This document shows, piece after piece, positions 1 through 64,000 of a stretch of 64,000 nt of DNA (its first letter is position 1; each line of letters opens with the position of its first letter). A model generated the notes under the pieces. The model was not told the DNA's origin, ran no database searches, and was given only the letters and a program-made list of their open reading frames with translations. Location of the stretch: NCBI GenBank assembly GCA_947561395.2, contig OX387183.1, positions 37,926,901 to 37,990,900 on the forward strand. Reading direction: 5' to 3'. A program made the position numbers and the translations under genes. This DNA is from Buxus sempervirens (taxonomy: Eukaryota > Streptophyta > Magnoliopsida > Buxales > Buxaceae).

Positions 1-6
1 CTCTAG

Positions 7-2365
7 CTACTTCGTCCATAGCCTTATATTGTAGTGACAAAATACGAGCTTTTGCAATCTCGTGTATGCCAATTTGTTCCTTTGCTTCGTATGAATAAGA
101 GCAAATGTGCTCCAATTCCACTCACATGCAGAAGAAGACGCTATCTGAGCTAGGATCCTAGCTGCTAACTTGCGCAAAGTAGGCGCATTGTACCCCGTAC
201 ATCGCCAACCACTCACCTGTGATCCAAATAAATAATAATAGTTTATCAGAAAATATCAAAATAGAAGTGTATAAAGGCTAGTGACATTATTTGTTATGAA
301 GTTACTTACACGGCATCATCGTGTCCCTTGATCCGAATGACCCCAATGCATCTCTAAACATTATCAACTGGGAAAACCAAACTTAAATGTTAGTATTTAT
401 TATTTAATAAAATGTCATTACAGTGAGGACTTATAGTTTACAAGTATCCTATTCTTAATCCTATTTCATTTCCGAACCAACTAGCCGCATTCGAATTAGG
501 ATCCAACTTCATAAATACCTGATGCACTGCGCTACATAGCTCAGGATTCGTGCCAAGCGGGTGCTTGTAGTGATACTTGGGGTTCAGATAGTGTTCTGTA
601 TGAAAGGAAAATTTTATTATAATGCCAATTGACAAACTATAATATAAATGTAATAAAGCATAAATTTATTCATACTTATCAGCTAAATGTAAGGGATGCA
701 ACAAAGTCTTGGTCCATGTCGCATTAATAATCTTGTGCACCCATTTGTATGAATTAGGTGCTGCATTTATAATCTGGGCCTTCATGACTCTCATGGACTC
801 ATATATGGACCATATCGTGGGATAGGCATCTGTATCAACAATCCTCAATACACGATACATAGACTCCAAATATCCCATAATGTCTCGGACATCATCCCAA
901 AATTTACTAGACAATACAATGTCCTCGACTTTCCTGCCTGCTGTCGTGCTGCTAGGAGAGGAACTACACCAATCCTGACTAGTAAAAAGTGCCCTCAATC
1001 CGGCCCAATGCTTTAAAAGACTCTCCAGGGCAATGTAGTTCGTGCCAAATCTGGTAATATCAGGCCAAAGTATGTTTCCACCATATATTTTTTTCCTCTT
1101 TACTAGTACGAAGTTGTGGTTGTAGACAAATGTCGTCAGGGCTCAGGCATCTCGTAAAACACTGACTACTGTGCTCCTCTTTGCAATCGCCTCCAACATC
1201 AAGTTGATGCAATGCACTGCACACGGCGTCCAATATATACTATACTTCTCTTGTATGATTTTCCCAGCCTTCTTGTAGTTGCTTCCATTATCTGTGATAA
1301 TCTGGACCACATACTGTGCACCGACATCAGCTATGATTCCCTAAAGTAGCCGTGCTATATAGTCTGCATCATTTATTTTATCTAATGCGTCCACTGACTT
1401 CAAGAACAATGCCTTCCCTCTACAGTATACCATGAAGTTGATGATGGACAGTTTAGTAGGACCTGTCCAATCATCACACATAATAGTCACCTCGAATTGC
1501 TTCCAATGAGGTCGTAGGGATGCAATAAAATCTCTCATCTCCTAATCCTCTTCATCCAGATACCTGCCCATAATGTCACGGGGTGTAGGCAGCTGCACTC
1601 CTAGACCCGCCTCCTGAATAGTGTCTACCATGTTATTGAAGTGAGGAGATGCTGCTGCATTTGCTGGGATGTGATTAAAGATGAAATATGTACTTTCCCA
1701 TTCTCTCCTTCAGTGATCCCTTGCTCCAAACATCCTTAAGTCTCTTCTGTCTCGATCCAGAAGAATGATATAACGAGGGCTTCGTAGGGTAGTCCGGCAT
1801 CCTCGTACTCTGTGTCTACCCTAACTCAGTCTCGGCCTTATGCCCTGAAACTCGAGCACGAGTACCATGGTCACCTCTAGAGTAACCACCCCTCTCAAAG
1901 CCCAATCTGTGGCTTTCCCTCTTCTCATACTCATATCGTAAAGAATCTCGAACACTAGCTCAAAATGTGGCCCTCTCTGCCTTAGTCACCATATTAGCGG
2001 GGTAAACAATGTCATCGTTTGAATCCTCACCCCCAGTAGGTGGTCGTATAGGCTCCCTTTGCCTGCGTCTGATCTCATGCTCTATAGCCCTCTTCTTTTA
2101 TCTGCCAGTCGTCCCTATATGTATATGTTCTTGCATTTGTTTTTTAACCTCTGGAGGTACTCTTTGATAGTTGACTACGTTCCTGTAGCTATGTGCTAGG
2201 TGTTGCTTTAGGCGTGAAATCCCACCACCCTTAAATTGCGGGCCACAATAATTGCATTCTGTTTTATTTCTGTTTCCATCCACTTTCTTACAGTGCCTCT
2301 AGCCAATATCTACCAGCCTACGACCCTACTGGTCACCTCCACTGCTAGTGCCAAAACCAGAAGCC
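7..2365 (-). pseudogene. hAT transposase pseudogene (BED finger, DUF659, hAT dimerisation)
   Basis: Read on the minus strand, the start (about 2365) leads into a BED-type zinc finger at 2098-2283 with CNYC and a later H-x4-H (LKQHLAHSYRN). A DUF659-type block follows (1341-1538, DDWTGPTKLSIINFMVYCRG), then a central region (666-998) and small exons at about 480-600 (HYLNPKYHYKH) and 310-375 (FRDALGSFG). The hAT C-terminal dimerisation region is at 7-216, with LRKLAARILAQIASSSACEW and NWSTFALIHTKQRNKLAY. Short introns separate the last exons, as in the sister copy at 49-51.5 kb. Stops and frameshifts interrupt most blocks, so it cannot encode transposase. The exact start is inferred from the sister copy. 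Confidence 0.85.
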
Positions 2366-2519
2366 ATACCAGATCAATACAGTAACAATCAACAATTACC
2401 TGTACAACAAACAAATAAAATACCAACAACAGCTTAGTTACAAAACAAACTTATAATGTTAGATACAGTACAAAACAAATTAATAAGGCATCATAAACAT
2501 AATTTCTTATTGTTATTCT

Positions 2520-3050
2520 TATATATTTTTCAGATTTTTAAATAAATTAGATTAGTTTATAAGATTATTTGGTGTATTTTTATATATTTTCCCTATTTTT
2601 AATTAATATTCGTGACAAATAATTTAAAAAATAATTTTCATACAAATAATTATAGGTGGCATTTATAGTAATTTTTACTAATTTATAACATGATTTTTTT
2701 GTATTTTTGTATATTTTTCCCTATTTTTAATTAATTTTCATGACAATTAGTTAAAAAGTCAATTTTATACAAATAATTATAGATAATTATACATGGCCTT
2801 CACAGTAATTTTTACTAATTTGTAACATGATTTTTGTATTTTTTTATATTTTCAATATTTTTAATTAATTTTCGTGACAAATAATTAAAAAAATTAATTT
2901 TCATGCAAATAATTATACATGGTATTCACAGTAATTTTTACTAATTTATAACATGATTTTTTGTATTTTTGTATATTTTTCTCTATTTTAAATTAATTTT
3001 CGTGACAAATAATTAAAAAAAATTAATTTTGAAAAAAAAATTTATATGTA
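2520..3050. repeat. AT-rich tandem repeat in the hAT leader, about 4 copies
   Basis: Units of roughly 120-130 bp recur. Each holds a TTTTTGTATTTTT-like run, a CTATTTTTAATTAATTTTCG core, a CGTGACAAATAATTAAAAA segment and TTTTTACTAATTTATAACATG. Cores begin near 2595, 2725, 2855 and 2980. The array lies between the transposase start and the terminal region of the element. The sister hAT has a different AT-rich tandem array in the same place. Confidence 0.75.
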
Positions 3051-3551
3051 ACAACACCCATCGATAGATCAGGTGCCAATGCATAACATATCCTAATTTC
3101 AGCTTAATCTAATACCTTTAAGCCTATAAAATAGAAGAAAACCATGTTTACGGTTTTCCTTCTTTAGGATCGAGCATGAACGTCGTATAACCTCCAATCC
3201 AACTCCAAATCGTCCCTAGCATGCTTCTACAATGAAGATCTTGAGAAAAGATGAAGTTTGGGATATATTTCACAAGAAATGGTAAAGATTTGAGGAACAA
3301 ATCATCAAATCCCTCTTTCCCCTTTGTTTCTGTTGAAATTTCGTCGATGGTTTCGTGCGCAAGTGCATGTGACTGAAAATTTTAAATAAAAAAAAACGTT
3401 TCAATGGAACGCATCGAAATTTCGATACGTTTTGTTGAAACATTGCGGCACATCGTGGGAAACTTAAACTAATGGTATTCGGCTAGCGAAACGTGCCGCC
3501 AGCCGAAGAAAATCGATTTTTCGCGGTGTGCTGCCGAAACTGAAAACATTG

Positions 3552-4027
3552 GTTGTGAGATGCTTTAATATTCATGAGTTGCATATGTAATTATTTTGAA
3601 AGAATACTGCCATTGATTATGAATATGAAATTGATAGATATGCCACAATATTGCTTAAGAATGTATTTCTTGTGAGAGAGTGAGGTGTCAGGGTTGGAGC
3701 CCAACAGGGAAATTGGTTTGAAGTTATACATTTTACAGGCAACTCAGATTCAATAGCCTAATTATGCGTAATTGGAAATTAGTGGTAATTTTTTAAAATA
3801 ATTAAGAAATAGTGATATTTTATTGTTCGCAGAGTTGGGTCATTGAATTTGAATTACCTCTAAAAATTATCACTTAAAACCAATTTTCCTAAGCCCATCA
3901 GTCACCAATAACCCTATAGTTTGGGCGATGTGTGTGGGTTAGAGCCAAACAGTCACCAGCAACCTTGATATATGTGAATTACCTTACATGTTGTGGTGAG
4001 GTTTTTTATGGTACCCAAGACCCAGGC
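3552..4027. other. Unassigned flank between two hAT-type elements
   Basis: AT-rich sequence with no open frame, splice-bounded exon or terminal repeat that I can support. A weak local repeat is present: CCAACAGGGAAATTGG-like text near 3700, and AGTCACCA at 3900 and 3950. Confidence 0.4.
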
Positions 4028-4764
4028 CATGGTTCAAATTACTGTTTTGTATTGTGTATCGTGCGCATCGACACGATACACCACTTTGCTTCGTTTAGCT
4101 AGCCTTATTGTGCAATCAGGCTAGCATATCGATACATCGTAGTGTATTGATCACTACAATCGAAACTATAAAAAAAAATGATAAAGAAATAGAGAGGAGA
4201 TGGCCGATAGAGGTGAGAGACAAAGGAGAGAGGCAGGAGAAAAGAAAGAAAGGGGAAAGGCGAGAGAGAGGGGGAGGGGCCGTTGGAGGTAAGAAAGAGA
4301 GAGAGGGAGAGAGTGAGAGAGATGGAGTGGGAAGAGGGAGTGGGGGTGGCATACATGTTTAGTCGCCTTCGCTTGTCTCTTCTCCTTCTCTGTTGATGCC
4401 TTGTGCTTTTGTCCCTTTTATGTAAAAGAGAGATGGTGTCTCTTTTATATAAAGGAGATGCCATCTCTCTTTTATATAAAACGGTATCTTTTAGTATCTT
4501 TTATATCTCTTTTACAATTATGTAATATAAAATATATAATTATAAGTATATAAATATATATGTATATTGTATATAAATATATATGATATAAATAAATATT
4601 ATACATTACATATTTATATTATATAATATTAGATAATTATATTTTATTTACATATATAATTGGAAAGAATATATTGGATGGTAAAAAATTAATAAACAAT
4701 TATTATTATGTACACACACACACCTCACCACACACAGATGCACACACATACATACATAGATATA

Positions 4765-4826
<62 letters not shown>

Positions 4827-5344
4827 ATATATATATATGTTTATATATATTACATTATCAAATAATTATATTTGAATGGCAAAAAATTATATAAAATTAT
4901 TATTATTTATATACACACGCACACACACGCATATATACACATATATTATTAATAATATATTCTTATTATTAATAATAATAATATATCATATTTATTATGC
5001 TAACATTAGTTTTTTAATTGGTAGCCATAATGAATTTTCTTACTTTATTATTTGCTTATTTAGCGAATAATGGCTTTTGTTTATCTTTAATTAAATTTTC
5101 CTAAAGTCTTCAATCATCTACACATATGTTGATTTGTTTCCATGTTAATATATATTCTTTTTGTAGGCCTATGATGTAAGAGACATGTTTATTTTTCATA
5201 TTTTTAGCTTATCTTTCTATTTAAATTGGTTTTATTTTATCTATCCACCATTTCATAGTTTATCCAATATCCGTTATGTATCTCAATACATATCCATTTT
5301 TGAATTGGTTGATACGATATATCGGCATGATATCTTGAACCTTG
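4028..5344. mobile_element. Probable hAT-like non-autonomous element (TIR CATGGTTCAA / CAAGGTTCAA)
   Basis: The left end reads CATGGTTCAAATTACTG. The reverse complement of the right end reads CAAGGTTCAAGATATC. Both ends carry ATCG/CGATACA-type subterminal motifs (4060-4082 and 5315-5335). The flanking octamers are not an exact target duplication (GACCCAGG versus GACCTAAC at best), so the boundaries are approximate. The interior has a GA-rich tract (4170-4340), tandem CTCTTTTATATAAA units (4420-4510) and a long AT microsatellite. No coding capacity is seen: the open frames here come from low-complexity DNA. Confidence 0.45.
4758..4850. repeat. (TA)n microsatellite
   Basis: A long near-perfect run of alternating T and A, preceded by CA-rich sequence (4710-4756). 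A shorter related CA/TA stretch follows at 4911-4950. Confidence 0.9.
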
Positions 5345-5621
5345 GACCTAACTTGTAGGATGTGGATATTACGTGTGAACCATGACTTGATAATAATCGG
5401 GTATTATATTTTAAATGAGATCAGATTATGAAATCTGGGGTCAGACTGTCACAGTGATGTCTGTTGACATTTGTGGGTGTATTCCTTTTTCCAAAAATAA
5501 CGATTCGATATTGTGATCTGATCTCTTGAAAGTCCGTAAAATTGCAATGTACACATAAAATGATAAATAATAAAGAGGTTGGTGCCTTGGAGTCTATAGC
5601 GAGAGTATATTCTATTTGAGG

Positions 5622-6042
5622 TAGTGTTTTCAGTTTTGCAATGTGCCGCCGAAAAATCGGTGCTCATCTGGCTAGCGGCACGTTTCACTAGCCAGATGAC
5701 GCATCTTCCGTTTCCCCAAGAAAAATTCGAAGGTGTGCCGTCGAAACCCTTTTTTTTAAAATTTGCATGAGAAAAACCGATGGGTTTTTCTCGGTTTGGT
5801 TGGAGCGACGGGGGTTGTGCAAGCAGTCAGGAGAAAGAGAGTGCTGTCGGTTATTATCTTCGCAAGAAAAATATAAAACAGAAATGAGAACACTGTTAGG
5901 TTATTTTGGAAGATAAAGAAAGTGAAATATAGAAATAGAGAAGAAAAGATTTCAAAAACAAGAAACAGAGGGGGAAACAGTAGGATTCTATGGGTTCGGT
6001 AGAGAGAGAACGTGGGGAAGAGAAATAGAAATAAAGAAAGAA

Positions 6043-6102
<60 letters not shown>

Positions 6103-6534
6103 AGGGGTGCGTTGGCTAAGTTTTCTCTCACGGAAGAGAGAGAGGACTCAGGTCGTGCTTGATTGGGGACTTTAAATGTAAATTTGAAAAACTTGCGGGT
6201 TTAGTTGTTATTTATAATTTTAAAAAACTTAAAGTTACAACAGTTTTAATATTTACACTTCTGCCCTGTTATTTATAATATGTTGATATTTCTAATCTTT
6301 AAGGGTCAAAATGAAATAGTAGAAAGTCTTAATAATTCAGGAGCAATAAGAAATTTCGTTGAAACTGAAAAAAACTCCATTTTTTTGCCAAACGACATTC
6401 AAAATCTGCGTTTTCTCGAAATTTCGGGCAAAATGCAAACGAGCCGTTTTTCCGCCGTTTCGGCGATTTTTTGCCGGCGTGCCGTTTTTTTTCAAGGAAC
6501 GGCACACTCGTCAACATCGAAATTGAAAACCTTG
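5622..6534. mobile_element. Non-autonomous hAT element, family B relative, exact 8-bp TSD
   Basis: The 8-bp direct repeat ATTTGAGG flanks the element at 5614-5621 and 6535-6542. The left end begins TAGTGTTTTCAGTTTTG. The reverse complement of the right end is CAAGGTTTTCAATTTCG, so the TIR is imperfect but clearly related to the transposase-bearing hAT family in this window. Both ends hold the same type of GCCG/CGGC subterminal palindromes (5640-5745 and 6418-6515). The interior contains a (GA)n microsatellite (6043-6098) and no transposase. It is 913 bp long. It could have been mobilised in trans by elements like those at 1-3551 and 23854-52855. Confidence 0.85.
6043..6098. repeat. (GA)n microsatellite
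   Basis: Uninterrupted GA dinucleotide run inside the small hAT element. Confidence 0.95.
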
Positions 6535-6542
6535 ATTTGAGG

Positions 6543-8224
6543 TGCTTTGAAGGTCATATAAAAAATTATACATGGCATGCGTAGGGAAGGGGGAATGGTC
6601 TTACAATATTGCAACCCTTTATGTGTTTGCATGGCCAAGGAATAAACCCTATGATGGGATGCACACAATACTTACTACATGCATTCCATACTTGTTTGCA
6701 TATGAGTTTGTGGATTTTGAAAATATAGATATTGTGTTCAGGATATACCTGCATCATAGGATTGAATTAATTGCATAAAAGTGAACTTGCATTATTGTAC
6801 GATTTAATTTTGTTATTTGTATAATTAATTTGTTGGCTTATTATACAAATCTAGAGTTTCCAATTGATATTAAGTTTGTAAAATGAAACCTACTCAGCCT
6901 TATGCTCACTCCTACATATTATTTTGCATGTGATGCTATTTATGAGAACTAGGAGCAGGACATGGAATAGGATGTAGGCTTGCTACATATGAGCACTTGG
7001 GATGTTATTTTGTGTCTACTTAGGATAGGATTTGATATTATTATTATTAACTATTATTGTTTTTATTGGTTAGTTGATAAGTTATTTTATTTGAATTAAT
7101 TGTGCATTTTGATATTATTTTTATTAATATAGTTGGATTTTTAGTCTCGTATGCGCAAGGTTTTGGCATTTAATTGGAATTTTTATTTGTTTTTTATTTA
7201 CGTGGATGTTTTATACATCTTTGCACTTGAGAGTTGGGTTTTATCTACTTGGGTTTCCATATTGGGGTGTGTGGAGACTGCAGTCATGTCTTAAGATCCA
7301 TACTATCATATTTAGAAGCGATGCATTGTTCAAAATATCGTGTCGATGTGCTGTATCGACCAATCCAAAAATGGATACGTATTGAGATATGTATCAGATA
7401 TGCATGGGCATGACAAGTTGACCATCTGTGTTATCGATCTATCAGCCCATTGATCACTATTTGTTTGTGTTCAGGCTGTCCCAAATGCATTAACATCCAA
7501 TATCATTTCAACTCAAGCATTCTAACTTGCAGGGCAGGTCAGCTTTTACCACTCTTAGGTGTCTACATGTTGTCATAGTCATTTCCCTAGAAATGCCTTT
7601 TGGGATCTTTGGTACTTATCTGAACCATTCTCATGTGGAAAGGATTTTAGTTATATAATTTCAATCAAATATTAGGTTACATTTACCAAGTACAAATAGT
7701 CAAGAAATAATTCAATGCAAATTGAATTGTTTTTTTTTTTTATCGGTAATCAATGAGATATATATATTAATGAAATAGAAGGTAAAAAGATTGTCTTGAT
7801 GGTACATAAATTATGTACCTAAGACTACAAAAGAACGAGGAAAACAAGTATTCCTCAAAGGGAAGTTGGTATTGCCAACTCAATCTTCCATGTGCAAGGA
7901 TCATCTTGTCATTCTGTGATTTTCATAGTATCTTAATTTCTTGTTTATCTTGTATGAATTTTACCAATATCAAGTATCTTTCTTTCTTTCTTTGCACAAG
8001 CTTGCTCTTCAGTTTGGGAGTTTAATTAATTAATTTATTAATTTTCATTGCCAAATTTTTTGACTTATGGAACATGTGTTGAGTATCCTAGAATGTACCA
8101 TAATTTTGATGTCAAAAATTGTCAGGCTGTGATTTGTAGTTTATTTTTTTTTCTGACTTGTTATATAGTTGGAAAAAAGGGAATGAATTACCTTGTGCAT
8201 TTGCTTGTAATGATTTGATAAAAA
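6543..8224. other. Non-coding stretch with one lone hAT-like terminus
   Basis: No exon can be supported. At 7324-7412 the sequence starting CATTGTTCAAAATATCG closely resembles the reverse complement of the right end of the 4028-5344 element (shared CAATACGTATCCATTTTT-like block), so it is one end of the same family in the opposite orientation. I did not find its other end. A T-run followed by ATCGGTAATCAATGAGAT near 7730 resembles a retroposon tail also seen at 21630, but this is weak. Confidence 0.45.
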
Positions 8225-8234
8225 TATTTAATTG

Positions 8235-8690
8235 CAGTGCTGTAAGTGTGTCGAGCAGAGCCGAGCTTTGGCAGCTCAACTCAATCTTGTAAATTTTTAG
8301 GGGCTTGGGCTGGTTAAAATTTTTTGAGCTTATGCTCAACTCAGGATTAGTAACGTTTCTCGAACTTAGGCTTAGTTTTTACAGCTTGACCATGTCCAAA
8401 CTGTGATTGGACCAAACGAACCTAAGGAGTATTAGTTTTAAATCTACAAATCTACGAGTGTGATACAAGTAGTAAGAAGGAGAAATAAAATTTATGAATT
8501 ACAATATTTCATTTTTAAAACTCAATAATAATATTTTAATTTTATAAGTAATATAACATTATAAATCTACTGTACGATAAACTAAGGGAGTTGAGGCCAC
8601 TCCATCCAGGCTCAAGTTCATTGTCCATATGAGCTTTTTCTGAAGCTTAGGCTCGGGCTCATGAAGCTAATCTCAGCTTGTTGACCCCTG
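8235..8690. mobile_element. Possible small hAT-type MITE rich in GAGCTT/AAGCTC motifs
   Basis: The right end reads TTGACCCCTG, giving an inward CAGGGGTCAA typical of plant hAT ends. The left end CAGTGCTGTAAG is degraded. Flanks TATTTAAT (8225-8232) and TATTTAAA (8691-8698) differ at one base and are offset by two bases from the left TIR. Subterminal GAGC/GCTC words are dense at both ends. No coding content. Confidence 0.4.
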
Positions 8691-8698
8691 TATTTAAA

Positions 8699-10241
8699 GG
8701 AAGCATGTGGGCAAAGAAGCAATAAAAATTTTGAAGTGAATAAGGTATATATGTCATGAATGCTTAGTTGTGTCTTATCAAGAGCGAAAATAAACCCAAA
8801 AAAGAAAAAAGAAAAATATTTGTGAAGCTCTATTTCTGAATGAGCTAGGTTGAGAAAAATTTGTGAAGCAGCTCCTTATGTTTCTAGATGCAAAATTCTT
8901 CTGCCATCCCTAAAAATAAATGGAAGCAACTAAGATTCCTTTTTAAAGAATCTGAAGAGAATTTTGTTGTGGAAAGGGATATTTCTTCTCTTTCTTAAAG
9001 ACGGATGGAAGAGCAACTAGAATGTTTAGATTTTCATGGAATTTTTGGAGAATCTTGTTCCTAAGAGAAAAAATTAATGCAAATGGATGGTTGGGATGCT
9101 GAAATAGAGGTCTTTTTTTTTTTTTTTTTGTTCTTTTTTATTTCTTATAATACTGATTGAATTTGGATATAATTTGTTATTTTGTAAGTTGTTTGTGGGT
9201 TAGGTACATGGTGACAAAACTTTCTTATATCTACGTATACTCAATAGCTGATTGATAAATTTTTGTATTCTAAATGAGATTTTGTTTCTTGAGAATACAT
9301 TTGTCCTTGTGATAATTGCGAGAAGGATGAGTTGTGTTGGGCAAGAACCCGGAAACTCAATGAGAGCTAAATTATTGCTGGACGGAGGTGGAATATGAGT
9401 TTCCTTCTTGGAGTTGTTATAAAGAGGTACTGTAGTTATTTTGACTGCATTGTCTAGACACGGGAAATTACATATGATGATTTTGTGAAATACCCTATTG
9501 ACCTCTTTAATATGTGAGGTTATGGAATTTGGATATGTTGTTTCTTCTGATGGGACTGTAGAGAGTTAGATATCTTTGCTGGAGCACTGATATAAGAAAG
9601 TGGTCGAAATGGAATCTAATTTCAGATGGAAATACCCTTTCGAGTAGTTTATGCAAGCATCCATCTGGAAATGTAAATTTATTAAAATTGAGTTATTTCT
9701 GGTGTCTGATAGCATTGAGAGCTTCTAGGTGGTAGCACTTCTTATACTTGTTCTACCATCCAAGTAACCTTTTGAGTGGTTTTATACTGCGTATACTCGA
9801 AACTGGCATGGCAAACCTTGGTGGACATGTCAAGTTTTAATTGGTTTTAAGTTAACTAACAGAAGTCTGGATCTGTCTTGAAAAGTGTAATTTCCTGATA
9901 ATTTGTGGATGCGCATAATCTTGGTGAGATGGTGGCGTTGATTGAAATTGAGTATACAAAGGAATATATCTAAGATTTATCAAAATACTTTTATGGTCTT
10001 GATTTTATTTTCTAGTTGTTTTGATGGCTATCATATTTGAAGTTTCTTTCTTGTTGACATACATGTGGATCCTAAAGCCAATGATGTAAGCATAAATTTA
10101 TGATTCCATACACATTTATAGTCTGATGCCAGAAGTGCTAATTTTGTTATTTAATACTTCATTAATGGTCATCTGGTATGTGTGTGTGTGAGTGTGGCGT
10201 GTATTTTCTACTATTTTTTTCCTCATGTTGTGTTCATATAG
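8699..10241. other. Presumed first visible intron or 5' flank of the PRP16-like pseudogene
   Basis: AT-rich, with poly-T and poly-A runs and no long frame. The expected N-terminal exon(s) of PRP16 upstream of the RS/RD-rich segment are not recognisable here. They are either lost or lie beyond the elements at 1-8.7 kb. Confidence 0.4.
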
Positions 10242-12113
10242 AAGGTTATAGCTGCCTCTGCTGGAAGTTCATGGAGCATTCAGTCTATGAGCCCTTCTAG
10301 CAATGACAGGAAAAGCCATAGTGGTGTCAGAAGAGATTCTAATAGTGAAATTAGGACCGAGAGGAGGGTGAGACGGAGACATGGTGATGATGGAGAAGAA
10401 TACTATGGAAGAGAAACTCATGGTTGTTACACTTATGGGTAAACTATATTGATTTGCTACTCCCTTCATAAATATGTACTATATTGTATTTATGTATCTA
10501 TTTATACTGGGATTGACTATTGACCTCTGCATAACTTGCAGGCAGATTTGACTGGGATGATGGTAGATGGGAATGGGAAGATACACCATGACGAGATGGT
10601 CATTTAATGACTGATAGGCGCCATCAGCCTTCACCATCCCCAATGCTAGTCGGAGCTTCACCTGATGCACAACTAGTTTCCCCTTGGTTGGGTGGTCATA
10701 CACCTGTAGGTATGTTAAGAAATAAAATGTAATTATTACTACTGGTTCACATTTTAAACCAGCTGAAAACTGTTTGGCATTAAATTATAATGAACAGATG
10801 ATAGCTTATTGGCGATTTTGCAGGGTCAGCTGCTTCTCCTTGGGATTCTATGTCCCCTTCTCTGGTTCCAATACGTGCTTCTGGATCTTCAGTTAGATTG
10901 TCAAGTTCTTGTCTCAGAAGAAGGTCTCATAAACTTACATTTTCTGCAGAAAATTTACAACGAAACTATGAGGTATTTGTTCTGAGCTTTTCATTCATCT
11001 ACCCTTTTTTACTTTTTGTAGAAAAATTAAAAAATAATGACTGTGGAGTGTGAATATTGAAACATGCATCCTATCCTGTGTTATACATGCTAAGCTTCAT
11101 ATGATAGTTTTGGTATTACCAGTTTTTTCTCTCTATGTTGATCTAATTTTTTAGATATTTAGTTTGCATATACATTTAAATGTGTGTGTGTGTTTTTGTT
11201 TTATTTTGGTTGCATTCATGTAAATACACACATTTTTCTATTGTTTTTTATCTGTCAAGTGTCTTTTAATGCCCTTACAGTTTTCTTTCTTTTCTTGCTG
11301 CAGGATAGAGAGCCAGATAAGAGCTCTCTAACTAAGGAATACAGTCAAGAAATTACTGAAAAAATGCGTATGGAGATGGAATACAATTCAGACCGTGCAT
11401 GGTAATTATTCTTGATTTCACTGTGCTTTACATTATATATAGTAATTGATTTTTTTTAATTTATTTTTCTAACTTTTTGTCAGACACCTTATTAGGGTTT
11501 ATCTGATGATCCATGAGAATATCACCTATTTTTCTATCTAATTCTCAAAAAAGTCATAGTGAAATAGCTTAGTGAAAAAGTAATAAAGAAGAATTGCCAT
11601 GTTGAGAAGTATGTATAAAATCAGTCTCTAATGAATTAACATTTTATTTCTTATCAGTAAAAGGAAAAGAAAAAAAAAAGAAAAAAAAAGAAAAGAAGAA
11701 TCATCAAATTGAGTATGCAAGTTTGGGCTTCTGATGAAACTTTCCCGTGAACAATATAAGTTAATCAACTAGTGAAACTTTCATCTTTTCTCTGCTAAAA
11801 TTAGTCTGACTTCAAAATTGCCCTGCCCTGCCCTTAAGGCTTTATCTGAACCCTTAGCATATATGCATTAGCGTGCTACAATGCTGAATACTTTTGCCCC
11901 GGTATTATGCTTTGTCATTGTTTTCATGTTATGTCAATATTATGTTCTTTATACTTTCTATCTCATTGTTATCTTATTTACTAACTTATTGAATTTCAAT
12001 GTAGGTATGATAGAGAAGAAGGTAATACAATGTTTGATGCTGATAGTTCATCATTTTTCCTTAGGGATGATGCTTCATTCCAGAAGAAAGAGGCTGAGTT
12101 GGCGAAGAGGCTG
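10242..12113 (+). pseudogene. PRP16: PRP16-like pseudogene: N-terminal RS/RD-rich exons
   Basis: Five exons encode the low-complexity N-terminal arm and the start of the conserved body. They include DRKSHSGVRRDSNSEIRTER (exon 1), FDWDDGRWEWEDTP and SPMLVGASPDA (exon 2), SPSLVPIRASGSS (exon 3), EMEYNSDRAW (exon 4) and YDREEGNTMFDAD with FQKKEAELAKRL (exon 5). These are diagnostic of plant PRP16/DEAH7. In exon 2 the expected Arg after DTP is TGA instead of CGA (about 10601), a CpG-type nonsense change. Exon 4 ends and exon 5 begins with consensus splice sites. No start codon for the protein is present in this block. Confidence 0.9.
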
Positions 12114-12676
12114 GTATGTGTAAAATATCAGCAGTTATGATGTTGGTAGCTGCATATTTTTTATTTATCTTGACTGTGTTATAACTTTGCCTGATGGAAA
12201 ATTTTCATTAGAAATTGCTTATTTTTTATTATTTCATATAGAAATTTGGTAGCTTTAGTTTGGATATGTACTATACTGTTAAAATTAAGCTGTTGTGACT
12301 CATTGACATGGGATTTGGAATAAAGAAAAGGTTGACACTTGCATCATACCTGTAGCTGAAACCTATGAAAATCCATTGACCACTTGAACCATAACATGTC
12401 TGTTGGCTTGGATTCAAGCTTGTTATTACCTTAAGATTACTTGGCATAAGAAGGCCACACCTTAAGACTTGAATACTCTTAGCTTGAGCAAATATCCTAG
12501 TAATATTATTTATTTATTTGACTTGTGTACATTTTTTCAACACTAAGAGTGCCCTACACATGCATGAATCAAAGATAAGGGAAGGAAAGATTTCGAAAGT
12601 ACTTTTAGCATTATCTATAATTTTCCATCTTATTATAATGGAAAATTCCAAATTTAATGAAACAAATTGATTATAT

Positions 12677-12753
<77 letters not shown>

Positions 12754-13385
12754 AGGAATCATGCAAGGCAGAAGGCTTATTAAAACAAAAGTGTGTAACA
12801 TATCTCAATCATTGTAGAAGATTTTTCCTTTTTCTAGATCTTGAGAACAGTCCTTAATAGCAAAAACCTACAATGATTAGTGCAAGAAGCCTGTAATTGG
12901 CCTTTTACATTTAAAAAATAATAATTTTTTTAAAAAGGCAAACAAGTTTTTTAGTTTTCGAATGCGACAAGCCAACCACAAGCTTTGTATTTGTGGGGGA
13001 TGTTCTTCGAGATGTAGCCACAGGTATGGCTCTTGACTAGACTTTGATGTATTATGGTTTTTCCCAGTTTTTTCTTTTGCGAAATACGCGGTTTTCCATT
13101 CCTCATCTGTCCCATGTGTTCTTTTACCTTTATCTTTTTCATTTCAATCATATTCCTAATTATTCATTAAAAAAAAAAAAAGGAAGCTTGTTGTACTTGT
13201 TGTTGCACTGTTCTAGCTATAGAGGATGTGCACTTTCTTTTCCTTCTCCAACACTCCAACTGCCCCATCGATAGTTTAGGTTGCTTATCTGCTTCGCTTC
13301 CCCTCTACTAAACTCATTGTTACATGCATGAGAATGGTTGCCCTTTCTTTCGCGTCACCTAGAGGATTTTCCATGTCAAAGGTCA
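12114..13385. other. PRP16-like intron sequence with an AT microsatellite
   Basis: Intronic and AT-rich. It holds a long (AT)n run at about 12682-12752 and a poly-A tract near 13168. Sequence from about 13040 to the solo LTR may belong to the unknown gene fragment whose 3' end lies at 16131-16360. Confidence 0.6.
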
Positions 13386-13390
13386 GTCTG

Positions 13391-16130
13391 TGTGACGCCT
13401 CGGACCCGGACATGTTCATTAAAGGTATATGCCGGTTCCTTGACATCAGGTGAGGTCCCAAAACACTTAAAAACTAACCAAATAGTTATATTTTAATCCT
13501 AAAATTTTCGGAAAATCGGCTATATAACGCCTGTATTTACAAGAATGGGCTAAGCCCTCAAACCAACACCTGATAAACACAAACCATATATACAATATAC
13601 ATCATTCAAAAATAACTAAGCCATCTACATCTACAGATTTAAAGTAAAGTTTACTAAGGTCTTCACTTCTTCTCTCTTTCTTATTTACAATTTATACACA
13701 ATCCAAAAATAGACGACTACACAAAAATACTGCCCATCCCTATCCAGGATAATAATAATCCTCCGGGTTGTAGTCGTCATCCCGCTCGTTAGTTCTACCT
13801 ACCTCAGTTTGAGCTCGCTCTGCAGATTTATCTGAAAACAAAACCGGTAAAAACAAAACACGCTTGAGACTAACGTCTCAGTAAGCAGCATAATGCATGA
13901 GAAGAACATTTTATGCAGTTTTAACATTAAAGTAGCATGACAATGTAATATACAATCAAACTCTGGCAATTCATGCTAAACCCATATCAATATCATGTAA
14001 TGACAATACCTTGAATTCTGTGGACTCATAAAACCGATAAAATTATATTAATCCAAACCACAATCTCAGCAAAATCTCAAGTAACAACAATGTTTTAATT
14101 CTCTTGCCCAATTCGCCCCCTCACGACTTATAGGGAAGGATCTAGCTAGGATCGCTCTTCCCAAGCGGATCACTCAAGCATGAGACATGCATGAGCTGGC
14201 AAGTACAACCCAGTCCAACCATAGCAAGTTAGTGATCCTCTTTCAGACCATCGAGTTAGTGATCTCTATTAGACCATCGAGTTAGTGATCTCACTGAGAC
14301 CATCTAGTTGACTTTATGGGTTGCTGTGGCACTTTCCGAGGAGGATGCAAGTTCACAACCCCTGGCCCCTCATGAGCTAGGGTGAACTGCCATCCTCAAC
14401 CTCCCCAGTTACAAGAATCCAAGCTCCCAATGAAAACTAATAACAATAAATCATAGCACCGAAAAAGGGAAAAGTGAAAGGTGGTGGATGGCTATTCAAT
14501 GGTCTTCTACCGAATAAAAGGAAGGAAAAGATGCCAAGTTGTCTTTAATGACCAGTATTCCCAAAACATTCATGCCGATTATTTTACAATTAGATATATA
14601 TATATCTTACTCTATGGAATAACAGTTTAGGAACTAGGATTATACTTGGTTAGCATGTGCTGGTGTGAAGCATTTTTCCTTAAATCAAGGCCTTAGCTCA
14701 CTTGACTGCAAAATCTAAATATTAGGTTCAAGATTAAAAGGCTCACTTTTCTGGTTGTAAGGACTTGTTTCTGCATACATGCCAATTGCTGCAGTTCTGA
14801 TAAGCCTTGAAATTTCAGATGTGATATTCCCCTATGCTGCTAAACTTGGTATGTTTAAAGTACTTCTCCATTAACTCAAGATCCTTACACATTATTTGTT
14901 TCTTTACTTAAAAATTATTGTTTTTGAGTATTTCTACTAATCTTGTATTATCAGGTGTGTTTTCCTAATCTGGTATTATCAAGTGTGTTTTCCCATGGGT
15001 TTACCCTTTTCTGCTCATCCGGTAGCTTGTGCAGTTGCACTAGAAGCAGTGAAGATTTACAAGTATTCTACCAAGCTGTTTTTCTCTTAAACATGAAATG
15101 AGTGGTCAAAAATTGCTATTGCGGAATTAAACTATACTTCTTGGCTCTTTGGCTCATAAATATGCTCATGAATCATGAGACAACCCCAATATCTTACCTT
15201 GTTGATTTTGTGCTTTTTAAAATTTGAATAACTGAAAAACCTCAGGCTGTCAAGTATGGAAGCAAGGGTTCCAGTCTAACAACCATTTCAATCTAATACA
15301 TGCTTGGATCAAAACAGAATTTCAGCGAAACAGAAACACTACAAAAGTCCACATAACATAATCCCAACAGACATCGACAGAAACAGCACCCAACAGACAT
15401 TGACAGAAACAGAAATCCAACAGACATTGACAGAAACATAAATAACCACAACCAAACAGTAATCAAATGGAAATTTATCAAAACAGAATTCCATCGCAAG
15501 CTCAACGGTAGTCAAATGAGTAAACAGAAATCAGAAAAACCCAACGAAAATTGATGAAATCGAATAAACGTTGCTACTTACTGATTTTCGCCAAGATCCA
15601 CGCCCACTCTCTCTATTTTCCTCTTCCTCTTCCCTTTTCCTTCTTCTCCTGCTCGTTTTCTCTCTTCCTCCACTCGTTTTCCTTCTTCCACGATTTCTTC
15701 TCCTCTCTTCCCACAAACGACTAAGAGGAAACGATTGCTTCCTCTCTCTTATTCTTCTTCTTCTCCAACGATTTTTTTGATTTCCCCTTTCCACGATTTC
15801 CCTTCTCTTGCTTCCTTCTTCTAACCCCAACGAACCAAGCAACCCAAAAAAAAAACCCCCAAATGCCCAAAACTCGTCAATTGCCCTTTCTTTTTTGTTT
15901 TTTTTTTTTTGTTTTTACCATTTAACCCTTGACCCATTTGAACCATTTGAACCAATTGAATTAAACTAAACCAAACCTCATTGAACCACTAAACTAATCA
16001 AACCCTTTAAACCACTAAACTACATAAACCAATTCAAACCAAATTAATTAATTAAATTTTTTTTTCTATTTGTTCTTATTTAATAATTTTAAATCTTAAT
16101 TCCAATTTCTAAAAATTCTGTGGTTTTACA
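13391..16130 (-). mobile_element. Solo LTR, Ty3/Gypsy chromovirus type
   Basis: The sequence starts TGTGACGCCTCGG, ends GGTTTTACA and is flanked by the exact 5-bp direct repeat GTCTG (13386-13390 and 16131-16135). The TG...CA ends, 2.74-kb length and lack of internal coding or a second LTR indicate a solo LTR left by recombination. By comparison with the Tekay-type element in this window (sense end GGCGTTACA), its sense orientation is minus. It shares a block (ATATAACGCCTGTA, then GGGCTAAGCCCTCAAACCA, near 13520-13570) with the LTRs of that element, so the two are relatives. It sits in a PRP16-like intron and interrupts a fragment of another gene. It looks moderately old. Confidence 0.85.
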
Positions 16131-16361
16131 GTCTGATCAAGGATCTTCACCCTTCCACTAAGTTGAACATATTGCAGATGATGCAGGTGAATAACAACAA
16201 TTATGCCTTGTGTCTTGTTTGTATTAGAGTTATTGTTAACTGGCTTGCTGGTTTAAAACCTGTAGTGAGTCTGATAAGCCTCTGGTGAGATTCACCTATT
16301 CCAGAAGGAAGCGTGGCAAGAATGTTGATGTGCACAGGAGGACAATTGAAGACTTCGAGTG
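16131..16361 (+). pseudogene. 3' terminal exons of an unrecognised gene (fragment)
   Basis: Two exon-like pieces lie just right of the solo LTR. The first ends ...GATGATGCAG with a GTGAAT donor (about 16195). The second begins after TGTAG (about 16266) and reads SDKPLVRFTYSRRKRGKNVD followed by VHRRTIEDFE and a stop codon. The second piece has the basic composition and clean terminal stop of a real C-terminus. Its upstream part probably continues left of the solo LTR (about 13330-13385). I do not recognise the family. It lies in sense orientation within a PRP16-like intron, so it is probably a captured or duplicated fragment. Confidence 0.4.
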
Positions 16362-16370
16362 ATTGAAGAC

Positions 16371-17019
16371 CTTGGGGTTAATTAGTTAAACTTGGGAGGA
16401 GTATACTGTAATTTTCCATTGTGAAGGCTTATCTGTATTTAGATTTGGCAAGTTAAGTAGAGGAAGCACTTGGAGGGAAGGATTCGAACAGCAAGAACTT
16501 GAGTCAATAGGAGAGGGGTGATGTCTCAAAAATCACCAGCATAGTTGTAAAGTTTTCTTTTCTCTTCAAAGTCAATTGAAGATGTTCTCTTCCTTCAAAT
16601 ACTTGTAAAACTTTCCAATTCAATAAATACAATTCATCCTCAAACACTGATTCACATTGCAATCGAGCGATCAGCACTGTCGATCAGTATTGGTAATCAA
16701 CGACTATTGTAGAACTCTATCAAAGTCCCCCTATCTTTTATCCCTATCAAAACAGAAATTAAACCCAAAAAAAAATTTGCATTGCTAGCTTTATCATATT
16801 ATCTTTATAATCATAGGACTCACTCCGTTACTCGTAGTGTCTATATAATCATGGTACTTATTCCACCATCCCATCCAAGAGTTGAGATGCAATAATTCTG
16901 GGCTTCCCTGCTCTGAGTGGCAAGCTGTATGCACTAGCAGGACCACTTATTCTGCAAGTCTTTGAAACTAGTCAATGGAATCTCATTTATTGGATTAACA
17001 TTGACTCATGTTAGATCAT
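16371..17019. other. Intronic sequence, nothing firmly assigned
   Basis: It contains an AATAAATACAATTC polyadenylation-like stretch near 16620. The block 16480-16760 has the feel of an LTR or transcript end, but I found no terminal repeats. Confidence 0.35.
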
Positions 17020-17420
17020 TGTTGTCATCATCATAAGCTAGTTCCCACCAAAGTGGGGCCAGCGACATGAATCTTGTCTCTCCATCCCGTTCTATCAAAA
17101 ATCATAATCTTCAATTAATTTACGTTTTTTTAAGTCTTGTTTTATGAGCTCCATCCATGTCTTCTTAGGTCTTCCTCTTGATCTCTTAGGCCCTTCAATT
17201 TGCATTCTCTCACACCTTCTTACGGGTGCATCTCTTGGTCTCTGCTTTACATGTCTAAACCACTTTAACATGCTCTACTCCATTTTATCCCTAATGCATG
17301 CTACACGTAACCACTTTTGAAGATTTTGTTTTCTTACTTTGTGCTTCTTAGTTTTGCCACAAGTCCATCTTAGCATCCGTATCTTGGTAACACTTGATTC
17401 ATGTTAGATAGGTACATTAT
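17020..17420 (-). mobile_element. RTE-type LINE, 5'-truncated 3' end
   Basis: On the minus strand this encodes the characteristic C-terminal tail of plant RTE-clade ORF2 proteins: a W-F/H-V core (MKWFRHVKQRPRDAPVRRCE), then GPKRSRGRPKKTWMELIKQD, then a W-x-x-x-I-H-V-A-x-P-T motif. The 3' end (left side, about 17015-17030) runs into a TCATCATCAT-like simple repeat, the usual RTE tail. Only the last roughly 130 codons remain and they contain stops, so it is a dead 5'-truncated copy. Confidence 0.75.
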
Positions 17421-17499
17421 TTATAGAGAATCTGGCCTGCAGTAAAAATCTTATCAACAAAGCTTTTGGGCACCTATCTAGTAAACCTGTTATTATTAA

Positions 17500-18451
17500 G
17501 AATTTAAGATACAAGTTTACAATTGATACCAATAGGGAGATATGTCCTAACGGTTGTGGCTAAGGTTGATGGTTGTGATTGTAACTTGTTGACATGGTCA
17601 GACTGGGCCAGATAATGTGTTCCTCTCTTTGTGAACCAGTTCATGCTCAAGTCCAGGTAATTTAACCGATTGAGCTGGCTCAATGGCTGGTCCATGCAAA
17701 ATTTAGATGGATGAATAGACCATGGGAGAGAAGATGGTGAAAAGAGGCTTTAGAGATTATTGTGCTTGAGATCAAGCTGAGTTAAAGTCTTCAAAAAAGA
17801 AAGGAGGAACCATACCAGAGAGATGATTTGTGATGGTAAGGAAGGAAGAATTGTGATTGATCGAGGAATTGAGCTGCTAAGTTGGTTGTAGCTAAGATCG
17901 AGGGTTTTAAGGGTTCTGAGCTCAGAGAGAGTGACAGGGATGTCTCCAGAGAAAAATTCTCTCCAATGGCAAGAAATCGGAGGTTCTTCAACTGTGATAA
18001 AAGTTGCGGCAGAGAACTGATGATTCTACTTGGTACAGTGGTGAGTTCCACGAGAGCAAACAGTTTGCGGTTGCAGGATCAAGACATCCAACGAGGCTTG
18101 GAGAACCAGATCAGGTTACTGAAGTTTAAAGCAGTTACCTTCTTTGCATAGCAATGGACACCATTGAAGTTGCAGGGGTTGCCTATGAGAGAGATAATTT
18201 TTGTTGCAGAGGGAAAGGGAGAAAGGCCACATCGTTGTAGACTTGTAGTTGGAAGAGTATCTCTGGGTGAACAGATGGTATCTGTTGGAAAACGATCTCC
18301 AATCAGAGCTTGGGCCACATAGCTGTATACACCAGTAAAGTTTTAGGGTTGACAGAGAAAAAGGCAGAGAGTAGCAGTTGCAGAGAGAATATGTGATTCT
18401 ATATAACAGTAAGAGGATTTTCAGTAATTTTATTAAGAAGCAGGTCGACAA
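17500..18451 (-). pseudogene. Leucine-rich-repeat protein pseudogene (single-exon, minus strand)
   Basis: The minus strand holds scattered pieces of a secreted or cell-surface LRR protein. From N to C they are: a hydrophobic leader (about 18360-18451, LLKILLLLYRITYSLCNCYS); a pre-LRR cap with PCNFNGVHC (about 18155-18185); LRR units with LLSQLKNLRFLAIGENF (about 17930-18010); and LSQLNRLNYLDLSMNWFT (about 17630-17695). The pieces fall in different frames, and several LRR units are lost or scrambled. The order and the lack of introns fit one decayed copy of a small LRR-family gene, with no kinase domain seen. It lies antisense within a PRP16-like intron. Confidence 0.7.
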
Positions 18452-20218
18452 CAGTTATGAGGTCAAAAGAAACAGCTTTAACGTGTTAGAGAGTGAATCC
18501 TGTGTAATTTTCTGGATATTGAAGGTGCATATATTCGATGCACCCATGGATCAGGTCAAAGAAATGCAGGATGCTATTAACGTTCTATCATGGATGGAAA
18601 ATATAATTTTACAAAAAACCAAAGGGTATTTCTGTAATCTTTTGAAGTAGGCATATCAGAAAGCAGGCAGGTGTATTTGCTTTTTTTCGTATAGGTTGTA
18701 TGGATTTGCATTGAAAACTTATACACTTCCTGCACTTTCATATTTGTATGGTGTGACATTATATAGGTAACATGCTTTAGCATGAGTCATGAGGCAAACT
18801 AGTTATCTACAAATGTTTTTCTTTTTGTTTTTGTTTTTTCTGTTTTGAGTTTTGGGTGTAGGACGGAGGACGGGAGGGAGAGAGAGGGGGTGGTTGGAGG
18901 TTTTTGGGGTGGTTGGTAATGTTATTCCTTTATGCACGAAGGTGTAAGGCATATAATTGCTGAATGGTTGGTCAAAGTCTGACATGTTAATCTAAGCTTT
19001 TAGAAATTTAAATAAGTTAGTTGCTAAGCAGGTTGACCCATATAACCAAGCAGATTCCACCTCTTTAGTAGATAACTGTCAGTCACAAAGAGATAAAGTT
19101 CTTGCTTGAGATGATTTCTGTTGATTAGATAATGGCAAGTGTTATCATTGAGAAGACTATCTATAGTTTCAAAATAATCCTACTTCAGCTCATGATGAAG
19201 GATCTTGAGTCTACAAGGGAATAGTCTCTTCTCTTGGAATAGAAAATAATATTTCTATGAAGAACTTCTTTGGTATAGAGTGAGATTGGAGATTGAAATT
19301 GAGAAGTCACATATTAGGAGTAAAGATTATCTACGTAGAATACTAGATATTATGAGAAAATATCTCATGAATCTTCAACCAGATTCAAAGAGTCTCTAGT
19401 TGTGTCCATTCCATTTCCATGCCTCTTTTTTAATAAACAATTTTTAACCATTGCCTGTTTGTCAGACCTTAATAAGTCACCTTTCTCTTGGTTCAATCAA
19501 GTAACAGCGAAAAAAAAAAGCTGTGTTATTGTGATTTAGGCTTATAGTTGATCTATCTTTATTCCACTTAGATTATAGCTTGCATACATGTCGTCCTTCT
19601 CTTGCCATGTGTACCAAAGGCTTTAAAAGACACCCACAAAGTTTAACGTGGTCACATATATAGTTTATTTTAGTTAAATCTGATTCAGAAAAACTTCAAT
19701 TTCATTGCCAATCCCTCCATTATAGGAATTATCTGCTAAGTAGGCTAAGTTTTTCTCAGCATTGATGCTTCTTTTTAAGAGAAGAGAAGTTCTTTATTTC
19801 ACGGGTCTTTTATACTTTATTTTCTCCGATAATTGACAAAAGGTGTGGATGCGAATCACTTCAACTGACTGGAGGATGAAACAAAAAAAAATCTAACACC
19901 TATTTTACAGTTCACACATGCTATGTGACATGAAATCTTCTCCCACAATATATTTATCTGGATGACGTCTCAACTTTCTTATCTGTAGATATCCACATTA
20001 TCATTTATATCATTATCTAAAATACATAAGAACTTTTTATGATATATGTTTTGTCACTTCTTTCCCAACTAGTTGGGTAATTTATTTTGATGTTGATGTT
20101 GTTGCTGCTGTTGCATTGTTTTTTATCAATTGTTTCTGTTTGAATGTCTGATGTGTTAATATGTTTCCACTTACATTCTCTGCTCTCCTTATATAGATTA
20201 TCTGTCTTTGTATTGCAG
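18452..20218. other. PRP16-like intron sequence, no gene seen
   Basis: AT-rich, with a poly-A/T tract at 18820-18840, a G-rich GGACGGAGGACGGGAGGG stretch near 18862 and no convincing exon. It ends in the polypyrimidine tract and TTGCAG acceptor of the exon at 20219. Confidence 0.6.
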
Positions 20219-22968
20219 GTTCGAAAGGATGGAACTCGGATGTCATTTTCTCAGAGCAAAAAGTTATCGCGGCTGACAGCTGATAATGCCCTGTGGGAAG
20301 ATCGACAACTTTTGAGATCTGGAACTGTTAGAGGTACTGAGGTGCAAACGGAATATGAGGATGAGGAGGAGCAGAAAGTTGTGCATCTTGTTCATGCATG
20401 GTAAGTGAAGTTTATATTTGGTCTAATCAAATCATCAAAGACAAGGCATTATCATTAATAATAAATTTTTCCATTGTGGTTGCTGTTAGCAGTGTCATTC
20501 TAATACAACAATTTTTTGATTGCATTGATGATTTAGATATTTTCTTTCAGTGAACTTGTCTTATGTTGAGCAAATAGCCTTCCCCATTATTATGTTTGCT
20601 GATGATAATATTCACTAGGCCTTTACCTCTTAAGGTATGGCAATCGGAAGAAAGTGTATGGCCAAAGGGGAAATTTGACAATTTTTAACTTGGAATTGCA
20701 AGCAATGGTACGGGCTTCTGATGTTAATTATAAAACGTGGGATAAGTTTGAAGTGGAATAATGGCTAAGAGAAAAAATAACATTGGCACATAAATAAGAA
20801 TATTCATAACATTATACCGTGGGACAAGTGGTAATATACTTCATATGCTTAAGAGATTTTGTTCTCCCCATTGATGAATATATCAGAATGAAAACTGGTT
20901 GTTTGATGTAATTGATTTGAAAGATTAATTTTATAATCCTTTTTGTTTTTTTGTTTTTTGTTTTGGTTGCTATTGTGGTATTTTATTTTTAATGGAGCGT
21001 GAATTTTCTTCCTGAGAAGTTTGTTTTCTGAGAGCTCAACAGATTTTTACAGAGCATTTGTAACATGTAATCCTTAAGCTAGAGTTTACATCTTTTCTTG
21101 TCACAGATACAAAACCTCGTTTCCAGGATGGGAGGGTTGTCTTTACAGTTTACAAAGCAAGCAGAGCTTATAATGCCTTTGAAAGATCCTACATCAGATA
21201 TGGCAATAATATCAACTAAAGGATCTGCACTAGTTAGGGAAATTCATGAAAAACAGAGTATGAATAAGTCACAGCAATGGTTTTGGGAGCTGGCAGGATC
21301 TAAGCTTGGAGACATCCTTGGTGTTGAAAAGACAGCTGAACAGGTAGTAATATAATAATGGCTGGAAACTTGTGAATACTAGTCTGTGGTGGATTAATCT
21401 AAAGTTTAATTTTGAACTCGTATGCTAGATCGAAGCAGATACAGCTGCAATAGGTGAAGAGGGTGAGATCAACTTCAAGGAGGGTGCGAAATTTGCACGA
21501 CACATGAAGAGGGATGAAACAGTTAGTGATTTTGCAAAATCAAAAACAATTGCACAGCAGCGAAAATAGCTTCCAATATATTCTGTACGCGATGAGTTGT
21601 TGCAGGTTAATATTTAACCTTTTTGTTTTTTTTTATTGGTAAATAAGATATTATATATATGTAGATAAAGAGAAGCATGACTCATAAGTACACAAGCCCT
21701 GTACCTATGATACATGTTTAGGATCTAAGACACATAACAGAGGGACTGTTTTACTATCAGATGTTTAACCTATGATTCATAAGGTTAATATTTAACCTTT
21801 TGAAATTCAACTATCAGATGTCTAAACTAGACTGAATATAAAGTGCATGTTTTAGTTTTTCTCACTGTGTTTGTTCGTGGACTAAAAAGATCCATTTAAA
21901 TGATTCCATTGGACGGGAGGACACCCCTCTCTCTCTCTCTCTTTCCCTCATCTTGTTCATCCTTATTTGCACATTTAGAAGCAAATAAAGTGGACACATT
22001 TTTATGTGTCATTTGTTTGTCCAATGCGTGAAGACACATTATATCAGCACTGGTATGGATTTCTGATCTTTTGTAAGGAGAGGTGTCCTATGTATCATGG
22101 TCCTTGTGCAAGAAAAATGTGTAGAGGATAAAATTTCTGCTTTAATAATTGGTTCTGATGAAGCTATGTGCAAACCCAATCAAGTCTTCCCTTTTCCCTA
22201 TGACTTAAAAATACATAAGATCATTCTGGAGGGTATTCGGTGATGCTTAAAAAATTTTCATGGAATTTATATCATATGTCTGTTAATTTTTTTTTGTTGA
22301 TAAAACTAGCATTTGACTTGATTTCTGCATCATCATCGTCGTCATTAAACCAATTGTAACATGATGGAGAGATCCAAGCCCTTCAGTGATGCTTAAAAAT
22401 TTTTCATGGTATTTATATCCTATGTCTGTTACTTTTTTTTATTGATAAAGCTAGCATTTGACTTGATTTCTGCATCATCGTCATCATTAAACCAATTATA
22501 ACATGATGGAGACATCCAAGCCCTTCAATCTTAACGTCCTGTCAATTTATATTGTCCCATGAACCAATTGAACACTTGATCGTCTAATTATGTTCATAAT
22601 GAATCAGGTAATTCGTGAAAATCAGGTAATTATCGTCATCGGAGAGACTGGTTCAGGAAAAACAACTCAACTCACACAGGTTCACTAAATTCTGCAATAT
22701 TAATCAGTCATTACCGATTATTTCATTCTTCTAAAGCTTTAGAAAAGGCTGACTAGATCTATTTTTTTCTCATCCATCGCAATTTTTGACAGTATCTGCA
22801 TGAAGATGGATATACTACAGGTGGCATTGTTGGTTGCACCCAACCAAGGCATGTGGCAGCAATGAGTGTAGCTAAAAGAGTTAGCGAAGAATGGAAACAG
22901 AGCTAGGTGATAAAGTGGGTTATGCAATTTGGTTTGAGTATATGACTGGGCCAAGCACAATAATAAAG
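20219..22968 (+). pseudogene. PRP16: PRP16-like pseudogene: central exons with Walker A (motifs I and Ia)
   Basis: Exons 6-10 cover VRKDGTRMSFSQSKKLSRLT, MPLKDPTSDMAIISTKGSAL, ELAGSKLGDILGVEKTAEQ, PIYSVRDELLQ, and the P-loop GETGSGKTTQLTQ (about 22640-22679, intact). Damage is clear. A CATG duplication at the end of exon 6 (20393-20400) and a 7-bp duplication in exon 7 (near 21147) shift the frame. A TAG replaces the Tyr codon of QRQYLP in exon 8 (about 21568). One base is missing near 22892, in VSEEMET. Motif Ia PRRVAAM has become PRHVAAM. The last exon ends in GPSTIIK with a GTAAGA donor, immediately before the 30-kb intron. Confidence 0.93.
21606..22607. repeat. Intron with a ~140-bp tandem duplication
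   Basis: Within this intron the segment starting GATGCTTAAAAAATTTTCATGG (22241-22380) is repeated directly downstream (about 22388-22528) with small differences. Both copies contain CTAGCATTTGACTTGATTTC and CATTAAACCAATT. A T-run followed by ATTGGTAAATAAGATATTAT (about 21628-21660) resembles a retroposon tail, but I cannot classify it. Confidence 0.7.
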
Positions 22969-23344
22969 GTAAGAGTTGACTATTTGCTGGCGTCATTTGG
23001 TCATGCCTGTGTGTTTAGATTGAAATTTTATATTTTACTTGTGAATTGAAATTGTTAGACATCCATGGCATGATTTTTATATAGTGGCGTCAAAATCTTG
23101 ACCTGCCCATTGTTTGGGCGGGTCAAGATTTATGTTTTCAATCAGCTGTGCATGTTTGGTATTCGGTAATGGGTTTTCCATCCTGCTGATAAACAGATAG
23201 GTTCTGACCTTGGGCTCAAACCCTCCAACTTATTGGGTTGTGAAACCTGATAAACGTGTACATATATGGTATTATATTTTAAAACAACTAATAGGAGTTC
23301 CAAGTATCAGCAGTTAAAAGGATTAGTTGGGTGGTTTTGGGATT
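22969..23344. other. Start of the expanded PRP16-like intron
   Basis: Unremarkable intron sequence between the exon-10 donor and the outermost inserted transposon. A direct word GGGCGGGTCAAGATTT with an inverted CTTGACCTGCCC sits near 23095-23130, giving a small hairpin. Confidence 0.5.
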
Positions 23345-24387
23345 CATGGTTTACAAGACTGGTCGGTACCGATCTGTACCGGGATCGGATGGTCCCGGTT
23401 TGGTATTCCAGTCCGGGACCATCCCAAGTCTTGAACGGTTTAAACTCGGGCGGTCCCGAGTTGGACCGCCCGAGTTAAAAAGATATCGGGCAGTCTCGTT
23501 TAAACTTGGGCGGTCAAACTCGGGATCGCCCGAGTTGAAGAGAAAACTTGCAGGCTTAGCCTACAAAGTCAGATGACCTTGCAGGCTAAGCCTGCAGGAG
23601 TCAAATCATTCCAACCTTTCAAGTCGACTAAGTTATAATATAAAAAAAAAGAGGAGAGAGAGAGGGGGAGGGGGAGGAGACCGGCTTTCTCAGCGCCTTC
23701 TTCTCTAATGAGTTCTTGTCTTCTTCGTCTCAGGTGAGGTGAGCATGAGAGAGAGAGGGAAGGAGGACGGAGATGGACTTACTCATTACTGCCTCAAATG
23801 CGATTTTGCCAGCAAGATTTGATAACGACAATCCTTTTTATAAGTGTGGGATATGCAAGGTTTTGAATTTCGGTGCACCTGGGCGTGCCGCCCAGGGTAC
23901 CGAACGCCATTTCGTGGGCACGCCGGCAAAATGCCGTCGATTCGCCGGAAAACCGATTTTCCTGTGGTTTCCGGCGAATCGAACGAAATATCGTCGGCAC
24001 GCCACCGGTGTGCCGACGAAATTTCGACAGAAACATTTCTGTGTGCTTTTTTTTCAAAAAAAATGCTAAATTTACAACAACTCAACAAGCATAAGTTATA
24101 TACTTCAAAATTGCTCTTAAATTACCACAAGCATCAATAATATATCTCAAAAATCATGAAAACACAATGTGGCATGTAAATATAATGATCGAGCCTATCG
24201 GGGTGATGCTGTGTGCGCTGTGTTTAAACTTTAAATAAAAAATAACAAAAAGGATCCAAATTTTAAATTAAACTAAAACAACAATATATAAAGTAAAAAA
24301 CATATAATCATACCGTCAAATCAGACATGAAATGAACGACGTGGCTCAAACCTTGATCTCTCGCCAATAAAATGACAGTAGTGCTTC

Positions 24388-24663
24388 TATCCCATCCGAA
24401 ATCTATATTCTCTCTGAAATGTACGGACGTGTTGCTCATACTCCTCCTGTGTCATGTGAGCCATGATACCAACTGGAGGGAAATCATCATAATAGTAGCA
24501 TATCTCTTGCTCTGGTGGTAACGGAGGAGACGGCGCAGGTAACCGGGATGCTCGTATGGAGGGGCTATTGTTGCAGCTCCAATACCAATAGGTACAACAG
24601 GCATAAGATAATAGCCGTACGGATATGGATTCACTAGAAAGATCCCAAATGGATTAGATGTCT
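24388..24663 (-). pseudogene. hAT B transposase: C-terminal tail, part 2, with stop codon
   Basis: Beyond the Ty3/Gypsy insertion the minus strand resumes with QTSNPFGIFLVNPYPYGYY and continues Pro/Tyr-rich. It ends MAHMTQEEYEQHVRTFQREY and RFRMG before a TAG at 24388-24390. The two halves of this tail lie in different frames around 24530. The coding end is about 540 bp from the element terminus at 23854, leaving a normal 3' UTR plus TIR. Confidence 0.7.
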
Positions 24664-24668
24664 GTATG

Positions 24669-27218
24669 TGTAACGCCCCGGATCCGTGTTGTTCATTAAA
24701 GATATAACACGTCTCACGGAGGTTAGGCAAGGATCGTTAATCAATTTATGATCGCTGGATAATCATACATCTATAACCTGACAGAGTGCACATTTCCATT
24801 TATGCAAAATTGTAACATTTAAACTGAACTGAAATCATATGGTTCATCCCCAATTACTTTAATACATCTCAATTAATTCAAGTTCTCAAATTCGGAACAG
24901 ATAACCTACAAGTCTAAGGAAGGTAATAGTAGCCTTCCTCCCTATATGCCTCAGCAGGATCTACCCCAGTAATCGCCTCACCACGAGTATCTGAAAAAAT
25001 AGAACAACAACAGAGTGAGATACGAATATCTCAGCGAGTAGCACATGCATGCAGAAATAGTTGAATCACATTTTAAAACTATGCATCGACAACACTACAA
25101 TACGTTTAAACAACCAACATCAATTTCCCAAGTTCAAATCAAACAAATCACATCTCAGTTAAGTACAATAACACATCGATTGGTCAATGTCATGACTATC
25201 GTTTAGTTGATAAATTAAACATGCCAAGTAGACACTCCACACCTCCATGTACATAGTTCCGGCCTACTCAGGGTTTCGGATACTCTGAAATGACGGCCAA
25301 CTCAGGGTTTCGTCATCCAATGCAGGCCTACTCCCCGGGTTTCTGCATTGACAACCAGGCTTACTCAGGGTTTCTGGCTGCTCTACACCGGTCGTGGCAA
25401 CACACAAGGCCATGCAATTCCAACAACCAACAATAACATCACATTACTAAGCTTAAACATCTGGATCCAGGACAAGCTAGACCAAAACAGTAAACATCGT
25501 ATAATCTCAATTTCAATATCAAAACAAAACCATTCATTCCACATCATGTAAGAACTCATCACAATTCATCACCTGTCCCTCTAGACCAAGAAGTACCTCA
25601 AGTACATTCAGTATTTTCTCATTTCTGTAACACAAGTCATATGAAAGTAAAACTCAATCCATTCATACCAAAGAAAACCTTTCAATACGTATAAAGTTTC
25701 CAACAAGTGAAACCAGAAATACAAGAACTTCTCAATCAAAACAGTGTATAGAACAAGGAAAAGTAACTGGTAACTCTTACTAGTTTGGTGTCCGGCACAA
25801 TACTCATAAGTAACCTAAATTCAACTTAAAACTCATAAGATGTTCACAAATTTCTCCTCTATTAATTTCATAGGCAAAATGGTTTCCCAGGTTCCTAACC
25901 AAGTGAATAGTGAAGTGGTTTAACCCCTAAGTAATGCAAATACTCTTGGTCAAATCAGAAATTCCATTTCGGTAAGCAAAATAGGTCTGCCGCTCACCTA
26001 TTGAGGTGGGCGCGAGGTGAGCGCCGGTCGGCGGTGAAGAAAATGGGTAAAATCGACCTGCCGCTCACCCGACGCTAGGTGAGCGCGAGATGAGCGTGAG
26101 GTGGGCGCGAGATTCGCGCGAGATGAGCGCATCGTTTTCTACTTCGCGCGAGATGAGCGTGAGGTGGGCGCGAGATTCGCGCGAGATGAGCGCATCGTTT
26201 TCTACTTCGCGCGAGATGAGCGTGAGGTGGGCGCGAGCTCGGCGGTAGGTCGTTATTAACGGGGCGCCTACCTCTGAGGTGAGCGCCGGTGAACGCGAGG
26301 TGAGCGGATACCCCCTGTGGTTTTCATTTCTCTGTTATTTTGAGATCTACATTACTGGCCGGTTTGTGAAGGTCTGTAATTACTCCAATACACTCCTAAT
26401 ACTCCCAGAAGACTTCCCAACCATATTTGGAATTAATCTAAACACTTTCATTTTCAATTATAAAATTAAATCCGGAGACTCTGTTCATGTAACTTCCCGA
26501 AAACCAGAAAACCAGAAAACCAGAAAAACTCATACTATCAGTTGATATATAAACCATGCATCAGAATAATCTCGAGAGAAACAGAAAACACAAATCCCAA
26601 TTGTAAATCAGTGCTACTCACCTGAGTGTGCTTATTCCCAAATGGTAAAACCTCGGCCGATCACTTCTTCGGCCACGCACGCGAATGAAAAATCTACCGA
26701 AACTAATCTTCTCGAGCAGAGAGAAATAACCCAATGAACTTCAGCTCCGAACTCCTTCTTCCAGCACTTGTGATTTATGGTTCTTTACGAACAGAAGCCC
26801 TAGTCACCACTCCAGCCGAAATCGCGAGTTCTCCTTATGTCCAGACTTAACGAAAATGTTTCCGTAAGTATACGCGTATTTCGTTTAAAACTAAAAACCC
26901 TACTTTCCCTTATTTGCTCATTTAACACTTACCTTGCGAGATGTATACGCCGGTGGATCAACCCTTTTAACCCCTTGATCCTATGCATGCTCGCCCACTG
27001 AAGATACTACATGTTCAGCATCTATTCGCGTTAATAATCACATAACTATACTTTAATAATACCAATGATAATACTACGATTTTTTGGAAAAATGGCTATA
27101 TAACGCCTTTACATACGAGTATGGGCTAAGCCCTCAAACCACAAAATAACCTGATAAACACAGTTTATACATCAGAATAAATAAATAAATAAATACTCAC
27201 AAAATTCAGGGTCTTACA
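24669..27218 (-). repeat. 3' LTR of the Tekay-type element
   Basis: 2,550 bp. On the plus strand it starts TGTAACGCCCCGG and ends GGGTCTTACA. It contains a GC-rich minisatellite at about 26000-26300 built on GCGCGAGATGAGCG-like words, with more copies than in the partner LTR. Short open frames inside it recur identically in the other LTR and are not genes. Confidence 0.95.
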
Positions 27219-27240
27219 TCCTCCCCTCCTACAAGAAATT
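27219..27240 (-). other. Polypurine tract of the Tekay-type element
   Basis: Directly inside the 3' LTR; on the minus strand it reads TCTTGTAGGAGGGGAGGA. Its purine-rich composition and position fit the plus-strand primer. Confidence 0.8.
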
Positions 27241-27258
27241 TCGTCCTCGAAATTTACC

Positions 27259-30180
27259 TCAAGAAGGAACAAACAATTCCGGATACTTCTTCTTCATCTC
27301 TTCCTCACCTTCCCAAGTGCATTCTTCCACAGTATGATTCTGCCATAGCACTTTCACTAAGGGAACAACCTTGGTGCGAAGAATCTGCTCACGACGGTCT
27401 AGAATCTGAACTGGCCTCTCTTCGTATGTCAGATCTTCTCGGATCACTAAAGGTTCAGGATTTATCACGTGACTAGGATCCGCTATGTACTGCCGCAACA
27501 TGGATATATGGAATACATCATGGACTCCTGCTAAATGGTTTGGCAAAGCTAGCTTATAAGCTACCGGGTTAATCACCTTCACAATCTCAAACGGCCCAAT
27601 AAAGCGTGGAGACAACTTCCCTTTCTTCCCGAATCTCAGCATTCCTTTGGAAGGCGATATCTTCAAGAACACTTGGTCTCCCACTTCAAATTTCAGCTCA
27701 CGTCGTCGGGTGTCTGAATAACTTTTCTGACGACTCTGCGCAGTCAACAACCGCTGTCTAATCAATTTCACCTTTTCCATACTATCTTGTATAATCTCAG
27801 GCCCAAAGTACTGTTTCTCTCCTACCTCCACCCAACACACAGGAGATCTACAAATCCTGCCATAAATTGCTTCATAGGGTGCCATCTGTATACTAGCCTG
27901 ATAGCTATTATTGTAAGCGAATTCGGCTAAGTGTAAATACTTACTCCAATTGCCACCCCAATCCAGGACACAACATCTCAACATGTCCTCTAGAGTCTGA
28001 ATAGTTCTCTCAGACTGGCCGTCGGTCTGTGGGTGGAAACTAGTACTGAAGCTTAACTTAGTTCCCATGGCCTCCTGGAAACACTGCCAAAAATGCGAGG
28101 TAAACCGAGAATCCCTATCCGATACAATGGACACTGGAACCCCATGCAACCGGACTATCTCTCGAGTATACAGCTCTACCAATGATGCCAAAGTCTGCGT
28201 GGTCTGGTAAGGCAAAAAGTGAGCTGATTTGGTTAGTCTATCCACAATCACCCATACGCCGTTGTGATTCTTAGCTGTAGGCGGTAGCCCACTCACAAAA
28301 TCCATCGATATATGTTCCCATTTCCACTCAGGAACCGGCAAAGGTCGCATCAAACCTGGAGGTCTCCTATGCTCTACCTTTACCTGTTGACAAGTGAGGC
28401 ACTTGGCTACATACTCCGCAATGTCTTTCTTCATTCCTGACAACCAATATACTGATCTTAGGTTCTTGTACATCTTGGTGCTCCCAGGGTGAATTGCATA
28501 TTTGGACCTGTGACTCTCGTCTAGGATCAATCCCTTGACTTCAGCATTATTTGGAACACAAGTCCGCCCTTGAAATCTCACCAATCCATCCCGAACATCA
28601 AAATCTTTCGTGGCCTCATCACCCTTCTCTACTAACCCCTGGATGTGTAATAAATCGGGATCTACCAACTGACCTTCCCGAATGCTCTGAATCAACTCTG
28701 GCTCTGCTTGAACTCGTGCCATGATCAATCCATGCCCATGAGTGCTGAACTCCCCAGGCCATTCTACAACAGTATCTACAAGAGTGCACTGACTAGCCAT
28801 GAAAGCAGCTAGTGTGGCTACCTCATCTTGAGAAACAACTCTACGACTCAGTGCATCTGCTACCACATTAGCCTTGCCCGGGTGATAATGTAGTGTGAAA
28901 TCATAATCTTTTAGAAGATCCATCCATCTCCTTTGCCTCATATTCAACTCTCTCTGGGAAAATATATATCTTAAGCTCTTGTGATATGAGAATATCTCGA
29001 ATTTGGCTCCCATCAAATAGTGCCTCCACAACTTAAGTGCAAACACGATCGCTGCCAACTCTAGATCGTGCGTAGGGTAATTCTTCTCATGAGTGCGTAG
29101 CAACCTTGAAGCATAAGCTACCACATGTCTCTGCTGCATCAGAACACAGCCCAACCCTACTCGAGAAGCATCACAATAGATCGAAAATCCCTCACTCACT
29201 GATGGCACAATCAAGACTGGAGCTGAAGACAGTTTACCTTTCAACTCCTGAAAACTGTTCTCACACTTCTCACTCCATTCAAACTTCACTGCCTTTTTAG
29301 TGAGATTGGATAGAGGTGCGGCTACTCGTGAGAAATTCTCTGTGAATCTCCTGTAATATCCAGCCATCCCCAAGAAGCTCCGAATCTCTGTCACAGATGA
29401 AGGTCTAGGCCATTCTGCAACAGCCTACACTTTAGTGGGATCCACTGCTATACCATTTCCAGAAATCACGTGCCCCAAGAAACTCACCTCTCTCAACCAC
29501 AACTGACACTTGCTGAACTTGGCATACAATCTGTGCTCTCTCAATGTCTGCAATACAGTTCGGAGGTGCCTTACATGATCCTCTCTACTTCGAGAATACA
29601 CTAGGATATCATCGATGAACACAACCACAAAGCTGTCCAAGTGTGTGTGAAACACCCGATTCATCAGGTTCATGAAAACAGCTGGGGCATTAGTCAGTCC
29701 AAAAGGCATAACCCGAAACTCGTAGTGCCCATATCGAGTACGGAAAGCCGTCTTCTCTACATCCTCTGGGGCTACTCTCAACTGATGGTATCCAGATCTC
29801 AGGTCGATCTTAGAAAACCAAGACGCTCCCCTCAACTGGTCGAACAAGTCATCAATCCGAGGCAATGGATACTTATTCTTGATAGTGACTTGATTCAACT
29901 GGCGGTAATCTATACACATCCTCATCGTCCCGTCCTTCTTCTGGACAAACAGGACTGGTGCACCCCATGGTGACACACTGGGCCTAATAAAGCCCTTTGC
30001 TTCCAGTTCATCCAACTGTTTCTTCATCTCATGGTTTTCAGGTTGTGACATCCTGTATGGTGGTTTGGATACAGGTGTCGTACCAGGTAAGAGTCGTATA
30101 CTGAACTCAACCTCTCTAGGTGGCGGTAATCCCGGTAGATCGTCTGGGAATATGTCATCAAACTCTGCTACTATAGGCAC
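27259..30180 (-). pseudogene. pol region of the Tekay-type element (RT, RNase H, integrase, chromodomain-like end)
   Basis: Family signatures in order on the minus strand: reverse transcriptase ([20 protein letters not shown], then a [13 protein letters not shown] box with the YxDD-equivalent IDD); RNase H (FSIYCDASRVGLGCVLMQQ); integrase with a zinc-binding region (HPGSTKMYKNLR ... CLTCQQVKVEHRRPPG) and DDE core (HISMDFVSGLP, IVSDRDSRFTS); and a chromodomain-type C-terminus (PVQILDRREQILRTKVVPLV ... VEECTWE). This domain order and tail are typical of Tekay/Del chromoviruses, whose integrase tail targets heterochromatin. The region is mostly open, with about one break. Confidence 0.93.
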
Positions 30181-30204
30181 ACTAGAAAGACTAAGTGTCG
30201 TAGA

Positions 30205-31950
30205 CTATACCTCCTCAACCTCAATGGATGCTACTAAACTGATCCGTGTTCTCAACCCTTCACATCGGAAACAGTGCACTGGCTGGTCTGGCTGACATAC
30301 CATAATGGTACCCCTATAGCAATCTATGCTCACATGATGCCGAAAAAGCCAATCGATGCCTAAGATCACATCAAATTCCCCGAATTCCAGTTCTACCAAG
30401 TCCCCTGGCAACTCCAAAGAACTCAATCTGATCATGCAATCCCTAAATACGGTCTGTACTCTAGTGGTTTCCCCCAATGGTGTGTGTACAAGTAGCTCGG
30501 ACTCGAGTGTGGAAGGAACCAAACCAATACGGCATGCACATAAAGGAGTAATGAAAGATCTAGAAGCACCCGAATCGAATAAGCATACGGCTGATCTACC
30601 ATGAATGAAAAGAATACCTCCAACCAACTGTGGCGCCTCTGGCTCCTCCTCACGAGCCTCCTCGACATGCCCTCCCTCAGGCTCATCCTCCTGAGCTGCT
30701 ACTGCATATACTCTAGTCTGCTGGGGGCGTGGGGGTGGTGCCTGCCGTCTCTGAGGTGCCTGCTGCCTCTGCGGTAACTGCTGCCTCTGGTATCCCCCAC
30801 TGCTCTGACCCGGAAATCTCGGCGGTGCTGGAAGTGCTGGCACGGGTCTAGAGTACTGAAATCTCGAAGCCTCGGCCGGTCGGGTGTCCATAGGTGCAGT
30901 AAGGGCTGGCTTGAGTAACTGGTAAGTGTTCGGGTGGGGACAGTCAGCAACCCGATGCCCATGCTGGCCACATCTAAAACACGCGCCTGGAGGTGACACG
31001 CACGGACCTGGGATGTGAAAACGGCCGCAACTGAAACAACCTCCTGAGCCTCTCCTATCTCTCTGTCCATAGTCGAACCTCGGTCTCTTGTCCCTATCCG
31101 GGACCCTCCGTGTCTCTGTGCCGCTCGGCTGTGCTCTAACTCTGCTCTGCTCAGTCCCTGAATCTCTAATCTCTCTCTCAACTCGCAGAGCTCTCCCCAC
31201 TAAATCTGAGTATCTGGTGCACATCAGCACCGAGACCATGCGCCTGATGTCTGCCCTCAGTCCTCTCTCGAAATGCTGGGTGAGCCTCTGCTCATCATGC
31301 ACTATATGGTGAGCAAATCGAGAAAGAACCGCAAACCGAGCCTCGTACTGTGCTACGGTCAAGGATCCCTGAGAGATATCCATGAACTCTCTCTCCTTCT
31401 GCAACCTCACCTCTGCAGAAAAATACTGCTCATAAAAGACCTGCCTAAACTGGTCCCAAGTCATCTGGATCCCATCTACCGCCTGCCTCCGTAATGACTG
31501 CCACCAATGCTGTGCCCCGCCCTCTAGGGTGAAGGTAGCCAATCTCACCCTCCGGTCCTCTGGACAGTCCATCGTATCAAACATGCGCTCCACTCTAGCT
31601 ACCCAGCTCTCCGCCTCCAACGGATCTGGAACTCCATAAAATGGCGGGGCAGTCAGCTTTCTGAACTGATCAATGTCCCTCAAGGACAACTCCTCTCTCA
31701 CCCGCTGCTGATCCACCGCAGCTCCATGACCATTTCGCTGGCCATTACCATTCCCAGTCTGACTCATCCTTTCCTCCCTCTCCATCGCAAGGAGGTGGGC
31801 AAGCGAGCCAACCGCAGCCCAAATGTCCTCTACTGGGGGTGGGGCTCCCCGTGGTGGTGCAGGTGGCTGCTCCTGTGGTACATCCCTCTCTGGACAATCC
31901 ACACTCCTCGCACGTCTGCCTCTACCGGCCATGTATACCTGTAAGCACAA
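30205..31950 (-). pseudogene. gag-protease region of the Tekay-type element
   Basis: A long open region on the minus strand with a Pro/Gly-rich start and a retrotransposon gag core (ESWVARVERMFDTMDCPEDR, FRQVFYEQYFSAEVRLQKER). A CCHC zinc knuckle follows (CFRCGQHGHRVADC), then a Pro/Gln/Arg-rich linker and the aspartic protease active-site box (LFDSGASRSFIT). In chromoviruses gag and pol normally form one polyprotein. Here a break separates this part from the pol part, so the element cannot be assumed active. Confidence 0.93.
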
Positions 31951-32069
31951 AATACCACATTAGTTAAGAACTCTCATCTAATCCTCATGGTTCTATCTAA
32001 CGTACGCACAACATTTCCCCAGGGTTTTCTATGGTCATACTACCTAAACCTCAAATTTTTCCAGCTTAA

Positions 32070-32084
32070 GGCTCTGATACCATC
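32070..32084 (-). other. Primer-binding site (initiator tRNA-Met type)
   Basis: Next to the 5' LTR; the minus strand reads TGGTATCAGAGCC, the standard plant iMet primer-binding sequence. It fixes the orientation of the element and the identity of the 5' LTR. Confidence 0.92.
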
Positions 32085-32086
32085 TC

Positions 32087-34604
32087 TGTAACGCCCCGGA
32101 TCCGTGTTGTTCATTAAAGATATAACACGTCTCACGGAGGTTAGGCAAGGATCGTTAATCAATTTATGATCGCTGGATAATCATACATCTATAACCTGAC
32201 AGAGTGCACATTTCCATTTATGCAAAATTGTAACATTTAAACTGAACTGAAATCATATGGTTCATCCCCAATTACTTTAATACATCTCAATTAATTCAAG
32301 TTCTCAAATTCGGAACAGATAACCTACAAGTCTAAGGAAGGTAATAGTAGCCTTCCTCCCTATATGCCTCAGCAGGATCTACCCCAGTAATCGCCTCACC
32401 ACGAGTATCTGAAAAAATAGAACAACAACAGAGTGAGATACGAATATCTCAGCGAGTAGCACATGCATGCAGAAATAGTTGAATCACATTTTAAAACTAT
32501 GCATCGACAACACTACAATACGTTTAAACAACCAACATCAATTTCCCAAGTTCAAATCAAACAAATCACATCTCAGTTAAGTACAATAACACATCGATTG
32601 GTCAATGTCATGACTATCGTTTAGTTGATAAATTAAACATGCCAAGTAGACACTCCACACCTCCATGTACATAGTTCCGGCCTACTCAGGGTTTCGAATA
32701 CTCTGAAATGACGGCCAACTCAGGGTTTCGTCATCCAATGCAGGCCTACTCCCCGGGTTTCTGCATTGACAACCAGGCTTACTCAGGGTTTCTGGCTGCT
32801 CTACACCGGTCGTGGCAACACACAAGGCCATGCAATTCCAACAACCAACAATAACATCACATTACTAAGCTTAAACATCTGGATCCAGGACAAGCTAGAC
32901 CAAAACAGTAAACATCGTATAATCTCAATTTCAATATCAAAACAAAACCATTCATTCCACATCATGTAAGAACTCATCACAATTCATCACCTGTCCCTCT
33001 GGACCAAGAAGTACCTCAAGTACATTCAGTATTTTCTCATTTCTGTAACACAAGTCATATGAAAGTAAAACTCAATCCATTCATACCAAAGAAAACCTTT
33101 CAATACGTATAAAGTTTCCAACAAGTGAAACCAGAAATACAAGAACTTCTCAATCAAAACAGTGTATAGAACAAGGAAAAGTAACTGGTAACTCTTACTA
33201 GTTTGGTGTCCGGCACAATACTCATAAGTAACCTAAATTCAACTTAAAACTCATAAGATGTTCACAAATTTCTCCTCTATTAATTTCATAGGCAAAATGG
33301 TTTCCCAGGTTCCTAACCAAGTGAATAGTGAAGTGGTTTAACCCCTAAGTAATGCAAATACTCTTGGTCAAATCAGAAATTCCATTTCGGTAAGCAAAAT
33401 AGGTCTGCCGCTCACCTATTGAGGTGGGCGCGAGGTGAGCGCCGGTCGGCGGTGAAGAAAATGGGTAAAATCGACCTGCCGCTCACCCGACGCTAGGTGA
33501 GCGCGAGATGAGCGTAAGGTGGGCGCGAGATTCGTGCGAGATGAGCGCATCGTTTTCTACTTCGCGCGAGATGAGCGTGAGGTGGGCGCGAGATGAGCGC
33601 ATCGTTTTCTACTTCGCGCGAGATGAGCGTGAGGTGGGCGCGAGCTCGGCGGTAGGTCGTTATTAACGGGGCGCCTACCTCTGAGGTGAGCGGATACCCC
33701 CTGTGGTTTTCATTTCTCTGTTATTTTGAGATCTACATGACTGGCCGGTTTGTGAAGGTCTGTAATTACTCCAATACACTCCTAATACTCCCAGAAGACT
33801 TCCCAACCATATTTGGAATTAATCTAAACATTTTCATTTTCAATTATAAAATTAAATCCGGAGACTCTGTTCATGTAACTTCCCGAAAACCATAAAACCA
33901 GAAAAACTCATACTATCAGTTGATATATAAACCATGCATCAGAATAATCTCGAGAGAAACAGAAAACACAAATCCCAGTTGTAAATCAGTGCTACTCACC
34001 TGAGTGTGCTTATTCCCGAATGGTAAAACCTCGGCCGATCACTTCTCCGGCCACGCACGCGAATGAAAAATCTACCGAAACTAATCTTCTCGAGCAGAGA
34101 GAAATAACCCAATGAACTTCAGCTCCGAACTCCTTCTTCCAGCACTTGCGATTTATGGTTCTTCACGAACAGAAGCCCTAGTCGCCACTCCAGCCGAAAT
34201 CGCGAGTTCTCCTTATGTCCAGACTTAACGAAAATGTTTCCGTAAGTATACGCGGATTTCGTTTAAAACTAAAAACCCTACTTTCCCTTATTTGCTCATT
34301 TAACACTTACCTTGCGAGATGTATACGCCGGTGGATCAACCCTTTTAACCCCTTGATCCTATGCATGCTCGCCCACCGAAGATACTACATGTTCAGCATC
34401 TATTCGCGTTAATAATCACATAACTATACTTTAATAATACCAATGATAATACTACGATTTTTCAGAAAAATGGCTATATAACGCCTGTACATACGAGTAT
34501 GGGCTAAGCCCTCAAACCACAAAATAACCTGATAAACACAGTTTATACATCAGAATAAATAACTAAATAAATAAATAAATACTCACAAAATTCAGGGTCT
34601 TACA
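32087..34604 (-). repeat. 5' LTR of the Tekay-type element
   Basis: 2,518 bp, near-identical to 24669-27218. By eye there are only scattered single-base differences, plus fewer units of the GC-rich minisatellite (about 33410-33700). That pattern fits a recent insertion followed by repeat slippage. Confidence 0.95.
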
Positions 34605-34609
34605 GTATG

Positions 34610-35384
34610 TGTGTTCCAGGATATCCGTATGATGTACTGTAACTACTACTATCTGATGAATCTACTGGCCCAAGCTGCTGAGGATAGTAGGCTGGATAGT
34701 GTCCCTGGGTCAGCTGTGGTGGATAGTGAGGATACTGCTCTCCATAAGAACTTGATGATCCTCCAACATTTAAAGATCCGAAACTCTGTGCCACTGAGGA
34801 CGAGTCATCGTGCATCCCTGTATGCTGTCTCTCCTTGCCTTTCCTCCTATGAAAGGAATATCCCCCACTCTCATCATGATCTCTATCTCCGTGATCAGTA
34901 TCCTGTGTAGTATGATGGAAAGCCGCCTTTCCAGTAAATGGGCTCAACCCCGGGCCACTGGTGCTAATACCACCATAACCACCACTAGCACCACCATCTC
35001 CATCATCAGCATCTGAAGATCCGGACTCATCCTCATCATCTGTCTCCTTCTCGTCTGTCTCCTCCTCCTCCTCTGACAATGAAACATGCCTACGGGCTGG
35101 GACTGGGGGCTGATGTCGTCGCAGTAGCGGAGGAAGAAGGAACAACTCTGATGAGGTTATCCAATGAGTCTTCGCGAACCTCCCCCCTTTCCTCCTCCAT
35201 AGCTGTGTCTACATCGATGCCCAACTCTGCTGCAGTCTGTGATATGACTGGGCTAGGACTATGATCAGGCTGATCCATCTCAACACATCTAACCCACTTT
35301 GCAAATGGATCCTCGTCATCGACTTCATTACTGAATAACACATCCAAAGGATCCTTCACAGTCGTGGCGGCGGTGCCGTGCTCT
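34610..35384 (-). pseudogene. hAT B transposase: C-terminal acidic/Ser-Gly-Tyr-rich tail, part 1
   Basis: This continues the transposase on the far side of the Mutator-like insertion. The minus strand reads EIEHGTAATTVKDPLDVLFS, then DEDPFAKWVRCVEMDQPDHS, then a long acidic run (SLSEEEEETDEKETDDEDES) and a Gly/Ser/Tyr/Pro-rich tail. A frame change occurs near 35100-35140. The segment is cut at 34605-34609 by the right LTR of the Ty3/Gypsy element. The nearby methionine at 35500, often taken as a start, is in the TIR of the Mutator-like element and not part of this gene. Confidence 0.8.
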
Positions 35385-35589
35385 ATCTCTAACGACCCCA
35401 TATCAGCTGGAGCATTTTCCTGGAAGATCGGCTGGAGCGCCGTCTGATTTGTGCCACGTGTCCACCACTTGCTCACGTTAACGGAGATACCTCTCTCCAT
35501 CTCTTCACATTCCAGTCAAAACGAAAAAGAGGGAAAAAAAATGGAAACCAAATATTTGGCACATCCCGCCCAAGCAACGAAGGTTTCCT

Positions 35590-35842
35590 TCTCTTCAGCT
35601 CAATGGTGAGAACAAGAACAAAGTTTTGCAGGAGATGCCTCTCACCAGAATGAGCAAATCTTTCACACTAACGCAGACGCCTCTCACCAGACAAATGGGT
35701 GGGGTTTAATCAACGATTCTCTTCAGCTCAACAGTGAGAACGAGAACAAAGTTTTGCAGGAGACGCCTCTCACCAGAACAAGCAAATCTTTCACACTAAC
35801 GCAGGTGCCTCTCACCAGACAAATGGGTGGGGTTTAATCAAC
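35590..35842. repeat. ~125-bp tandem duplication inside the MULE
   Basis: Two adjacent copies each begin near TTCTCTTCAGCTCAAY, contain GTTTTGCAGGAGAYGCCTC and CTCACCAGACAAATGGGTGG, and end GGGGTTTAATCAAC. They differ at a few bases. This lies upstream of the SNF4-like exons and may be duplicated 5' sequence. Confidence 0.85.
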
Positions 35843-36189
35843 CCCTTTTGCTGGGAGGTATGATAGATGAACAAATTTTATTTTGGTAACATTTCTTGGT
35901 GGGATTTATGTTGGTAGCATTTCTGTGGTATGATAGATGAACGAGTTTTAATCAACTTTTTGTTGAGGTATGGACAAATGAGCAGGTTAGACAACGCTTT
36001 TCGCTAGGAGGTATGAAAAATGAACGAATTCTACATTGGTAGCATTTCTGAGGTTTAATCATTTTGAGCTTTACATTGGTAGCATTGTTGTGATTTCTGC
36101 GTTCGTTTAGAATCCTTTTCTACTGGTTTAATCATTTTGAGCTTTACATTTGTAGCATTGTTGAGCTTTACATTGGTAGCATTTCGGAG

Positions 36190-37057
36190 GCTGATCTAGA
36201 AATCTCTCGTCACCGTAGATCTGCATTTTTGTCTACGCATAATGCTTGTGAGTTGCTTCCCGAGTCAGGCAAGTTTTGGATTCTTCACCCGCATTTATGC
36301 TATTTTTTATCATCTCTGGTTCACCATGCCTAATTCATCTGTGTATAATATCTCAGCTCATTGCCTTGGACATTAATCTACCTGTGAAACAAGCATTCCA
36401 TATTCTTTACGAGCAGGTATTTACTCAATTCTTTTGAGGTTATGCTTGAGGTAAATTTTAGGTGACATTTTCATGTCCTTGAAAATTACTTGGTGTGTGT
36501 CCTGTTGGTTGGTTGTGATTGTGTGAACTTCCTAGTACTTAAATTCTGGGTTGAAACAGAGAATGCTCTAATAATGTGATTGTTTTACTTATGTTTATGC
36601 AGAACTTCTCATCATTTGCTGAGTAGAATTCATCTAATATTCCGAAAAATAATCATAAAGGAATGACATATTCATATGTGAGAATTAATGGAAAAGTGGA
36701 AAATAACTAAAATGATAAACGAGGCTTCATGTTTTTGTGGGGCTAATGGACTTCCTTAATCTTGTCATATGTGTAAACTACTGTAAACTAATATTATCAT
36801 CAAGTAGTGAAATTTTGTTCGTTCTTATGAGGTTCATTTGGGGCGTTGAATTGGCTTCATGTTTGCCATGTTTCTTTACCTTTAGCTTCTAGTTCATTTG
36901 CTTGTTGCTGTCTTGCTGATAACTAGCTTATATATATTATAATTTCTCTGAGCCAATTCAATTCCAGGGTATTCCTGTGGCTCCCCTCTGGGACTTCCTC
37001 AAGGGGCAATTTGTTGGAGTTCTTAGTGCATTAGACTTCATATTAATTCTGAGAGAG
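36190..37057 (+). pseudogene. SNF4: SNF4-like (KIN-beta-gamma) gene fragment, three exons captured in the MULE
   Basis: Three exons match plant SNF4, the CBM-plus-CBS-domain subunit of SnRK1 kinase. They are: 36190-36273, ADLEISRHRRSAFLSTHNAC then ELLPESGK; 36357-36416, LIALDINLPVKQAFHILYEQ; and 36968-37057, [20 protein letters not shown] then [10 protein letters not shown]. This is the linker and first CBS region of the protein. Introns of 83 and 551 bp are retained, so capture was at DNA level. The second and third exons have good splice sites; the donor after the first is poor (AAG followed by TTTTGG). The carbohydrate-binding start and the later CBS domains are absent, so no functional subunit can be made. 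Confidence 0.88.
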
Positions 37058-38690
37058 GTAAGTGCAGAATCAAGTTTCTTTCCTATAGTTCATTCCCTCA
37101 AGTGCATATCTGCATTATTATTTTGATGGAAAAGTTGAATTTTTTAATACATCAGGAAAACATTGTGGGCATGCATTGACATCATGTGACATTTATTGGT
37201 GTTACCATGGAAGCTGTTGAATGTCTGTGTGATGATCTTAGTTAACAAGAACCTGTAAATATCTCTTCATCTGCTCTCTATTTATGTGTCTATGGCCCCA
37301 GAAAATAGTTCTATTTATTTATTTAATTTTTTGACTTTGGTGATTTATCGAAAGTCAATTGTTTCATCATCTTGAAAATGTCTTCTTCCAATGAATATAT
37401 CTTCTGAATATTCTGATTTCTTGGGTGTAGATGATGAGAGAGAGAGAGAGAGATTTTAATATTCCTTGAATTCATCTTGAACTCTTCTATTTCTATTGAT
37501 GATGGTTGACAAATGGTAGATTGGTGATGCTTGGAGAAGTGGAAGGGGTCTTTTGAATATTCCTTGAATTCAATGAGACAAATCATGCAAAAAAATAAAA
37601 TAAATATTGAAAATATAACTATTGGAAATGAACCAAGGACCATTGCATTGCATATTTTATGCCCTGCCTTGAAGCTAAGCAGGTTCACATAATAAAACTT
37701 GTGCATGTGCATAGGAATTCAATTAATTTTATGGGATCTTGGATATTAACAATTTACTCATAACTAAAATTTGAAAAAATATTGATAGGAATATAGAAAA
37801 GATAAGAATATAGTTTTTACTTTTTATTTTTTCTGGGCGATTAAGGATATAATTTTTATTGAATATGATATAACATAATTTTTATTGATTAATGTAATGA
37901 TACAAACTATACCTTGGTCAGGGAGGGAAGTTAACGTGATTTGGATTTTGGTGTGGATGTCTTTTTCTGGGTTTTTTGTTTTATGTAATTTGACTAACAA
38001 ATCTTGTATCAAGGGTCTGATCCCTTGAATATATACCCACTTCTCATGGGTATTTTTATTCTATATAATGAAACTACTATTGTTCATCAAAAAAAAAACA
38101 ATACTGTCAATGTAGTTATTATAGTTGACTGAAAAGAGTGAAGGAGAAAGCAGAAAATGCCGAGTCTATAATAGTATTAGCCAATTAAGTTAAGAGGTGT
38201 TTGGACTTCCAAAATTAGTATGGGCCAATTAAGGGGCCTGGGACTTCCAAAATGTCAAATGTTTCAGATTTACTGCTTATCTCATCTGTTTCTTGGTTCT
38301 GGCTATGTGTTAAGACTTTTATGATGTATTTTTTCTGTATGATATTCCTTTCTTGGTTTTTTTTTTTTTTAAATTAGATTTTAGAAGGATGCATTTCATG
38401 TTTCAGGCCGTTTGGATTTGTACATTATTTATTTCAATGATGTTCAAGTTCAATGATTGCTTTGCATTATAGATAGGTTAATATTTATGAAGAGTTTATA
38501 TTGTTTAATTGAGCTTCTGTATAATTGAGCTTCAGGCCGTTTAGTTTATTTGCATGAATCAGCTAGCATGCTTGTTGTAGTTTAGCCTATACTAGGATAA
38601 AGTTGCTTTTGAACTAGATATTTCTTGTTCAGCTCTCACAAACGTTGACACAGTGAGAATCCTTGTTCATTTTTTTGAAGGTTACCATTG
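37058..38690. other. MULE interior, non-coding
   Basis: AT-rich, possibly the downstream intron of the captured SNF4-like gene: the exon ends in a good GTAAGT donor. A (GA)n run lies near 37434-37454 and a poly-A tract near 38090. No further SNF4 exon is recognised. Confidence 0.5.
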
Positions 38691-38695
38691 ACGAA

Positions 38696-41600
38696 TGTAA
38701 CGCCCCGGAACCGGGTTACGTGAAATAAACCGTAACTCGTTCCCAAGGAGTTAGCTTTTCACACAGGATCGCTATATCAGAGTAAGGAAAACATGAAATG
38801 GCAACAACATAATCAGAGTCAACTAAAATTTTCCCCAACTCACCTGAACCAAGAATATACCCGCCTGAATCGTCCTCTCTAAGATCTGAAAACAAAACAA
38901 AACAAAACAGTGAGATACGACTATCTCAGCAAGTAGCAATGCATGCACGAAATATAGTTATAACAATACTAAAACATGCACGATTAAGAATACACGACGA
39001 TTAACCACGGTTAATCCGTCTAATCTCGGAAATACATCGTCAATCACATTCAGAAAATCTTATGTATTGGGACTCGTGAAGTTTGACCACTTTGTAAAGT
39101 TAAGTTCTAGCTCCAAACAGTTCCAGTCCAAGAACCTCTGCCAAATCTGATACCTCTGAAAACAGATTCCAATATATTGTCTCTTGGTGGAAATCACAAG
39201 ACCTCACCCTCCTCAAGGGTGGAAACGGATATCAATCCAGTCTGAGAACCACTGTCGTAACTGCTACCAATAATAGACCTCACCCCCTCATGGGGTGGAA
39301 ACGAAGCTGCTGCAGCACATCCCTCATGGAAGGCCTCTTTATATGGAGGAAACGCGTAAAATAAATCCCTCTTAGTTCGCAGCACTTCCCTCATGGAAGG
39401 CCTCTCCGCATAAAGGAAACGCATGAAGGAAGCTAGACTTTAACCAAACAAAATAGACCGACTTCACTTACTAGCTAGATTATGGATCCATAACATGCTA
39501 TGCCCTAAATAGCATACATAAAGACCAACAAGTACGACAAAAGCTTCGTTTCAAACCAAGAAGTATTTCGATGTGCAACACAACATATAACCGGGTGCGA
39601 ATAAACATAATATGGTCACTCAGGACCAAAGCCTACTCCCTCATGGAGTTTTTCGAAAGTACTTTCTCAAGCAACAATTTTTAAGAATAAAATACATGCA
39701 GTTCTGATACCAACTTTCAATTAAGAATGCAGTAATTAAATAAATCAATCGGAAAACACTAAGAGTCTTCAAATCTATCTCAGCAACATAAGTCTGATAA
39801 AATTCCATAAAATAGATATCATTTCATTTCAGGAATTTCAGAGGTTATACACATTACTAAGAAAAAATTAAACCAGCATTGGGATTCCGATTAAACACAA
39901 AACAGTTCCTAGCTGAATATCTCATCATTTTTTACTTTCATTGACAACCCAAGACCATAACCAGTGATTTATTAAAACAGCATAGACAATTTAATATTCA
40001 AGTCATGACAGAAATTCAGCTAAGACAATGAGATTAGGATCAGCTCCAGGATTTTCCGAATAACCAATTCTTTTAGTGCATAAATTCAGATTTGCTAAGT
40101 TGCTAGTAATTGATTCCCAACATAAATTAAACCTTACTTTTTATTATCATATTGATCCCCATAGTTTCCCAACAGCTCTTGAAATTTTCAAATGAAATGA
40201 TAAAATGAGTTTAACACCAGAAATAGACTCAAAGAATCTAACCTATATGCTGCAGAAAATTTAGAACCTACTTTTAGTATTTTTCCTCTCAACAATTCTC
40301 TTAGTTCATGGTGTTAATTGAGCTTCCACAAGATTCTAATAGTCTTAGATCCTAAATAGAACTTAAATGAACCTATTTGAACAGGTTTTAGAGGCTAAAG
40401 TTTTATTTATAAACAAATAATAAATCAGCCGCACATAGTATTAGAATTTGGATCTGGTGCTGACCCGGAGAGGTTGGCCCCAAGTCAAAACCTCTTAGCA
40501 CCAGGTATAAATGGGAGTCTGGTGCTAACCCGGAGAGGTTGGCCCCAGATTAGTTTCCCTAGCGCCAAATAACTTTTGAGTCTGGTGCTAACCTCTTTGA
40601 GGTTGGCGCCAGGTCCAATAGGTTGGCACCAGGTCCAAGCAGTAGGCGGCAGTTTTATTTTTGGTCTGGTGCTAACCTCTTTGAGGTTGGCGCCAGGTCC
40701 ATTAGGTTGGCACCAGGTCTGGTTTCAACTCGGTAATTCTCAAAACTTGCGGCCAAAGCTCATTCTACCATTATCAACCAAAACAAACCTTATGAAACCT
40801 TCCAACCCAGCACATATGATCTTAATAACTCAATAATTCTCCTTCGAAAATAAACCAACCAGATTATACAACTATTAAACATCAAACGCTCGAACGAAAC
40901 TTGGAAATTTCTTTAAACACAAATCTACCCTTTATATGATCTTAAAAACCACAAGAATCATGCTGTTTTCGAAGGTGCTACTTGCCTCTTTGATTCCCTC
41001 TTCACCAAAACAACAACTCAATGGAGGATCTTCACGTCTAGAATCTCCAACACAGCAATGGACGACCTCCACAAACAACAATGTTATTCACATCCAGAAT
41101 CTCCAAATAGCAAAACTGAACTGAACGTGTCTTGCTCCAACAGCAATGGACGACCTCCTCCTCTTCCAAGCCTAGGTTTCCTTCTTCTTCTCCAAGCAAT
41201 CCTCTCCACTCACCTCAACTCTCAGATCTACTTTGCATTCGTTTTACCTTCTCCAACATTGAAGTTATTTGTAACGCCCGGAGAGAAAGCAAAGGTTACG
41301 ATCAGAAAATTCCATACGTTTTTTAAAAAAAACTGCTTGTCTTCTATTTCTTTTGATCAAGTGTAGAGCCCTCCACTATATTCCCTACACCAACAGCCTT
41401 GCATTCAACCAAATCTCTTTTAACTCCCTCATGATCCACCGGTGCTCCACCACAAAATTTCCTACACCAACTAATATCAAAACCAACTAATAGCTAACCA
41501 AAATAATAGCTAACCAAATCAATAAATAATAACTCATATAACATTTGAAATTTAAACCTAACTTTACTTACTTAAATCTATTTAATTCATCTTACATTAT

Positions 41601-41783
41601 CTATTTAAATATTACAATTATAATATAAGAATCATTCACTTTAATTCACCTAAGCTGACTTTTCTGAAATTCCTAACTTGTCCTTGAGACACAACTACTT
41701 GAATTAATTATCCCTCATTATTTATTTTTAATAATATTAACAAATTCCTTATATTAGGCTAATCAAAAATCCGGGGTCTTACA
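38696..41783 (-). mobile_element. Solo LTR, Ty3/Gypsy chromovirus type, 3.1 kb
   Basis: It starts TGTAACGCCCCGG, ends GGGGTCTTACA and is flanked by the exact 5-bp repeat ACGAA (38691-38695 and 41784-41788). There is no internal region or second LTR. By the orientation of the Tekay-type element it is in minus sense. It contains two sets of internal repeats: CTCATGGAAGGCCTCT units (about 39310-39430), and GGTGCTAACC...GGTTGGCGCCAGGTCC units (about 40450-40720). It sits inside the Mutator-like element and is therefore younger than that insertion. Confidence 0.88.
40448..40725. repeat. Minisatellite within the solo LTR
   Basis: Four to six degenerate units of about 40-100 bp share TCTGGTGCTAACC, GAGGTTGGCGCCAGGTCC and AGGTTGGCACCAGGTCC. 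GGCGCC and related words give strong dyad symmetry. Parts of 40576-40836 look open only because of this repeat. Confidence 0.8.
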
Positions 41784-41788
41784 ACGAA

Positions 41789-42617
41789 TAAAAAAAAATG
41801 AGGCAAAAGCGTATTTCCAACAAAGATGAAGAACAAGCAAGAGATGAAACGAATGAGGAACGGTAAAGTACCTATTCTTATCCCCTCAAATGCATTATTA
41901 GTTTTATGTAAAACTGTCAATTGTGTGTAAATTCACTTTCATAAAGGTAATTGGTACCTAAATAAACATAGAATTTATTTACTATGTTGTCATAAACAGA
42001 AAATGTATTTTTATGCCTAGCAGAAATGTTCGTCCTAGGTTGGACGAGGATGCATCCACATCTTCATACTTATCAAAAGCAAGGCCACACATTCATCCAA
42101 GAAATGCATGGAAGAGCCATTTCAGGTTGGGTTCGAAGAACCTTCTTGCTTTTTTAATTTTTCCCCCTCATTTTTTTCTTGAGAAATAATACAATTTTGT
42201 TGGTTAGTAAATTTTTCTTTGTAATTTTTCTTGTTGTAGGAAGTACTACCTCTAAAGTTGCTTTGTTTCTATCGACATGATTAATAGAGTTCAAGATGAC
42301 ATTTTTGGAAAAAGCTCATTATCTCTTTCATTACTTCTACAAGTTGCTGTTTCTCAAAGATAGTTTGTTGATATGCTACCTGTTGTACAAGTATGTGCAT
42401 TTATTTCCATTAGGTGTTTAATTGCAAAGTTGCAGAAAGTTGTGGCTTTAGAATCGTAGTTGCTTATGTGAATTTTCACTGTCAAGGATTGGCCGTTGCT
42501 ATTAGTAAACTTTATCTCTTTATTGTTCTTTACTTATTATCTTCCAATGACATGTTGATTGGCTCCTTTTAATCCTAGTTATAAGGAAAATTATGGGAAT
42601 ACCTTTATCTCTTTATT
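41789..42617 (+). other. Possible exon fragments of an unrecognised gene in the MULE
   Basis: One exon-like piece at about 42020-42125 reads RNVRPRLDEDASTSSYLSKA then RPHIHPRNAWKSHF, with an AGGTTG-type right edge. A second at about 42240-42385 reads DDIFGKSSLSLSLLLQVAVS and is followed by an in-frame stop. Composition is protein-like but I do not recognise the family, and the splice signals are only fair. Confidence 0.3.
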
Positions 42618-42784
42618 GTACAACACCGTTAACAAACGTGGGTACAACCCAAAATAGCATGGGGTTCAACCCTCTTAGAAACGGGTACAACCCAAGTCAG
42701 CATAGGGTACAACACGGCTAACAAACGTGGGTACAACCGAAAATAGCATAGGGTACAACCCTCTTAGCAACGGGTACAAACAAA

Positions 42785-43911
42785 GGCTGCGTTTGGTAAC
42801 GCTTTTGATTTTTTGCTTTTAAAAGCAAGAAAGAAAAAAAGCAATTTTATGCTTTTGGAAAGATCTTTTCTTGAAGCAAATGCGTTTGGTAAACTTTTTC
42901 TTTGTTTCTAAGAAGCAAAAAAGCATGTTTGGTAATTACAATAACATAGAAATTGCTTTTTGCTTTCATAAAAGTATTGTACACAATTTATGTATTGTAC
43001 TTAGAAATATACTCAAAAATATAAGTCCAATATTATAAAAGATTCATAAAATAGTCATTTAATTACATTCAAATAATCGGGTTGGGGTTAATCGGGTCAT
43101 AATCGGGTTGGACTAAATTAAGGCGGGTTGGAAAACCCCCAACCCGCCAACCCGTTTATTATTATTTTTATTTTTTATTTTTCAAAAAATATTATTAAAA
43201 TAGGGTTGGGGGGTTAATTGGATCCGGTTGTACCGGGTTCGGGTCGGGGTTTTGGGGTTAATCGGGGTAGAAACATGATACTTTTGCCATCTTTTTTTTT
43301 TAATCGGGTTACCTATCGGGCGGGTCATAATCGGGTTGACCCGATTACTGTTATTTTTCAAAAAATATTATTAAAATAGGGTTGTGGGGTTAATTGGATC
43401 CGGTTGTACCGGGTTTGAGTCGGGTTTTGGGGTTAATCGAGTCGAAACATGATACTTTTGCCATCTTTTTTTTTAATCGGGTTACCTGTCTGGTTGGCGG
43501 GTCATAATCGGGTTGACCCGATTACTGGCAGGTTGGGGAAACCCCAACCCAATTAATAAACGGGTCAACCCAACCCGTTTATAATCGGGTTGACCCGTTG
43601 GGTCGGGTGGCATTTTGCTGGCTCTAGCAATAACAATACATTGTTACTTCTTAAGTGAGTATGGAGGCATCATCTTTAATATAGGAATAAAGCAACAGGG
43701 TATCAAAGGGTTTTGAAAGCAATAAAGCAATTTTGTAAAAATATTGAGAATCAACGTTTTGTTGCTTCCGGTGAAAAGCAATAAAATTGCTTCTTTGCTT
43801 TTAGTAAATTGCTTCTCGTGTGCGTTACCAAACGGTACTTTTGCTTTTAAAAGCAATTTTTTGCTTTCAAAAGCAAAAAAGTACTTTCGAAAAGCGTTAC
43901 CAAACACAGCC
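42785..43911. mobile_element. TIR element inserted in the satellite array
   Basis: The left end is GGCTGCGTTTGGTAACGCTT and the reverse complement of the right end is GGCTGTGTTTGGTAACGCTT. Both are followed by GCTTTTAAAAGCAA-type palindromes (42820-42900 and 43795-43890). I find no clean target duplication: the flanks CAAA and CAAG suggest a 3-bp CAA at best. The superfamily is therefore undecided between PIF/Harbinger-like and hAT-like. No transposase. The interior (43075-43620) is a CGGGTT-rich block with a tandem duplication of about 170 bp, probably a second insertion with hAT-like subterminal repeats. Confidence 0.75.
43075..43620. repeat. AATCGGGTTG-rich block with ~170-bp tandem duplication
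   Basis: The text GTTAATTGGATCCGGTTGTA ... GAAACATGATACTTTTGCCA ... GGGTCATAATCGGGTTGACC occurs twice (about 43210-43345 and 43388-43520). Dense CGGGTT/AACCCG words in both orientations resemble hAT subterminal arrays. The right edge CGGGTGGCATTTTGCTGGCT could be a terminus; its left partner is not found. Confidence 0.6.
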
Positions 43912-46084
43912 CAAGTCAGCATTAGGGTACAACATCCCTAACACAGGTGGGCACAACCCAAAATAGCATAGGGTACAATCCTCTTAGCAACGGGTACAAC
44001 CCAAGTCAGCATAGGGTACAACACCGCTAACAAACGTGGGTACAACCCAAAATAGCATGGGGTTCAATCCTCTTAGCAACGGGTACAACCCAAGTCAGCA
44101 TAGGATACAACACCCTTAACACACATGGGTACAACCCAAAATAGCATGGGATTCAACCCTCTTAGCAACGGGTACAACCCAAGTCAGCATTAGGGTACAA
44201 CATCTCTAACACAGGTGGGTACAACCCAAAAGAGCATGGGGTACAACCCTCTTAGCAACGGGTACAACCCAAGTCAGCATAGGGTACAACACCGCTAACA
44301 AACGTGGGTACAACCCAAAATAGCATGGGGTTCAATCCTCTTAGCAACGGGTACAACCCAAGTCAGCATAGGATACAACACCCTTAACACACATGGGTAC
44401 AACCCAAAATAGCATGGGATTCAACCCTCTTAGCAACGGGTACAACCCAAGTCAGCATTAGGGTACAACATCTCTAACACAGGTGGGTACAACCCAAAAG
44501 AGCATGGGGTACAACCCTCTTAGCAACGGGTACAACCCAAGTCAGCATAGGGTACAACACTGCTAACAAACGTGGGTACAACCAAAAATATCATGGGGTT
44601 CAACCCTCTTAGCAATGGGTACAACCCAAGTCAGCATAGGGTACAACACAGCTAACAGATGTGGGTACAACCCAAAATAGCATGGGGTACAACCCTCTTA
44701 GCAATGGGTACAACCCAAGTCAGCATTAGGGTACAACACGGCTAATACACATGGGTACAACCCTCTTAGCAACGGGTACAACCCAAGTCAGCATAGGGTA
44801 CAACACCCCTAACACACATGGGTACAACCCAAAATAGCATAGGATACAACCCTCTTAGCAACGGGTACAACCCAAGTCAGCATAGGGTACAACACCGCTA
44901 ACACATGGTTTAGAGGGTTGTACCCTATGTTGACTTTGGTTGTACCCATTGCTAAGAGGGTTGTACCCCATGCTACATTGGGTTGTACCCACGTCTGTTA
45001 GCGGTGTTGTACCCTATGTTGACTTGGGTTGTACCCGTTGCTAAGAGGGTTGTACCCATGCTATATTGGATTATACCCACGTCTGTTAGCGGTGTTGTAC
45101 CCTATGTTGACTTGGGTTGTACCCGTAGCTAAGAGGGTTGTACCCCATGCTACATTGGGTTGTACCCACATCTGTTAGCTGTGTTGTACCCTATGCTGAC
45201 TTGGGTTGTACCCGTTGCTAAGAGGGTTGTACCCCATGCTATTTTGGGTTGTACCGACGTTTGTTAGCCGTGTTGTACCCTAATGCTGACTTGGGTTGTA
45301 ACCGTTGCTAAGAGGGTTGTACCCCATGCTATTTTGGGTTGTACCCACGTTTGTTATCCGTGTTGTACCCATATTGTCTCCCTTCATTCCTTTCCTATAT
45401 TGTAAAACCTTTCCATCTTATTGAATAACCAATTGGTACCAGCAACCTAGAATCCCTTCTATAAGTAATGAAATTCATTTATATCAAAAGGAAGGAGCAC
45501 CCACAAGGAGTCGACATTCCAAAAAATTGAAAAACCTATGAAACAAAACAAGATCCATTGAGAACCAAAAATTAGATATTTCTCTGCAATATGTCATTTC
45601 TTTCTAACATTCAACTCCTAAATGTCATCTCTTATCAACAATCACATTCATACAAACTCACCTACCACTACAGAGCCGCCTAATATCCACAAACCGATCA
45701 TAGTTTCCTCTCTCCCTTGAACAACAAAGGTCATATACAGGACCACAAAGTAGAAGATGAGAAGTAACAAAAAAACAACACCGACATAATCCTCAAAACT
45801 ATTTGACAGTCAACCTCTAAGCATACCCGAGGCATCAATTCTCGACATTCCCATCATTGAACTTTAACCCATTTGCGGTACCTAGAACTCCAAAAACACT
45901 GCAGTACAATGACCTGTTAAAACAAGTTTACATAAACAGTTAAGATTGACTTATTAAAAAACCAGCCTATGATTAGATTTGTATAGAATGCCACTTACCA
46001 TGTTGATACCAGCACGGATCTGCCAAGCTTGAACAAATATGAATTGTTTGCATGAGGTAGTGAGGTAATCCGGTCAATTCCTCC

Positions 46085-47545
46085 CCATTCTGAAGTCACA
46101 CAACCTTGAGAAGGTCATCCAATAAAGCTACAATTAGTAATAGAAGCTCTCAATTTAAATAATTGTCTTATATCCTTATCTTGTACCTTCATTTCTCCCG
46201 ATCAATAAGAGAACCAATTGATTCGGTGACTCCACTATCAGACTGAACAATGAGGTCTGAAATGAGCTTATCGCAAAAGTACTTCATATTATCCTACAAA
46301 AAGTAGTGTATGAATTTAAGCTAAAGAATGTTTGGCAAGACAAATAAAACTAAGTGAACATCAACTATGCTCAATGATGTTTAAATAAAAAACAGAATTA
46401 ATTATCTGAATTCAATAACAGATTATTTAGCACATGCCTTTCGCAATCATTCCAAACACACCCATTGTTTTGGATTTTCCCAAATCAATCTTCTATTTGT
46501 TACTTTCCTTTGGCTCTCTCTTTCTCCTGCTTTCTAAGGTTGAGCAGACCAAGTTGGAAAAGAAAAGATTTATATGTAATATATTACATTAATACTAACT
46601 GAAGTATGTTCTAAATTTGAGTAGTTTGTTTGAAGTGTTTGTAGATAAGGATTATTACTTGTTAATAATAGAAAAAAGAAAATTTCATGAATTTTTTTTT
46701 GCTTGATATCATCTATATATTATCTGTTTGGAAGGTTAGTTTGTTACTTGGGTTAAGTATTTTACTCAAGTTTTGATTTCAATAAAATAAAAAATTCAAA
46801 AAAAAGAGAAAATTTTTAGGGGTATGTCTGCACTTAAAGAGTATAAGTGCCCCTCCTGTTATTGTGCATTGAATCAAGAAACTATTTCTGGAAATATTAT
46901 TCTAAACTGAGATTATGGATATTTAAATACATACAGACAGTAATTTCCCAAAACTGATACTGTGCGGTTTTCAATGCACAGGCTATCCTCATACTAATCT
47001 AGCACATGGATTTTCTACACAAAAACCATGGAATTGGTTCTTTTTCAAGCGTAAGCAAACCCCCAATAATTCTTCCATCTAGATATAAAAAATAATGAGA
47101 TGGTACATGGGATTCCAAGGAAGATTCAAGATAATGCTCCTTACCCACCATAACCATAAAAATTTGTCACTGTTTCCTCAATCTTGCCTTTGATTGCTTG
47201 AACCCATCTAAATGAAAAACAAATAGTGAACTATATCTTACCACAATTTACTTCTTTAAATGTGTTGATTGGTCAATTTGAATCTCAACTTTTGTTCTAT
47301 GAAAATGACTAAAAGACAAGACAATTTAGCTATAATGAAAGAAAGGCCTTGCTCTTTTTATATGCTTTGTGGGTATTATGGTATTTCTATCTTGTGAGAC
47401 ATTTGTTTGTAGACAACCATGCTTTTCTGCGCATTCTTATTCTTTATAGGCATTATGGTATTATGTGCCCAATTTTGGGCCAATGCACCTCAGAAAGGGA
47501 CCCTCTGGTCAACCATGAGGACAATGCTTCAACCCACGTAAGCAC
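46085..47545 (-). pseudogene. Exon-like fragments of an unrecognised gene, minus strand, in the MULE
   Basis: Read on the minus strand, four pieces have splice-like borders. About 47445-47545: VEALSSWLTRGSLSEVHWPK. About 47150-47215: WVQAIKGKIEETVTNFYGYG, with a GTAAGG donor. About 46195-46295: DNMKYFCDKLISDLIVQSDS then GVTESIGSLIDRE. About 45998-46130: QNGEELTGLPHYLMQTIHIC, with a GTAAGT donor and one in-frame stop. The third piece follows a TTTTTGTAG acceptor. Composition and edges suggest one captured multi-exon gene, opposite in direction to the SNF4 fragment. I cannot name the family. Confidence 0.4.
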
Positions 47546-48453
47546 CATTAATTCAAATGTACCAGATTTATCACACCTAATAAAATAGATGTTTAAATAT
47601 AGAGAAAGCCTCTTTGCTTTATAATTATCTGAGCCTGAAACTTTTACGTGGAGCCAAATGGAAGTACATGAAGATAAGTAGAATTCACCAACTAAAATGC
47701 ACATATGAAGTTCATGTGTCACTAAACTTGGGAGAACCAGTGCCTCTCTCTCTCTAGTTATCTGGTCATCTTCTCTATATGCATTATCTATTTCTAAGAG
47801 TTTGAATAAATAGTAACACATTACACATGTAAACTATAAAACGAAATGATGGTTGTTCAAGTCAATTTTCAATAACTCCCAGAGAGAATTCAAATGAAGG
47901 GATGTCAATAAACTGAATTTGTCTTCTCTTATTATGTTGTTAATGACCAGGAAATGGAGATGTTTCTAGCTTCATATTCTAAATGTCTTCATTCCAAAAG
48001 CCCAATTTCGTTTAAAAATTTCAACAAACACATGATATGCAAGCTGTTTCAACAATACAAGATCAGAAAGCAAGCTGTTTACCCATCTCATTTATTGAAT
48101 AGAAAATTTTATTTTAATATCAATAATTATCAGAAAGCAAGTTGATGGCTCTCTAGTTTCTTTCTATGCTAACAAATTTCTAAAGATTTTGTAAAGATGT
48201 GTTCCACTAAGTGCCCACTTAGAAGAAAACTCATATAGAAAAACCATTTTCGACCACATATATATATATAGATAGCGCTCTTGTAGTACTCACTATTCAA
48301 TGCCCACTGATGAAAGCAAGTTTAAAAGTACACATTTTCTTGAACAATGTTCACATGTGAGCTGATTTAAAGGGAATATATATAGATATATATATATAAC
48401 ATATGATAAAATAAAAAGGAGAAGAGAGTTTTATTTTATTAAAAAATGAGGGG

Positions 48454-48490
<37 letters not shown>

Positions 48491-48954
48491 TCACGGCAAA
48501 CCTGTGGATAATAATACAGAAGATGATGGCTAGGGTTCTTTGTAAAAGAGCTGGTTCCACCAATCCCCTTGAGGAATGGTCACTTTCTAGAAGAGCAACA
48601 ATGCCACCTCACTCTCGCCCTTCTGTTTTAGTTTCGATTCCTTCTATTTTTCTCTCCATCTAGCAATGGAGGAATACGCAGTTGATAATCCAACAAAATT
48701 ACTAGATGCAGCTTTGTAAAAGAGTTGATTCCACCAATCCCTTTGAGGGATGGATGAGCCAAGATAAATATGGGGATAGATGAGCCGAGATAAATATGGC
48801 TTTTGACGAATGGTATGCACCCACGAAACACTCAAGAGTAGGAGGAGAACACCCTTTTCTTTGGATTCTCCGGCATGAGGAACAGAGAATTTTTTATTTT
48901 CGTTAGATTTGGGATTTGGTTGGGCGGGAGCGGGAATATACGTTTTTGGTGAAG
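47546..48954. other. Right interior of the MULE, no gene assigned
   Basis: AT-rich. It has a (GA)n tract (48455-48484) and a degenerate local duplication around TTTGTAAAAGAGCTGGTTCCAC (48540) and TTTGTAAAAGAGTTGATTCC (48714), each followed by ACCAATCCC and TTGAGG. The subterminal region from about 48955 contains inverted CGGAGATGTCTCCG-type palindromes belonging to the TIR. Confidence 0.5.
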
Positions 48955-49114
48955 ATGGGTGTAACGGAGATGTCTCCGTTAATTGGTCCCGTGTCTGTTA
49001 ACGGAGAGTCTCCGTTTTTTTTAAGTGCTGGAGCGGGATGCGTGGCGAAAATCGGCAGGCGCTCCAGCCGATCTTCCAGCATCCCGCTCCAGCTGATATG
49101 GGGTCATCTCTAAC

Positions 49115-51509
49115 TGCTTCGTCCTCAGCCTCATGTTATAATGGCAGAAGACCAACTTCTGTAACCTCTGATAAGCTAGCCGGTTCCTCTGCTTCGTGTG
49201 TATGAGTGCGAACGTACTCCAATTGCGCTCACAAGCAGAAGAGGATGCTGTCTGAGCCAATATTCGACATGCTAACTTCCTCAATGTAGGGGCACTTGTG
49301 CCATGCATCGCCCACCATTCACCTGGATTTACAAATAGAAAATATTAAAAATTATTTAGAAATTAGAAATTTAAAATATTAATATTCATAATCCCTTATC
49401 AGTTGTCACTTACACGGCATCATTTTGTTCCTCGATGCAATCGCCGTAGTCAACCCGAATGAGCCCATCGCATCTCTAAATTGTATCAGCTGGTAGTGGA
49501 ATAATTTGAAAGGGTCAATACTTAATAATTAATATAACTATTAAGAAGTGATATCCATAACATAAGTGAAGTTAAATGCTACGGCCCCTACCTCGTTTCA
49601 AAAATCCCCAACTAATTGTGAATGGGGGTCCAACTTCATGAAAACCTCATGGACACGAGCGCAGAGGTCGTGGTGTGCGCCAACATTATCCTTATAATGA
49701 TATTTTGGATTCAAATAATATGCTACATTGAAGAATACAAGAAAAAACATTAGTACAATAATTAAAATATAATTATAAACATGATTCAACATAAAATGAT
49801 TCAAATAAAATTGTAATTATACCTGCTGCATGCAAAGGATGACCTAACGACTTGTACCATCTGTCGTTAACAATCTTCAGTACCCACTGATGTGATTTGG
49901 GTGATTCGGCCTTAATCTGAGCTTTCATCACCGCCATACACTTATATATGGATCCTACCGTAGGATAGGAATCTGTGTCAAGTAGCCGCAGTATACGGTA
50001 TATGGGGTGCAGTATAGCAATCAACTCTCGTACATGCTCCCAAAAAGTACTGGACAAAACAATGCCCTCTACTCTCCTCCCTGTCTCTTTGCGACTCTGA
50101 GCACAACTCGTCCAATCGTCACTGGTAAATAGAGATCTCAATCCCTGCTTGTGGCTCAGAATACTATCCAATGCAATACAGTTCTTACCAAATCTGGTAA
50201 TCCCCGGCCGAACTATGTCCCCACCACATCTCCCTCTCATCTTCGCTAGTACGAAATTATGGTTATACACAAATGTGGTGAGTGCTCGTGCATCCCTCAA
50301 TGTCGTCAGCACGTGGCTTTTCTTGCCAATCTCCTTTAGCATCAAGTCAGTGCAATGTGCAGTACAGGGTGCCCAATACAGGTTATACCGCTCCTATAAT
50401 GTCTCGCCTGCTTTCTTGAACGCACTGGCACTGTCTATCACAATCTGAACGACGTTCTCAGGGCCAACCTCCTGTACCACGCTCTCTAATAAGTTGGTAA
50501 TATAGGGCGCATCCTTGATATTGTGTGATACGTCAACAAATCTCAAGAACACTGCCCTGCCTCTACAATACACCATAAAATTGATGATGGACAGTTTAGT
50601 AGGACCTGTCCATCCATCATACATGATTGTAACTCCAAACTATTCCCAGTAGGGTCATAGCGATGTAACAAACTCTCTCATCTCTGTTTCCTCTTGATCC
50701 AAGTACGTGCCCATAATCTCTCGTGGCGTAGGAGGCAAAACTCCCTGACCCGACTCCTGGATAACATCAACCATGTTCTTGAAATGGGGGCTCCCTGCTG
50801 CATTTGCTGGAATGTGATTGAAGATAAAAAAATTTGGATATAAACTTCCCATTTTCTCCCTGACAGTGCCTTTGCTCCACACATCCTTCAATTTCTTCTG
50901 CTTGGCACCAGATGAACGCCACATACTTGGCTCCATAGGATAATCAGGCATCCTGGTGCTAGGTCCAGCCCCAGCCCCATGTCTAGAACTAGGAGTAGGA
51001 GCATCAACATCTGCATCTCCTCTAGAAGTACCACCCCTGTGAAATCCATGCCTCGCAGCCTCTGTCCTCTCAAACTTAGATTGCAAAGATGCTTGCACTG
51101 AGGCTCTGAATGCTGCCCTCTCTCCCTCTGTCACATACTCGGCTGGGTACACCATGTCATCATCGTCATTAATATCAAGAGCCACAAAGGGTCGGATATG
51201 CTCTGCCAATCTACGTCTAACCTCCTCCCGTGCATGCCTCTTCCCCTCCCTAGCTGCACTCCCTGATGCCAAGTGCTCTCTCATCAGCCTCTGAACCTCT
51301 GGAGGGACTTGATGACAGTTGGCCACGTTACTGTAGCCGTGTGCCAAATGCTGCTTCAACCGTGATACTCCACCACCCTTTATGACTTGGCGGCAATAGT
51401 TGCAGACCGTCTTATTTCTGTCTCCCTCGTATCTCGTGCAATGGGCCCAACCAATATCCTGCCTCCTACTACCATCTCTGCCTTCTCCACTACCACTGCC
51501 AGATGCCAT
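49115..51509 (-). pseudogene. hAT B transposase: N-terminal and catalytic part
   Basis: From the ATG at 51509 the minus strand encodes a Ser/Gly-rich start, a BED zinc finger (CNYC ... LKQHLAHGYSN, about residues 25-65) and an acidic/basic linker. A DUF659-type block follows (YDGWTGPTKLSIINFMVYCR, 50394-50624), then a long central segment (49824-50345, ending GHPLHAA). Small exons follow at 49598-49724 (YYLNPKYHYKDN) and about 49404-49500. The hAT dimerisation region (LRKLACRILAQTASSSACER, NWSTFALIHTKQRNRLAY) runs up to the Mutator-like insertion at 49114. At least two Gln-to-TAG type stops (near 50650 and 50396) and one more in the 49.6-kb exon make it non-functional. Otherwise long frames are kept, so decay is recent compared with the copy at 1-3551. 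Confidence 0.9.
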
Positions 51510-51659
51510 ACTGTCTATCTGTTTGACTGTCTCTAACAGACTAAGTGACTAACCAAGAAGCACTACACTGGAATCCGAACACCTGCACAAACGCACAGTA
51601 AGTCAGTAACAGTGCACAATAATAACAAATTATAAATATTAATCCACATTAGACAATAC

Positions 51660-52180
51660 TAACATTACCAACTAATTATAATTTCTTATTTATAATTTAT
51701 AAACTATATTATTATTTATGAATTTTATGAATAATTTGGGATTAATTAATTTGAAAAATCATAATTATATAAAAAAATTATAAAAACTCTGATTCTTCAA
51801 AATAAATTGTTCTATAATAAACAAATTATCTTTAGGAATTTAATTTGAGTACTTATATTTTTTATTAATTTTATGACTAATTAACTAATTTTCGGATTAA
51901 TTAATTCCAACAAATCAAAAATATATAAAAAAATTATATAAACTCCAATTATTTAACATAAATCATTCTACAATAAATAAATCAATTTTATGAATTTAAT
52001 TTGAGTATTTATCTTTTTTTACTAATTTTATTAATAATTAATTAATTTTCGGATTAATTAATTCCAAAAAATAAAAAATACATAAAAAATTATATAAACT
52101 CAAATTTCTTAACATAAATAATTCTACAATAAATAAATCAATTTTATGAATTAAATTTGGCAACTTATCTATTTTTCTTC
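51660..52180. repeat. AT-rich tandem repeat in the leader of hAT B, about 3 copies
   Basis: Units of roughly 130-160 bp carry ATTCTACAATAAATAAATCA, AATTTTATGAATTTAATTTG, a T-rich run, and TTAATTTTCGGATTAATTAA. They lie between the transposase ATG (51509) and the element terminus, the same place as the unrelated-looking array of the copy at 1-3551. Confidence 0.75.
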
Positions 52181-52234
52181 ATTTTATAAATAATATATCA
52201 ATTTTCGGATTTAAAAATTAAAAAAAAAATAATC

Positions 52235-52425
52235 CGGGGGCACCCATTTGTAGATCGGATGTCCCCATATAACATATATAATTATCAAAGTCAACAACAT
52301 TATTTATCTAATTTAAATGAATTAAAAAAAAACTTATATGCATTTTCGGTGCAAATAATTGCAAAAAATATATTTTTTGTGCAAAAAATAAAACGCCGAC
52401 ACCCATTTGTAGATCGGGTGTCGCA
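52235..52425. promoter_or_regulatory. Repeated hairpin motif in the 5' leader of hAT B
   Basis: GCACCCATTTGTAGATCGG (52239-52257) and ACACCCATTTGTAGATCGGG (52400-52419) are near-identical. In the second copy GACACCC and GGGTGTC form a perfect 7-bp stem around the ATTTGTAGATC loop. The copy at 1-3551 has ACACCCATCGATAGATCAGG at 3053-3072. Conservation between decayed copies while flanks differ suggests a functional site, such as transposase binding, promoter or RNA structure. Confidence 0.5.
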
Positions 52426-53041
52426 CTTTAACATAAAATGAAATCAAGACATTCCACAAGCTTTAGATCAAAAAAATTTGAAAAAAACGACCTTACCCAA
52501 GGTGTGCGATGAACGTAGCTTTAATCTCCTCCAAATCAACAAAACCTTGGCTCAAAGCACTTTAATCTTGTTATATGATGAAAAACGAGCCTAAATCCAA
52601 GCAAAAATCATGCCAAAAATCCCCCCCAAGCACTAGTTCGTCACCCCCCTGTTTTTTTTTTTTGCAGGTCGATTAAGTGCCGCGCGCACGTGTGCGAATC
52701 GCACACGTGCGCACGTTTCATTTTAAAATTAAATGCCGACTGAAGCCGAGCAAAATTTTGCTCGGCATTTCGATACAAATCGGGGGCACGACCCCAGCGA
52801 TTTCTCCCGACGAAACGCATCGCCGGGGGTCTCCTGACCGAAATTTAAAACCTTGGGGATATGTAAGGATTTGGAAGAAAGATAAAGATAAAAAATCAAA
52901 GGACGTTGAAAAGGATTGGAACGCCTTTTATTTTTGGATTGGTTGGGACCGCCCGGTCCCACCGGTCCGGTCCAGTTTGTACCGGGACCAGCCCAAACTG
53001 GTCCGGTCTCCGGTCCTGGTACAAACAACCATGTTGGGATT

Positions 53042-53407
53042 AGTTCCCTTTAAATAGGTTGGATTCAGGTTGATCATCTCCAACTTGTTTAATAAATGGA
53101 GAGTTGGAGCTTCGATGAATCCCATTGATTACATACATAGACAAGCCTGTACATAGTCGTACTCAATTGATTGCCATATTTTCAAATAAAATTCTTAAAT
53201 TTTACTACCTGAATCTCTAGAAGATTTGTTGGGATATTAATCTGTTCCCCTAAAACACACACAGAATCATCACAAGAATTTTTTCATCTCCAAGCCTACT
53301 TTTCATGTGGATTTATTAGTTATTTGTAGTTAGTGCTTACATGAACTTTTAGTTGTAATATTTTTCCGGGAGTACTTTGCTGAATTCTTGTGGCTTGTTT
53401 AATGCAG
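53042..53407. other. End of the expanded PRP16-like intron
   Basis: Native intron sequence right of the outermost insertion, ending in a TTTAATGCAG acceptor before the exon at 53408. Confidence 0.7.
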
Positions 53408-55423
<2,016 letters not shown>

Positions 55424-55689
55424 AAAATTGTGATGTACAACTTTTTTTTTTGGGTAGAAGGAACTGATGGGTGTAGATATACTTTTATCGATGAATGTAT
55501 ATGTGTGTATACAGGTATATAATGATCAATTTGCAAAAGTGGCAATTGTAGCTCATAATCAATTTAATGTTTCCTTAATAGTAATAATTGAATCAAGCTC
55601 AAGAAATGGTCCAATATATTTCAATTGTTATCCAAATTTTTTCTATCTTTACTAGATCCAAGAATTTAAAAAACTTTAACCTTGAACTT

Positions 55690-55926
55690 CAAATCTTCAG
55701 GACGTCATTTGAGACTAGGATCACTACTATTTGCTGTCATCTTTAGAATTTATTAGAAAGCCATGACTATTCCAATTGAGCTGTTGGAGAGAGTAACAAT
55801 TCCAAATTCAAATCTTCAGGACATCATTTGAGACTAGGATCACTACTATTTGCTGTCATCTTTAGAATTTATTAGAAAGCCATGACTATTCCAATTGAGC
55901 TGTTGGAGAGAGTAACAATTCCAAAT
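55690..55926. repeat. ~118-bp tandem duplication
   Basis: A segment from CAAATCTTCAGGACGTCATT through GTAACAATTCCAAATT (about 55690-55807) is repeated directly (about 55808-55925) with a single clear base change (GTCATT/ATCATT). The high identity suggests a recent event just downstream of the PRP16-like 3' end. Confidence 0.92.
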
Positions 55927-55997
55927 TGCAAATGTTATAGTTACGAAAGCAATAAGAACAAAGCTATTCACCAACAAATTCACAAATGGAAAATAAC

Positions 55998-56151
55998 TGT
56001 CACAACCCAATCCAACGAGGTATTATCCGTTTTGGGCTTAAGCCCGCATTATTTTGTCCTTAAAAGGTACCTTTTTAGGTTAAGTGTTCTTCCTTACTTT
56101 TATACCTTATCGGGCTTTCAATCGTTTTTGATGTGGGATCGGGATGTTACA
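55998..56151. mobile_element. TRIM-like solo LTR
   Basis: A short sequence starting TGTCACAACCCAATCC and ending GATGTGGGATCGGGATGTTACA-like text (TG...CA). The flanks ATAAC and ACAAC differ at one base. The CCGTTTTGGGCTTAAGCCCG core and GATGTGGGA end are typical of plant TRIM/SMART-type LTRs. 154 bp, no internal region, old. Confidence 0.6.
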
Positions 56152-56199
56152 ACAACAAACTATATAAATAATGCTAGACAAAGATTTAGTAATAAACAA

Positions 56200-57020
56200 A
56201 AAAATAATTAAAGAAAAAATTTATACAATAAAAAATGAAACAGCATAATAATTTTTTGAAAATTATGAAAAAAGTAAAAGATAGTATTTACAAAAATTAT
56301 GATTTCAAACAATGTACGGTTGTCATTATCAAATGGATTTCTTTATTTTGTTAGAATTATAGAATGATAAATGTATTCACAATATTAAAAAAAAATTAGA
56401 AAATATAGAAATATTTAAAGAAATAGGTATGATAGATGAACCAGTAGAAGAACCAACAAAAATAGAAAAAGAGTCATGCTATAAAAAAGACTACAAAACT
56501 TGGAACTGCACAAATAAAAAAAAAATAGAATCAGTCCATCCAACAAAGCAACAAGATATCCTACAAGTACACAGCACAAAACACAAGCTTCTCCATATAA
56601 AATTAGAATAGAAAAAGGAGACCCACCCAATGGTAAAGATGCAAATAACATCTTGGAACAAAATAATCAGCAAAATTAGTATTTATAACAATAGGTGAGA
56701 AATTACTAAGAATTGAAAACATAATATAAATAGGAAAAAAATTCAATCTCAATCTTCATAAAATATACCAATATTCAAACCTCATAAAATACTATAAAAA
56801 AAGTTAATAAGCAATTAAATATATAAAATACTAGCATAATCAAAGAAATAAAGAAAAAGGTTACAAAATCTAGATCAAGTATTATTAGAAATTCTAGACA
56901 TACTAGAACCAAAAAAACTTGGATCACTGAAAGTAAAATCAAATGTAGTAACAAATCAAAATTCTAACACAAAATCAGAATAAAAAGAAATATAAATCAA
57001 TTAAAAATTAATAAATTAAA
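56200..57020 (+). pseudogene. A-rich broken coding stretch, possibly an endogenous caulimovirid fragment
   Basis: Very A-rich plus strand with protein-like pieces spread over frames, such as KIRIEKGDPPNGKDANNIL. The base composition and style resemble degraded plant pararetrovirus coding DNA, but no diagnostic reverse transcriptase or movement-protein motif is visible. Broken in many places. The family assignment is a guess. Confidence 0.2.
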
Positions 57021-57530
57021 TTGGACAAATAAAAGACTAAGAAGCCACCATTGCCATCTCCCCATCTCCTCCCTGTTCTAATAGGCATGGACAGCCACTC
57101 TTTCAGTTAAAAAAAAAGAAAAAGAAAAAACCCCAACCCAAGGAGGAGTGTCAAAGGGGACATGGTCCCCTATTCTTTTGACCCAAAAGGAAGAGATGGA
57201 ATACATTAGCTGAAGAGAGGAAATTCCATCAGTAGGGATGTTCAGTGGTTGCTCTAGCACCCTTCAATGGAGGTTGAGGGAGGCATGGCTAGCCCTCCTC
57301 CTTGCTAGTTTAGAACCGGATTCCAAGTACCAACTGCAAGGTATGACCATGTTTTAATTCATATGTTCATGTTCTCAACTTCTCATACATGATCTAGTTG
57401 CCTGTACATTACCACGGAAATGATGGTCCAACCGTCTTGTGGGTTACTCCCCTGTGGTTTGGAGCTCAGAGGTCTAAGAATCAAATCCCCTGCCTGTAGG
57501 GTTAGTCCAAGGACTGAGACAATTTTCTCT
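57021..57530. other. Unassigned spacer
   Basis: No frame or terminal repeat found. A stretch near 57440-57515 (TTTGGAGCTCAGAGGTCTAA ... GGGTTAGTCC) faintly resembles a tRNA-derived SINE, without a supportable box structure. Confidence 0.3.
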
Positions 57531-57804
57531 ATTGGTACTAGGGGTGCAACTCGGTTCGGTTAAAACCGAACCCAAACCGATTTCGGTTCGGTTTGGTTCG
57601 GTTTGTTAACAGTTCGGTTCGATTTTGGTTATAAATCCTCAGAACCGAATTAGTTCGGTTCGGTTTTGGGTTATATCTTCGGTTAAACCGAACCAAACCG
57701 AAATCCGAACCGAATAGCATATATTAATATATATATTGTTTGTAGGGAGACGTCAAGAGTTTTTAGGTTTAGGGTTTGGTTCCTTTTCTTGTTTCTTTTC
57801 TGCA

Positions 57805-57921
57805 ATGGAAGAGATTACAGAGGGAGTGAATAACATTGACATCACCAAGTCGCACAAGAAGAATCAGATTCAGGTCTCCAACACCAAGAAACCCCTCTTC
57901 TTCTACGTTAATCTCGCGAAG
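57805..57921 (+). pseudogene. First exon of an Alba-family DNA/RNA-binding protein gene, captured
   Basis: The ATG at 57805 opens a clean 39-codon exon reading MEEITEGVNNIDITKSHKKN, then QIQVSNTKKPLFFYVNLAK. It ends at a GTAAGC donor (57922). This is the N-terminus of small plant Alba proteins of the At2g34160 type, whose Alba fold binds DNA or RNA; KKPLFFYVNLAK is the start of the first beta strand. No stop or frameshift is present in the exon. The 5' UTR (AGGTTTAGGGTTTGGTTCC region) is also captured. The rest of the gene (about 90 residues) is absent, so at most a truncated or chimeric peptide could be made. Confidence 0.88.
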
Positions 57922-58081
57922 GTAAGCCCTAAAATCCTTTTCAATCTTTCCTTTTGCCCTTCCATTCGAAGTCTTTTGGTTTATATTTTTCTTGGTTTCT
58001 GATCTCTCTCTCGTGATTCGCTCCTTTTAAGGCAGCATGGGGTTTGTGATTACCGTTCCACTTGGACTGGCATTGGGCGGT

Positions 58082-58245
58082 GATTTTCTTGAGTGTGGAT
58101 GAAGGGATCGTGTCTACTATTTGGGGTTTGGACTTGGCACTGTTGCGAGATTGCATTGGGCAGAGATTTTCTTGAATGTGGATGAAGGGATCGTGTCCAC
58201 TGTTTGGGGTTTGGACTTGGCACTGTTGCGAGATTTGGTGCAGTT
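58082..58245. repeat. 82-bp tandem duplication in the Pack-hAT
   Basis: GATTTTCTTGAGTGTGGATG (58082) and GATTTTCTTGAATGTGGATG (58164) start two adjacent copies. Both contain GGGATCGTGTC and GGTTTGGACTTGGCACTGTT. Confidence 0.88.
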
Positions 58246-58346
58246 CTTGCGTGTGGGATCCATGGCTGTCGCGGCTGCCGAAGTTACCTGCGCCTTTTCA
58301 TGGTTTTCGTGATGTTGTTGGTGGAGATATGTGTTGGAATATCAGT

Positions 58347-58347
<1 letters not shown>

Positions 58348-58421
<74 letters not shown>

Positions 58422-58452
58422 CCTCCCTGTCTCTCTCTCTCTGTCTCTCTCT
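58348..58452. repeat. (CT)n microsatellite
   Basis: A long CT dinucleotide run (about 58348-58417), followed by CCCTCCCTCC and further CTCT. Ser/Leu-repeat and Arg/Glu-repeat frames over it are artefacts. Confidence 0.95.
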
Positions 58453-58632
58453 CGTGGTAGGTGGTGTTAGGTTTTGTTTCAAGGTTTCCTTTTCCATCTT
58501 CAACGCTTTGTTCAATGATGCAATATTCAATGTTTTTTCTTCCCGTTCTTTCGTTCTTTCTTTTTATTGGGATGGGGGGTTTGATTTCAAAGTTCAGAAT
58601 GCATCTCTCTCTGCGAAGTTTTTTTTTTCTTT

Positions 58633-58710
58633 ATGAAGATCAAAGAGCCATTGAAGCAGCTCAAGCTCGCCGTTCCTGCTAAAGAAACCACCATCACTTA
58701 CTTCGTGTAA
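58633..58710 (+). pseudogene. Second captured coding-like piece in the Pack-hAT, unrecognised
   Basis: An ATG frame of 25 codons reads MKIKEPLKQLKLAVPAKETT then ITYFV. Its end coincides with a GTGTAAGT donor, so the natural reading is an exon end (TTC-GT then GTAAGT) and not a stop. It does not match the second exon of Alba proteins, so it may come from a different host gene. I do not recognise it. Confidence 0.4.
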
Positions 58711-59086
58711 GTAAACTCATTTGCTTCCTCTCACGTACTCTCTAAAATAGGCGCTCATCTCTCTCTCTCTTTTCGATTCATTCAAATTCATTTCTTCCTC
58801 GTCGTTTTATTTCCGACGGATTCCTATTCCATGTCAGTTAAAAACCGGCAAAGTGCAGCATTCACTTTTAAAGAAATTTTTTTGAAAATTGGCACAACCC
58901 GAACCGAATTTTGAATTAGGTTCGGTTTGGTTTGGGTTGCGGTTTTTCATTTTAATGTTGGTTCGGTTTTTGGGTTAAGTAAATCGGTTCGGTTCGGTTT
59001 TGGGTTGTCATTCAGCAAATTCGGTTCGGTTTTGGGTTTAGGCCAACCCGGACCAAACCGAACCGAGTTGCAGCCCTAATTGGTAC

Positions 59087-59530
59087 ACTCGTGATGTTAT
59101 CGTAACAGTCCAATTCCCCCAACATACAATAAAACAAAATTAACACAAACAAAATTAACAAAACAAACACAGGATACCACAACCTTAGCTCTACAACTAC
59201 CATAAGTACTTGCGTAGAACATTTAGCAAATCCACTTCTATTGTATTTTGATATATATATATATTGAAAATTTTCATGTAAGAATTTAATTCCCCAGAAA
59301 GATGAAAGTTTTTTATGATGTAACTTATTCTTACTTAATAAGTAAATAATGACAATTAGATTTTCTTGGCTATCAATGTGCGTATGACTTTGAATAATGG
59401 CTTTGAAGAGAATAACTTGGACTAAGTTTTTCTTTATATACCTGTTTTTTTTTTTTAAATCAATATACTCTCTTAGGTTTAATATTTTAGATTGGCTTGA
59501 TTCCATGTCAAAAAGTATGTTTTTAAGGTG
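59087..59530. other. Spacer between the Pack-hAT and the Copia element
   Basis: AT-rich with no supported feature. The left edge of the Copia LTR could lie within or just right of it. Confidence 0.4.
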
Positions 59531-62500
59531 TTTAAGTTGATTAGAATAAGTTATAGAAGTCATGGTTCAAATGACGTCTAAATCGGAGTCAAATTGAAGA
59601 TTTTATACTTTGCGTTAGATAGAGTTTGATGTGGCGTTCGAACGTTCCCTGATTTATTCAGTTGCAGAGAAACCTGAGAGTAGCATTCAAGACCGTTAGA
59701 TGTGTCGCTCGAATGAGACATGCTCTGTGGTGAATTGCAGATAAACCGGAGAGTAGTGTTCGAGAACATGAGAGCCGACGTTCGAATGAGCACATGTTTT
59801 TAACCTGGCGTGAGAACAACGTTCAAAACAGACCATATAAGCTGATTTCGCGAATCGAACATGAGAGCCGCGTTAGAGACCGCTCGAACATTCGAGACGT
59901 AAAATCACTTATAAAAATTCCGATATTTTCTAATTCAAATCCAACTTCTCCTAGATTTCTTCCTAACCTATATAAGCATCTTTAGGATGTTCCAAAACAT
60001 TACTAAAGTCATTTTTGGAACCCTAAATCGTCTTGTGTGAGGAAGAGAAACTTCTCTCCTACTTTTCTACTTTTGAGCCATCAATCATTCTTTTCTTATT
60101 TCTTATCTTACCTTGGAGTTTCAGGTTGAAGAGTTTGCTCATAGGAGTTTCTACAGTTGTTGAGCGAGTTCGTTTAGCATTTCACAAAGAAGATATTCAA
60201 AGTTCTGGATCGTTCCAAGGGTGCAAGTCTGAATAATTCTTCAAATACTCAGAGCGGTTAGTCAGATCCTTGATTCTGTTAGTCATGGACAGTCTTCCAC
60301 TGCCCCACCCTTGATGTCAGTAATTATGCCTACTGGAAAGTCCATATGAGAGCCTATCTTAAGGCTATTGATGATAAGGTATGGGGAAGTGTTGAGAGAG
60401 GATGGACTCTACCCACTGTTACTGTAGATGGAGATAATAAACCCAAAGATCCAACTCAGTGGACCAAAGAAGAGTTGATTGAAGTAAATCACAACAGTAA
60501 AGGTGTCAATGCACTCTTTAGTGCAATATCTACTGATGAGTTCAAGTAGGTGTCCACATGTCAAACTAGTAAAGAAATTTGGGATATTTTAGAAACCACT
60601 CATGTGGGAACTGTCCTTGTGAAGAATTCCAAATTGCATGCTCATCACTAGGTTTGAAGAATTGAAGATGAGTGAGGATGAACCTTTTGATGATTTTTAT
60701 GCCAAACTCAGTGATAGAATTCCTTCCAACCTAGGTGATAGAATTCCTTCCAATAGAGTGGTGAGAAAAATTCTTAGAGCACTTCCTAAGAAGTTTAGGC
60801 CCAAAGTTACTGCCATAGAAGAAAGTAAGGACATTGATAGTATTAGAGTAGAAGACCTTATAGGTTCAATTCAGTCTTACGAGCTTACTCTTCCCCAAAC
60901 TAAGAAGCATAAGTCTATTGCTCTTAAAACAATAAGAGAGGAGACTTATGATGATTCTAGCCGGGATTTTATGGCAGATGAAGATATTGCTCTCTTTGTA
61001 AAAAATTTCAGAAAAATTTTCAAAATAAAGAAACCAAAGAGAGGCAATGAAAGACCTAAGTTTAGAGGTAGTTCTAGTGGCAATGACAAGAAGTTTAAGA
61101 CCAAATCTGAGAATAAGGACTACAAAAATCCCAAGGACACCCAGTTGAAGAAACTTCAGCAAATTAGATGCCATGAATGTCAAGGTTTTGGTCACATTAG
61201 GTCTGAGTGTCCTACCTTCAAGAAACTTCAAGGGAAAGTTATGAATGCTACCCTGTCTGATGATGAGAGTGCTTCTGACCAAGACAGTGAGGATTCCTCT
61301 ACTGAGGAAAGACCAAACTACATGGCATTCACTTCTATTGTGGGGAGTAATGATGCTAACAAACATGAAGACTTTATACCAAGTGAGAATGCAATAGATT
61401 GTCATGATGAGTCTGATGATGAGGAAAATATGCAAGAAGCATATGATAAGCTTTTTAAAGAGTGCTTGAAGGTAAAGAAACAATTGAAATCCATTCTTAA
61501 AAGGCTTAATGAAGTAAAACTCAAGAAAGAAGATATCCAGGCAAAATTTGAAGAGTCTACTTCATATGTATGTGAATTTAAGTTAAAGATTGAATCCCTT
61601 GAGTTTGAAAATAAGTCTCTTAAGGTAGAGCTTGAAAAGACAAAAACCCAACTTTAGAACTTTTCTACAGGTTCAACAAACTTGGACAATATGTTAGGCG
61701 TTTGTCAAAAAGGGACTGATAAAAGAGGATTAAGATACAAGGATGCTTCCAAGGATGCACCTTCCTCTTCTAAGACTAAATCTTTACCTCCTAAAGGAAA
61801 GAATAAGTCTACTCCACCCAAGGGTCAACCCAAAAAGGGATTTCAATCTAATAACTTTATTCCCACTTGTCACTTTTGTGGAATTAAAGGACATATTAGG
61901 CCAAATTGTTGGAATTTAAATCAAAATTATAGGAAATCCTTTCCTAGAAAGCCTCAGGAGAATTTGTCTAATCAAGTCAAAGAGCTTTCAAATCAGACAA
62001 AACTCTTAAGTCAACAATTAGCCTCCTTGACTAGAAAATCCTCTAAACCCAAGCAACTTTGGGTAAGAAAAAGTGATTTGATTTGTAACGTGGTCCATAT
62101 TGCTTTAAAGGCTAGAAAGTCTTAGGTGGTACTTGGATAGTGCTTGTTCCCATCACATGTGTGGTGACAGGTCTTTGCTTAAATCACTTGAGGATTAAAC
62201 TTATAGAACTGTTACTTTTGGTGATGGAGGCAAAGCTCCTATAGTAGGTAAGTGTGTTATTGAAATTCATGGTTTACCTACTTTGCATGATATGTTATTT
62301 GTTGATGGACTGAAAGCAAATTTAATTCGCATAAGTCAAGTGTGTGATTCAAACATGGAGGTTAAATTTGCTAAAAACATGTGTTTTGTGTTTGATTCAA
62401 ATGGCTTGTGTGTGCTTCAAGGTGAAAGAACTCTTGATAATTGCTATGGTGTTGTTCCTAACTCTGATTTTGTATGCAATAGTACAAAAATTGATTTGCA

Positions 62501-64000
62501 TGATTTGTGGCATCAAAGGTTAGGACATTTAAATTACAAAAACTTGACTAATTTGTCCAAGCATGATATTATTAGAGATCTTCCCAAACTTGTGAAAATT
62601 GATTCTACTGTGTGTGGGCCATGTCAATTGGGAAAACAAATTAGGACAAGTCATAAAAAGACTTCTGAGTCTTTAACCCACAGACCACTTGAATTGTTGT
62701 CGATGATTTCTCTAGATTCACTTGGGGTTGAATTATTAAGAGAAAAATGAGAAGCAGCTGAGTTGGTCAAGTCTTTGTGTAGAAGACTCTCAAATGAAAA
62801 AGAGTCTAAAGTTGGAAGGATTAGGAGTGACCATGGGAAAGAGTTTGTGAACTCAATCCTAGAAAATTTGTCTTGAAGAGGGAATTCATTAAGAGTTCTT
62901 TGCATCCATTATTCCACAACAAAATGGAGTAGTTGAAAGGAAAAACAGGGTACTTCAAGAAATGGCTCATGTAATGATTCATGCAAGGAAAGTAGCCATG
63001 TATTTCTTGGGTGAAGCTATTAACACAGCTTGTCATGTGATTAATAGGGTTTATTTGAGACCATGGAGTACTGAGACTCCTTATGAACTTTGGTTTGGTA
63101 AAAATCCCACAGTTAAATATTTCCATGTCTTTGGAAGTAAGTGCTTTATTTTTAGAAATAGGGAAAATTTAGCCAAGTTTGATGCTAAGAGTGATGAAGG
63201 AATTTTTCTAGGTTACTCTAGAAACAGTAGGGCCTACCGTCTATACAATTTATGTACACAAATAGTTATGGAATCCATCAATGTTGTGGTGGATGAGATT
63301 TTTGGTGAGTCGCATGTTGAGGGGGAGTCAATTCTTGAGTTGAATGATCATGACCAGAATGTTGATATTCAAACTCCTAAGTCTTCTGAGTCTACTCCTA
63401 AATTTGGAGGTTCTACACCTTCCAAATCTGTAGGAACCACTCCTTCTAGATTTGTAGAAAGTTCTCCTTCTACATTTGTTCCTACAAAAGAACTTTCTTC
63501 TAGAGTCGAGTTAAATCATCCCAAAGAGCTTTTAATTGGTGATTTGAATGAGGGAATGAGTCTACGTAGGAAAGTTCTGAATCAAATGTCTTATACTTCC
63601 TATGTGTCAAAACTTGAACCTAAGCAGGTAGAGGAAGCACTTACTGATGAGTGCTGGATAAATTCCATGCATGATGAACTAAATCAGTTCATTAGAAATG
63701 ATGCGTGGTATTTTATTCTTAGACCTGAAAATCACAATGTGATTGGTACCAAGTGGATTTTCAAAAATAAAACAGATGAACATGGTACTATTGTGAGAAA
63801 TAAGGCTAGATTGGTGGCACAGGGATATACCCAAGTTGAGGGTATTGATTTTGATGAAACCTTTGCTCCTATAGCTAGGCTTGAATCAATTAGGATTCTA
63901 CTAGCTATTGCTTGTCACTTGGGCTTTAAATTGTATGAAATGGATGTTAAAAGTGCTTTTCTGAATGGGATACTTAATAAAGAAGTATACGTTGAACAAC
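59531..64000 (+). mobile_element. Ty1/Copia LTR retrotransposon, SIRE-like, broken, runs off the window
   Basis: A fossil Copia element in plus orientation. The 5' LTR probably covers about 59530-60242: it has a TATA-like CCTATATAAGC near 59967 and ends near a degenerate tRNA-Met primer site with CAGAGC at 60248. Its start is not resolved. The internal region from about 60340 shows Copia order: gag with two CCHC knuckles, protease, integrase, then reverse transcriptase at the window edge. The two-knuckle gag with an acidic Ser-rich stretch points to the SIRE/Maximus lineage. It is broken in several places, roughly five or more, so it is an older insertion. The 3' part and 3' LTR are outside. 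Confidence 0.88.
60340..64000 (+). pseudogene. gag-pol region of the SIRE-like Copia element (partial)
   Basis: Signatures in order: gag N-terminal region (MRAYLKAIDDKVW, about 60346); a UBN2-like gag block (about 60640-60900); a CCHC knuckle RCHECQGFGHIRSECP (about 61170) followed by an acidic SDDESASDQDSEDSS tract; a coiled-coil-like Lys/Glu-rich stretch (about 61440-61650); a second knuckle CHFCGIKGHIRPNC (about 61870); a protease box around 62130; integrase zinc region LWHQRLGHLNYKNL (about 62505) and integrase core (about 62820-63150); and reverse transcriptase [40 protein letters not shown] (about 63750-63870). The coding region is interrupted several times and cannot encode a polyprotein. 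Confidence 0.9.

Follow-up and report, generated by a model that had tools for sequence, protein, structure and literature searches.

How an intron of a splicing-helicase gene comes to span 30 kb, and whether the transposons packed into it record the order of their arrival, are the questions posed by a locus in the 64,000-nucleotide stretch of Buxus sempervirens DNA analyzed here (hereafter, the window). The answer to the former is that the intron, once about 0.74 kb long, reached 30 kb by transposons landing within transposons (Table 1). A preliminary description had placed them in a PRP16-like intron, and the host is indeed of this kind: the splice sites are canonical, with GT at 22969 and AG at 53407; an exon ending in IIK stops at 22968, and YMTDGVLLRETLK begins at 53408; the reading frame runs on across the splice junction (IIK followed directly by YMTDG); and exon pieces match PRP16 on either side of the intron. 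Stops within the frame and changes of frame suggest that this gene copy is a pseudogene. Searches with Rfam at its gathering scores and a tRNA scan returned no hits.

Table 1. Features of the intron and of the elements nested in it, in window coordinates
Feature	Coordinates	Strand	Size and composition	Termini	TSD and its positions
Phase-0 GT..AG intron of decayed PRP16-like DEAH helicase gene	22969..53407	+	30,439 bp; native part, 742 bp		
hAT A, non-autonomous	23345..53033	.	681 bp own DNA	CATGGTT/AACCATG	8 bp, TTGGGATT; exact at 23337-23344/53034-53041
hAT B, decayed autonomous-type hAT	23856..52855	-	5,338 bp own DNA	TIR CAAGGTTTTRAATTTCGGT (18/19)	8 bp, GGGATATG; exact at 23848-23855/52856-52863
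hAT B transposase pieces (BED finger, DUF659 region)	49776..51548	-	divided by in-frame stops		
Ty3/Gypsy LTR retrotransposon, probably chromovirus	24669..34604	-	9,936 bp		5 bp, GTATG; exact at 24664-24668/34605-34609
Gypsy LTRs	24669-27218 and 32087-34604	-	LTR pair		
Mutator-like element (MULE)	35394..49105	.	13,712 bp including load	65-bp TIR (55/65)	9 bp, ATCTCTAAC; exact at 35385-35393/49106-49114
Solo LTR	38696..41783	.	3,088 bp	TGTAACGCCC..GGGTCTTACA	5 bp, ACGAA; exact at 38691-38695/41784-41788
Array of 89-bp units rich in GGGTACAACCC	42618..45370	.	foldback-like; interrupted by inner element		
Inner TIR element, inside array	42785..43911	.	1,127 bp	TIR GGCTGYGTTTGGTAACGCTTTT	3 bp, AAA/CAA

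From the outside inward, hAT A encloses hAT B, which encloses both the Gypsy element and the MULE; the next layer holds the solo LTR and the inverted array, and the innermost is the inner TIR element. Termini, target site duplications (TSDs), and containment bear out this layer order as previously described. TSDs had been claimed for most layers, and the five quoted ones are exact and flush with the element termini (hAT A, hAT B, Gypsy, MULE, and solo LTR), that of the innermost element being imperfect. All 30,439 of the 30,439 bases of the intron are accounted for, as 742 of native intron, 29,659 of element DNA, and 38 extra TSD bases. Very probably, then, the nest was built by successive insertions into a 742-bp intron of the PRP16-like gene copy. 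A small non-autonomous hAT (A) would have entered this intron, a 5.3-kb hAT (B) would have entered hAT A, and the Ty3/Gypsy and Mutator-like elements would each have entered hAT B separately. The MULE also bears the solo LTR and the inverted satellite-like array with its small TIR element.

As a control, the intron was scanned for TSDs adjoining perfect TIRs, with 60 dinucleotide shuffles per setting. A 9-bp TSD with an 18-bp perfect TIR occurs once (shuffle mean, 0.0), and pairs of 9 + 7 bp occur five times (mean, 0.3). There are two pairs of 8 + 9 bp against a mean of 0.1, namely, hAT B and one in a tandem array, and 11 of 8 + 7 bp against a mean of 0.92 (maximum, 3). Some TSD words are not rare as bare words in the window; hence, their weight lies in their position beside inverted termini. 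Thus, GGGATATG occurs twice against a shuffle mean of 1.92 and TTGGGATT nine times against 4.92, and ATCTCTAAC is found four times against 0.52, a count that no shuffle reached. Besides the TSD pair of the MULE, the last 9-mer is present twice within the array; we take these copies to be due to chance, since the target of the MULE is the coding sequence of hAT B.

The identity of hAT B is drawn from its ends and its transposase. It has an 8-bp TSD and a short TIR starting with CA (CAAGGTTTT.., 18/19), as is typical of the hAT superfamily, and its transposase combines a BED finger (zf-BED, E = 2.3e-7) with a C-terminal dimerization domain. The DUF659 match (E = 9.7e-7) scores 29 bits, below the cut-off of 34.7. 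With the MULE excised, a 177-aa piece matches Dimer_Tnp_hAT (E = 3.7e-16, residues 5-71) and the Hermes transposase (E = 1.3e-6, residues 9-68). A related hAT lies at positions 1-3551 of the window; its alignment overran the right end of hAT B (52855) by 77 bp for a gain of 5 points, an overrun that counts against this border. Pattern searches for hAT relatives in viral contigs gave 18 and 2 matches, none of which was confirmed by tblastn.

The Gypsy element has the TG..CA LTR pair, the 5-bp TSD, and the gag-protease-RT-RNase H-integrase order of the Ty3/Gypsy group; it contains two in-frame stops. The integrase core (rve) reaches 29.6 bits, below its cut-off of 32.6, and Integrase_H2C2 exceeds its own cut-off. 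A sub-threshold Chromo match (E = 1.4e-4, 22.2 bits; Pfam cut-off, 25.1) points no further than to a probable chromovirus, and so not as far as the Tekay type given in the preliminary description. Its LTRs differ by 18 substitutions in 2,510 sites (K2P, 0.0072) and 4 gaps, corresponding to an age of about 0.3 to 0.5 My at generally used substitution rates; it is the only datable layer.

It had been proposed that excising each element with one TSD copy restores the sequence beneath, a prediction that can be followed wherever the layer below has a signal to read, namely, at three junctions. At the Gypsy site, excision with one TSD copy yields an open hAT frame of 271 aa, as opposed to 202 aa with no copy, 212 aa with two, and 202 aa with the element in place; the downstream frame needed is the longest of the three (69 versus 9 and 2 codons). 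With the MULE taken out, the hAT frame lengthens from 107 aa to 177 aa, the needed downstream frame again being the longest (97 versus 18 and 8 codons). The right frame would be hit by chance once in three at either junction and about once in nine at both together. A duplication of 9 bp, being divisible by 3, leaves the frame at the MULE site blind to TSD copy number (174, 177, and 180 aa with zero, one, and two copies), and since the Dimer_Tnp_hAT and Hermes matches end before the junction near residue 79, the stretch joined across it is matched to no relative. Once the inner element is taken out together with 3 bp, the landmarks of the array lie exactly 89 bp apart, and its phase is restored. 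The proposal thus holds at these three sites, with one copy indistinguishable from none or two at the MULE. TSD and termini are the sole test for the placement of hAT B within hAT A, of hAT A within the intron, and of the solo LTR within the MULE.

The MULE is recognized by its 9-bp TSD and a TIR of tens of bases (55/65 over 65 bp). Among the 9 ORFs scanned, out of 26 with 70 aa or more, there was no transposase and no family match at 0.01; three of these ORFs match families at 0.019 to 0.088, none of them a transposase. Non-autonomous MULEs lack a transposase. The ends of the solo LTR resemble those of the LTRs of the Gypsy element. The array has the long inverted arms of tandem units of a foldback element: its 89-bp units run in direct orientation to about 44905 and are inverted from about 44910 to 45370, with arms that reach 316 nt at 90% complementarity among the 25 longest of 446 pairs. 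Reading the flanks at 42618/45370 by eye gave no convincing TSD, nor had the preliminary description named one, a transposase for the array was not found, and GGGTACAACCC has no occurrence among the literature matches listed. We tentatively suggest, as a rather doubtful possibility, that the array represents a separate plant foldback-type transposon family with an 89-bp satellite-like arm unit that was captured by a MULE and could spread with it. Between the two ends of the inner element, 45 of the 48 bases compared are identical, with 3 mismatches and 7 gap columns; the 3-bp TSD of this element has one mismatch. PIF/Harbinger elements have a 3-bp TSD, usually TWA, and a TIR starting with GG; AAA/CAA is not TWA.

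The outermost element raises the question of whether it is an element at all. With an 8-bp TSD and a short TIR of 7 bp, hAT A conforms to the superfamily, and on sequence grounds we regard it as the weakest layer, resting on 8 + 7 bp; it is inconspicuous in the unrestricted scan of the intron because 9 of the 11 such pairs are neither hAT A nor hAT B. If TSD and TIR had met by chance, hAT B would have landed straight in the intron; the 0.92 pairs expected in that scan, the frequency of TTGGGATT in the window, and arms that are only weakly alike past the TIR (a score reached by 26 of 500 shuffles) would fit such a coincidence. However, within the flanks that enclose hAT B, an 8 + 7 bp combination arose in 3 of 2,000 shuffles (8 + 5 bp in 25 of 2,000), and the composition shifts at the border, from a GC of 0.35 in the native intron flanks to 0.49 in hAT A. 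We therefore set pure chance aside and keep it as a weak, improbable rival. Misjoining of repeats from different elements during assembly is more improbable still: the region is repeat-rich and was judged from assembled sequence, but exact TSDs lie on both sides of five layers, the window is without N, excision restores both the hAT frames and the array phase, and the LTRs of the Gypsy element differ and so neither is simply an assembly repeat of the other. An artifact was set aside on the exact TSDs and restored frames.

The nested structure is also compatible with a different history, in which an inner element may have entered an outer one before the latter moved to the locus. The nest would then have been built partly elsewhere, the loaded MULE entering hAT B as one 13.7-kb unit; if it moved with the solo LTR and array aboard, nesting order would differ from arrival order. 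Both hATs and MULEs transpose by cut and paste, and a single TSD pair per layer suits either history equally. Against this, a non-autonomous MULE of 13.7 kb is a long one, making later insertion of its load somewhat more likely; a prior loading is thus unlikely, though not negligible, and we infer that each inner element inserted at its present locus rather than riding in. The relative clock that had been read from the nest does not stand as worded: the Gypsy element and the MULE are neighbors within hAT B, which leaves them unordered relative to each other; for the solo LTR, an order follows solely against its enclosing layers; and the inner elements were possibly carried in.

Taking these findings together, the locus is a nested-transposon cluster of a known type, framed here by DNA transposons. 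A fourth intron described from maize exceeds 12 kb and holds two nested retrotransposons; the intron measures 647 bp in sorghum and 264 bp in rice (PMC2773423). Common to both is a nest of transposons within an intron otherwise short in relatives; in contrast to the maize cases described there, DNA transposons frame this nest (hAT in hAT, MULE in hAT), it is deeper, the gene copy hosting it has decayed, and the 30-kb length compares with a maximum intron length of 18,487 bp in the table of that report. REANNOTATE resolved nested clusters around maize adh1 and on wheat 5Am (PMC2672092); like the clock proposed here, it takes order from containment, and it dates by LTR pairs. Its Table 1 holds mostly LTR retrotransposons, with at most three elements enclosing another; the innermost element here is enclosed by four (array, MULE, hAT B, and hAT A), or three if the array is not an element. 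Among maize and rice MULEs, nested insertions are reported in over a third of candidate coding-MULEs (PMC3903597). LTR retrotransposon sequence within a MULE is shared with those elements; unlike the coding-MULEs of that account, ours has no transposase in the scanned part and itself lies two layers deep. As described in PMC4079207 and PMC3573991, Galileo of Drosophila has long, internally repetitive inverted arms like those of the array, and Tetris is linked to satellite DNA, which the array resembles; unlike either, the array is from a plant, with neither TSD nor transposase found.

The nest is real and unusually readable, yet it is a tidy case of a well-known kind of structure. As a compact case in which nesting enlarged an intron, it is accounted for in full, and its junctions are open to inspection at the level of single bases; it also warns against equating nesting order with the order of arrival. 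Genome-wide copies of each element could yield a local history of transposon activity, but the principle is already established.

The interval read in the preliminary description as an intron is exactly one intron, opening with GT at 22969 and closing with AG at 53407, and its splicing would join, in phase 0, an upstream exon ending in IIK to a downstream exon starting with YMTDGVLLRETLK. We predict the host gene copy to be a pseudogene, because its exons carry in-frame stops and frame changes (three-frame translations, judged by eye) and because QRSGRAGR of PRP16 is replaced by QHAGHAGR in the alignment to the PRP16 matches. The types of transposon in the intron suggest a plant host. A leucine-rich-repeat gene fragment precedes the PRP16-like exon piece at 21083-21352.

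Features of the intron nest and of the surrounding window
Feature	Position	Strand	Repeat unit	Match
Second hAT (truncated by window start)	1-3551			Dimerisation domain, E 1.2e-9
Tandem array of second hAT	2556-3030		128 bp	
Possible third hAT	5614-6542			
Leucine-rich-repeat gene fragment	17753-18025	minus		LRR_8, E 3.9e-6 (at cut-off)
Exon piece	21083-21352			Top match PRP16 helicase, E 6.5e-17 (best of 3 matched sequences)
Intron	22969-53407			
hAT A	23345-53033			
hAT B	23856-52855			
Gypsy element	24669-34604			
Mutator-like element (MULE)	35394-49105			
Solo LTR in MULE	38696-41783			
Inverted array in MULE	42618-45370		89 bp	
Inner TIR element	42785-43911			
Tandem array of hAT B	51735-52211		156 bp	
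Exon piece	53617-53778			Top match PRP16 helicase, E 6.1e-17 (best of 59 matched sequences)
Exon piece	54210-54794			Top match PRP16 helicase, E 2.2e-69 (best of 64 matched sequences)
Copia-type pieces	60623-62747	plus		Gag, E 1.3e-9; pre-integrase, E 1.5e-15

All five target site duplication (TSD) pairs named earlier are present, exact, and flush with the element ends, and the intron is accounted for to the base: 742 native bases, 681 of hAT A, 5,338 of hAT B, 9,936 of Gypsy, 9,489 of the MULE, 3,088 of the solo LTR, 1,127 of the inner TIR element, and 38 TSD bases sum to 30,439. As a chance control, the intron was shuffled 60 times for each setting of TSD and TIR length. The 9-bp TSD with an 18-bp perfect TIR (the MULE) occurs once in the real sequence and in none of the shuffles, while the 9 + 7 bp setting gives 5 real pairs against a shuffle mean of 0.3, the 8 + 9 bp of hAT B 2 against 0.1, and the 8 + 7 bp of hAT A 11 against 0.92 (maximum 3). 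The looser settings therefore pick up nonelement pairs too; at 8 + 7 bp, 9 pairs are neither hAT A nor hAT B, and 7 of these either have one end in a Gypsy LTR or fall within tandem repeats. A fair test for hAT A is whether a pair encloses hAT B; when the two flanks were shuffled 2,000 times, an enclosing 8 + 7 bp pair arose in 3 shuffles, or in 25 if a 5-bp TIR sufficed. With the setting lowered to 7 + 6 bp, no pair appears in the real flanks, as expected because the TSD is read at a fixed length beside the TIR; 44 of the 2,000 shuffles have one. Beyond the TIR, the arms of hAT A are only weakly alike (score reached by 26 of 500 shuffles), but its border marks a change in GC content, 0.35 outside and 0.49 inside.

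The transposase of hAT B, on the minus strand, spans both the Gypsy and MULE insertion sites, and excision of each element with one TSD copy kept had been proposed as a check. For Gypsy this holds: one copy yields a 271-amino-acid open frame across the site, against 202 with no copy, 212 with two, and 202 unexcised. For the MULE, excision lengthens the frame from 107 to 177 amino acids but is silent on the copies to keep (174, 177, or 180), because the TSD is 9 bp long. At both sites the required frame is the one that stays open longest downstream (97 codons versus 18 and 8 for the MULE; 69 versus 9 and 2 for Gypsy); the chance of both junctions giving the right frame is about 1 in 9. The two frames are separated by a frame change, and the 177-amino-acid one starts with a hAT dimerisation domain (E 3.7e-16) and matches Hermes transposase (E 1.3e-6), both matches stopping short of the MULE junction. 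Removal of the inner TIR element with 3 bp likewise brings array landmarks to exactly 89 bp apart, the length of one array unit. The placements of hAT B in hAT A, hAT A in the intron, and the solo LTR in the MULE were tested by TSD and termini only.

The Gypsy element matches gag, protease, RT, RNase H, and integrase domains and, under Pfam's cut-off, a chromodomain, in three ORF pieces split by two in-frame stops; TGGTATCAGAGCC adjoins its 5' LTR and is consistent with an initiator-tRNA-Met primer site. Between its two LTRs, 2,510 compared sites show 18 differences, 14 of them transitions, along with 4 gaps (K2P 0.0072), and at 1.3e-8 to 7e-9 substitutions per site and year it would be about 0.28-0.52 My old. 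The solo LTR shares its first 14 and last 10 bases with the Gypsy LTR, the rest being only partly similar. Copia-type pieces lie elsewhere in the window. The MULE TIRs match at 55 of 65 positions; no family match at 0.01 was found among 9 ORFs scanned of 26 listed, so the element may still hold a decayed transposase. Its array runs direct up to about 44905 and inverted from there to 45370, which is the layout of foldback elements; a TSD was sought for it and no convincing one found. The MULE TSD sequence ATCTCTAAC recurs twice within array units (44202-44210 and 44470-44478), which we take as chance. hAT B has a BED finger, a dimerisation domain, and a sub-cut-off DUF659 match, interrupted by stops. 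The second hAT is its kin (65.8% over a 2,451-column alignment), and its right end, ..AAAACATTG, probably falls at 3551, where the alignment has no sharp stop; in each of the two, a tandem array precedes the transposase. A possible third, nonautonomous hAT would lie between copies of the 8-bp repeat ATTTGAGG at 5614 and 6535, two of the 4 that occur in the whole window; its right end resembles the left end of hAT B, and its left end, starting TAGTGTTTTCAG, is a poor TIR match.

The mechanism of the nest is ordinary: it would have grown by repeated insertion, one TSD per event, into DNA already transposon and therefore under little constraint. The nest had been read as a relative clock, and containment does give an order, which would run from hAT A to hAT B, then Gypsy and the MULE, then the MULE's load, but Gypsy and the MULE are mutually unordered. 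Because cut-and-paste transposition is the mode of both hAT and MULE elements, an inner element could also have entered an outer one before the latter reached its present site. Inferring the order of insertion from nesting is established practice (PMC2672092), and parallels are described in a maize intron with nested retrotransposons (PMC2773423), MULEs with nested insertions (PMC3903597), and plant LTR elements nesting among themselves (PMC6911290). Table 1 of PMC2672092 has a maximum of three enclosing elements, whereas here up to four surround the innermost; a nest of this depth framed by DNA transposons seems less common, with depth compared to that source only. The nest is real and clean, a fresh example of a kind already known.
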